From Tubulanus polymorphus (taxonomy: Eukaryota; Nemertea; Palaeonemertea; Tubulaniformes; Tubulanidae), in NCBI RefSeq assembly GCF_964204645.1, contig NC_134025.1, forward strand, positions 8,747,001-8,811,000: DNA of 64,000 nucleotides. The letters are read 5' to 3'. Numbering within the stretch: position 1 is the stretch's first letter; each line of letters opens with the position of its first letter. The translations under genes were made by a program, and so were the position numbers. Below the pieces are notes generated by a model, which saw only the letters and a list, made by a program, of their open reading frames with translations, was not told where the DNA came from and ran no database searches. Of this stretch, positions 1 to 64,000 are shown in pieces.

Positions 1-1250
1 AAGAAAGCAGTCTTTCTAATAGTATTGTTTAGTAGACTATAATCCACAGGGGTGTAGATATCTCAGCTATAAACAGATATTCAAACTGACTGCAAATTTG
101 TGCAGTTTTTTCTGTATTGTTCATTTCCTATGACTACTGATAAGAAAATGTACTAAAGAGTAATGTGATGCAGGCTTTATCGGATTACTACTGAGTATTG
201 CTAGCTTATCAGGTTAGCATAACTGAAGTCATTTGATACTAGTGAACCAGAGAAATTGGTGGCTACAGATCTGTAAAATTCAATGAGCTCTTTTCATTAC
301 ATTGCCAATAATCATAAAAGGCCACTTAACAATCAGATTTTTCTAGTGTACAGAAAATAAGTACCAAAATCTATGAATTATAAATAAATTTAGTTCATAT
401 GCAGCCGGCATGGATAGCCTACATCATCATCATGATATAGGAACTAAATACTCAAAGAATGTTAGCTATGCTGCGAAAAAGATGACAGGCTTCGATTATG
501 AATACATTCCTGTCGAGATCTGCGTTCATCTAGCCTATATCGAATTAATCATGAATAAAGATGCAACGCAGTGGAGGCGTATGAAATCATCTAACCATGC
601 GTCAGAGTAAAAAGGCGTTGACTACTATCATTATAGGATGTTATTATCAACAGATACACAATTATTCCACTGTCTTTTGGAATGTGGAATTCCAACTATG
701 TGAACACAAGAATATCACCAAAAAAACATCTCTTTTCACATTTAGTCTTCACCGTGTTAATTCTATGAGATGAACTAGCAAATTAAGCAATTCATGATGT
801 AACACTAGGCTTGATGCAAAACCTTCAATTTGGACTCATATAATTTGTAAGGTGACACAGGACACCTAGAGGCATTATACTGGCATTGTACTAACTATGC
901 TTACTGGGCTTATACAGTGCCACGGTGACAGGACATGTAGGTACACTAAAATGCACAGCGCTCACTATGTGTACTGTTTATTTTATAACTACTATGCATA
1001 CTTTCAAAAACAAATTAGAATACATAGAATATTTCAAGAAAAATCATCAGCTTAGTAATAGGAAAGCTGGATCTTCAGCTGTATCATTTCACCTCACTCA
1101 AATGATGTGGTCTTTTGCTCAGTCTTTCAAAGACATTCTTTCTTGGACTATATTAGCACAGGCTTTGTATTCAATACTTTAAAAGGCGATCTATGACAAT
1201 TAAGAATCTTACGACCAATTGATAAGAGTTTACTTAAGGTGATAACTTAC
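1..1250 (-). other. Afadin intron (downstream of exon 2)
   Basis: This stretch follows the afadin exon 2 donor at 1250 in the direction of transcription. I found no further Ras-association exon in it. Small open frames at 410-610 and 925-1182 lack splice context and family motifs, so I treat them as chance. Confidence 0.5.
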
Positions 1251-3010
1251 CGCCGTTTACGTGGACTTCATATAGACAAAATTTACTCATTGACAACATT
1301 TTCATATCCGGACGGAACTTCTCAATCAGCGTGTCAAGAACATCTTTACACATCGCTGTACTGGACACTCGGATGCAGGTCGTTGAAACTCGGCCGTCTT
1401 GGTCGTGGAAGAAAAATCGCATAACGCCATTAAATTCATTGTTCTGCAAGAAAAGAGTTTAACTCAATGAAGAAAACAGTATCGTTATGTCCCTGATTTT
1501 CATGTTGTTTATGTTTTCTATGAGTGATAAGGGGGTAAATTTGTAAAAAGAAAATCAGCTTTTAAGTAGTTTTTTTTAATGTTTTTCTATTTATTGATCA
1601 AATTTCATATATTCCTCCTGGAATCCATATACAGTTGTGTCGACTATGAATATGCCATCTAGTATAGGCCTATGTCAAAACATATTGATTGTTTCCTGTA
1701 CTAAGATCATAGAAGATGTAATTCTATGAGAGGTCAGGTGGCAAATAGCCAACTGTTTACCATTATCAATCAGCAATAATAATTCCATATATACATGACT
1801 CTTTCATATTGTCAAATCTCATTATCATTGAATCTTCAAGAGAAAAACATCATTTCTGCTTGTACTAAACTAAGATACAAACGAAAAACAATAATCAAAT
1901 TTAACTATGTGCTGGGGCAGTTTGGTCAGCGGTGTATTTAACTTTTGATCCAGTAACTTGCAAGAATTCCCAAACAGTATGAGCCACTGTTTTATGTTAG
2001 GAAAGAAAACACACTTGTTGGTCGTAACTCACAAAAACAACATACCACAAATGACTCAACTAACACTGGTACCACACAGCCAAGCCTATTGGGATCACCT
2101 ATTCTTCTGTGGTAATTGTCCAATTACTGACTAAACAGGGTACTTAAAAATGTTCATAAGAATGAATCACTGTGATAATCATAATCAAAATATAGGCTGC
2201 TCTTTGTAAGACTGCAGTTAATCTGTAGCCTAGATTGTGTACAGAGTTTCCAGCCTAAGTGATGTAAGCTATAGGCCTAGTTTTAAACAATGAAAATCCC
2301 CCTAAAATGGCAAAACACATGTCCATCATTTCAGACATGGCCTACGCGCCTTAAATATAATTTGAATTATTCTACCAAAAATTAAAACAAGTAGGATTTC
2401 CAAAACTCAAGTTCAGTTTCATCGATGTTGGTGTTAGAGTAGCAGAAACGGTGATTTCACAATGTCATATATATGGTAAACTAAATGGTTAAGCTCATCA
2501 ATTCGATTAAAGCATTTCCATTTGTAGGTTTCGATTGGGTCGAATCACCAATTTTCTCTTCTCTGGTACGACCAGAATACACTATATCTATTCCAGAATA
2601 GCATTCAATCCATAAGCCAGATACGAGCCTTAGTAGAGGATTTCTAATCATGATTCCTGCACCTTCTTGGGAAATGCTTTATATTACAAACCAGAGATAG
2701 AGATTTGATAAAACATTCAATTCATTGACGTTATTAGCCTGCCCTATCAATCTCTAACATTTTAACAACCTGCTGTCTCAATCTTAATACAACACATCAA
2801 TCGCCGTTCAATTCAGCAGCATACCCAATAGCTATACATGGATGAAATGGGTGGTTGGACAAAACACACATAACCAAATGTATAAAAGAACTTCATCGAA
2901 TAAACATATACCTCATCTGGCATCGACAGTGAAAACAAATCGAGTCGATTTTCATTCCATTCTTGTATTTGATGCACCAGTTTCTGGCGTTCTTCTGCTA
3001 CATTAACCAT
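1251..3010 (-). CDS. AFDN: Afadin (5' part; continues beyond the left edge)
   Basis: Two coding exons read on the minus strand: exon 1 at 3010-2912 (33 codons, ATG at 3010, donor gtatat) and exon 2 at 1443-1251 (acceptor cag, donor gtaagt). They join in phase 0. Exon 1 has the afadin-like start EERQKLVHQIQEWNENRLDL. Exon 2 continues with EFNGVMRFFF, CIRVSSTAMCKDVLDTLIEK, FRPDMKMLS and LYEVHVNG, which is the first Ras-association domain of afadin/Canoe. The family links nectin-type adhesion and Ras/Rap signalling to actin at adherens junctions. The second Ras-association, FHA, DIL and PDZ parts must lie on exons left of base 1. The ATG matches the usual family start. The family match is clear; the partial state comes from the window edge and is not a break. 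Confidence 0.9.
1444..2911 (-). other. Afadin intron 1
   Basis: The intron is bounded by donor gtatat next to 2912 and acceptor ttgcag next to 1443, both read on the minus strand. It is AT-rich with no coding signal that I could support on either strand. Confidence 0.75.
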
Positions 3011-3525
3011 CTTTACGACTTATTGTAGTTCATATACGTCAATCTAATATTTTGAACAACAAATAATCCCGGTAATCCTCCTATAATCGCATTTATTCCA
3101 TGGTAAATCCACAATTTTCGAGGGAATTTCGGGCATATACACCTTCTTGGGGTTGCACGGTACGCATGCGCAATCGAATTCTGACTCAATGGGTGTCGCG
3201 CGAAGTCGAATTCGCGAACCTGACCTAGTTTCTGTAGGCTTACACGTTCGAATCCCAACTTCGATATTTTATATTTGTCACGTCTTTTATTTACCTATAT
3301 AAAAGTATATATACTTTTTTGTAAATTTCTAATTGCAAGTGTTTTTCACATGAATCTTATGGAGCAATACAATGAAAGCTTAATGCACCGGCGATTGTCT
3401 GGCTCTGGTGGTGGAGATTCATCCATCATGCATCATCTTCTCCACCCTCTGTCTGAATCGCGCGCTTGGGTTGCGAAGCCCTAAAAGCATCATCATTATC
3501 ATCGCTTGCGCTTGCTCGGAGAAAA
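3011..3525. promoter_or_regulatory. Probable bidirectional promoter between afadin and MORC
   Basis: The afadin start codon (3010, minus) and the MORC start codon (3526, plus) are only about 515 bases apart and point away from each other. The interval is locally richer in CpG than its surroundings, for example around 3160-3250 and 3450-3520. It contains no supported exon. A shared promoter is inferred from this arrangement; no transcription start is visible. A 69-codon open frame at 3275-3484 ends just before the MORC ATG and could lie in the 5' leader. Confidence 0.5.
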
Positions 3526-6500
3526 ATGCAATCTCAGTCAGCAGTACTGTTATCAGAATGTAGGCCTGGTAATATCCAAGGCCCTGCCCCTGCTGCTGCT
3601 GCTGGGGGAATCAAGTTATCGCAGGTACAGAACTGACCTAACAGACAAGAAATAATTCCACCTTCCTACTAAAAAAAAAAATTAAATTACACTACAAAAT
3701 TACATACATTTAGTTTCACTTCTCGATCGACCGCCCCCACCCAGATAGTTAATAGGCTATGGAATCAGCAGTGGTCAACTCATACTCGGGTTAACTCATA
3801 CACTATTGTGTGTGGACAACTTGTCCCTGCATTTTGACAAACTATTCACCTCCTTACTTAAAAAACTTTTTCCCTGTTTAATTTTTGGAAGTAGTTATTT
3901 AGCCGGATCCGGTTACGGACTTATAAAAGATATTTTGCCAGGTCCATATATTAGATAATAATAAAATCATTTTTTTGGGTTTAGGGTTAGGGTTTCGATA
4001 GGGTTAGTGTCAAGAGGGTGAGAAGAGGGTCCAGAGAGTTCCGTTTCACAACTAGGGATAGGGTTAGGGTAAGGGGAGGCTATATGTATTTAAAACATTC
4101 GGGTGGTTTTCAGCGTGCTCGATGGTCTAGTGGGAAGACACTGGGCTAGTAATTTACTTGCCCGGGTTCGAGTCTCGCTCTATCCGCTATTATCTCTAAC
4201 TCTATTCTCCACACTTTCCTTGAATTTTCTAAATACCCCACTTCTGTGCGCATGCGCGGCGTAAATCAGCCAATTAGAGACGATATCCGGCAAAATATCC
4301 TTCAGAAGTCAGTGACCGGATCCGGCAAAGTAACCACTTCCTTAATTTTTTAATAAAGATCTGGCCCGATAAGAATCAAGCCCGGCTGAATGGTGGCCAT
4401 CCTAGGGGCTCATATTTGAAGTTTGGGGGTGAATAGTAGCTTAGATCATCTAATGTCCCTGGTACTTTCTTTTTATAGTACTTTTGCCAAAATCAGAAGT
4501 TTTTACATATTTTTTAGCTTTTGAAGAGGTCCCTCAATTTTGCTTATTTTTCATATGTCACGCCCCTAGGTTCCATCATTTTAAGAAAAAATTAGGTCAA
4601 TTGGACACAAAATAAATATCCTGTGCCCAAAAAAGTTTACCTCAAGACATGAAGCTTACGAATGTGTGTCAATTTTCATTGACATTCGTGATGGGTATTA
4701 AACTCAGGCAGGTTTTTTGATCAATCAATTTTTTTGCAATTAGGGCCGTCTTAGTCTTCCCTCAGCATGTGAAAAGGGTTTTTTTAGGAGAATACTAACA
4801 GGTTGGTGTTTCTTTTTCAGACAAGCCCAAAATTCTTGCATTCTAATTCTACTTCACATAAATGGGCATTTAGCGCTATTGCTGAGCTTGTAGGTTAGTA
4901 TTGTGTTAGTTCTGATTGGCAAAATGCATCAGTATTGAGATATCTCGTTGCTCTTTCCGGTGCTAGTGTTGCGGCTAAAAGCGTCCTGCTTTAAGAATAT
5001 CACGGGTCAATTTATTTAAAGCAACTTTCATTGATTATAGACAATGCATATGATCCTGATTGTGGAGCTAAAGAACTACAAATTTTGGTTGAAAAAATTG
5101 GAAATGTGGATGTATTAGTTTTCAAAGATAATGGCAAAGGGATGTCAGAACAGAAGCTTCATAAGATGTTAAGGTGTGTTGGCCTTTTGTGCATTAAAAC
5201 AGTATTTTAGCTAGGCCCGTAATTATATCTACCTTGAAAAACAGTGATCTTATTGATTTATTATTCTTTCAGTTTTGGTTACTGCGAGAAGGTGATTGTT
5301 CAAAACCATAAACCAATTGGACAGTATGGTAATGGTTTTAAATCTGGTTCAATGCGACTTGGAAAAGATGCACTGGTTTTCACTGTGGACGGACACTCTA
5401 AGTCTATTGGATTTCTATCTCAGTCTTACCTTTTGGATGTAAGGGCGGAAACTGTCCTCATACCATTGGCAACGTGGGAAAAACATAATAGAAGTATCCT
5501 TTTTTGACCAGTTGAGTTGTCAGAAGATATCCCTTATTACTTTATATACCCTTTTTGCTAACTAAAATTGATTGATTTGTTTTTCTTAAATAATACAAAC
5601 TAGCGTATTCAAAAAACAGAGCTGAGAACCTTGATGTAATATACAAGTATTCCCCTTATAAATGTGAGACTGATATTTTGAAACAATTTGATGACATCAC
5701 TGCCAATGGACCTACTGGAACAAAAATTGTCATTTACAATCTAACCAAGTAAGTCTTAAGCATGACAATATTTGTAGGACAAACCCTTAACCAAGCTATA
5801 AGCTTATAAGATATAAAATTACAAGATAAATGGTTGAATGGTAGACAGTCTCTTGCAAAATTGAAATTTCTAAGATTTTATTGACTGCTAGGATATCATT
5901 AACTAGGTTTACACAAGCTTAGAACATACATCGGTGATTGACCTACGAAGATCCTCTTCTGGACAACAGAAAATGGCGCTTTTGCAATCTCGTGAAAACT
6001 GTTGAGTTTGACTATATTTCTGGTATTAGCATTCTTTGTTTGGTTACCGCAGGTCTACCGATGGTCGCTATGAGTTGGACTTCACAACTAATCGTTCAGA
6101 TATCATTCTATCTGAGCATGAAGTATTAGATAATGAAGTGCAAGTGTCTGATACAGCAATCCGAGATTATACTCCTGCATACAAGAGATCTCTGAAAGTA
6201 GGTTGTTTCAAATTGTTCAATTTTGGTTTTAATTTGGGCAGCAGTTCCAAATGTATTCATACATGCTTGATTATTTGAAGGAGTACTGTTCGATATTGTT
6301 TCTGAAACCGAGAATGAATATAAAGATCAACAATCATAAGGTTCGAACGAAAATGGTGGCTAAAAGTCTTTCCCAAACAGAGCATGATTTTTACAATCCA
6401 CGATGGATTGCGAACATGCCCGGTGCTAAGGTGAGTTTTCAGAGCAATTTGTGTCTTGTAAATAATGTTATTACTACAGTGATTTTGCGTGCTGCATTAT

Positions 6501-8847
6501 TGTTCATTTAAACTGCAGCCTGTGAAAATAACATTTGGCTTCAACATAAAAAATGCTGCTACTGAATATGGAATCATGATGTATAACAAAAACCGGCTAA
6601 TAAGAGCATTCGAGAGAATAGGAATTCAGAAGAAGGTGAGGTGAATCGAAAATAGTAGCGTGTACCTGTAATAAATTTTAGTTATTTATTTTAGCTTTTT
6701 ATTCACACAAAAAAACCATTTGTAGAATAACGGGGATGGAAAAGGAGTTGTAGGTGTGGCTGTTCTTGACTGTTTGAATCCAACGCATAACAAGCAAGAA
6801 TTCCTTCCTGATGAACGATACAAGTGAGTCATTGAAAGTACTACTTTATCGACCATTCCAGTCACTGTCCGCGATTATAGCCAATATTATTACTGGTAAA
6901 TGTAATGTTTGGTTTCAGTAGTGCAATTCATGCTTTATCTCAGAAATTAGCCGATTACTGGATGGAAAAAACATCATCAAATAGAAATATTGAAATAGGG
7001 TATGTCTAATTTCAAAAAGCATAAGAAGATACAACTCTCTTCCCTGAATTTGTCATAGTGTATTTTTTACGTCTTATAACGCTTTCAGGCCATTACCTGA
7101 CAGTACATGGGCTCAATGTGATGAATGTATGAAATGGCGTCGCTTGCCACCAGGTATAAAACCAGATGATCTTCCAGATAAATGGTATTGTTGGTTCAAT
7201 CCTAGTGACTCACACAAGTAAGCTACTTCATACTGTGGGGAATGAATAATTACATAATATTTAGATACATACGATAGATAAACTAGAAAATATTTTTCCT
7301 CTGAAAAATCAAGAATATATTTGTATGAGATAGGGCTTAGATGTGAGAATTATGAATACACTACTATGTGATTGGGCTCAGATTTAAAGATAGCTTTATT
7401 GTATTTGTTAATAGAATTTCGGATAAGGGTTTAGGAAAAAATGACCATCCTAATAAGGTATAGGAAGCCTCTTTTTCTTGAATTAAATGTGGTAGGTTTT
7501 AGTAGTCCCATGTTATTTTTATCTAATAGTGACTGCAGTATTGAAGAGGAATCAGAGGCTCAAGATGAAGAGCAAGTTATTCCCCGTGCATCATATCCAA
7601 AAACACAAAAAAAACTCAAGTGCGTATAGATCTTTCGCCCACTTGGGCTGTAGCATTCATGCATTTCACCAAGTGGGCATAGTATCCCTGGACCCCTCTG
7701 CAGTTTTTCTAAAAACCACATGTTAAGCAGATCCTATAAGGAGTTTAATGATATTATATTTTGTAGGGAATTAAAAAGAAGATCCGAAGTGAGTATTGTT
7801 TTTTATTTCCCATACAGTGCCGTGAGCACTTCCAAGAATCATGAGCTTCCTTTTTCTATAGGTTGATTTACGCGTGAAAAACCAAGAGATTGAAACAATG
7901 CGCAATGAAGTAAGCAAATTAACAAAGCAGGTTAGCCAATGGCGCCGTACTGGCATTTTATGCACATAAAGATTAGATAAAATTACATGAATCGGGATTC
8001 AAACTAAAGTAATACATGTACATTATAGACAATGTATGTGAAATACAGTGTACTGAGATGAATGTTTTATTGTTTATTGAAAATGTGGCTTTTTTTAGTT
8101 CCAATTAGACAATTTAGCTAAATTAAAAAAACAAGAATCTGCGTCGAAACAAAAAATTCTACAGCTCCAACGAGAAATCGATCAGATTAAAGGTGATCAG
8201 GCTCGTTCAATGCTCAATCAATCAGTACCAGTAAGTATAGTTTCATATTTACAACCACCATTGCTTAGTTCTTGGCAAATTGAAATGGCATGATGTATCC
8301 TCTTAGGAACCACACCCTAGTACTAGTAATGCGAGACCAAGTTTCCCTAGGATTCAGTTGCAGTAAGTTGTTTTATTTCTGATGTAATATATGCAATATA
8401 GTATGAGAAATATTCGCTCACTTTTGGTTTTTGTGTTTCAGGCAAAGACAAAATGCAAGTGAAGATGATGTTCAGATCAGGGATGTTCCATTTGTTGACG
8501 TGAAGGAGGAAGAATTTCCAGATGAGGAAGTCAATAAGAAGGAAAGAAATAAACGTCATAGTCCAGAGAATCAAGTTGGTACGTCGAAGCGATTTAAAAC
8601 TGAAAATACTGGTATATCAGTCAGCTGCCAAACAATTCCTGTGAAAAACAATGTTAAAAATCTCAGAGAAATGGTCTTAGAAGAAAAATTGAAGAATTTG
8701 CGTAAATCTGTATCGCAACTTCTTCATATAATTGTTCCAGATGTTCCTATTACAAATCTCGAGAAGATCGATAAAATTGTCAATGAATTGATTATAGCGA
8801 ACAGTCAAGATGATGCAGCAGCTAGTGGTGCTGCAAATGATAATTGA
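3526..8847 (+). CDS. MORC3/MORC4-like CW-type zinc-finger GHKL ATPase
   Basis: Seventeen exons splice into about 734 codons: 3526-3624, 4821-4893, 5041-5173, 5273-5493, 5604-5748, 6053-6197, 6242-6430, 6519-6635, 6726-6823, 6919-6999, 7089-7217, 7530-7619, 7767-7788, 7862-7930, 8099-8230, 8307-8362, 8442-8847. All use GT-AG and the reading frame holds throughout. Exon 7 could instead start at 6245, removing one codon. The GHKL ATPase shows the Asn motif AIAELVDNAYD (residues about 52-62), DNGKGM (87-92) and the glycine lid [15 protein letters not shown]. An S5-like transducer follows, then the CW zinc finger (about 440-478) with [14 protein letters not shown] and WYC, its last Cys coming from the next exon. 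A predicted coiled coil covers about 514-580 and a charged tail follows. Family members are nuclear ATPases that bind histone H3K4 methyl marks and compact chromatin. The CW and N-terminal parts are closest to vertebrate MORC3/4. No catalytic residue is visibly missing. Confidence 0.93.
3977..4074 (+). repeat. Degenerate TTAGGG-like motifs inside the MITE
   Basis: GGTTTAGGGTTAGGGTTT near 3978-3995 and ATAGGGTTAGGGTAAGGG near 4059-4076 repeat the animal telomere unit imperfectly, with unrelated sequence between them. Copies are few and broken, so this is an interstitial telomere-like patch and not a telomere. Confidence 0.6.
4115..4187 (+). other. tRNA-like (degenerate) sequence inside the MITE
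   Basis: A good A-box (TGGTCTAGTGG, 4123-4133) and near-consensus B-box (GGTTCGAGTCT, 4165-4175) are spaced as in a tRNA gene. The anticodon stem does not pair cleanly and the acceptor stem is weak. I read it as a tRNA pseudogene or tRNA-derived SINE head captured in the element, not a working tRNA. Confidence 0.5.
7637..7678. repeat. Short inverted repeat in MORC intron
   Basis: GCCCACTTGG (7637-7646) pairs exactly with CCAAGTGGGC (7669-7678) across a 22-base loop. It sits just after the exon 12 donor of the MORC gene. A role is not evident. Confidence 0.5.
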
Positions 8848-9136
8848 TGCAGCATAGCTGCATGAATATATTTATATGCTGTAGTCTTTCTAATTGATTG
8901 TCATTGAATGACTTTTGATTTATACAATTGTACAATTGTACTCGAACCTGCTGCTACATGTATGATGATAAGGGGGGTCATTCATTTATTACTTATGCAT
9001 TAGATGAGGGGGATGGTTAAGTGCAATTGTAGACTGTAATGCTTAATGTATATGTAAAAATGGCCGATTTTGTGTACAGAGGGAGGGAAGGGGTTGAAAA
9101 ATTCATATTTTATGCATAGGTAATGAATGAATGATC

Positions 9137-9322
9137 CCCAAAAGGCAAAAAATTGATACCTTGTTTCTCCTTTCTGCTGAGCTAAAAAGTTGACCCGGCC
9201 AGCCGCCTATCTACCTTTGTACATTACTACTGGAGAAGAAAACTGATTACAAATTTCATTGCATTTTACAAAATGACCCGGCTGATTAGGAGAAATAGGG
9301 TATCTTTTTGTTTAGTCTGGAG
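9137..9322. mobile_element. MITE copy A (GATACC...GGTATC family)
   Basis: The left end reads ATTGATACCTTGTTTCTCC (from 9152) and the right end reads AGGAGAAATAGGGTATC (to 9304). These are inverted repeats of each other. The reverse complement of the body matches the sequence at 46912-47019, notably the GACCCGGCTGATTAGGAGAA end and a CATTTTGTAAA...GCAATGAAAT stretch. Two dispersed copies with shared inverted ends and no coding capacity indicate a small non-autonomous DNA transposon family. The outer limits are approximate. Confidence 0.65.
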
Positions 9323-9447
9323 GTTTTTCCTTCCTTCATCGTGAAATACCGGATCTTAACATACTGCTGAAATAATGTGTGCCTGCAGATGTGGTGTAAT
9401 ATGTTAACCATGACACGGTCAATCATATTTCATTTTGTGCTGAATTC

Positions 9448-9651
9448 CATTTTCGAAAGGTGTTAAATGATTGTTGAAAGCCCTTGAAAAAGTTAATTTC
9501 TTCTGTTTAAATATTTCACTTATCGTCTATATCAGAGTATAGTAGCTCCATATTGGAAAGGTGTTAAATGATTGTTGAAAGCCCTTGAAAAAAATTATTT
9601 CTTCTGTTTAAATATTTCACTTATTGTCTATATCAGAGTATAGTAGCTCAA
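9448..9651. repeat. Two-copy tandem duplication, 102-bp period
   Basis: GAAAGGTGTTAAATGATTGTTG starts at 9455 and again at 9557, and similarity continues through TCAGAGTATAGTAGCTC at the end of each copy. Only a few bases differ. No open frame or known element is involved. Confidence 0.85.
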
Positions 9652-10918
9652 ATATTCTTTGAAATGAAGATAGTTTACCTTTGTTTGAATTTTGTCAATT
9701 GGTCGTTTTTTGTCAAAAGTTTATCAGCATGTTTATCACTACTATCCAGGTATATTTATCTTGTTGTATACCACCGATTAGCATTTAAACCTATCACAGT
9801 CAACCCAGCGGTTTTACGCACAATATTTTTGAATCCCATTTACAAAACCTTAGTTCATTGTAAATTAGAATGATGTTTAGTTAGATATCTAGCGCCTTTC
9901 GTTTATCCGGCACGGGAGGGTTCAAATTGTACGTTGGCCGATTATGCCATCTTTAACCACCCTCCCCCTTGTATGATCTTAGTACTGGTAATTAATTTAT
10001 CGACTCCCCATGACAATGCGTGATGACAATCCCTCATCTACCTTCAAATTCAACATGATAACGTCAGGACTTCGATAGCCTAATGATCAGTACCCAATGA
10101 AACAATTGATCAGATCTCTCAGATGTGATCTACGCTCTCACATTGCTTTCCCTGATGCGGAGGATTTTAATTTCATTTACTATGAAGAAGGATAAGAGTG
10201 TTGTGATGGGTGAACTGTAATTTATCTTTGGATTAAGAGATTTAACATTCTTTTCTAACCCCTCCATTCCGCACATTTGAAGTTAGTAAGTACTGGGGAG
10301 AATTTTTATCCCCCTTCCCAAAAATAATACGTACTATTCAAGAATTTTTTGAGTTGACTCCTGGCTGTGTACATAATTATTATCTGTTTATAAAATAAAT
10401 ACATGTTCCAGTCAATGATTTCTCCGGCTTTTCTTATTTATAGTCGTAACACTGCAAATTTCTGTAGTCAAATGTCTAATTTAGCAACTGTCAGTATAAA
10501 ATCCTTCAGCAAGATCAAGGCTCCATTACTACATTTTATCTGCATGTCATCTCTCTGTTGGATTTTGGATTTAAGTTGAAAAGTGGTTCTAAGCATGTAA
10601 GGTACCAGTAGTTGGGATTGAGGTTTACTGACACCGTCGTCCGCTGGGGCCTACATGTATTTTGTCGATTTGACAGGATATCTTCATATCACATTGAGGA
10701 TGCAAAATACGATGTAAAACATGAACAATACATTTATTCAGGGAAGTATGTATATTTTTGAAAGCTGTGACTAATCCAAGCATTAATCAAGTTATTCACT
10801 ATCCATAATACCAGGAATGCAAATTCTACTGTAGACTCTGCCTTACACACCAGTCAGTAAAATTTTCGGAAATATCTCTGACTTGTTATTCGCCAAGTAC
10901 ATGGCACTATATTGTTTA

Positions 10919-13262
10919 TCATCTCTTAACAAATTTGGCTATAAAAAATCCAATGGTGTCATGGTTACACCTAATTAAATGTCTTTCTAATTCGGAAATT
11001 TCCAAATGATGTTGTCTTTGACGTGTGTCGCTAGGATCAAATCTTTGTAAAAGTTTTAACTTTACATCAGATAGTCCAGCTCCGTACAAACCATAACCAC
11101 CAACATGTGGCTCCTGAAAAAAGAAAACACCTAAGTAAGCTTAACTCCAAAAGATATTTGGCTCATAATGCTAAAATCAAACATACCTGTTGATCAAGAG
11201 CTAGACAGGCATATTTGTCTAAGGCCCATTTCACTAACTTTTCGTTTTCTTCTAAAGTTAGTGTACATGTGCTGTAGACAAGGGTTCCACCAGTTTTCAA
11301 TAAGGATACTGCCTAAAATATGAACATAATGTTATATGACTTGCATCACGGCATTTTTCATTCATAATTTGCGGGTATACCTACTGTTTTAAATAGTTTT
11401 TTCTGCAACACACTGTAGGAATTTAATTCTTTTATGCTCATTTTATTCTTTAGCGAAGGTCGTTGACCTAGAGCGCTGCATGGCCCATCTAAGAGTATGC
11501 GATCAAATGCCTTGGCAGGATATGGAGGACTACCATTTAGTTCTATAAAAGAGATTCTTGATTAAGACTTGTAGTGAAGATTGTTGGTTTATGTTGTTTA
11601 GTAACAGTATTCTTTTATCTACTGCTGATATGAATTCATAACATACGTGCATTTTCATCCATGGCCTTTGTGCTGTCATATCCATAAATTTCTACACAGT
11701 CCAAACCCAACTGTTTAACATTCATTCGAATCTTTTCAAGTTTATTTTTAGCTTTGTCAAGCCCTATAACTCGACCCTAAAAATAAGAATATTTATTAAC
11801 ATCTATGTGGGCCCGACATGTTTGATTTATTCAGTTTGTTTTACATACTACGGGCAGTAAAAAGCTTAGTTTCATACTCACTTTATTTTTCATTAGTGTA
11901 GCTATATGGGTTGTTTTTCCACCTGTAATAAATTGAGTAAAGTTTTCAAACGACTACACCAGCACAGCATAAACATGATCTACCCATTCAAACTAGATGT
12001 AGGAATATCTTACCAGGGGCTGAACACATATCTAATACAATTTCACCCGGTTGAGGATTGAGAACATGACTGCAGACAACTGATGGCAAATTTTGTGAGA
12101 AGACCATTGATGGAAGCAGATCATTCAGCGACGGCGCATCATACAGTGGCTCAGTCATCTGCACACCTAAACCGCTTCAAAGATATCAGTAATGCTTTCG
12201 TAAGTTTGAAAATGAAGTGCACCAATTGTGTCTTACAGTACCAACAGCACCATATACCTTGGTAGATTCGAGTCTGAGGAACAGAAAAGATCTTGTCTAC
12301 TAATCTTTGCTATTCCATTACCAACAAATATCTTTTTCCCTTGAAAAGCCTGAGTCAAACCTTTTCTACACATCCCATCAATGTCTGAAAACACTGAAAC
12401 TGTATCATCAGCCTGCATACCTGAAATAGACGGCATGTAGCGTTACATGACGGATCACAATGAAAGTATTGAAGAATAGCATCTGATAGTTCATAATACT
12501 GTACGCTTCTAAATGTACTAGCAAAAACTGTGTACCTGGATGAGCTGCCATAATTCCCTGAGCAAATATGTTGGCTCCGCGAAGAACAGCCATACCGCAA
12601 GCCAGATCTACTATAACTTCTTTTTCATGCTGAAAATGATTAAGCATAGCCAATCATGTTTGTAGGTACCGGTATGTATCGGATAAACGTGAATGACTAA
12701 TGAAACATTACGCTTCCACTTACATGTGGAAGATGTTCATTTTTTTTATGATTAGGTACGACTAATGTATCGGGCAGTAATGGATGTTGTAAGATTTCCG
12801 GTGTGGGTAGATTTTTGATACTATATTGCTGAAAGAAAAGAAACAGAGAGGGTTAATAGATAAATAAACAACAATTACCCCCTCAAAAAAGGCACAACTT
12901 GACAATGCAGTAGCCTATTACGCTTGCCTGTTTCTTATCTAACCTCTTTAAGTGCGATAGCAAGTTTCATTTTGATATTCACCGTCGTTTCAAAAAGCGT
13001 ATTAACCCTTAGAATGGTGTATTTGGGCGGTGTTGCTAGTTCCCGTAGAAGAGATTCGTATCTTTCATCGTTGAAATCACTTTTTTGAACCTTGTCCTTT
13101 GCCTTTTAAAAAGATGAATAAACCAAGAATATTAGAAGTGGACTTGAACTTGGGGAGCGATCATTCTTCTACACATGAGTTGAAACATACTTCTTCGTTA
13201 ACATAACTTGAACGTAGTTGCTCGGACACCTCACTATCTAATGATAAATGTGACATTTGCAT
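10919..13262 (-). CDS. NSUN6: tRNA (cytosine-5) methyltransferase NSUN6
   Basis: Eleven minus-strand exons join in frame: 13262-13191, 13102-12944, 12828-12724, 12629-12536, 12420-12258, 12174-12014, 11922-11882, 11776-11647, 11542-11385, 11312-11187, 11113-10919 (stop TGA at 10921-10919). They give about 467 residues, against about 469 for the human protein as I recall it. An N-terminal region precedes a PUA-type RNA-binding domain (VDLACGMAVLRGANIFAQGI, VFSDIDG, FVGNGIAKISR). A Rossmann methyltransferase follows, with SAM motif LDMCSAPGGKTTHIATL, motif IV DGPCSALGQRP (Cys near residue 326) and motif VI VYSTCTLT (Cys near 373). Both catalytic cysteines are present. The human enzyme methylates C72 of certain tRNAs and some mRNA sites in the cytosol. 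Motif IV reads DGPCS where many family members have DAPCS. A second in-frame Met lies two codons after the chosen start. I could not place a 5' UTR exon. Confidence 0.95.
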
Positions 13263-14385
13263 CAACCTGAAACCCAGTTGGCGGACGATGTTACTGAAAT
13301 AACACTTGTTGACCAGCAGCAGATGTAACATTTGTGAAATGTAAAAAAAGTTTGCGAACAATGTTGACCGTCTAGTGCTGCCCCTATGTACAACGATAGC
13401 GGGGAAAATGTGAACTAACGTAATACTCGCTTGCCAAAGTGGTTGCCTGCCCCGCCGGTAACCAGTCTAACAAACTATTTACCAGGCCAAGAAAATCCTC
13501 GGACTCTTAACAGCAACAACTCGGCCCAGTTTCACAAAAAAGTTAACTCAAATTTTTGGTGCAATTGCTATTAGTTACTTCATGTTTTCAATGAGGAAGG
13601 ACAACATTCAAACTTAACCGTTTTCGGCTTAAACTTTTTCGTGAAAATGGGCCCTTGATATTATTTCAAACTTAGAATTAGATAGATAGTAAAAAATAGT
13701 ACCTGCATCGGGGTACTTCTATTTTACTTGAGGAGAGGGGGGATGGGTGTTGATTGGCTCAGTCACCGCTACGACCGCGTGTTTACATCATTTAGTTTAT
13801 GTCTCGCCATTGCAAGAACTCGAGCCAATCAATTTATTATGAATCGCGACAACTCGGAACTGTTAACCAGCCAAGTGCACTCATCTGTTGTTAGAAAATG
13901 AAAAAAACATTTGACGCTGAATGCAGTGTCCGCATTAGCTAGTGTTTTTGATAATTCTCAGTCTCTAATTTTTCATTCTTTAGTCATATCATGTCTACAT
14001 CGATCATAATCACGCACTTCATGCGGGCGAAAAAAATCGAAACGGCGGGATGCACCGAACAACTATTTTTGTTTCATGGATATTGCTCATTACTTGTCAT
14101 GCTGTCAATGATTACTTCATCGCTATGGTAATCGCGTCAATATGCCTGTTCATCTCTAATTTGGCGGACACTAATTAAAGATTTTGCCTGTATATTGATG
14201 CGTTTCGTTACTATGGTTATAATTCATTAATGAGACGCATTGCTACGTAAGGTAGGCCTACCGGTAGACAAAACATATCGACACCACTCGTCTAGAGATA
14301 AACTTGTAAAACTAGAACGATAAGTTATATTAGTATCACCACAGCGTTAGAAATTGTATGTCTCGATTAACATTTCAATTAAATC
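13263..14385. promoter_or_regulatory. Intergenic region between divergent NSUN6 and the giant gene, probable promoters of both
   Basis: The genes are head to head with about 1.1 kb between start codons. No exon is supported here. It contains a MITE-like element at 13523-13654. The remaining sequence has moderate CpG density (13740-13870) compatible with promoter DNA, but no core promoter element can be fixed. Confidence 0.4.
13523..13654. mobile_element. Small MITE-like element with GGCCC-ending inverted repeats
   Basis: The left end GGCCCAGTTTCACAAAAAAG and the reverse complement of the right end (GGGCCCATTTTCACGAAAAAG) match with few changes over about 25 bases, followed by TTAA-type sequence. 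The core of about 80 bases is unrelated and non-coding. The size and ends suit a small DNA-transposon derivative. No clean target duplication was found. Confidence 0.6.
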
Positions 14386-15511
14386 ATGTCGAAGCCAATA
14401 CCACCGCGATCCCGCAAATCGTATCAGCGCATGTTATCCTACGAGCATTGGTTTAACGAATCTGACAAGAAAGGCCCAGTAGTTAGCAGCGAAGATTATT
14501 TTTCGTCTAAGGATGTAGCGCGTTTATGGGTGGAAACACGCCGAAAAGACCTATTGCTGGCGCTCGGCCTGCTGCAAATGTATCCGAGTTTGATACAAGA
14601 TGAAGCGATGGACGACGTTTGGAGGTATCTGAAACCGTATCTGCGCGATGAATATCAACGGGAACCGCACGGTTTGTCCGATGATGAGGATTTATCTGAC
14701 GAAGAGGATGAACTTTATCACCAAATGTTCAGCTGTCCATCACTGTATATATGCACCGACCACAGCCTAGATTCTTCGAAAAGCGACGGCGATGGAGCCG
14801 AAAATGTTGATTCAACAATGCTGAGACCTATTACCGCGTGTCTTTTGCCATTCTTCTTTGTGCATCTTGGCCCAAATGTTTCAGCCGAATCGGACGAAAT
14901 CGATGGTGAATTTTCAAAATTGTGTTCTAGTATATCCGATGCGGATGTCTTTATATTCATTGCAACCGAACGATCTCTGAGAAATCAACACTGTATAAAC
15001 GCCATATGTATTGCCCAGTTCTACGACATTCCGCTGATCATGATAACAGAAACTGGGTTTTCTTTGCCTACGGACTGCGCTAGACCAACCGTTTTGAAAT
15101 ATCTGGGAGTCGACACATGTTTGGATACCAAAAACGAGGAAGAGTACATGGAATTACTATCCGATGGTGAAGATGACTCTTTTTTCATCACAGAACTCAA
15201 GACAACACTTTCGCTTCTCAGTGAAGTGTCGCTTAGCGGCGAGGCAATAGGTTTAGTGGATTTGAAGCGGCTCTTACTGCTAGCACACTCGGAAGCAATT
15301 ACATATGATCTACAATTTCATAAAGGATCAATTTTGCATTTGTACGAACGCTTGCAAGTATTTCTCGGAGGAAAAGCGAAAGAGATACGAAATTATCTAA
15401 TAACTGATACATCAGAGAATTCTGACCATGCTGAAACGAAGTTGATGGCTGAAAGTATGGAGCAAGTTCCACTCCGGGGAATGCTCCGAAGAGGACCCAG
15501 TGATGAATCTG
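14386..15511 (+). CDS. Giant gene exon 1: start, modules A1 and B1
   Basis: The ATG at 14386 opens a basic start (MSKPIPPRSRKSYQRM). It is the only exon whose first Met is not preceded by a splice acceptor carrying on the phase-1 frame, so I chose it as the start. Module A reads VARLWVETRRKDLLLALG and ends PSLIQDEAMDDVWRYLKPYL. An acidic linker (DDEDLSDEEDE) leads to module B, with SLYICTDHS, LLPFFFVHLGP, SDADVFIFIATERSL, QHCINAICIAQFYDIPLIMI and a closing LYERLQVFLGG. Donor G|gtaagc at 15511/15512. Confidence 0.85.
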
Positions 15512-18500
15512 GTAAGCATTCCATTTTCATAAATTAAGTTTCGATTTTTATCTAAAAAAGCAGTTTTTTCTTAGTAAAGGGTAATTTTTTTCAGAACGTT
15601 TACGAAAATACAAATCTTATAGACTTTTGAGACTGTTTGAAGAATTGCGGAAACGTGATCTACCATCTGGAGTTTTCCCTACGTTTTCTGGCGCCCAAGA
15701 CTGGATCGAGCGGCACAAGGATGATCTTTTGATTGGTATGAAACTTTTAAGATATTACCCTGAATTGAAAGATGACGATCTATTCAGTAATATTTGGCAG
15801 TTTTTAGAACCATTCATAAAGCAGGATTGTTTTTGGCAGCAGTATGCCGAGGAGGATACAGGCCGACAATCACCTTTTCGTCTTCGAACACCTATGCCGC
15901 TTCCAAGTGTACGTAAAGGTATTCCCGTAGTTTACATATCAGGCGAGAATGAAGATATAGATGTACTTTCAGCGAAATCCATCAATCCTGATGAAGGTGG
16001 CCGTAAAACATTGGAAGAGATCTCACATTCTTTACTGCCCTATTGTTTTGTTCACGTGGGACCGTCGATAGGTGAACATAATATGAGCAACTATTCGGAA
16101 ATGTGTTCTCGTATCATAAACTGCGACTTGTTCATTTTTATGCTGAACAATGGATCCCTAAATGTTGATAGTTTATGCGCGCTGGAAATTGCTCGTCATT
16201 ACAATGTGCCTACAACTTTTATCAAAGAACTCAAATTTTGCGTCCCTACTGAAGTGGTAAAACCACGACTGTCGGCTTTCCGTTTGAAAAGCAAAGTGAT
16301 TCCACAAAGCCAAATCGACGCTTTGGCCAGCGAAAAACCTATTTGTAGGAAATATGGAATAAGCGCTCCGACGGAACAGTTTGATCGTTTGAAACATAAT
16401 ATTGCTTACGTCACTGATTATGAGAAATTACCGGATGACGACGAAAACAGCATTCATAAAATGTTGTTGGATGCATCAAAAACTGCGATGATCTATGAAA
16501 GTTTAGACTACGAATATTCGACGCAGATGCTGTATAAACATTTGTCGAAAATCCTTGGAAATATTTTCCCGATAATCAAAAACGACGTGCACGAGGTCTC
16601 TGGTGATCCTTCGGATGAAGTTTATGAATTTGAAGCCGATGATGATAAAAATGAATTTGAAATAGTACAAGACATCGGTAAGTTCCGTTCACAAAAAAAT
16701 AAACTGTAGTCAACTGTATCACTTATGTATATGTTTAAACCATTCCAGCTCTAATGATCTTAAGAACTGCCTAGTGATCATACGAAAAAATAAAACACGC
16801 TTGAGTTTCGACTTGTATAATCTATTGGTTTTCAGAAACCCACTCGCAGGCTGAACACTTGACGAAATCATCCTTGCCATCGACACCAGAATTCCCTTCA
16901 CTAAGTGGCGCTCAACAGTGGCTGATTCGACATCGTGACGACATCAATATAATGGCAAAACTTCTCGGAATTTACCCTAAATTGATTGCTGACCCAAAAT
17001 TAGATCTACTTTGGGAAGCAATAAAACCATACCTCCAAAAACAGTATCAAGACATGCGAGAGATTATGTCCTACTTGACTGTCGAAACTGATGAAAATAT
17101 GGTTGCTGACTTCCCCGGAACAACATATTGTATTCCAATGATTTTCATGTGCGGAGATTCTGATGATATATCGGCATTGAGTGAAAATAGGCTCGTAAAT
17201 GAAACTAGCGAAGTCGTACAATTGATGTCACTATCTTGCCTATCATTTAGCTACGTCCACAAGGGAACTGCTTCTCCTGGTTCAGCAGACGATTACGCTG
17301 AATTGCGCGGTCAAGTTCTAAACAGCGACGTATTCATTTTCTATGCATGCAATGAGTCTTTGAAAAATGATGATTGTTTGAGAGCAGTGAGTTTTGCCAT
17401 CATGTACCGAATACCGATGATCTTAGTCAGAGATTCCAAATTTAATTTTCAAGATGAAATATTAGAGAATGGCCTGATGATATTCGATAATGACATGAGA
17501 GCAGCCATGTTGGATTGGTTCATCTCTGAAAACAATGATGCCGTTGTATGGAATAGAAACTTCTATTTGCCTAGCATTCTACGTCTTTATGCCAAATTGA
17601 CGCACTATTTGGGCGAGGTATGTAAAGCAAACCAACAGAAGTTAGTTGAATATATGAAATCCGGACCAGAAATAAAATCCAGGTCATCAATCACTCGGCG
17701 AAAAAGTAGTACAGATTTGATGGCAGTAAACCGAAGACCGGGCCTGAATATCGACGATGCCTTTCTTCCACTGATCAGAGAAGAATCGGGTGTATTGACA
17801 AGACCTTCGACACCTGTTACCCCTACCGAATCAGATGACGATGATACGTCTAAACATAAAATTCTTATTCGTAAAGAATCGAAAGCTGTACTTAGTGCTC
17901 TTCATAGCAGAATCGGTAATGTATTATCATGTAAACATTATGAATCAAATGGTTTATGATCAAATTATATTGCATCTGATATAAGTATTCTAATAATCAG
18001 GATGCCTCATTTACAACGCAGTTAAACCTTAGTTATTGATTCAATTGTCTTTCAATTTGATCTCATTTATGTATTCATATTTGTTGAAGTGTATGCATCT
18101 TTTTCTTGCTTCAGACGTTGGTTATAGACGTGCCTTTACATCTATGAAAGAATACGACGCTTGGAGAACGAAAGAAGTTCCACTGGGTACGTTCCCTAGC
18201 TGCGAAGGTGCGCAGAAGTGGATCGAGTGCAGAATGGATGACATCAAACTCGGAATTCAATTGTTCAAGAAGTACCCATGCCTTATACTGGAACCACTGG
18301 TTGATGACGCATGGAATGCTGTTGCTCAGTATTTAATTGATACATATCGCTATCGCCGGACCGAAACCTGGCGGTATAGATCCGACTTGGAAAACCACAC
18401 GCCATACGTACCTTCTATTTTCATCTGTCGCGACGGTTTCGACGTCGTTGATGTCATTACGAATTCGCAGCGTGAAGTAAATGCAACTTTAGATAGAATG

Positions 18501-21500
18501 GTGAAAATTCTCTCGCAGTTTGGATTTGTGCACTCCGTACCCGTATTACCGATTGGAAGTGATAGCTACACAGCAATCGCTAGCAGAGTCGCCAACAGTG
18601 ACGTGTTCATTTTCGACTTGAACGAAAAGACTCTGAAGAACCAGCACAGCATTACTTCACTCGCAACGGCAGCTTTCAACAGAACACCCATTATAATGCT
18701 CAGGGAGTCGAAATTCCAGCTTCCCGATATTTTCATTCAACCAAATATACAACGAGAACTTTCCAAGACGAAACTAAGACGGCAAAGTACTCGGTCGAAA
18801 TTAGTTCGTCGCCAGTCATCGTTTACCATGTCCGGAGTGTCGGATCGACCAAATGTAGATATTGAAGAAATCATTAGGTCTGGGTATGATGACGCACTAA
18901 TCTACTACCCATCATTTCATTTGTCTGTACTATTACAACTGTATGACAAGTTAGCGTTGTATCTCGGTCCGATTTGCTTACAGACGAAAGATAGATTAAT
19001 GAAAATGTACGACGAACAGTTCAATAACGAAGATGAAAGCGATTTTCAGATTGTGGAGGATAGTGCACACATTGCTGCTCCTCTCCACCGAGTACAGATC
19101 TCTATAGATAATGACGAGGCCACACGATCGTCCGAGGATGATGGTAAAATTCTAGACCATGATCTTAACGAGACGATTAGAGATGATCTGAGTAGTTTCA
19201 ATGATATGCGTGTCTCTAACGATATAGCTTCTGAACCTTGCACGGCCGAACTAATGAATTCGAGCGCTGACATCATAGACAACGGTGACGAGGCATCGCA
19301 TAACGATAGCGATGAACATTTTTCATCCAGTTATGATGTTGAGGAAAATGGACGAAATCTCTACAGTGAGCAAACAAATCTCGGTAAGCTTGATCGTATG
19401 GATAGAAAAGAATCTAACATTCAAGATGAATGAATTGAATTGTAAATAATTTTTGTGAACATCATCAACTACATGTATGTACGCGTATGCTTATTCGGGT
19501 TACATGTTTATCGTTTTATAGATAAAAACACTGATCAAGAACAATTGAAATCACTCGATGAACAATCATATTTTCGAGTACGGGAGATTATATCAGACGG
19601 ATGGCAGTCTGATGATGAAGATTCAAGAGCTGGTAGTATAATAAATCTGATAAATAATGAAAAACTGTACACTCCACCTCAATCACCCTCACCGACAGGT
19701 AAATACTCTTCGGCATCATAACCTCTCTATATCTGTTATTTCATGAATAAAAAAGTTTGAAAACTAAAACGATTAAAGATGAGACATCGGCATGGTCAGT
19801 TACATACATGTATGTATTTTCTGTAGCGTGCCATTGTAGTTAATCAAGATGGCAAATTAATTAACGAGATCAATACCTCCTATACCGCTCGTTAGCTACA
19901 CAGCTTCACTATTATAGATGATAATGATACACAGTATCAGCTGGAGCTGGAGGGCGTGTCAGGTATTTTAAATAGACTATTGCATTTTGTATTGATCATC
20001 CGTGTTCTATCTACTTAATCCAGAACAAACATTGAATGACGCGCTCAAACAGTCTCCCTCACGTTTGCCATACGACGAGGACAGACTCGAAGGAATTCAG
20101 TTCAGAGCAACGGTTCGACAGCCATCGCTCGACGTTACGAATACAACTATCAATATTGGATATACAGAACTTCGCAACGATGCAAGTACATTTGACATTG
20201 ACGTTCAAGGCTGCCTTCTCAAGTTAACGAATGGAGACGTTCGTGATAGAAGATGCGCGTCAGAGGAGTGGCAAACTGATGACGAAAGAAGCACTGCAAG
20301 TATAAGTTCAGTTTGGCCAAGAGAGCCATCGCTTCCAACCGAAGACCATCCGTCGTCTACAGGTAAGTTGAAAAGAAAAGTCAAACAATTTAGATTTTAT
20401 GTTCATCGATAAATCGATTGATAAAAGCAATGTAGCAGTATAGATCTACTAAATATTTCAATGATGACATATCTCAGTATTTGGCAAAAATTACATGAAA
20501 TTTATGGGTGATCTGATAACGTTAAACTCACATTGAAATGAATACGTTTTTGAATGGTTACTTTACCAGATATGGATACCGAAAAAAAAAGAATTGATGA
20601 AGTGATGACGAAATTTTCAAGTGCCGATACGTTAATACCTGTCCAGCAAAAGTGTGAAACGAATGACCTTCTTCAATATTCTGATAAAGAAGAGAATATC
20701 TCTGAGTTCAATATGTCTGGGAAACGATATGGCGAAAGCAAATGTGCATTCGAAGATTTAGAACACAAATGTGACGTGAAAGATTTGATAAATATGAAAG
20801 ATGAAACACAAGTTTCGATCAATGATGACACGATGGGAATCGACAGGAATGATATTTATCGTGAAGTTGGAAGCTATCAATCGCAAGAATCTGTAATCAA
20901 TGGGAATGAATGTGTAACTGCTCACGAAATTGAAAAACGCTCAAGATTATCTGGTGATAGTGTTAATTTGAATACAATTTCTAGCATTAGCGAAAATTTA
21001 ACAGATCCGCTAAAAGGCGTTGCCGAATCTTGCGTCAGAGAACAGAAGATAGAATTCGTTGACGATCTTATTTTCATCGAAGTTGAAACACCAGTCGAAC
21101 CTTCACTCATGCTCGGTGCGTCGGACGTAGAATTTGATACGATGAAAAGTGATTCCGTCAGGCACAAAGTAAGTAACATCGATGGGATCGATGAAGAATC
21201 TGCTATGGATGACGTCGATAGAAATGTAGTATCGAAGAATCAACGTGAAACAGGAGAAGTGAGTGACATGCCAACAGATAGCGGATTAAAATCTGAAGAT
21301 GATGCCTCCGTTTTCAAGGCAATCGATACGGCTGATGAAATGGACGATAATTTGTTCGGATCAGGAGAAGAGAACGGCGCAAAGTCAACTAGCAAAAATA
21401 AATTGGAACGAAGTGACTCGTCTTATTCTGACGTTATGTCGCATAATATTTCAGAAAAGTATGATTTAGAAGAAAACGAACCTACAGGCGACGGGGAAAG

Positions 21501-24500
21501 CATAGAAAAAGTATTGGAGAAGGATTTTCTGACTGATGACTGCAAAGGCAAGTTAGTTGAAGATTTATCAGATGAATGTAAGCACGTAACGGGGACACAA
21601 GATATGCACAGTTTTCAGTTATCGCACAATGATATATGCGATGACAAGGAACTAAGCGGTCACTCGATAATCAGCAAACAGTCAGCATCATTTGTTATTT
21701 GGAATGATCATTCACGGGCATCAGATATCAATGATTTTGCTGAAAACTACGTACGGAATTGGAGATCTGATGAAATTGCTGATACTAGACAAATGTCTGA
21801 AAACTCATTAAAAGTTGCCATAAATGAATGTAATTCGCTAGAGAATATTCCAAAAATATCCGACGAAATTGTTGATAACTTTGATACTGATTCGTTGGAA
21901 AAAGCAAGACTTTCGGCTTTCTCAGCGAGCACCGAAGGTGGCAAGGACTGTTTGTATTTCGACAACGATTCTCTCGAGGAATTACCTATGAATAATCATC
22001 ACTTACACCAAGTATTTGGATTATCAAATCACAAAGGTTTGTTTAGCTTTCATATTCATCCTGCAAATCTAAAATCTACAGTGGTGTCAAAATATGTTTC
22101 AAATGTCAGTTTCAGGTTCCAGTAACTCACAACTTGAATGGACAGATAAATCCATTGCTAAAGATTGGTTGTGCAAAAATCAAATGTACGTCACGAAAAC
22201 AATGGAAACTCTAAACAGATATCCAGACTTACTCGATGATATCGGCATGAATGGTTGGAACATAACAAAAAAGCCTAGCAATAGCTCTGTAGGTAGGCCA
22301 AATGTCTATCTATGCGGTTACGACAAGGCTTTAGATCCAAAGATGCCAATAATGTTTCAGCAACCTAAAGCGCTGGATCAAATAACCAAAGCATTAACCC
22401 CTTATTGTTTTGTTCACCATGGGCCACCACAAACTGCAAATACCAGCGAACAATTAAAGGATTTGGTCGAACAAGATGTGTCGAAGTCTGATATTTTCAT
22501 ATTTTATCGCAATGAATTTTCATGTATCGATCCTATTTCCCTTTATGCCCTGGCACTTGCTGAAGAATATAAGAAGAAAGTATTTTACATTTCCGACAAG
22601 GAATCAATGGTCATCGGGAAAACCAATAAAAAAGTGATCGATACCAAGACTACAGTAGACAAGGAGATAATGGAGTTAGATTATGTTGTGAGTGACCTAA
22701 GGGAAGAATTAGAACAAATCAATGCAGACTCATTCCTGCATGAAAACGGTACATTGGATTTTGAAACACTGAAGGCGTTTCACAATGCTTTAAACAGTTG
22801 TTTAGATGGTTTATTTGATCTAGAAGAGGAAAAGATAAGAAATCTATTCGACGAAGGTTGCTTAGCAGATTCACGGAATGATGAGGAAAAAAAACTGAGA
22901 AATATCCCCCTGATCCACGTTTGTATGGGAGAACCAAACATCACAATTGCGTGCGGTGACTCTAACCTTCCTAAGGGGATAGAAAAAATACTTCGCGTCC
23001 TAGCCCCGTACTCTTATGTCCATATTGGGCCGACGTACGGTGGATTCGGCGACGACAGGGAGAAATCATATGCTTCGATCTGCGAAAGTGATTTAATGGT
23101 ATTCGTTATGAACGACATGAATCTCGTCAGTCAGGCGAGCATTAATACTCTCTACTACGCTTATGGGCAATCCTTGCCGATCATTTACATCAGAACTCCG
23201 GAATTTGAACTGGACGAATGTGCGTCTCCAGATTTATATGAATTACGCGAACAGCCAGGATTTAAAAGTGACATCAACATCATAGATATCCTTTCAGAAG
23301 GTCATTCAAATGCTGTTGTATACGATATCAAAGCAAATGCGGATTCATTGGTTACGTTCATGGAAAAGGTGGCAGATGTCTTAGGAGGAAGAATGGAAGA
23401 TATTTTGATGGATGTTAGAATTGCAGCAGAAATAAACAATTCAAATGCTCTGATGGCAAGTTCTTCGTCACTGAGGTGTTCGGAGAAAATCGAGGCCATG
23501 TATTCAGATCTCGAACATCTAACGCACGAGGAAAGAGTACAAAGAATATCTGCAGGTAGAGTTAGTTGTGTCATAATGGCACTCTCATATATTTTGACAT
23601 TACATTATCTAATGGGACTTTGTTTCATGTTGCCTTCTTTATTTCAGTTACCCCGAATTTGCCTATGTCAACGCTTGATGCAATCGCCTGGCTCGAATCC
23701 AAAGAGAGAAACAATGCTATATATGAAGCAATCCTTACAGACCACGAGGAGTTACTCGGTCATTCGTGTTTATGGGAACTACAGAACATTTTCACGAATG
23801 CCAAAGAAAGGAAAGAAAAATTTGGTAAACTTGATCGTCCTTTAGTAATAATTTGTGCAGAAAACCTCAGTGAAATTCCAGGTTCGGAAGAAATGCTTAG
23901 TTCCATATTACCACACGGCTTTGTACACATCGCGTTTCAAAATCAGTCTAAAACGTATCCTAATATTGCTGATGTTCACCTACTTGTTTTCTTTATGGAC
24001 GAGGCATCCTTGAATAACCAGAATTGCATAGACATGCTATGTTTAGCAAAGTTTTATCTAATTCCAACCACATTTATTCGCAAAGCCGACTTTGTGCCCA
24101 ATAGCTGGTTGCCTCCACAGATAAGTGTTCTGCCCAGAGGAGGAAGCAAATCTCACTTTGATGAGATAATTGATGTTATGCAAATTGTAATGGATGGATT
24201 CGAAAATTCTACAGTATATGTTGATTATCTGGAAGAAAAAGCTCTGTATGAATGGGCCAATATGATTCCCATATATATGCTTGGCAAAGATGTCTTTGAT
24301 TCATTGCAACAACTTTTCGATCGTAAAGTGTTCAAAGAAAAAAGAATTTCGCTAAAAAGTAAGATATCAATTTTCAGCCGTAGTTTTAAAGGTTGTGCCT
24401 TTCTAATTTGAATCAATGAAATAATTTTACCAATTGCAGACCTTCCTGAATATCCTTTAAATGAAGAGGACGCAGAACAATGGCTATTCTCAAAGCAAGA

Positions 24501-27500
24501 GGAATTACCGATATACAAGTCTATTTTCGAAGAACATCGATTTCTTTTCGAGAAGTCACCTTTCGCATTCTTCACAGAGCAGTTTAATTCATTTTCGCCA
24601 CATGATAATGGTGGCCAGAATGTGTTTATATGTCACAATGAAGAACGAGAATATATAAGAGAAATTATTTCGCAATATGCCAGGGTCAGTTCAATATCCG
24701 TGAAAGATGGTGATGCTTTATGTGTTAAGGAAGACCGGAAAATCACGAAAAATGATCTCCTCATATATTACATGAATGAACAAACTCTCAATTGTCAGAC
24801 TACGATCAATATTCTTGGTCTGGCCAAATATTATGGATGTAAGATATTTTTCCTCCGTGAAACTACATTTGAACCAGTGGAATACATTTCCCCGGATATT
24901 TACTTACTTCCACCAGATGTAGATCAAGATAGATTTAAGAAATTCGTTAATATTGGCGAAATTATGTTAGATGGCCAAGAATCTGCGATACAGTTTGACA
25001 AAATTGTCGAAACGAGTGCCCTTGGTGTTGTTGCCCGTCATATAGCGCCGTATTTTGGAATATATGTCGATGAACTATTACCAAAGATCCCGAAGAATAT
25101 AAGTGACACCAGACATTCAGATAATCATCCCGAAAATAACGCATCTAAAATTTGTTCAGATATTGAACAAGCTCGTAACTGGCTGATTTCGAAAGAAGAT
25201 GACATCTCGACCCTAAAAACAGTATTAACCGAATTCCCAGAACTCAAAGTCGAAATATACCTGTCAGATTTATCTCACATTTACAAGAGTAAGGATGATT
25301 CTGATGTAGACATAAAAATGACAGCTCGACCTGACAAAGTTCTTATGTGTTGCGACGAACTGAAATCGAATGAAAATTGTATAAGTCGAATTCTTGCGAA
25401 TAATTCTTTTCTACAAATTTCAACCTGTGATCGACCAATTCAGACTGATATTTATAAACAAATATCCACCACAAACCTTTTAGTATTTTTCATAAGTGCA
25501 AAAACTCTGAATGATCAGAATCACATAAACCTGCTATGTCTAGCTCAGTATTATAATATCCCGACGATATATTTGATGGAAAGTGGTTTCGAACCAGAGG
25601 ATTGCACGTCACCAGATGTATCTATGTTACCAAACGACGTCGATCAGGAGCGATTCACCACCGAAATCGATATCGGAGAAATCCTCACAAATGGAATGGA
25701 TTGCTGTATCGAAATTACGAAACGAATTGATGAGAGCACGTTGGATACGATAGTGAAACGGCTATCGGCATCGCTTCATCTCGAGGACTTCAGTTTGAAA
25801 AACTTCGTACCAGAAGAAGATGTGAATATTGATGCTTGTACTTCGACTGCTGATCTAGAAAGTGATAACGATGCCACTTCTGAAGGTAATACGACTAAAT
25901 TTTCCCTGGGGTCTTGACAGTGCAATGGGCCTGTATCTGAAATTTCCTCATGAACTAAACTTCATTATTTATTTAAGATTGGCCCGATTTAAGAAACATT
26001 GACGATGCTCGAAAATGGATCGTTTCCAAAGAAACCGATATTCTAATCATGAAATCAGTTATCGAAGAATTCGGGGAATTAAAAGCTGAAACATGTCTGA
26101 AACATTTGCCTGGATCCTTCAATACAACGGTTGAAAGTGTAACTATGATTGATGGTCATTCGTCCACTGATAATGCCGAATATATTCACAAAAGTGTCAT
26201 GACAGGTAACCATTGAAGAGCTTTTTGATGGTGTTTAATTTTGTCCCATTCACATTGTTTAATGTGTTCTATTTGCAGAGTTTCCAAGAACCTTTTCCGA
26301 TATCGAAGAAGCTCGTGACTGGGTGAATTCTAAAGCAGATGATATCTCAATAATGAAATCTATAATGACTGAATTTACTGAACTCAAAGACGATTCATGC
26401 TTGAATGAATTATTAGCATTTGATCAGACTAAAGAAAATGACTCTGATACAGACATCAAAGAAGGTTCTGATGCAGAAGCTAAGATCAACATACAATCTA
26501 ACAAAGTTCTTATGTGTTGTGACGAACTGAAATCGAATGAAAATTGTATAAGTCGAATTCTTGCGAATAATTCTTTTCTACAAATTTCAACTCGTGATCG
26601 ACAAATTCAGACTGATATTTATAAACAAATATCCACCACAAACCTTTTAGTATTTTTCATAAGTGCAAAAACTCTGAATGATCAGAATCACGTAAACCTG
26701 CTCTGTCTAGCTCAGTATTATAATATCCCGACGATATACTTGATGGAAACTGGTTTCGAACCCGAGGATTGCACGTCACCAGATGTATCTATGTTACCAA
26801 ACGACGTCGATCAGGGGCGATTCACCAGCGATATTGATATCGGAGAAATCCTCACAAATGGAATGGAATGTTGTATTGAAATATCGGAGCAAATTGATGA
26901 AAGCTCGTTGGATACGATAGTGAAACAGATATCGGCATCGATTCATCTCGAGGACTACAATTTGGAAAACTTCGTACCAGAAGAAGATGTGAATATTGAT
27001 GCTTGGACTTCGACTGCTGATCTAGAAAGTGATAGTGATGTCACCTCTGAAGGTTATACGACTAAATTTTCCTTGTAGTCTTGAAAATGGACCTGTATCT
27101 GAATTTTCTTTATTTATTTCATTGTTTATTTTAGATTGGCCTGATTTAAGAAATATTGACAATGCCCGAAAATGGATCGTTTCCAAAGAACCAGATATTC
27201 TTATCATGAAATCAATTATCGAAGAATTCGCTGAATTGAAAAATGAAACATGTCTAAAATATTTGCCTGGATTCGTCAATACAACGGGTGAAAGTGTAAC
27301 TATGGTTGATGGCCATTCGTCCACTGATAATGCCGAATATATTCACAAAGGTGTCATGACAGGTAATCATAATATTTGTATAGGTTTTCGACAATGTTTT
27401 TGTCCTATACACATGATCTATCATTTCCTTCTACTTGCAGAGCTTCACAGAACGTTTTGCGATATCGATGAAGCTCTTGACTGGGTGAATTCTAGAGCAG

Positions 27501-30500
27501 ATGAAATCTCAATAATGAAATCTATAATGACCGAATTTACTGAACTCAAAGACGAATCATGCTTGAATGAATTATTAGTATTTGATCAGACTAAAGAAAA
27601 TGACTCTGATACAGACATCAAAGAAGGTTCTGATACAGAAGCTAAGATCAACATACAATCTAACAAAGTTCTTATGTGTTGTGACGAACTGAAATCGAAT
27701 GAAAATTGTATAAGTCGAATTCTTGCGAATAATTCTTTTCTACAAATTTCAACTCGTGATCGACAAATTCAGACTGATATTTATAAACAAATATCCACCA
27801 CAAACCTTTTAGTATTTTTCATAAGTGCAAAAACTCTGAATGATCAGAATCACGTAAACCTGCTCTGTCTAGCTCAGTATTATAATATCCCGACGATATA
27901 CTTGATGGAAACTGGTTTCGAACCCGAGGATTGCACGTCACCAGATGTATCTATGTTACCAAACGACGTCGATCAGGGGCGATTCACCAGCGATATTGAT
28001 ATCGGAGAAATCCTCACAAATGGGATGGAATGTTGTATTGAAATATCGGAGCAAATTGATGAAAGCGCGTTGGATACGATAGTGAAACAGATATCGGCAT
28101 CGATTCATCTCGAGGACTACAATTTGGAAAACTGCGTACCAGAAGAAGATGTGAATATTGATGCTTGTACTTCGACTGCTGATCTAGAAAGTGATAGTGA
28201 TGCCACCTCTGAAGGTTATACGACTAAATTTTCCTTGTAGTCTTGAAAATGGACCTGTATCTGAATTTTCTTTATTTATTTCATTGTTTATTTTAGATTG
28301 GCCTGATTTAAGAAATATTGACGATGCCCGAAAATGGATCGTTTCCAAAGAACCAGATATTCTTATCATGAAATCAATTATCGAAGAATTCGCTGAATTG
28401 AAAAATGAAACATGTCTAAAATATTTGCCTGGATTCGTCAATACAACGGGTGAAAGTGTAACTATGGTTGATGGCCATTCGTCCACTGATAATGCCGAAT
28501 ATATTCACAAAGGTGTCATGACAGGTAATCATAATATTTGTATAGGTTTTCGACAATGTTTTTGTCCTATACACATGATCTATCATTTCCTTCTACTTGC
28601 AGAGCTTCACAGAACGTTTTGCGATATCGATGAAGCTCTTGACTGGGTGAATTCTAGAGCAGATGAAATCTCAATAATGAAATCTATAATGACCGAATTT
28701 ACTGAACTCAAAGACGAATCATGCTTGAATGAATTATTAGTATTTAATCAGACTAAAGAAAATGACTCTGATACAGACATCAAAGAAGGTTCTGATACAG
28801 AAGCTAAGATCAACATACAATCTAACAAAGTCCTTATGTGTTGTGACGAACTGAAATCGAATGAAAATTGTATCAGTCGAATTCTTGCGAATAATTCTTT
28901 TCTACAAATTTTAACCTGTGATCGACCAATTCAGACTGATATTCATAAACAAATATCCACCACAAACCTTTTAGTATTTTTCATAAGTGCAAAAACTCTG
29001 AATGATCAGAATCACATAAACCTGCTATGTCTAGCTCAGTATTATAATATCCCGACGATATATTTGATGGAAACTGGTTTCGAACCCGAGGATTGCACGT
29101 CACCAGATGTATCTATGTTACCAGATGACGTCGATCAGGAGCGATTCACGAGCGAAATTGATATCGGAGAAATCCTCACGAATGGAATGGAATGTTGTAT
29201 TAAAATTACTAAGCGAATTGACGAATGCACGTTGGATATGATAGTTAAACAGACGTCAGCGTCGCTTCCTCTTGAGGCCTTCAGTTTGGAAAACTTCTTA
29301 CCAGATGTACTCAATATTGATGCTGGTGCTTCAACTCATGAAGAGGAAACATGTCTGAAACATTTGTCCGAATCCTTCTATACAACGGTTGAAAGTGTAA
29401 CTATGGTTGATGGTCATTCGTCCACTGATAATGCCGAACATATTCACCAAGGTGTCATGACAGGTAACCATAATATTCAAATCTTTAACAGCTTTTTGAT
29501 GGTGTTTAATTTTGTCCTATCAATCTAATCTTTCTATTTGCAGAGTTTCCAAGAACCTTTTCCGATCTCGAAGAAGCTCGTGACTGGGTGAATTCTAGAG
29601 CAGATGATATCTCAATTATGAAATCTATAATGACTGAATTTACTGAACTCAAAGACGATTCATGCTTGAATGATCTATTAGTATCTTATCAGACTCAAGA
29701 AGAAAATCACTCTGATACAGACATCAAAGAAGGTTCTGATACAGAAGCTAAGATCAACTTACAATCTAACAAAGTTCTGATGTGTTGTGATGAACTGAAA
29801 TCGAATGAAAATTGTATAAGTCGAATTCTTGCGAATAATTCTTTTCTACAAATTTCAACCTGTGATCGACCAATTCAGACTGATATTTATAAACAAATAT
29901 CCACAACAAACCTTTTAGTATTTTTCATAAGTGCAAAAACTCTGAATGATCAGAATCACATAAACCTGCTATGTCTAGCTCAGTATTATAATAACCCGAC
30001 GATATATTTGATGGAAAGTGGTTTCGAACCAGAGGATTGCACGTCACCAGATGTATCTATGTTACCAAACGACGTCGATCAGGAGCGATTCACCAGCGAA
30101 ATCGATATCGGAGAAATCCTCACAAATGGAATGGATTGCTGTATCGAAATTACGAAACGAATTGATGAGAGCACGTTGGATACGATAGTGAAACGGATAT
30201 CGGCATCGCTTCATCTCGAGGACTTCAGTTTGAAAAACTTCGTACCAGAAGAAGATGTGAATATTGATGCTTGTACTTCGACTGCTGATCTAGAAAGTGA
30301 TAACGATGCCACTTCTGAAGGTAATACGACTAAATGTTCCTTGGAGTCTTGACAGTGCAATGGGCCTATATCTGAAATTTTCTCATGAACTGAACTTCAT
30401 TATTTATTTAAGATTGGCCCGATTTAAGTAACATTGACGATGCTCGAAAATGGATCGTTTCCAAAGAAACCGATATTCTAATCATGAAATCAGTTATCGA

Positions 30501-33500
30501 AGAATTCGGGGAATTAAAAGCTGAAACATGTCTGAAACATTTGCCTGGATCCTTCAATACAACGGTTGAAAGTGTAACTATGATTGATGGTCATTCGTCC
30601 ACTGATAATGCCGAATATATTCACAAAAGTGTCATGACAGGTAACCATTGAAGAGCTTTTTGATGGTGTTTAATTTTGTCCCATTCACATTGTTTAATGC
30701 GTTCTATTTGCAGAGTATCCAAGAACCTTTTCCGATCTCGAAAAAGCCCGTGACTGGGTGAATTCTAGAGCAGATGATATCTCAATAATGAAATCTATAA
30801 TGACTGAATTTACTGAACTCAAAGACGATTCATGCTTGAATGATTTATTAGTATCTTATCAGACTCAAGAAGAAAATCACTCTGATACAGACATCAAAGA
30901 AGGTTCTGATACAGAAGCTAAGATCAACTTACAATATAACAAAGTTCTTATGTGTTGCGACGAACTGAAATCGAATGAAAATTGTATCAGTCGAATTCTT
31001 GCGAATAATTCTTTTCTACAAATTTCAACCTGTGATCGACCAATTCAGACTGATATTTATAAACAAATATCCACAACAAACCTTTTATTATTTTTCATAA
31101 GTGCAAAAACTCTGAATGATCAGAATCACATAAACCTGCTATGTCTAGCTCAGTATTATAATAACCCGACGATATATTTGATGGAAAGTGGTTTCGAACC
31201 AGAGGATTGCACGTCACCAGATGTATCTATGTTACCAAACGACGTCGATCAGGAGCGATTCACCGGCGAAATCGATATCGGAGAAATCCTCACAAATGGA
31301 ATGGATTGCTGTATCGAAATTACGAAACGAATTGATGAGAGCACGTTGGATACGATAGTGAAACGGATATCGGCATCGCTTCATCTCGAGGACTTCAGTT
31401 TGAAAAACTTCGTACCAGAAGAAGATGTGAATATTGATGCTTGTACTTCGACTGCTGATCTAGAAAGTGATAACGATGCCACTTCTGAAGGTAATACGAC
31501 TAAATGTTCCTTGGAGTCTTGACAGTGCAATGGGCCTATATCTGAAATTTTCTCATGAACTGAACTTCATTATTTATTTAAGATTGGCCCGATTTAAGTA
31601 ACATTGACGATGCTCGAAAATGGATCGTTTCCAAAGAAACCGATATTCTAATCATGAAATCAGTTATCGAAGAATTCGGGGAATTAAAAGCTGAAACATG
31701 TCTGAAACATTTGCCTGGATCCTTCAATACAACGGTTGAAAGTGTAACTATGATTGATGGTCATTCGTCCACTGATAATGCCGAATATATTCACAAAAGT
31801 GTCATGACAGGTAACCATTGAAGAGCTTTTTGATGGTGTTTAATTTTGTCCCATTCACATTGTTTAATGCGTTCTATTTGCAGAGTATCCAAGAACCTTT
31901 TCCGATCTCGAAAAAGCCCGTGACTGGGTGAATTCTAGAGCAGATGATATCTCAATAATGAAATCTATAATGACTGAATTTACTGAACTCAAAGACGATT
32001 CATGCTTGAATGATTTATTAGTATCTTATCAGACTCAAGAAGAAAATCACTCTGATACAGACATCAAAGAAGGTTCTGATACAGAAGCTAAGATCAACTT
32101 ACAATATAACAAAGTTCTTATGTGTTGCGACGAACTGAAATCGAATGAAAATTGTATCAGTCGAATTCTTGCGAATAATTCTTTTCTACAAATTTTAACC
32201 TGTGATCGACGAATTCAGACTGATATTTATAAACAAATATCCACCACAAACCTTTTATTATTTTTCATAAGTGCAAAAACTCTGAATGATCAGAATCACA
32301 TAAACCTGCTATGTCTAGCTCAGTATTATAATATCCCGACGATATATTTGATGGAAAGTGGTTTCGAACCAGAGGATTGCACGTCATCAGATGTATCTAT
32401 GTTACCAAACGACGTCGATCAGGAGCGATTCACCGGCGAAATCGATATCGGAGAAATCCTCACAAATGGAATGGATTGCTGTATCGAAATTACGAAACGA
32501 ATTGATGAGAGCACGTTGGATACGATAGTGAAACGGATATCGGCATCGCTTCATCTCGAGGACTTCAGTTTGAGAAACTTCGTACCAGAAGAAGATGTGA
32601 ATATTGATGCTTGTACTTCGACTGCTGATCTAGAAAGTGATAACGATGCCACTTCTGAAGGTAATACGACTTAATGTTCCTTGGAGTCTTGACAGTGCGA
32701 TGGGCCTGTATCTGAAATTTTCTCATGAACTGAACTTCATTATTTATTTAAGATTGGCCCGATTTAAGAAACATTGACGATGCTCGAAAATGGATCGTTT
32801 CCAAAGAAACCGATATTCTTATCATGAAATCAGTTATCGAAGAATTCGGGGAATTACAAGCTGAAACATGTCTGAAACATTTGCCTGGATCCTTCAATAC
32901 AACGGTTGAAAGTGTAACTATGATTGATGGTCATTCGTCCACCGATAATGCTGAATATATTCACAAAAGTGTCATGACAGGTAACCATTGAAGAGCTTTT
33001 TGATGGTATTTAATTTTGTCCCATTCACATGGTTTATTGCGTTCTATTTCCAGAGTTTCCAGGAACCTTTTCCGATATCGAAGAAGCTCGTGACTGGGTG
33101 AATTCTAGAGCAGATGATATCTCAATAATGAAATCTATAATGACTGAATATACTGAACTCAAAGACGATTCGTGCTTGAATGAATTATTAGCATTTGATC
33201 AGACTAAAGAAAATGACTCTGATACAGACATCAAAGGAGGTTCTGATACAGAAGCTATGATCAACATACAATATAACAAAGTTCTTATGTGTTGTGACGA
33301 ACTGAACTCGAATGAAAATTGTATAAGTCGAATTCTTGCGAATAATTCTTTTCTACAAATCTCAACTCGTGATCGACCAATTCAGACTGATATTTATAAA
33401 CAAATATCCACCACAAACCTTTTAGTATTTTTCATAAGTGCAAACACTCTGAATGATCAGAATCACGTAAACCTGCTCTGTTTAGCTCAGTATTATAATA

Positions 33501-36500
33501 TCCCGACGATATATTTGATGGAAACTGGTTTCGAACCCGAGGATTGCATGTCACCAGATGTATCTATGTTACCAGATGACGTCGATCAGGAGCGATTCAC
33601 GAGCGAAATTGATATCGGAGAAATCCTCACAAATGGAATGGAATGTTGTATTGAAATTACTAAGCGAATTGACGAATGCACGTTGGATATGATAGTTAAA
33701 CAGATGTCAGCGTCGCTTCCTCTTGAGGCCTTCAGTTTGGAAAACCTCTTACCAGATGTACTCAATATTGATGCTGGTACTTCAACTCATGAAGAGGAAA
33801 CATGTATGAAACATTTGTCAGAATCCTTCTATACAACGGTTGAAAGTGCAACTATGGTTGATGGTCATTCGTCCACTGATAATGCCGAACATATTCACCA
33901 AGGTGTCATGACAGGAAACCATAATATTCAAATCTTGAACAGCTTTTTGATGGTGTTTAATTTTGTCCTATCAATCTAATGCTTTCTATTTGCAGAGTTT
34001 CCAAGAACCTTTTCCGATCTCGAAGAAGCTCGTGACTGGGTGAATTCTAGAGCCGATGATATCTCAAATATGAAATCTATGATGACTGAATTTACTGAAC
34101 TCAAAGACGATTCATGCTTGAATGATCTATTAGTATCTTATCAGACTCAAGAAGAAAATCACTCTGATACAGACATCAAAGAAGGTTCTGAAACAGAAGC
34201 TAAGATCAACTTACAATCTAACAAAGTTCTGATGTGTTGTGATGAACTGAAATCGAATGAAAATTGTATAAGTCGAATTCTTGCGAATAATTCTTTTCTA
34301 CAAATTTCAACGTGTGATCGACAAATTCAGACTAATATTTATAAACAAATATCCACAACAAATCTTTTAGTATTTTTCATGAGTGCAAAATCTCTGAATG
34401 ATCAAAATCACGTAAACCTGCTCTGTCTAGCTCAGTATTATAATATCCCGACGATATACTTGATGGAAACTGGTTTCGAACCCGAGGATTGCACGTCACC
34501 AGATGTATCTATGTTCCCAAACCACGTCGATCAGGAGCGATTCACCAGCGAAATTGATATTGGGGAAATCCTCATAAACGGAACCGAATGTTGTATTGAA
34601 ATATCGGAGCGAATTGACGAAAGCACTTTGGATACGATAGTGAAACAGATATCGGCATCGCTTCATCTCGAGGACTTCAGTTTGGAAAACTTCGTACCAG
34701 AAGTGAATATCGATGCTTCTACTTCCACTGATGATCTAGAAAGTGATAGCGATGCCACTTCTACTGGTGATGGTAGTGTATATTTTTAAAGCTTTCATAC
34801 TTAATTCAAAGAATACACAAACGAATATCCCTTAAACTATTCTATTTGTTTCTGTTTTGCAGAAATGCGCCTAGAAATCAATGGCATCGATGATGCTCGA
34901 GAATGGATCATCTCAAAAGAATCAGATATTTTGATAATGAGATCTATCATCAAAGAGTTCGATGAATTAAAAGATGTAGCATGTTTGAAAGATCCAACTG
35001 CCTTCCACAATTCAAAAGACGAAAGTGTTGTATCTATGGTTGATGGTTATACGTCCACTGATGATGCCGAATGCACACACAAAGGTGTCATGACAGGTAA
35101 CTGGTTGTCATTTTCATGTGAAATAGCGGCACTTTTTTCTCTGTTATGAATACATATTCGTACATCTTTTCTAGAAATTTATCAAACATTCTGTAACGTC
35201 GCTCGTGACTGGGTGAAATATAGAAAAGATGATATATCAACAGTGAAAACAATCATGACCGAATTCAACGAATTAATCGAAGAGACATGTCTTAAAGATT
35301 TGGACGATTATTTTTGTCTCAGAAGAGACATTGACACCGTCGATATTTGTACCTCAACTGATATAGAATATTCAGATAAGGCGATTTCAACAGGTAAATG
35401 ATACAACCTATTCAAACATTTTAATATTTCTTGATTATTGACTATATTTCTTGTATTGCTTTTTCTTTTATTCATCTATACAGAGTTTTGCCAAGAATTC
35501 AACACAATCAATGACGCTCGAGAATGGATCATTTCCAAAGAATCGGATCTTTCTACCTTGAAAACCGTTACCTCGAAATTCAGTGAACTTAAAGATGTTG
35601 TCATTTTGAGAGACCTTTATGAATCTGTTTACAACCCAAAAGAAAATATCACCGATGCATTTACTTGTACTGACGAGGTGGAACATGAAAATAAGGCAAT
35701 TTCAACTGGTAAAAACTACTAAGAACTATACCTTTTAAATAACTATTTGTATTTTGTATATATCCGGATGAAAGATCCTAATTCTTTCCTTTCCAGATAC
35801 GCCCATGCCAACGGAAGAGAATAGACATTTGGATAGTAAAGTTCCCCTTGTTGCGATAGGAAGTCAATTTCTGTACCCATCATCACTTGACATGAGTGCG
35901 TCGTCAAAAGAAACTCTAGATCGCATTTTGACGCCTGTTTTGCCATTTTGTTACGTGTTTAGCACATCAGCTCCAATCACCAACAGTGAAGAGTTATTAA
36001 TGTTAATTGAGAAAATTCGCAACTGCGATATATTTATCTGTCATCTCGATGATGAGTATATTTACTCCCAATGCTGCATAAACTCCCTGGCACTTGCGGT
36101 GTTTTTCGACCGGCCTGTTATCATGATTCGCGAGCCTCTGTTCACCCTACCGAAATCGCCTTATCAATCGTTGCAACCGAACGTAATCGAATTTCTCACC
36201 GAGACAGCAGGCAAATATGAAAGTGACATCTTAGACTTTGTTCGCGATAATTACCAAAAAAAGGTTGGAGATTTCAATGACGTGTTATCACGCGGTGCAG
36301 ATTCTGCCTTGATTTACGATGCCGGTTTTGAGGAGATGTTCACGCTGCGTCTATACGACTGCATGGCTAACTTTATCTCGGATGACGTTTTTAAAGCTGG
36401 TGTCATAAGTGCACGTCAACGGATAAATACGTGTCGTGAGTATCTGTTTGAGAAGGAACCTACCGAAGCTTCGATTAATAGTTCTATTTTCGAAGACGAC

Positions 36501-39500
36501 GTCCGTAATTCCCTCGAGTTGACGCCGGATTCGGTCAACGCGTTGTCGACAACTTTAGATGTCGACGCAGATACATCAACCCACCCTTCAATATACGTTC
36601 AAACGGATACTGAAGTTGACACCGCAATGATAAGCAAACGTGAGTCTTCGACTATGCTAATTATAGATAACGGATCTATCGCAAATGTACGGTATTTTCG
36701 ATTAAAAAAGCTGATATATGTCGTGTACTTGATACGGTCCCATGGAGAGCACTTGGATTCAAATTTCTATTTCGATACACCATTAAGCACACCAAAGATA
36801 AAATGCAATAATTCATGATTTCAAAATTATATTGAAAAAAATAATTTCTCCGGACGGGACGTTATCATACCTTCAAATGAAAGGGCAGCCATTTGTATAG
36901 ACGGTAAGTATGTTAGATAATGCGCATGTAGTAACCTTAAACATTTCTTGTGTCTTTTTTGCCAGCAAATGATACACGTGAATACCGACCACTACGCACA
37001 GCCATCAGCCAAAAGAATTTCGACGATGCATTCAGGGAAGAATTATCTGGTGTCATCCCGACGTTGAATGGAACCAAGGAATGGTTTAGACGAAATGATA
37101 GTGTCTTTTTAACCGCAAAAAATTTATTGCTTTGCTACCCCGATATCATTGAACACGATAATGCGACTATGAGAAATTTGCAAAAACTAGTTAGCATTAT
37201 TGAACTGAAAGAATGCAACACTACAGCCCCAGATTCTGGTGTCGATTTACAATCGGATTCTACTCGTCCTATACCAGTTTTACTGATTTGTTCTGCGGAA
37301 AAGATGGATAATTCGGAATTTCACCTGAGAAGAACTGTCAGCTTTCTCAGCTCTCAAGCTTTCGTTCATGTAATGCCGAACGATTTAGAAGAGCAGTCGA
37401 CAATAACCGATTCTGTTCTAGGTGCAGACGTTCTAGTTTGTTACTTTAGTCAACGTTTTATGAAATCGCAAACCTGCGTTAGCACCCTTATCGCTGCCTC
37501 TTTCCACAATGTTCCGATCGTACTTGTACGCGGCGAACTTCAAGAATTACCGGAAGATCTATCGTACTCACAGGTTTGCTTTGAAAAGGATAATTCGAAT
37601 AAGATGTGTGAACCAGACGCAAGCAAAATTCTTCTGGACTTATGGGATACGTCAGCTTTGATACATCGTGATTTTTATTCTTCGATTGAGTCGGTGTGTA
37701 AAAGGTTAGAACCTCTTGTCGGGAATACCTTCAAATCCTTAGAAATGGAAAAATTAGACAAGGATGATGGAAACTTGCAGTCACTGAGGAGATCCAGTGA
37801 ACCATTCGTTTCATGGGCAGACGGTAGAAGGAAAAGAAAACTAGGTAGGTTCATTCTCTTATGTATGAATTACTATAGAGATAGATCATCGTGTAAATTT
37901 CGTACATATTTCCTATACATACCATTGGGAATATACTCTCGAGATGTAACGTTTCTTTGTGTGTGAATTCGCTATTCGCTGCGAAATGTTGATTAATCTT
38001 TATTTCATTTTTTTTTCATTTTCCTAATCAAAGGTTCATTGAAAGGAAATGTCATTTTCCATTCTTTAAGAGAATATAAGGATGCTGAGATAGGTATTTT
38101 TCCAACCTATGAAGGTGCCAAAATATGGCTTCACAGACGTGCGTTTGATATGGCAGTAACAGCTAATCTTTTACGAAAATACAGAAATTTAGCGGATGAA
38201 CCTGAACTTGCTGGTTTTTGGGACGTAATCAATTCCCATTTCGATAAGAACATCGAGGAAAAACGAGGTTATCCCGCACTCTTCAAAATTAATTCGTCTC
38301 CGTTTACCACACCACAAAGCTGTCCGACCCCTTTGATCTATGTCTGCGGAGATGCGACCGTGTCAGTAGAAGATGTTAAGAAATCGCGAATGACAATCAT
38401 AGACCGGATAACAAAATCACTTCTTCCGTTTTTCTATATCCACCATGGCGCATCGCTACCGACGGATGACGACGAAGTTCCGGATATTTGCTCTCGCATC
38501 ATGAACAGCGACGTTTTCATGTTTTATTTGAGCAGGTATACGCTTGAAAATCCATCATGTTTAGAAGGCTTGTGCGTCGCGATTCATTACAAAGTTCCTA
38601 TACTGATGATAAGAGAACCGAGATACAAATTACCGGAAAAGCTACCTGAATGTGAAGTTCTACAGAGACTGCGAGGCAGTATAAACGTCAAGTCTATTGA
38701 CGATGAGCTGGAATTGAATGATGTTTTACGGCTTGGACATGCGGAGGCAATAGCCTACGTTGGAGAATACCACCATGCCGGGATCGCTAGGTTATTCGAT
38801 AGATTAGAACGGTTTTTAGGAAGTGATTTCAGGGACTTGAAATTCAGATTAACGAAATACGTAAAACAGGATAGAATTCGACGAAAATTGTTGTTTAAAG
38901 AAGTTCAGCATGATTCAACACGCAAAGACAATGTCACCAGCGATTTATTTCAATATGTGACTGATTCGAGCCATTCGACTGATATAATGCACCATTCATC
39001 CCATGATATAACTCCGATTTCCATTTTGGAGGTCACCGATAAAACAGACAACGTCTTAGATGAGATAAAAACAAAGATTTCGATCAAAGATGTTGGGACG
39101 ATGACAGATCCATTAGAAGGTAACCATTCACTAAGAAATTGAAAATCATTCTTTAGATAAAAATGAATTCTCTTGTGGGCTTCTTGTTATATTCGTATAT
39201 TAGGGTAGATTTTATAATTTCCGAAATCATTATTGGTCGATCGATTTTGTTTTCAGTTGCTTCGAAATTTGACATACAGTATTGCCAGACGGATCGAGCA
39301 TTCAAACTGTGGCGAGACGAAGAACTCCCCTCTGAAGTTCTGCCAACGTTCGATGGCGCTCAAGAATGGTTCAGAAGACATCGTGATGATGCAAACCTGA
39401 GCCTCATGTTATTGCACGCGTATCCGGAACTCATTCTCGATGCGAGCATGGAAAAAGCTAAAGAATTCCTGCTTCCTTTGTTAAACGAACTTACAAAGGT

Positions 39501-40974
39501 CACGGCCATTGACTCCAAAAAGCACCAACTGAAATCATCACGCACTGATAAGATTCTGCAGCCTTTTAGTTTGTTGACGCCGTATGTTTATGTTTGCGGC
39601 GATGAATCTGATGTCACCACTATCACATGTGAAACCAGTATAACTCCAGTTACGCGATCGTTACTACCTTACTGTTACGTACATTTGGGTCCGGCTTTAC
39701 CCCCGTTTGAAAACAAATATTCCGAAATATGTTCCCGTATTATCAACAGCGACGCATTCGTTTTTGTCGTTAAAGACGAAACGTTAAACAGCCAGTTGTG
39801 TATAAATGCACTAGCGATGGCGGCATTTTTCGACATTCCTATAATAATGTTCAAGCCACCGCATTATAAACTTCCTTCGCGATATGTCCGACCAAACATT
39901 CTGTTAAACAACAGGAAATATCGTAGCAGAAACGATGGTTTGGTCGATCAGACCGATTCTGTTGCCAGGCCCCCGACACCAGTGTTTATGGACGAAGAAA
40001 TCATCGATATAGGTTGCGTATTAGCGAAAGGTCTCGATGAGGCTATCACATACACACATGGATTTAGTGTACAATGTATACTAAAACTGTACGACCGATT
40101 ATCAATTCATTTTGGAGAAACGTTTAAATTTGCCCAGAACAAATTACGTTTTCGTTCCGGTTCCGAAAATTCTAAGGAAATTCGGCGATCATTGTCAGTA
40201 GAAACTGCAAGAGCAAAAAGAGAAAGCGGCCCGAAGTTGCCACCAATTATACAAACTAAGTTCCTCCACGATCCGATTACGCAAGTACACCTCGATTCCT
40301 CATTTCCAACAGGTGGAACGAGACTATTTGAAGATCCTACGATTGTAAACAGCTCTTTCGATTCGGGTTCGTTAGAACTACCCATACTACGTCCCATTAT
40401 CAGTGGACGTGCCATGGGGAAAAAGAAAAGAACGAAAAGTAACAAATCTAACGTTTGCGAACAGAGCGATAAAGGCGTCAAAAGTGATCCGAAGAATGAC
40501 TCTAATAAAAGTCTGGAAATCAAAGGTACTAAAATTTTTCCATCGCTGCACAAGGCGAAACAGTTATTCAAACGTCCAATACTTCCGAATGTGAATAATA
40601 TTGGCCGAATTTCATCAGTCGACACGAGATCATCCGCCGATACCCAGTCTATTCTAAATAACACTATGGGTGACGATTCTGTCTTCCGTTCACCGAGAAG
40701 ACGGCGACCTCAAGACGCGAAATTCAACAAGCAAATAAAAAAGTCGCGGGACAACATCCGACCATCGACGAAAGACACTAAAAAGACTGTGTACTTACTG
40801 CATCGGGGTAAGGACAGGATGGATACGAAACTGATACCGTGGCCACCTACTGATGAAACATGGAAATACCTTGAAGACAATGTTGTCGATCCGTGGCGTA
40901 GCACTCCTATAAATTTCGATTCAGTATGCTTAGATCCAGATATTTTACAAAGCACTGATACAGACCTTCAATGA
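14386..40974 (+). CDS. Giant multi-module protein with about 21 TIR/STIR-like domains and about 28 A-Q-x-W helical modules; no named family recognised
   Basis: I assembled 32 coding exons with GT-AG borders, every intron in phase 1, giving about 7,708 residues. Exons: 14386-15511, 15595-16677, 16836-17915, 18115-19383, 19522-19698, 19918-19962, 20024-20362, 20570-22036, 22116-23555, 23648-24358, 24440-25885, 25978-26205, 26279-27052, 27135-27362, 27441-28214, 28297-28524, 28603-29463, 29544-30320, 30413-30640, 30714-31490, 31583-31810, 31884-32660, 32753-32980, 33054-33902 or 33914, 33996-34766, 34863-35096, 35175-35393, 35484-35708, 35797-36639, 36966-37844, 38034-39119, 39257-40974. Module A (about 45 residues) has the pattern GAQxWIxRxxDDI...LL..YPEL. 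Module B (about 190 residues) runs hydrophobic strand-CGD, LLPYCFVHxGP, ICSRIxNSDVFIF, SLxNQxCI, lxlAxxYxIPIIMIRE, ending in LYDRLxxFLG. This order resembles TIR/STIR domains. No signal peptide or membrane segment is convincing, so a cytosolic scaffold or sensor is inferred. The function is unknown. Splitting into two or more transcripts cannot be excluded. Confidence 0.8.
15595..16677 (+). CDS. Giant gene exon 2: modules A2 and B2
   Basis: A 361-codon cassette, phase 1 at both ends. The module A core is FPTFSGAQDWIERHKDDLL with LLRYYPELKDDD. Module B shows PVVYISGE, SLLPYCFVHVGPSI, YSEMCSRIINCDLFIFML, SLCALEIARHYNVPTTFIKE and the end piece MLYKHLSKILGN. An extended loop between the last two parts (residues PRLSAFRLKS onward) has no counterpart in exon 3. 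The C-terminal linker is acidic. Confidence 0.85.
16836..17915 (+). CDS. Giant gene exon 3: modules A3 and B3
   Basis: A 360-codon phase 1-1 cassette. Module A reads FPSLSGAQQWLIRHRDDINI then LLGIYPKLIADPKLDLLWEA. Module B: IPMIFMCGDSDDISALSE, LSFSYVHKGT, YAELRGQVLNSDVFIFYACN, CLRAVSFAIMYRIPMILVRD and LRLYAKLTHYLGE. The tail is Ser/Arg-rich (RSSITRRKSSTD) and then Thr/Pro-rich (TRPSTPVTPTESDDDD), which looks disordered and phosphorylatable. Confidence 0.85.
18115..19383 (+). CDS. Giant gene exon 4: modules A4 and B4 plus acidic tail
   Basis: A 423-codon phase 1-1 cassette. Module A reads FPSCEGAQKWIECRMDDIKL and FKKYPCLILEPLVDDAW. Module B has PSIFICRDGFDVVD, FGFVHSVPVLP, IASRVANSDVFIFDLNEKTL, QHSITSLATAAFNRTPIIML and LQLYDKLALYLGP. 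A basic insert (KLRRQSTRSKLVRRQSS) sits before the last helix, as in exons 3 and 32. The last 110 residues are acidic and low in hydrophobics. An upstream open extension from 18036 reads through the intron and is not needed. Confidence 0.85.
19522..22036 (+). CDS. Giant gene exons 5-8: acidic, probably disordered linker region
   Basis: Four phase 1-1 exons (19522-19698, 19918-19962 of only 45 bases, 20024-20362, 20570-22036) encode about 676 residues with no module A or B. Exons 5 and 7 share the short pattern W-Q-[ST]-D-D-E-x-S-x-A-[GS]-S-I (DGWQSDDEDSRAGSI and EEWQTDDERSTASI). Exon 8 is 489 codons rich in Asp, Glu, Ser and Asn with scattered hydrophobics and a weaker copy (NWRSDEIADT). The composition predicts disorder. 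The 45-base exon is the least certain piece; it keeps frame and has both splice signals. Confidence 0.65.
22116..23555 (+). CDS. Giant gene exon 9: one module A and two module B copies
   Basis: 480 codons, phase 1-1. A divergent module A (KSIAKDWLCKNQMYVTKTME, RYPDLLDDIG) is followed by a first B (NVYLCGYDKALD, LTPYCFVHHGPP, VSKSDIFIFYRNE, LYALALAEEYKKKVFYISD). A helical spacer of about 90 residues leads to a second B (PLIHVCMGE, LAPYSYVHIGPTYGG, ICESDLMVFVMNDMNLV, LPIIYIRTPEFEL, ending VADVLGG). No module A separates the two B copies, which suggests fusion or loss of a module at an older duplication. Confidence 0.8.
23648..24358 (+). CDS. Giant gene exon 10: divergent modules A and B
   Basis: 237 codons, acceptor tttcag before 23648, donor A|gtaaga after 24358. 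The A module is degenerate (TLDAIAWLESKERNNAIYEA). The B module keeps PLVIICAENLSE, LPHGFVHIAFQ, VHLLVFFMDEASLNNQNCID and CLAKFYLIPTTFIRKADF. Its strands and the C-I-D-M-L-C-L-A helix resemble the array type (exons 11-25), so this exon looks intermediate between the N-terminal and array forms. Confidence 0.8.
24440..25885 (+). CDS. Giant gene exon 11: two A-B pairs, first array-type module
   Basis: 482 codons, phase 1-1. Pair 1: EEDAEQWLFSKQEELPIYKS, then a B module with NVFICHNEEREYI, TKNDLLIYYMNEQTL and LGLAKYYGCKIFFLRETTFE. Pair 2: DIEQARNWLISKEDDISTLK, then the array-type B with KVLMCCDELKSNENCISRIL, TTNLLVFFISAKTLNDQNHI, LLCLAQYYNIPTIYLMESGF and IDIGEILTNGMDCCIEITKR. The linker ends IDACTSTADLESDNDATSEG. 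Pair 2 is nearly identical in DNA to exons 18, 20 and 22, so it is the left edge of the homogenised array. Confidence 0.85.
25978..34766 (+). CDS. Giant gene exons 12-25: tandem array of near-identical A-B cassettes
   Basis: Two exon types alternate. Long exons (774-777 bases; 13, 15, 18, 20, 22, and 25 at 771) carry module A (EARDWVNSRADDISIMKS) plus module B. Short 228-base exons (12, 14, 16, 19, 21, 23) carry only module A (DARKWIVSKE) plus the linker DGHSSTDNAEYIHKxVMTG. Exons 17 and 24 (861 bases) fuse a long exon to the tail of a short exon, with the intron and the short exon's A core missing. The unit length is 1,162 or 1,170 bases including introns. Order: short-beta-short-beta-short-fused-alpha-short-alpha-short-alpha-short-fused-delta. 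Introns are as similar as exons. All borders are phase 1. Exon 24 has lost its normal donor (see separate entry). Confidence 0.85.
26279..33053 (+). repeat. Tandem duplication array with 1,162- and 1,170-bp units (exons plus introns)
   Basis: Unit starts fall at 26279, 27441 and 28603 (period 1,162), then at 29544, 30714 and 31884, ending at 33053 (period 1,170). Units separated by a fused exon have a 941-942-bp step (28603 to 29544, and 33054 to 33996). The short exons 14 and 16 with their flanking introns differ at only a few bases, as do 19 and 21. Such likeness in introns points to recent unequal crossing-over or gene conversion, not protein-level selection alone. Confidence 0.9.
33890..33925 (+). 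other. Lost splice donor of giant-gene exon 24 with a possible in-frame substitute
   Basis: In the sister fused exon 17 the exon ends ATGACAG|gtaacc at 29463. At the equivalent place in exon 24 the sequence is ATGACAG|gaaacc (33914), so the GT is gone. Reading on reaches a stop at about 33979. Twelve bases upstream, CACCAAG|gtgtca (exon end 33902) offers a usable donor in the same phase 1, which would cost only four residues. Confidence 0.7.
34863..35708 (+). CDS. Giant gene exons 26-28: three A-only cassettes
   Basis: Exons 34863-35096, 35175-35393 and 35484-35708 (78, 73 and 75 codons, all phase 1-1) each hold one module A and a linker, with no B: DDAREWIISKESDILIMRS; NVARDWVKYRKDDISTVKT; NDAREWIISKESDLSTLKT. 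Their linkers keep the D-x-x-T-S/C-T-D...TG ending (DGYTSTDDAECTHKGVMTG, CTSTDIEYSDKAISTG, FTCTDEVEHENKAISTG). They are clearly more diverged from each other than the array exons, so they mark the older right flank. Confidence 0.8.
35797..36639 (+). CDS. Giant gene exon 29: module B without module A
   Basis: 281 codons, acceptor ttccag before 35797. It goes straight into a B module: PLVAIGSQFLYPS, VLPFCYVFSTSAP, IRNCDIFICHLDDEYIYSQC, LALAVFFDRPVIMIREPLF, ending LRLYDCMANFIS. Exon 28 (A only) just before it probably supplies its A partner. The tail has DADTSTHPSIYVQTDTEVD. The donor C|gtgagt at 36639 is phase 1 but, unusually here, follows C and not G. Reading past it gives an unspliced extension to 36818 that I do not accept. 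Confidence 0.8.
36966..37844 (+). CDS. Giant gene exon 30: divergent modules A and B
   Basis: 293 codons, acceptor gccag before 36966, donor G|gtaggt after 37844. Module A reads IPTLNGTKEWFRRNDSVFLT and LLCYPDIIEHDN. Module B: VLLICSAEKMDN, SSQAFVHVMPND, VLGADVLVCYFSQRFMKSQT, TLIAASFHNVPIVLVRGELQ, ending LEPLVGNTF. This is the copy that looks most like an ordinary TIR domain around the 'S-x-x-F-x-x-S-x-x-C' stretch. The intron before it is long (326 bases), so a small missed exon is possible. Confidence 0.8.
38034..39119 (+). CDS. Giant gene exon 31: modules A and B
   Basis: 362 codons, phase 1-1. Module A: FPTYEGAKIWLHRRAFDMAV, LLRKYRNLADEPEL. Module B: PLIYVCGDATVSVED, SLLPFFYIHHGASLP, ICSRIMNSDVFMFYLSRYTL, LCVAIHYKVPILMIREPRY, ending LFDRLERFLGSDF. 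The tail carries IKDVGTMTDPLEG. The resemblance to exons 1-4 shows that the two ends of the protein keep the ancestral cassette form. Confidence 0.85.
39257..40974 (+). CDS. Giant gene exon 32: last A-B pair and basic C-terminal tail
   Basis: Acceptor ttttcag before 39257, stop TGA at 40972-40974. Module A: LPTFDGAQEWFRRHRDDANL and HAYPELILDASM. Module B: PYVYVCGDESDVTTIT, SLLPYCYVHLGPALP, ICSRIINSDAFVFVVKDETL, LAMAAFFDIPIIMFKPPHY, ending LYDRLSIHFGETF. About 270 residues follow that are strongly basic (GKKKRTKSNKSN, PRRRRPQDAK, KQIKKSRDN), ending in a Trp/Pro-containing segment (LIPWPPTDETWKYLEDNVVD). The basic tail contrasts with the acidic exons 4-8. A long antisense frame at 40107-40664 is a shadow. 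Confidence 0.85.
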
Positions 40975-41566
40975 ATCGCGTATCACTGGCAGTGTATGGT
41001 GTTTATGAGTACGCGGTAACAATATTGACAAATATCACTCGTAAAGCCCCCGCGCGCTAGGAGAAAAGGGTGGCATGGCCTCTCCTCCCTCCTAGTCTGC
41101 AGTACCATGTTTAATCATTTTGTCCGCGTTCCGCCTAGTGTGTGCCGGGACTGCGCGCCGTGGCTGCAGCACCTCCCTGGGCGAACCAATCGAAATATCA
41201 TGTTTTAACAAGTGACATAATTGGAAGAAGAAGCAAAATGCTCTAATATGCATACAATTGTAGAAATGGTGTTGGCGTCTAAATTGTGATTATTTCATTT
41301 TTGAGTTTATTCCATGCGAAAGAAGAAATTAGGTTGCTTAAAAGGAAAATAAAAAGACAGTGAATCATAAATTTGGTTCGACGTCAATAGAAAATCGTTA
41401 CTAAGTCCATGCAGTCTATTTAATCACTTCAAACTGATACTCAGAAAAAAAGCATCCATGATTGTCAACATAGTAACGAATTTTGAATTTTTGGCGCCGC
41501 CAGTTCACCTAGTGGCCAAAGATTAAAATGCAAATCAGTGAATATAATCAGATAATTTTTTTATTT
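40975..41566. other. Short interval between the 3' ends of the giant gene and SLC38A11-like gene
   Basis: Tail-to-tail genes about 590 bases apart. AATAAA occurs on the plus strand near 41347. TTTATT near 41305 (minus-strand AATAAA) lies about 260 bases past the transporter stop. A GC-rich patch (41050-41190) contains a CTAGGAG/CTCCTAG inverted pair. No exon found. Confidence 0.5.
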
Positions 41567-44500
41567 TCATGAAACCATCAATAAATCATAACGATACGAG
41601 ACTTCATCAGTGAACGTGGTGTTCGTCTTTATACAGTACGGCATTTCGGCACCGTGACTGCAGGTTACGCCCGCGATCAGGTGTTCAATGACCTGATACA
41701 AGCCAACACATACAACCCCGACACCTAGCACAACAACGACTGTTGGCAACACGTTTGCCTTTGATAGAATGGGTTCATTTCGTAGTTTCATATAACATAG
41801 CGCCGGGAATAAGAAAATCATCGGCGCTGCTGTCACAACCCCCTGAAAAATATAAAATGATTTTGTAATGATACGGGGATGATGATAGTAACGTATATGT
41901 ACTTAGCAAATGAAAAAAAAGAAACAGATATTCAAAGTTACATTATCGGACATGGGTACATGCATTATATATTACGAATAATTTTTTGATGAATTTTGTT
42001 ATAGCTTTTCACCAATTGCTAATTCCCTTTACGATAAACAACTACGAAAAACATCTGAACGTTAGCTGGATTTCTATTTTCTAAACAAGCTGAATATTAC
42101 AGTAACACGAGCAGAAAGCCTTTCTGCATCGAGACCCTGCCAAAAAACACCATTCATTAACTACCTTCATAATGTGTAATCCTATACTTTCTGGGAGATG
42201 CGCCTTTCCAAAAAAACTTACGGTTATTTCTAGAACGATAGACACACAGTCAGTGGATAGCGATATGGCCAGTGTTGTACCGGTAATGATAATCGTCTCA
42301 ATAACATGGCGTAGTAGAGTCTGCGGACTTTTAAAGAATACGTTTTCTATCACCTGGTACGTAAAGAGCAAAACATCATTTCCACTAGAATAGCTCGGAA
42401 GAACATGATTCCGTTCCCAAAAAAAGAAAAGTCTTAGAATGAATAGAAATTGACACATTTACCTCTCTCACGACGAAACACTCCAGGGGATAGGTAAGCA
42501 TTATGTTGGTTGTATACATAAGCCTCGCAATGTTTGCCATGATGTCGTTGTTGCAGAAATTCTCCAAGATATTTCCTGATTCGAAAAAAACAAATCATCT
42601 TGAATTACTAAGGCCACCCTGTTTCAAACCAACTTATGCTTTACACGTTACCGTGTAATCGCCATATAGTTTTCTAAGGTAATTCAATTCGTGAGTAATA
42701 AAAATGGAGAAATTGAGTCTGCTATTTTGATTCAAACCTTGAATTTCCGAGCGGAATGTACTGTAACCGCAGCACCCGACAATAGCCATCATTACAACGA
42801 CGAATGACATACTACTATGCGTAATCTTTGCCCACTGCGACGTTGTCTTAATCCTCAATGAATCCCAAATAAGGAAAGCATTGTGGTGACAAAGATAGGC
42901 TGAAATAGAAGGCCTTAAATTCAGCTTTATAACATTCCCTTCACAATAGATATATCTTCCTAATCAAGTTAGGTCGATACAGGCACCACCTTGTACACCA
43001 AGGTGGGGAAAGGTGATTACTGCAGAATTAACCCATAAAATTTCTGAGGTCCAAGGTTCTGAGGTTTATGCTACTCACCAAAGGCCATAATGCTGACACC
43101 CTGAAGAAATTTTGGTTTAGCAAATTCCCAATCGGATGGTAAATGTGGACTTCATAAAATGGAAAAAAATGCGTCATACAACATATTGCTTTATAAATAT
43201 AAGGGAACTGTAGAAATAATTGACTAAACAAGGTATGACACGTTTACAGCCTGGATGAAGGATGTTTTGTAGTTAAGTGGTATATTGTGGGGTTTGATCG
43301 AAATGTTTTGAACGTGTCGATAAGGTCGCCATTTAGTTGGCACTGCTGACTTATTGATGATTGTTTAATGCGTCTGAGTGGCAGGTACTTACACAGCTGT
43401 GTCGACCATAATAACCAGTTTATAAATGAGAAATGCACAAAACAGAATGATCATGCTTAACGAAAATGCAGCAAACTGAAAGAAACAATGAAAACATCCT
43501 CACGAACCATCGAATATGAATTCTTTCGATCACGAATGGTATACCTTCTCTAATCTGGACACATTTCTGAACAGAGATATGGGAACCATGATGACGATAT
43601 TTGCTGCCGCGATATAAAGCTGACGGCTGTCTAATATGGTACCCGTAATGGAATCTGTAATAACAGACGACCATTAAACATCGGTTTAGACACAGAAGTT
43701 ATCTGATCGGAATATATCGCTCGCCTATTGACTGTTTTGGGACTGGAATCATATATCAATATCAATTTGAAGCTTAAGAGTTTGATTAAAACGGGAGGAT
43801 ATGCTGTTCTTTACTCTGGTACACGTGCTTTAGTTCCTAATGTATATAACATATGTTTATATAACAATCACCGAATCTCCTTTGTTATTTTGTACGCTAG
43901 ACCTCGCATAGCTACCCCAATTCCACCAATAAGCTATCATAGCAGGTCCAACTAAATAACATCAATACATGGCTGCATTGACCGCAAATTACATACAGAA
44001 ATATAATAAGATATCAGGATGGATTATTCTCCCGCCAGACCATTCGGTCGTCGGCTTTTTGTAAAAAGAATATCTATTACTGATTGGATTACGAGCTACT
44101 TACGTCCGCCTATCCATTCGGCTAGCTTCGTTAAATTGTCTCCTACAATTATGTTATAGCTGACCATTGCCAGATACGGATACAAAAACTGTACGAAAGT
44201 AATCACGACATAACCCGGTTTTCCGAACGCTGCTTGAACAACCTCCTAGATCGCGGGAAAATATTTGTCAGAGACGTGTTTCTGGGGGATTTAGTGAATC
44301 GGGTATATACAGTCAAAGTCCATTGCAATACCATCATTATTCAATGCCTATGCTAAATTTGAGATAATTCACTTTTTCAGGAATTTGAGTATTATATAAT
44401 GTAATATATACTATTCGCGTTTTCATTTCGAACGCGTTTTTATTCCGTGAAGAGAATGTATTTCACCGCTTACGCAAATGGAAATTACCTGATATGTTGA

Positions 44501-45262
44501 CTTATTGCATAATGTCCCAGCTTTAATCAGAATAATTAATGAATAATCTAAAAATAAAGTAGACTGAATTTATCAAGCATGTCGCTCAATTGAAAACTAT
44601 TCATCTGATATTTACAAGATGACCTGCTCTAAGTCTTTTGGTCAGTTGTTTACATATCTGTTACCGTGCTTGACAGCCTAAATCCTTATGATATACCATA
44701 TTAGCAGAGTGCGTTGTTGAGGTTTTTATATTGTCCCTTACATATTCCTTTTTTGCAGAAGTGATAATTTTTAAATAAACGTACCATTTATCAAGCCTGT
44801 AAGAATCAATAAAATTGAGCCAAGTCCGATTCCACTCGTTCCAATAGCATAAGGGATTCCTGGAACAATGGATGATATAATGATATGACAAAGATGATTA
44901 TGCATCATTTGATATAATCATGAGCTTAGGTTAAAGAATAATCACATCAGATACATTGCATAATGCGGGGAGATGAGAGGAGCTGGATCTTTCTTATTTA
45001 ATCTCTTCGTTATTTATAAGATCAACTTTTTCGTTAATGATGATATCGAAGATGTAATTAACCCACTGGGATCATTGTACTGTATTGTCGGATATAACTC
45101 TACAGTGACATAATATTTGATAAAAATATCGAAAACAAAATACAAACCGATTATTCCAGCTCCAATAATAGAGTTCGATGTATTGAAACACGCCCCAAAG
45201 AGTCCACTTTTTAGGTTTTCGTTACTATTGGTTGCCGCTTCGGTGTCTGTTACTAATGGAAC
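41567..45262 (-). CDS. SLC38A11: SLC38A11-like sodium-coupled neutral amino-acid transporter (start exon not found)
   Basis: Eleven minus-strand exons join in frame: 45262-45148, 44859-44785, 44547-44489, 44245-44104, 43654-43545, 43475-43393, 43149-43079, 42899-42738, 42575-42463, 42353-42222, 41842-41567 (stop TGA). They give about 445 residues. Landmarks of the AAAP/SLC38 family are NSIIGAGIIGIPYAIGTSG (first helix), VQFLYPYLAMVSYNIIVGDN, PHLPSDWEFAKPKFLQGVSI, CHHNAFLIW, LTYPLECFVVREVIENVFF and TAAPMIFLFPALCYMKL, with a C-terminal CSHGAEMPYC typical of SLC38A11. A multi-pass plasma-membrane or vesicle amino-acid carrier is expected; its substrate cannot be read off. The first exon seen starts in phase 0 after an acceptor, so the start Met lies on an upstream exon between 45263 and 48960 or further. 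One candidate (MFKMDSQVTNSSK, near 46720-46680) ends in the wrong phase. Confidence 0.9.
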
Positions 45263-45359
45263 CTATAATGTTAAACGATTACGTCTAAAGAAGGGGAGCA
45301 CATCATTGGCATTGGAAGTGATTTAACCACAGCTGATGTATTCATCTATTACATTTAAC

Positions 45360-45428
45360 CTACGAGCAAAATTGCTCGTAGATTTAACCATGGACGTATA
45401 AACTAGATTTCTAGTTTATAAGTCCATG
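45360..45428. repeat. Two adjacent stem-loops separated by ATTTAAC spacers
   Basis: Hairpin 1 (45360-45381) is CTACGAGCAA, loop AA, TTGCTCGTAG, a perfect 10-bp stem. Hairpin 2 (45389-45428) is a 19-bp stem with one mismatch (CATGGACGTATAAACTAGA against TCTAGTTTATAAGTCCATG). ATTTAAC lies before, between and after them, and again near 45322. The arrangement is not explained by any gene. Confidence 0.8.
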
Positions 45429-46911
45429 ATTTAACTTAACATAAGACTATTCAAGCGGGTCTTATCAAATTTGGTGTGATAGTTCTTATCAATAATAGCC
45501 TATCTAGTTGAATCAGACCTTTTGATGTTCTTCCGTTGCATTGTAAGAAGATTTGTTCGTCGATGCAGATATCAATAATGGTGTTGTATTACGTGAACCA
45601 TCTTTGTTTTCGGACATGTCGTATGGCGCTCTACCAGTGATCTTGTCTTGATACTCTTATCACTTGTCTTCGGTTCCCTTTGCTTGGAACAAAATCACCA
45701 AAATATATTCCTCATTAATCTTTGATCGTATGTTTATGAACGTCAATTACGCATGATTAAGGAACTGGCCACTTATTTACATGTATCATCAATAAGATCC
45801 CATACTTCAATATCCCAGTCTTATATTACGTACTTTAAGAAACAGGTTAATGCAGTTTCATATACCTTTTGCTAGTTATATGCGGGGCTCCTTCGGTACT
45901 GGTTTATGGTCCTGGAAGCGCCATTGTTCTGAATATCAATCTAACTCCGTGTCTTTGGTGAAATCAACTGGGTCAATATATTAGATATACGCCATTATCA
46001 ATAGAAATGGCATTCTTCGCCAAAGAGAAGAAATGCCAAAGGGATATACATATATATCCGAGACAGTAAATGGCTGCGAACTCATCAGTAACTCATATAT
46101 CAATATCACTTTGTCAATAATTTACTAGGGATATGATATTGCAGCAACATGATATATGTAAAAAAATCGAGTAACTTAATGCAGATTTACAGCTATCAGA
46201 AAATAACTACATCAAGATTTGTCTATTCAGATGCGCGGGTAACTTGTTGATAAACAATCAGTTAGACGTTTACGTCACCAGTTCGTAGAAAATGTCGACA
46301 TCGTTATCACCATCATTTCATAATTAATGCGATATAGTTTACGAGAAAAACTCTGAGTAAAGGGCACTGAATACTGAATAATGCGTGGTCGGTTTCTCAT
46401 GATTATGCTTTATATGCAGAAAATAACAAGGCATTATCTCAGATCTCTACATTTGTTAGCTGGAAAAAGTTCGAACTGGCACGTACGTAGGCTGGTGTGT
46501 GGGTAATCGGTAATCTCTTTGTTTTTATTTGCGTCGGGGGAAAATATGTCTGACTTCTTAAATAACGAAACTCTTTTCAAACTTTGATCGATGTTTTTGT
46601 GTTGATAAGCATTTTCCTATATAGTGAACTAGACCATGCGAGTTCAAACTGGTTGGGGGAATAAATGTATACCTTTGCTTGAGTTGGTGACTTGAGAATC
46701 CATTTTGAACATACCTTGCGTGGAAACGCCGTTATATCTCGAGGAATTGACCTGCTTTTTGGTAATCGAGTCAATGAAATGGATATGTATACAGTAAATA
46801 AAGAATAATGCCCAATTTTGTAGCTAAGTTTTCAAATTGAATATTGTGTTATCGTTCAATTTAGCTTTTGTATGTGGATGCACTAAATACGATATCTTTA
46901 TATTATGTGAT

Positions 46912-47019
46912 ATTAGGCTAAAAACGATACCTTATTTCTCCTTATCGGCCGGGGCATTTTGTAAACCGCAATGAAATCTGTAATCAATGCGAAACAAGAT
47001 ATCAATTTCTTAGCCTAAT
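46912..47019. mobile_element. MITE copy B (same family as 9137-9322, internally deleted)
   Basis: The left end ATTAGGCTAAAAACGATACC and the right end GATATCAATTTCTTAGCCTAAT are inverted repeats. The left 70 bases match the reverse complement of copy A's right half (GATACC, TTTCTCCT, GGCATTTTGTAAA, GCAATGAAAT). The right end matches copy A's other terminus. About 75 bases present in copy A are missing, the usual pattern for a MITE subfamily. Confidence 0.65.
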
Positions 47020-48960
47020 GCTACATGTATATGTTGTTCTATGCTACAAAGTTCTTTGGTGATTCACTTTTTCTGGTAAACTACTCAAGCTTCACATCAG
47101 TCACGTTTTGATAGAATCAACGACTATGCAGCAAAGTGACATTCCGCGGTTATTTTCTAAGTTGTTTTCTGTTCCTCATAATGAATGGTATATCAATTAG
47201 CACTACTTGTACAGCTGATGAATTATAAGACCACTAGCCAATGGAAAACAAAAACAAAAACAACAAATACTCATTTTTTCATTCGGAATACATTCTGTTT
47301 AAAACTTTATTTTCGATGAAAGGCAACCTACATCGATACCGAAAATAATTTTGATAGTCATTGGTCAAATATATATGAGGGTATACAACAAGAAGCACGC
47401 TCGTTCTTCTACAACGGACTCTGATTCCTTTCTCCGTAGATCTGCTTGTGGCCGATGTCAACAATAACAAATTTCGTACTGAAGCTCAACGAATTTACTT
47501 TCTCAATAACTCTCGTGGATCGGATACTGTAACCGACTTCACCAACACATGTATAGTATGTTCTATTTAATATAATGATATACGTCTACAGTGTTACTTA
47601 AATATAGCTCGGTCGAATAACAAATATATCATATCATGGATTTAAGAGTGGACCTACGCCTTAAAGAGTTAGTAGAGTTGGTGATTGAAGTTTATCAATC
47701 ATTGTGAATCACTATTAGTTCTATGTGGTATTTATCCTATCAATTGAACGGTATAGTACGGTATAATACGCAATCAAAATCAGTGAATCGTTACATCTAT
47801 ATACATAAACTAAAAACAGAAAATAGCCCAAAAATCACCCCGGCCATGCATTTATCTATTCATTTTTTAAAGTTCCTAAATGTATCTCATCAGCTCATTT
47901 CAAATTTTCTAAAGCGCCAATCGAGCAGTGTTTGGAATGGACATTGATTATTAAGCATTTGGAATTGTTTTGACATTTTACCTATCATTACACCACCAAG
48001 GTAAATTTGCCATGTTGTAATAGGCTAAACAGCCAATGATTTGCGTGAATATTAGACTCGCTTCTTCTACGGGCATCATAGCTCACTAGGTCTGATAGAT
48101 TTTGATAGATGGCTTTTATCGTAATCAAGGAACTGAGCGCACTTAATTACGAAGGTGATCGGCCACCGTAATATTTTTCATTAAACGTCGTGCTTCGTTT
48201 TAAAGAGATGAAACTTAGGCCTTTACAAAAATAGTGATCGGGATTTTTCATATACTGTACATGTCTGAAGGATAAAAGCAATATCATGCAATTAATACAT
48301 TTATAACAGATATAACGGCTAGAGTTATTTTTCAACGACATTGGCAAATCTTATGGCTCCCAAAATACAGTTTCATCAGTTCAGTCCACGAGAGTCGCCG
48401 ATTTTGAACTGCTTATACCCGCATATACGATTTGATTAAACTATTTCATTACCTCGGACTTTATAGGAACGTTTTCCGACCCATGTATGCCTGTTTGTTT
48501 CAAAAAATAAAATCATCTCACAGTATTCCAGGGGCCACAAGACGTGCATGCCTGCGAGACAAATGCAATTTTATATCCTTTTTACATATATGTTTTATAC
48601 AAATCATCCTCAGAAAGACAACAATGACTACTTCACCATAAAGTGCCAAAGGTTTAGGCTGACAAGCATTCCAAGGTATTTGAAAAATATCGGGCTGAAT
48701 GATCTAACAAAAGTTCTTAATGGCGCCTCTGAATTTGGACGATGGTTTTTCTTTTTCAAGACATACCTTTCTGTACATTACAAACGAAACTATCTTACGT
48801 TACATCGATAAAATATCACAGAAACATCGCTGTTGACGAATACACAAAGAAAACAAACAAATTTAATTTTTTATCAGGCATTCAAAAGTAGTCCAAGGTT
48901 GGCTTTTTGGAGGATCATTGGAGATCACTTCCCATAGAGTCCGGAATATTTTTTTCGGGT

Positions 48961-51727
48961 TCAACGGTAGAAACCACTCTTGATCAAACGGTCGAACAGA
49001 AATTTTACTTCGGACCACACACCGCTCGGCATACCCATAGCTAACAGTGGCTCCTGGTCATCGTTGGCGATGGCCTCAAGGGCATCCTTCAAATTCTGAT
49101 ATTGTTTCCTGTTAAGATTTACTCGGTGGCGGAAGTCGTCTATCGTTTGGCTCACTGCAAAAATCAAATCGGAAAATATTTGCAATTCGGTGGTCAAACA
49201 AGCCAAGACCATTCATAATGAATGTTCTCCAAGAAATAAGATTTATCAGCCCCCTGCCAAAGTCCGCTTAAAATCCACCTAGCTATAACTTATTATTCCT
49301 ATCGTGAATATGAATAAATGTTTAAGTAAAACATTCAACCACCATTATTGATGTTGGATGTTGGAGACGTCCATTCCTCTGACCCCCCCTCCATCACAAA
49401 ACATCAATTTTCTCGGAGAGAGACTGCATGTATCGAATTCAATCAGGGTACAGACTTGATGCTATGAAACGTCCGTAATTTAAACATGAATCACCATCAT
49501 CATCGTCATCATCAACATCATCTTCATCATCATTATCTCTGACAGAAAATACCGATTTCTTCGTCAATATGAATTGCAATTTTCTGAAGTAAAATTGATT
49601 CTTCACGCAGTAACCTACGCTACACGAATACCGCAAGGTTTTTGTTTTTTTTTTCTAAATTCATTTTACTACTTTTTATTCCGATCATTGATTCTAATGC
49701 ATCATCATTACAACGCCTATGATGCAATACGTTGTAATAGAATGATAATTGGTTGTATTTGATTTGATTTATCTACACGCATCTGTACCTAATCATTATT
49801 TATGTAGAGTTCAATTCAATTCATTTCGATCAGAAAGTCTGTAATGGAGACAAACACTCAGTTTGAAGCGTGCCGTTTGTCTATGCAACCCAGTATAATA
49901 TATTCAATTGAGTGACTATTTTACACTTAAAGCAATGCAAAACCCGATTTTATGTGACAGATGAAAAAGAAATAATTAAATGTGCCAAGACTGTAAATTG
50001 CGGCTTCCCTGAAGTCGTGTGTTTATGTTACGCTCGTGCGCCGTTAGATACAGCCATACATATACCTATGGATACTTTGCACGACATAATTGAATATAAT
50101 GATGAAATATAGCCTGTGAATTTATTTACATGGCAACGCAAATACTTGGTTGGATTGTTTCCTGGTCGCGCTGCACTGCGCAGTTTTAGTTTTATAACCC
50201 GATGAAATAATGCATTGCGTGCCTCCTGAGTTTGAACCACTACAGATCGAGTCGGGGCGTACGGTTTCGGTCACGTGTTTAATTGAAATATAATTTCATA
50301 AGTTCATTGGGTTCATTAGCCTTGTTTCGGTTTGCCGATCACTGGTGTTAATAGAGAACTCTCACTGGGTCGGTCGGAGCTCGACAGAAATAGAAATTAA
50401 TTAACTACTCAGTAATGATAGTTTCGTGTGCCGATAACTTAAAAATCGTTGGTGATGAAATGGAATTGAAAACGATTCCGAGTAAATGACCACCGTATAC
50501 CTTAGTCGCGTGTGCGTCATCCCTTCATTCAATTAGCAGTGATTGCAATATATTGCCTAAGGTTAATTGTTAAATTCTTCGGTGACGAACCGCGGCAAAA
50601 TTAATTAACTTAATTTATTATTAACGGGCCTTTTAAATTTCTTGCGTGTAACCCATCATGCGAAGTCAGAGCATCCCATATTATCGACACCGCTTTCGTC
50701 GGCACACTCTATTAGCCGCAGGGGAAATCACCGTGATGCAACAAACCTTAGGCGATATTATATTGCCATTTTCTTTGTATCTGATAGGTCGAAAGACATG
50801 AATTTTTGATAGATGAAGATCGTACATCATGCGGATCTCCCCTCTCATCCACACGGGAAAACGATCAACTCTCGATTGGCAACAGCTAACTGAATATTGC
50901 AATGAAAGCTATATAAAATCCCCATTTGTGACTGTTCGGTGAAAAGGTGGCCGAAAAGTGGATTGCAAGCCTGTAATTTGATTAACTTTTGCACCGAAAT
51001 CATCACAGCTTTTTGTATGTATGAAATGCGTGCATTTCTGTTCGAATGAAAAAGCTAAGTAAATTATACATTTTATAGATCTATCTATCTTTGCCATTTT
51101 GGTCTGTTATGTTAGTGCGAATTTAGTGATTTTTATGTAATGATAATCCTCACGGCGACATTAATGAACCGTTAAATTACGACCTGAATTTCAGGCACCG
51201 TGATTGTACCCGACGGTTATAGAATGACTATCGAGCAACAAAAAGCAAAAAAAAAATTATTGCAGACTAACGTAGCTTCATATAGTTGATAACATATTCA
51301 TTGTGAGTTAGAAATTCTTACCTGCTAAGTTGTGAACGATCGTAGATACCGGTGCATTGCCTAGCAGATGTGGCAGGATCCACCCTTTTTCCTTCCTAAT
51401 GAAATTTACCATGTCGTCTACAGGTGGTCTAACGGCTGTAATGATATTAAATAACATTCAGATGTTTTCATTTCTCGGCCAAAAGGTGTGTGTCTGAATT
51501 AACTCGAAATACATCCAGCAGTAGTTAGTGATAAAAACCAATAGATGGGAGGTCAACTTTTGAAATTGACTTTTTACTGAACATACCTGCGGTACATAGT
51601 TCTTCGTCTTCGTCGGAACCATCTCTACAGTCAAAGTTTTCATCGCAGACGAATTCCATAGAAATACATTGATTTGCTGATTTGCATGGCCATGGCTTTT
51701 CCTTTTCGTCGCAGGGGTTAAAATCAA
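48961..51727 (-). CDS. Prohormone-4-like secreted precursor (C-terminal three coding exons)
   Basis: Three minus-strand exons joined in phase 1: 51727-51587, 51435-51322, 49154-48961 (stop TGA). They give about 149 residues. The first is a complete LDL-receptor class A domain: CDEKEKPWPCKSANQCIS, FVCDENFDCRDGSDEDEELC, with six Cys and the calcium-binding DCxDGSDE. Exon 2 reads RPPVDDMVNFIRKEKGWILP. Exon 3 reads VSQTIDDFRHRVNLN and ends WSEVKFLFDRLIKSGFYR. From memory, bee prohormone-4 has the same order: an LDLa domain, RPPV, SQTIxDF, then a VKFFLEKLVxxGF-type end. The first exon, with signal peptide and the mature N-terminal peptide, was not found; it must lie upstream of 51727, possibly beyond the window. 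Expression in neurosecretory cells is expected from the family. An unrelated LDLa protein is possible but less likely. Confidence 0.8.
49155..51321 (-). other. Intron of the prohormone-4-like gene
   Basis: Bounded on the minus strand by donor gtaaga (next to 51322) and acceptor ttgcag (next to 49154). Apart from the trinucleotide repeat at 49491-49537, nothing coding or structured was recognised. Confidence 0.75.
49491..49537. repeat. Imperfect CAT/ATC trinucleotide microsatellite
   Basis: About 15 CAT/ATC-type units with CGT, CAA and CTT interruptions. In one frame on the other strand it gives a run of Asp residues, which is a by-product and not a gene. Confidence 0.9.
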
Positions 51728-54700
51728 CTAAAAAATAAAAGAAGGTATACACTTTTTATTTCACTTGAATGAGATTTTGTAATGTGTGTTAATGAAAATG
51801 AACTACTATACGTCAAAGATACTAAATTTAAGAAGGCGGGGATTTCGCCTACGGTCATTATATTCGCTCTCACAAACTGGCCAACTAATGGTCGCTATAT
51901 AATTGATTTCACCATATATTCGCCTCTAGGTGTTTCATTAATATGAAATTGGACACTTTCAGTTTGTTCGTTCCCGTTGCTAGTCGAGACGGTGCTTATA
52001 ACCGAGGTTTAGTATCAGATTACTTTTGTCTGTTGCAGGTATGAACATGAATCTCATATTACCGCATCGTTGAATTCAAAAAGAGCAATGTCTGAAGTCT
52101 GTAGTAGTTGCGAACAAGATTGATACTGATATATGAAATTCATCCATGCGTGATTCAACGATACACATGAAGCATCTGTATCTGTACTGCGAGTTATTCA
52201 GAAATAATGCTAGGCGTTTTGAATTTAGAATTTTTTTTCTAAAGTTTTGGGGAATGTTCATAAATTTTTGTCGGTTTATAAAACACTTCACGTCGGCAGC
52301 CGTGTATTGTTCACGAAGCACTCACGGCATGGCGAGCCGCTTGCTTATGATTTCGTATGATTCCTCACGTATCCATATGTCCACATCAATCATCACTGAA
52401 GACTCTCAAAATTATCAAGGGACCGGGTACGGCCTACTCGGCCATCACTAACGATAACCTCAAAAACTCGTAGTTATTTATGTACGGTCACATAACTGAC
52501 GAGTTTCTAATCCGTTGTGAATCGACGTCGGATTCGGGTGTCCTGAGAATTCTGATTATGTTGAAATTTTTTGCCGTTCGCATTGTGTTAATGCGCAATT
52601 TGACTGTGAGAAAAAGATTAAGTCATTGACGGTCTTTCGATTCGAGAGCTTTTTAACCTAAGACAGAAGCAAAATTGAGATACATAGAGTCCGCAATTGA
52701 CGCGTTTCATGGTGGAATATTGGCAGCACGAAAATGTTGGAAAGAAATTTCTCTCATTACATATTCATCAACCGTCTGGTAGCTAGAAAAAACTTAACTT
52801 CATGGCTTTTACCTGAACCGTGTATCAGATTTAGCCATTGTTCAATGAAATAATGTTTTGCGGAGTCACATGTAAATTTAATATGGATCCGGATGATCTA
52901 GGGAAATGTCTTGAATCAGGGAAGTGTCTTGAATTTCAAACCGACAGCTTTTTATCTGCCGCTTGGAAGTGATAAATATTCTATTGGAACCCGAAGCCGA
53001 AAAATACCCGGATGAAAAGCACTAAAGCCCCCAGTATACAAATACTGCCACGTTTGGGTTCATAATTGCTTATCATCGCTGCATCCCACTGCGCCCATCG
53101 TGTACACAATATACGGAATGATTGTCTGTCAGATGTAATCTTAACAAAATCCCAGGCGTATATAAAATACCTAAGACGCACGGGTCCCGTGTCACTAGTT
53201 ATAAAACTATTCGTCAAGCGAACTATTTTTGTCGCTCGACGGTGGAAATAAATCTTGACTGATTTCATGATGTAGGCGCCCGGGTTAAAGGATTGGTACG
53301 TCTGACGTATGTACGCATATCTAACGTCGTTACCCGTATCCAAATGGAATTAAGCGAACTACACGCATTTCCCCATTCCGAACTGTAGGCGATATTTCAA
53401 ACTTCCCCAATATTCTCCATCCAATGACGGCCACCAGTATACCGGAAAAAACCGTAAACTGCATTTAGAACAAAGATCTCTTTGTGCCTCCTTTTATTCC
53501 AACCGCGTTTATTAAGATAAGCGATCAATTAACCCCCTGTTATGTTTAAAAGCGTTTCCCGTAGAATTTTGTAATCTAATTAGAATTTCTTGTAAGAATT
53601 TTAATTAGATCATTAATAGCCATCACTGGTAAAATGAAACGACGTGAAAACACAATATTCACGTCGCGTATAAATCGAGTTTAGTCACGCTTAGATTTTG
53701 ATTAACACGTCCAAGTTTTTATATAAACGCGTTTAAAACGATTTACACAAATAAATGTTAAAACAACCCCGAAATCCGTTCGTTGGCGCTCCCGAATTGA
53801 TGATAGATTTAAGTGTTTGTACCTTTGTGAACATTTTGACGTTCCCGAATGTCATCCCACGCACAATGAAGTAACGTTAAATTATCGTGATATGCGCGAT
53901 TAAATATGAAGACGAGAATATCTCCTTATCAAATTTAATCAATTTACCATCGTTTATCGTCTCTAAAACCTTATTGCGTACAGACACGATACATCTCACG
54001 AGACAATTCTGTCACTCTTTTTGTTATCGTATCACGAATATCATCCCTACGGTTGATTTTCCACCATTGGTTTTCGCTTGAATCAGAATAGAGCTATTTT
54101 TATTGCAATGTGCGGAAATCGGAGAAAAAATATGGACGATCAGATTTATAGATTTTTTTGGTGTTGAATCAGAATGCAAAATTGGAAATTTCAGTTACTC
54201 CGAAGAGACAATCGTCCATTCATTCTGAACAGGCAAGCGACTTGTTGGGTTTATTTTTTGCCCGTCTTATTTGTTAGGAGCTATAGGCCTAAGGTGCTAA
54301 TTCGCAGTTTTTGGGCGATCTTATTAGACTTTAATGGCCGAACGAATTTTCATTTTCGGTGTTGACAGCCATTTTCAACAATGGTGACACCGCCGTTCAA
54401 GTGATGTGAGCAGTCATTCCCGTCAAATAAAATATTCATTTGTGTATGATTAAATCTTTCGTGCTTATATTTCACAAACGCGAATATTTTTATATTGAAC
54501 TCGCCGTTGAATGCATGATGAATCCGTTGCATCCGTAGCAACGAGAGTTTTGGAATTCGATATGTGATCCATTTATTATGATATAATGCATTAATTCACT
54601 TATCATATGCGGGCGTCGTGTGGTGCCACGTCGTTGTTTCCTTCCTTCGTTTAATTCATCGAGAAATTTAGCGTCGATTTATTTTACCCACCTCACAACC

Positions 54701-57700
54701 ACCTACCATTCAAAAGTACGCTACGGATTTTCAAGTACAAAGTAGAATTCTTTCGTCGAACTCAGTTGTTCTTTACTTTTCGACGCCGTAAAAACCGTTA
54801 CAATAATGTTTATAAACATCGATTACTATAACATCGATGATAATAAACATCGATGCGTTATTGAAGGGGTCCAGTGAGTCGATGTGCACTACGTCATCAA
54901 TATTGGCGTTTCAAAAAATCAATCACATTTGTAAATTCTGACTTTAATTTTGTAATTTAATATATTTCGTGACTTTTTGGTAATGAATTTTGATTGGATG
55001 CGCCCTACGGTAACGGGGCTTGCCTGGTTAGACTGGATGCCGGTCAATTCAATTCAATTGTCAATATATTCAAATTCAAAATAACATTATTGATCCTTAA
55101 TATTGTATCATATTATTTACCGTCAACTATATCAGGCAATACATACGTGTTATTTTTCTTCAAGGCCCCAATAAACTTTCAAGTTAGTTTCCTTGTTCTT
55201 ACTACAATCAGTAAGCAAAGCCAACAGCACTTATTCTCACTGCGTTCCCATCAATATCCTTTATTATATAAGTCAATCCAAAGCACCAAAGAATTTACGT
55301 TTGATGGATGAATTGTTGATCCAAACAAATCAAGGTCGTCGGTGCTGAATTAAGGACATTCTGAATAGTCATATTGTAATTTTTGGAATTAATAATACAA
55401 GGCCTATATACTTTCCGTTAGTGTACGGGCGACATTGTTAACTTTTCAATTTACGTGAATCCATTTTAAATTCTATCATTAACATTCCCTCTATGTTGCG
55501 TTTGCTATGAAAAACGCCCATTTTAATCATCTAATAGCGCTCGTGGGATATCGCAACCTGATTTACCTCAAAAAGCAAATTCTACGCCATATGATTGATT
55601 TGATGTGCATATAGTTTAAATACATGCATGAAGCAAAACGAGTGCAAATTTCCCTCGTATTACACGCAGCTATTAGGGGTTTTAAGTGTTTGTTCAATTA
55701 TTTGATTAAATAAAGACAACGTAATCCTATATCTTTTACCAACCGTTCCAACTTTAGAAATGTCTTGTATGACTTGTATAGAACCATCCTTTGTGATTTG
55801 TATCAAATAAATTGCACGACTGCTCGATACGGGTATTCTTTGCTGATGAAAAAACCCCGTTCGACATATCTGAGAGCTCGTTGCTTGAATGCAGAATGAC
55901 CCGACTCAGCAGTTGGTGGAAATATATGAAAACGTACAAATCATTTCGGCACTGTTTGGGATGGGATTCGTCTTGGTAGGCGTCGACAATGGTGGACTTT
56001 TTTCAGTCTTTATGGGCATTCCACGCACCTCATTACGCCTTTTTCCGGCGACGCTGATGTAGCAGAATTGCCAAGCGTTTAGCGATTATACGAGCGCATA
56101 AGTGCTAAATTGAACGAGTAATTTCCCGCCAATAAATCCATAATATTTAACCAGAGGCTTGCTCACATTGATTACAACGATATGTTAATCTTTATGGCCT
56201 CTTGGCTATGAAATAGTTGTGATTTTGTCACAAGAAAAAAAAAACAATGGCGGCAAACGAACACGTCATTGTGACGGGGAAAAATCCGTCAACCAATCAA
56301 TGACTGTTCCCATAGATTCTTGTTCCCATATTCAATGAAGGATTGACTTGATGAAATTGATTTTAAAAATTGAACTTGAATATGGAACTTATACAACATT
56401 TCTATTTACATATTAAAGTCACCCGACGCCGGGCGCGCTATTGTATGTATTTATCGATAAGATCAGAATCGATTTCGCCGGTATATCTAGACATTTAGGA
56501 GAGACGCCAGAAGCTATCTTCGATGAGCAATTGCTTTGTATTTGATTCATGTAAATATTCTAAATATGATTAGATATGTATTCTAAGAGAAAGATTAAGT
56601 GTTCTTTCACTGAAATGACATTGCGATCGAAACCAGAATTGATTAGATGAATTTATTCTCCCTATTTGAACCATATACATGTAAATAAAACAAATATTAC
56701 GCCTTTAATGAGGTGTAGCTCTGGGCTATGTAAACGAAGAACTGCCGAGTAACTTAATTGAATATTTTAGGAGAATTTGAAGTTCATCATATACATTATT
56801 CGCTGTTCAATTAGACTTAGCTTTCATCTGTAAGCACGGATGGAAAACACGAATGGCGATATCCTACGCTGTCAATAAGAATTTGATTCATTATCAAAGC
56901 ATCTCATGATAATGGAGTTAAGGCTCAACACGGTACTTCATCGCTACTTATTAAGATAATCAGAAAATGTAGCCATCAGGCAGACATCGCCGAGCTTAAA
57001 CAGAAGCGCTTTGGTTACGCACCGGCCGACGTCGATCGCAGATATAATTAATATTGCCGTAACATTTCATCTGATAGTACGGCTAGAGGCGACAATCCGG
57101 CAACCTAAAACCAATCTTTGAATGTTAGTAAATTTCGGTATTCTAGGTTCATCGACGAATGACGATTATATTTTTAATATTATTGCAATGTAAGCTGCTG
57201 GAGACGCCGACGATATATACATATATATGTATTACCTTATATATATATTGTATAAACAAAGACCCATCGATTCGTACGTGAAACATTGATTGCTCCAAAA
57301 CCCATAAAAAGCCACTTTTTGAAATTTCCTATAACCGATATTACATATAACAAAACCTGTAGCGGTAATTTACCGTGTGAAGGGTAACGTATATAGCTGC
57401 TGCCATACAACGTTAAAAGCCGCAGTAACGGAATCGAACTGATGTTATTTAATACCACATTCAATGGTGAGCGTATACAAATAGCGATATTTCGACACAT
57501 GATTTCGTAAAATGTCGAATTCCGGTTCCTGCGTTCGATATTTTCAGGAAGCGTGATGGTAAGATCGCATACGCTTTGAGAGCATCTTGATACGTAAAGA
57601 TTAAGAAAAAGATGTCTCCTGTTTCAAATATAGACATACAACTTTTTGTGAAGTGACAATAGGATCACATGTGACGACGATGATATTATACACGATTTAA

Positions 57701-58429
57701 AAAAAAAACGTATTAAACGTCTCAAATTAACCCATGTTTTATAGGTCTTCATCCACGTCATGTTTGATTATGCACTTCAATAACTTCTCGTTTTCTCGTT
57801 TGCATATTTTTTCTACATTCTCGAAAGAGTTTATGTTTAGTCAGGAACTTTGATTTTGGATTTGACGAGTATGAAACATAATACTGACAAGTTCTCTCGG
57901 TAAAGCTTACTGAAAAGCTTCGGTTTCATCCTGTCACATTTGCAACGATAACTAGGATCTTCACATCACTTGAAATGATGCAACGGATAATCCGTAAAAT
58001 GTGATATAGATGTTTCTCTTGGTATTTCGTCTATTCAACAGCTGTGTACATTCACGTGATCTAGGAAACTTCCGATAAAACCTGGTACAAAGTCGATGGT
58101 CTTCACAGCTCGTGGACCGATTGCGGTCGTGGCCGTATCGTGTTATTGACCAACGGGATCTGACGATGTGGATGTGCCGTTAAAGAATCGACAAAATAAT
58201 TATCTAACGCGCGAGTTTATCGAAGAGCTGATTTTGAAAGAAGCAGAACTATCGAGAAAACTATTCATCAAGCAGTTTAACGGCGTTGAATTAAAAATCA
58301 ACCATCAACCAAACCAGAGAGGCTTAAAAAAGATTTTCCACACATGCTTTCATAAAATATCAATGAAGTTTAGGCCTGTATGATAAGCACCAGAAACGCT
58401 GAATAGAAGACTCAGTGTTTAAAGTCAAG

Positions 58430-58664
58430 AAGTAAAAATCCACGGTTGATTTTTTGAAAGGTTTCTTGTCTGACAGTTTCGGAGTTTATCAACATCAGAG
58501 AAACCGAAATGATATGATAATGGATAACAGCAATTTTACTGTAGAATTACTATAATTCATGATTATATCATTTTGGTTTCTCTGATGATGGATGGAGTTT
58601 ACGTAGATAAACTCCGAAACTGTCAGTTAATAACGTTCTAATCATAAACTGTGGGTTTTTACTT
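58430..58664. mobile_element. Fold-back (long inverted-repeat) element
   Basis: The two halves pair in three blocks. AAGTAAAAATCCAC matches the right end GTGGGTTTTTACTT with a one-base change. CTGACAGTTTCGGAGTTTATC (58470-58490) is a perfect 21-base inverse of 58606-58626, and the ATCAGAGAAACC...ATGATAT block pairs with 58565-58586. The central loop of about 55 bases is AT-rich. No coding capacity. A MITE or fold-back transposon is the simplest reading; no target duplication was secured. Confidence 0.7.
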
Positions 58665-61600
58665 GTAAATAATACTTTAACATAACACTCGTAGAATGAC
58701 AAAGCCTGATACAGAATTAAGCTTATGTTGCAGTTCATATAAATGGATTTATTTTACATGTTCTAACGTTTGGATCGGATTTGGAACACAATTTGCATCA
58801 TAACAAGAAACGTAGGTGAACGTGCCAAAGCTTCCCTAACTTTTAAGTCTCATTTTAGTTTTACCCGTTGCTCAGCTCATGGAGTTCGAAAATATCACGA
58901 CGAAAATAGCAGTAAAACTCTATTCAATACACTAAATATAATTGAATATACATAACGGTGAATGCCCACCGAGGAAGCAATGAAAAATAAATGACTACCT
59001 CCGCGGATGGCACTGTTATCAATTAATTGACTGGCAATAAGGCACAAATTAACAGATAATAACTATGGATGCTTATTGTTCGAATCAGCATTTAGCTTTT
59101 CATTTGCGATGTTGCCAGACAACCTCGATAGATCGATTAAATGCTTTTGTTTTCGTTTATAACGATGTATCTTCGCTTTCGGACAACGAAATGTGATATA
59201 TATGACGTATAACTAATAGAACTAATGATCGGAAACAAACATTTTTTTGTTTGTTATCAAACATGCGTCATTGCAGAGGCGTCCGTGATAGAAATATTCC
59301 AAGGAAGCTCGGGATCAACCTTACCTAGGCATTAATACATTCAGGAAGTAAAGGCTACGGATGCAATCGTATTAAACCCACAGTCATTAACGAATGGTAG
59401 CGGATGAAAGCTTATGGCAGGCTGGTGGCTGGAAGCCTCCTACTGATATGGCAGTTACCTGGGTGTGTCACTATCAATTAAGCTAAAACTGTTAAGTCGC
59501 CTTAATAAAAGCCAACCAACAATGCCATATTTGGTATGATACGAATTGTTCATAAGCAGTCAAGGGTTTTACAATATAGCTTCAATATGGAGAAAATACC
59601 GGTGTAACAAAGGGCACCACATCACATAATGTGCGAACGTCTCGGAGACGTATTGAAAAGAAAGACTTTGTCGAGGTTTATCCCGAGTTCATGTGATCTA
59701 TCATAAGTCGAGCGTGGGATGTAAGTAATGGTATAAAAAGCATAGGACAATGTTTTTATATTCAAGCGAATGATCATTTTTTGCGAAAATATCACTAAGG
59801 CATGACCAGTATTACGTTGTGCCAATTTAAAAGCCTGGGCCCTTTTGATTAAAATTGCTTCAGAGAAAGTTCAAAGTCTAGGTTCTAATCCTAAGTTCGG
59901 CATGTCGACAGTTGATTGATTGTCATCTTTCGAACGACGCCATTACAATGACAAAAAAGCAGAAAAATTTAACTGGCCTACATGTTCGCATAGCTGTACA
60001 CGGGAGATGTGAGAAATTCCTGATATATCAATGAGAAACAAAGATTTGAATAAGAGATCAACTTTTAAAAGTCGATAAATACTATAAATAAATAATCGAC
60101 TCTTTGGAAGCGTGCAGACGCAGTGCAGTCATCCGGATGTCACTTCGAAAATAATGAATACTTCTTTCGTGTTAGCATGTCTTGTCTACTTCAATTTATT
60201 TTCCCGAAAAAAAAATGTTTAATATCATCCCGGTCTCATCGGGATACGGGTACCCAGCATGTGTTTATATCATCTCGGAACGTTCATAAAGCAAGCATAA
60301 CTTTTTAAAATACCGATACAAATTGAAACGCTTTAGCGAGCTTAACGAAACCCCGGAAATTCCGGAATTAACGAGGGTGAACAAATTAACAGCATCGACG
60401 CCGAAGTTGGCGGAATAACCTACCAAGCGACAATAACTGCGGATATATTCACGCCAAATATTGATCGCAGATAACAAGACTCGTCGATCCCAGGGGGTCC
60501 CCTTTTAAGCTATGGTTCGTTAATGTAGAAAAATTAAAATGTCACATATGGACATCGTTTGATCCTCGCCCCCATCGAGAAATGTCAATTATTTATCCCC
60601 TAGCCACCAAGTTAGTCATTTATCATGCATTATTGTACTTTTGCCCTTCTATGTTTATTCTATATCATCCATCTATATTTCCTCTGACGACCGTTTTCAA
60701 ATAGAATTATAAATATGTATTTAGCAATATCGCCTACGAGTATCAATGTACATTACGCACTTATCTGATATTATTAAGTAATTTTGGAAGATGTAATTTC
60801 ACACGCTCTCCGTGAGATTTCATAATCAAATAGATTGGTTGGCTTTTGATTAACAAGCGCGCGCGTATTACGTATTTCGTTTAGCAACGTCTATTTTTTT
60901 CTGGTGCAGTTTCATTAATCAAGCTTGTAGTTTGCATAACGTGCGTATATCAGACCGAGAAAGAGTGATGTTTGAAAGAAGCTTGCTATAAGTATGAAAA
61001 ATGTCAAGCTAAGTGTTCCAATTTATCATAGTTGAGAAATTGCCAAGTATGAAAATGCCTACTTTCAAGTCAAAGATAGCTTTGAATATTGGAAGCTGTT
61101 GTACTAGAAGCTTTTGCCCGGTATACGCTGTATAATCAGTGGTATCACTCACTTCGTATACTTCATTTCAACGTAGCAGGAAAAAACGCGAACATTCATC
61201 GATTCACAATCAATTGAAAACTGACTGATTGAAAAATACTGAAACAACTACCAAACTTGTATTCCCTGCAACAAGGAATTATGCATTTTACGTGATCGGC
61301 GCAATGAAAATTGTAATTGTTCTGGCTCCAGCGTTCATCCGCTACTATACAGTATAAAATAATGTTTCACCACCATAAATGGGTTTTATGATGATGAAGA
61401 AATGCGGGAGACGATGAATATACAAGTAGTGTAAGCCGTTAGTTGCGTGTCTAATCATAAAACTGATAGCTTTATCAAAAAAGATTCCGGCACTTAACGG
61501 CTCTCGTTAGGGTGTGGTGATCCGTCTTCAATGAGGTAATACGATAAAAATCAGTGTATGAAATCTATTTCGAAATAAGTAATATAATAATTCTTTCGTC

Positions 61601-62958
61601 TGAGGCCGAGCTCCGTTGTAACATAGATTGGACTCGAATCAAATTCGAGTTCTATGGTTTTAATGGTAAGTTTTTCATTATTCATTTACGTTTTTTTGTG
61701 TGTAATTTTTCATTGTTGCCATGACGCTAGCAAATGGCACTAGCGATTGCAATTCAATACTATAATCTATAAAACCAGTGACTGACGAGTGGTTTTAAAC
61801 GATATTGGCAATGTTTGTTTTTCAACGCGGTCGAACATTTCAGTTACTTGACAATATCTTGTAGTCGTGAATTATTTGGATCACAGGTGCATTGGTGTGA
61901 AAAAGTTGTTGACACGTAAATCAGGCTAGTTGATTAAACGTTGAAACTGGCTCGATTACGATTGACTCGAGGGTGTGACTGAGACGATATATAACGGTTT
62001 GAAAGGGATAAAATACGTGAAGTGAACGCATAATCACATACGACATAGCGTAAAAACTGAGTTACGACATTACGTGTAGGCCGTTAAAGCTTGTCGCTGC
62101 AGACGATTTTAAGCGCGTACTGTTAATTCCTGGACGATGAATCAAAATGTGCGTCGAAACTTCGAAATCGTCCGTAAAAAAGGTCGATGACGAATGAAGC
62201 TATAAATTTGATCAGATGCAAAAATTGAAGTGTTTGTGTTTGTGTGTGTGTGTACGTTTTAGGTTAATTCAGCGTGCAATATTTTTATAGAAGGATATCT
62301 CTCGATGGACCGATGTATCATCCGTCATTAATACCCGGGTGAAAAACAATGCTTGCTACGTGTATGGCGAACGAGCTCGTTAATCTTTCTTTTAGGCAAT
62401 GTCGGCTAATACCTGGTGAATGCTGCCGCAATAAATTAAGCGATTAATTACTACTATAACGAGTGGAACCTATCCGAAGACATTGCGGATTGATGAAACA
62501 ATTATTCAATTGTAGCTCACCCACTAACAGAAAGGACCCAGTCAGTGGCTACGGTCGACGTCATGATATGTATATGAGTATATGAGAAAGATTTCAAAAC
62601 TACTACGAAATGGCGCCGATAGAATTTAGATAATAATCATACAAACAATAATGATTGTACTGTAATTCCATTACTAGTTATATATTTTCTTATGCATATA
62701 CAATAAATCATTATTGGACGGAGGGAAATAGGTTTTTGTCCCTGCGGATTTTTTCAATCTCTTCGATGGCTTACATAGATCTTTTTGACATGCTATTTTC
62801 TTGGCTTTGCGGGCGATATCCCAGTCGATTTACTTTTATATACACTGCGCTAAGAAAAATTGGATTCCTTCCGGTTGCGGGAAAACGTCATTCGATCACG
62901 AGACGTCAAACGCTAAACTTAGTTCAAATTGTTTATGATTTATTGAGTACTTTCGTTC

Positions 62959-63049
62959 GATGTCGTCAGCAGAAATGCGGCTCTCGCATTCGAGCTCACA
63001 ATCTCGTCGTGTTTGTGCCGCGGCAAAGTGCGGCGATGTTTTACGACAG
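62959..63049 (+). CDS. Weak candidate first coding exon, unknown product
   Basis: An ATG at about 62959 opens MSSAEMRLSHSSSQSRRVCA and runs about 30 codons to a strong donor (CGACA|gtaagt at 63049/63050). The local sequence is unusually rich in CpG for this region, as expected near an active promoter. There is no homology I can name and no following exon in view, so this may be chance. Confidence 0.2.
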
Positions 63050-64000
63050 TAAGTCTCAATAAACAAATTCATATTTACATATCGATCTGGCCCTTAAAAT
63101 ATTGGCCGTTATTGAATTATGTGGCCGACCGAGAATATCAAAGTGGAATCAAATTATACCAGAAAATGTACCGAAGTACTTTCCGTTCGCAGAAATTGTC
63201 ATCCCCGTTGAATCTATAATTTTTCAATTAATCTCTTTTTGCTAAAATGCTATCCATATCTCTTCTAAAACGTGTCCTTTTTTTGCGAAATCGTTTGTCA
63301 AAAATCCCAAACGGCTACGCAAATACGTTAATGGCTTTTCTAAAATTACAATTTCACCTACAATTAATTTTCATTGAGAACACTATTTAGAAAAAAAACC
63401 ATCGTACAAGACTGATGGATATTGAATGGTGATATTCAGTGACAATGGATTCTATTTTGAGTGCGATACCGCGTGATGTTGACTGCACCTTATAATACTG
63501 AAAAAGATGTATCTATTTTGTTAGATTCGGAGGACCCATTTTGTCAAAGAAGTTTTAGAATCTGTATATGATGTGTTTGTAGATTATGACATTTAAGCAA
63601 TTCCAATTGAAATTCGTTTGCGTAATCGCGTTTAACCTTACGGCGACATAAACAGAGTTACACCATCATTTATTGAAAAAGAAGATAGTCTACGATTGCG
63701 TTGCCTACTGGGATTACACTTAAAATCGCAACGAAAGCGCTAAGGTCCGATTACTCACGCGTGTTCAAGAAATTAGAAGTTTTTAGATAAATTCCATACC
63801 TTGGTGTCACATTGACTACAGCACGAACTATTTTGGCGATGATTTCGTTAGAGCTACCGGCTCTAAAGCTACAGGAATCTTGAGGAATGAATTTGAATCG
63901 AGTACACACATTCGATTGAAACCTGCTGGCAGTTATATTTCCCTGGTGGCCGGATGAACGGGTAACGTTAGATATTCAAATAACTTGATTTCAGCGATCT

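Follow-up and report, generated by a model that had tools for sequence, protein, structure and literature searches.

TIR domains form weak, ordered assemblies in innate immunity and cell death. SARM1 (PMC7075850, PMC8635717) has ARM repeats and SAM domains ahead of a single TIR that carries a catalytic glutamate, and mutating that glutamate abolishes NADase activity (PMC8635717). According to PMC8635717 and PMC12133306, the non-enzymatic TIRs of MAL and MyD88 signal by scaffold assembly through weak contacts. Proteins with two TIRs are described in three further sources: the invertebrate ecTIR-DC family 6, with ARM-like repeats, a Death domain and two TIRs (PMC6836662); the twin-TIR Tolls of molluscs (PMC4929906); and Dictyostelium TirE, whose two diverged TIRs stand in tandem, escaped earlier Pfam models and accompany RCC1 repeats (PMC13142454). 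In the open-licence PubMed Central abstracts and passages that we consulted, the maximum named for any protein was two TIR domains; other literature may differ.

Here we describe a locus of Tubulanus polymorphus at 14386-40974, on the plus strand of a 64,000-nucleotide stretch of DNA (the window), whose predicted gene has 32 exons, 31 phase-1 introns and a single open frame of 7,704 residues. The gene finder was a splice-aware dynamic programming routine that allowed all intron phases, imposed GT/AG ends and worked with the earlier exon list withheld. It returned 31 exons from an ATG at 14386 to a TGA at 40974, each internal boundary in phase 1. A 45-nt phase-1 exon bounded by AG/GT (19918-19962) was missed by the program; inserting it manually brings the model to 32 exons and 7,704 aa, in agreement with the first-pass annotation of this DNA, which had claimed 32 phase-1 exons and about 7,700 residues. 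The plus strand scored 1148 with this program, whereas the reverse complement reached 32.8 and none of 20 first-order random sequences exceeded 21.9, a margin that is inflated because the codon table was trained on long ORFs of the same gene. We rejected chance reading frames on this strand and random-sequence control, which the codon table makes partly circular. We infer that all exons are carried on one transcript.

The neighbourhood of the gene contains several other features. Upstream, on the minus strand, an exon shows a sub-cut-off Pfam resemblance to an RsmB/F-type methyltransferase (E 0.0025), and downstream, also on the minus strand, lies what looks by eye like a multi-span transporter. 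Elsewhere in the window we noted a 101-bp tandem repeat (9446-9657; 2.1 copies, 91% matching), a short exon whose Pfam match to HATPase_c_3 stays under the cut-off (5040-5153, plus strand; E 4.2e-4) and an LDL-receptor class A exon (51537-51728, minus strand; Pfam E 8.7e-7).

Two modules recur along the predicted protein: A, a small helical module that usually stands before a B, and B itself. The module profiles rest on 22 rows for A and 16 for B; five near-identical array copies were left out of the B alignment. Searching the protein with these profiles gave 28 A modules (i-E 7.1e-15 or better), a count that excludes two fragments at i-E 0.84 (exon 17) and 0.37 (exon 24), and 21 B modules (2.2e-43 or better). 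The reversed and shuffled protein yielded zero A matches, and B matches that were all negative in score. The roughly 21 alpha/beta and 28 helical modules noticed earlier were thus recovered in the same numbers.

The exons, all on the plus strand, differ in what they carry. Exons 1 (14386-15511, starting at the ATG), 2 (15595-16677), 3 (16836-17915) and 4 (18115-19383, with an acidic tail) each contain A and B. Exons 5-8 form a linker region between the module-bearing exons 4 and 9: exon 5 (19522-19698), the hand-added exon 6, exon 7 (20024-20362) and exon 8 (20570-22036), a long acidic linker by composition. Exons 5, 7 and 8 had no Pfam match, and the acidic linkers (residues 1481-2195) are 22% acidic and 10% basic. 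Modules resume with A+B+B in exon 9 (22116-23555), A+B in exon 10 (23648-24358) and A+B+A+B in exon 11 (24440-25885). From exon 12 to exon 25, exons with A only (12, 25978-26205; 14, 27135-27362; 16, 28297-28524; 19, 30413-30640; 21, 31583-31810; 23, 32753-32980) are interspersed with A+B exons that the profiles and the tree described below place in an array (13, 26279-27052; 15, 27441-28214; 17, 28603-29463; 18, 29544-30320; 20, 30714-31490; 22, 31884-32660; 24, 33054-33902; 25, 33996-34766). Exons 26 (34863-35096), 27 (35175-35393) and 28 (35484-35708) again carry A only and exon 29 (35797-36639) B only, followed by A+B in exons 30 (36966-37844), 31 (38034-39119) and 32 (39257-40974), the last with a long C-terminal tail and the TGA stop.

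The earlier annotation had read B as a divergent TIR/STIR relative and proposed a structure check on a B module and an A-B pair. An AlphaFold2 model of the exon-31 pair (38087-38869), and hence of one B module, was made from 16 A-B rows (mean pLDDT 73.7, pTM 0.66). In it, B consists of alternating strands and helices, the fifth strand being just two residues long. Structural alignment of this model placed the SARM1 TIR at the top (Z 13.2, rmsd 2.2 over 127 residues, 15% identity), with a lead within 1 Z of plant RPS4 (13.1) and C. elegans TIR-1 (12.8) that amounts to a tie. Among the 50 best structures listed, rows 1-32 bear TIR domains; the first non-TIR neighbour, DNPH1, is at row 33 (Z 11.2), with MilB and a deoxyribosyltransferase close behind, down to 10.7. 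Foldseek against the PDB with the same A-B model found nothing at E 0.001 or better (best 1.2e-3). Its top matches were mostly plant, SARM1 and SPARTA TIRs together with nucleotide hydrolases (DNPH1, MilB), and its list also contains other alpha/beta folds, for example translation factors and dehydroquinase. The proposed check therefore turned up a TIR-type fold with SARM1 as best match, and the model strongly supports a TIR fold for the B module of exon 31, which the remaining 20 B copies would share.

The same neighbours could mean that B belongs to another branch of this fold group, that of nucleoside deoxyribosyltransferase/DNPH1 or of DUF4062, and is no TIR proper. DNPH1, MilB and the deoxyribosyltransferase are indeed close, and the Pfam family DUF4062 touches one of the 16 rows (E 0.045). 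We nevertheless find this improbable given that the 32 TIR-bearing rows rank higher, though by no more than 2 Z units, and that B matches a profile of SARM1-like TIRs from its own genome. In that genome the deoxyribosyltransferase family had no match and DUF4062 was found at three loci.

This kinship with TIRs of the same animal was examined in its 267.8-Mb assembly (77 contigs), where PF13676 had 41 matches at E 0.01, including 37 above the family cut-off; the comparison TIRs came from these matches. Against 15 of these TIRs together, the B profile scored 15.9, compared to at most 10.0 in 100 column shuffles (E 0.0045, probability 3%). We then divided the TIRs by eye, after seeing this 15-way result, into SARM1-like and Toll-receptor-type classes; L029 was in the set of 15 and is in neither class, and L009, which has internal stops, was not used. 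Against the four members of the SARM1-like class so drawn (L005, L006, L008 and L021), B scored 34.8 versus at most 6.8 in 100 column shuffles (E 1.6e-6, probability 80), collinear over 127 columns. The ten Toll-receptor-type TIRs gave no match (1.7, under the shuffle median of 2.4), and a mixed set of five TIRs gave E 1.5e-4 and probability 51. On their own, the six array-class B rows reached 7.4 with the own-genome TIRs, below the top full-profile shuffle score of 10.0, so their assignment as TIRs rests on their kinship with the other modules.

B fails the curated TIR models (PF01582, PF13676 and others): with the limit set at E 5, where the HMMER filters drop most matches above 0.1, Pfam and NCBIfam listed no TIR family for any of the 16 A-B rows. 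Two ThsB TIR-like models of PADLOC match the 16 rows weakly, the first in two rows (best 0.0024) and the second in one (0.04), and these matches, where placed, fall inside B. PD-T4-4_B, an unrelated-looking model, also matches one row (0.011), and the standard own-genome TIR L005 scores 7.1e-11 versus the best of 0.0024 for B. With the predicted structure of one B and the same-genome profile match in agreement, the proposed TIR/STIR relationship is supported. Our conclusion is that B is a TIR-fold domain that has diverged and is nearest to the SARM1-like class, and we place it in no curated TIR family. As a diverged TIR branch of this animal escapes the Pfam and NCBIfam models, invertebrate TIR inventories may be incomplete.

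The survey of the assembly brought further observations. Many of the TIR_2 loci L010, L022-L028 and L030 (contigs C10, C3, C6, C7 and C8) lie in long single frames of about 690-884 aa, several of them near-identical and many on C10. These look like an expansion of intronless Toll-like receptors, and L010 has, by eye, leucine-rich repeats and a membrane segment beside its TIR. L005 and L006 are SARM1-like TIR exons about 0.8 kb apart on the same strand (contig C11, 7171860-7173216, minus) and might together form a gene with two TIRs, as in ecTIR-DC family 6. Separately, contig C6 carries a run of ten Hox-type homeodomains on a single strand (5318228-5634753), ordered from posterior-type to Hox1-like and including homeodomains that, by their class signatures, look Lox5-, Lox4- and Lox2-like, which makes a spiralian genome probable. 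The assembly had no match to mitochondrial COX1.

The SARM1-like TIRs also provide a reference for the catalytic site. In profile alignments with L005, from which the register of the catalytic column was taken, the helix-C cysteine of L005 aligns with that of the exon-31 B module. L005 retains the CxxE glutamate. In the 16 aligned B rows this column holds G, A, S, T, M, I or L, and glutamate in none, and the five B copies outside the alignment have leucine there. A glutamate does occur one position before the column in the exon-31 copy and two positions after it in the exon-2 copy, which we judge to be chance. In this register, all 21 B copies lack the TIR NADase catalytic glutamate, and the variety of residues in its place suggests that the copies share no chemistry there. 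Loss of this glutamate need not equal inactivity: according to PMC13142454, an amoeba TIR with the glutamate replaced stayed active under crowding and another acted independently of its glutamate.

With every B copy lacking the catalytic glutamate, a scaffold role is most likely. The reading that we favour, giving it somewhat better than an even chance, is that a single gene encodes a poly-TIR protein of about 7,700 residues, soluble and catalytically dead, which works as a scaffold and whose B modules are nearest to SARM1-like TIRs. Twenty-one TIRs on one chain would bring weak TIR-TIR contact surfaces to high local concentration in cis, and such a chain could seed or organise the assembly of other TIR proteins, with A acting as a spacer or partner domain for B. 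As to solubility, the 19-residue hydropathy peak of 2.05 is high enough to fit a membrane segment and counts against it; the peak lies within the B module of exon 32, and we judge it to be a core element of that module and no membrane helix. The protein would then be located in the cytosol. Scaffolding is the function that we infer, and the protein may serve immunity; innate immunity and cytoskeletal assembly, the roles suggested at first, are both guesses.

A dead TIR array could also act in the opposite sense. As a dominant-negative sponge, it would cap active TIR adaptors or NADases and thereby damp SARM1-like signalling, a function made conceivable by the match of B to SARM1-like TIRs of its own genome, where L005 keeps the glutamate that the B rows have lost. 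This is the main rival to the scaffold, and we rate it as unlikely; nothing separates inhibition from promotion, and the binding to TIRs that it calls for is hypothetical. Alternatively, the B pockets might hold NAD or a nucleotide product uncut, so that occupancy is counted along the array in the manner of a ligand-binding sensor. NAD and nucleotide enzymes (SARM1, DNPH1 and MilB) are among the fold neighbours, yet with the catalytic glutamate lost and the site residue so variable, we give a sensor a low probability.

How the copies arose can be read from the middle of the gene. When all 21 B modules are placed in a tree, the nine array copies that run from the second B of exon 11 through exon 25 and are nearly identical group together (support 99/99); well-supported inner branches number 3 of 18, and most remaining forks are unsure. 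The A tree separates an end group of eight from a middle group of 20 (support 97/96). Two adjacent 1,170-bp units, the first opening with exon 19 (30413-31582 and 31583-32752), differ at just nine positions with introns included. For the eight array exons, dN/dS was 0.18-0.63 in 26 of 28 pairs and above 1 in the other two, which rest on 18 and 6 changes. The near identity of the units and the mostly low dN/dS together mark the middle as a recent, mostly constrained tandem expansion: it grew in two-exon units of 1.17 kb, for the most part under purifying selection. A simple satellite was ruled out as an account of the array, since the copies retain frame and splice sites and dN/dS is mostly below 1.

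Recent growth in copy number, the giant size and the acidic linkers are also what one might see in a repeat protein with a structural role in cilia, sperm or the cytoskeleton, in which the TIR fold would be merely a brick. We think this very improbable: the stretches scanned with Pfam contain no match to a cilia or cytoskeleton family, weak evidence given that Pfam misses B too. Returning to the scaffold, it is tempting to speculate that the gene encodes a TIR signalosome covalently, with 21 dead TIRs on one polypeptide, a copy number that sets threshold or filament length, and A as a new family. We hold this more specific proposal as a tentative possibility only. If it is true, one chain supplies the units that other cells build by assembling separate proteins, and their number is still changing through duplication of the 1.17-kb two-exon unit. 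Twenty-one TIR folds without the glutamate on one chain would offer a natural test of whether covalent linkage can fix TIR assemblies and copy number can tune them.

The earlier annotation also knew of no described family with this architecture, and our searches accord with that: no Pfam or NCBIfam family rose above its cut-off in the stretches scanned. For Pfam these comprised 20 ORFs or exons, 16 A-B rows and 22 A rows. Membership in a known Pfam, NCBIfam or PDB-sequence family was rejected, the matches being merely sub-cut-off or at chance level. When four segments of the protein were searched against the animal's own genome, this was the only locus returned, other matches among the best candidates scored having E of at least 0.34. 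Viral contigs searched with the exon-32 module and prokaryotic genome contigs searched with the exon-2 module gave no confirmed relative with the one module searched per collection. The viral structure library gave fold-level neighbours alone, none at E 0.001. For A, the model is a helical bundle of weak quality (pLDDT 73.5, pTM 0.47); Foldseek found no matching chain for it, which at this pTM is weak evidence, and none of the 22 A rows was above a Pfam cut-off. A may be a new domain family. Overall, B is a known kind of domain; what appears to be new is its copy number, its pairing with A and the loss of the glutamate from every copy.

Among described systems, SARM1 is like this protein in that its TIR is the best structural match of B, tied with other TIRs, and in that the own-genome TIRs matched by B look SARM1-like. 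It differs in having a single TIR with the glutamate, compared to 21 without it here. The ARM and SAM domains of SARM1 have no Pfam match in our protein, though Pfam also misses B and the model of A is weak, so that a diverged SAM might still be present. Nucleoside deoxyribosyltransferase and DNPH1 structures are listed for the B model at Z 11.2 and below. Toll-like receptors have LRRs, one transmembrane helix and one TIR (two in twin-TIR Tolls), whereas this protein has 21 B modules and no LRR match in the stretches scanned with Pfam. The ecTIR-DC family 6 and the twin-TIR Tolls are likewise invertebrate proteins with more than one TIR; each has two TIRs rather than 21, and neither the ARM-like repeats and Death domain of the former, unseen by Pfam, nor the receptor parts of the latter were recognised in our protein. 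TirE shares tandem TIRs that escape Pfam models, but it is an amoeba protein with two copies and RCC1 repeats, in contrast to the 21 copies here. MAL and MyD88 share the TIR fold and a non-enzymatic mode, which is the one that we propose for the poly-TIR protein. No Death domain match was found here with Pfam, and where separate proteins assemble in the MAL/MyD88 system, the units of this protein are carried on one chain.
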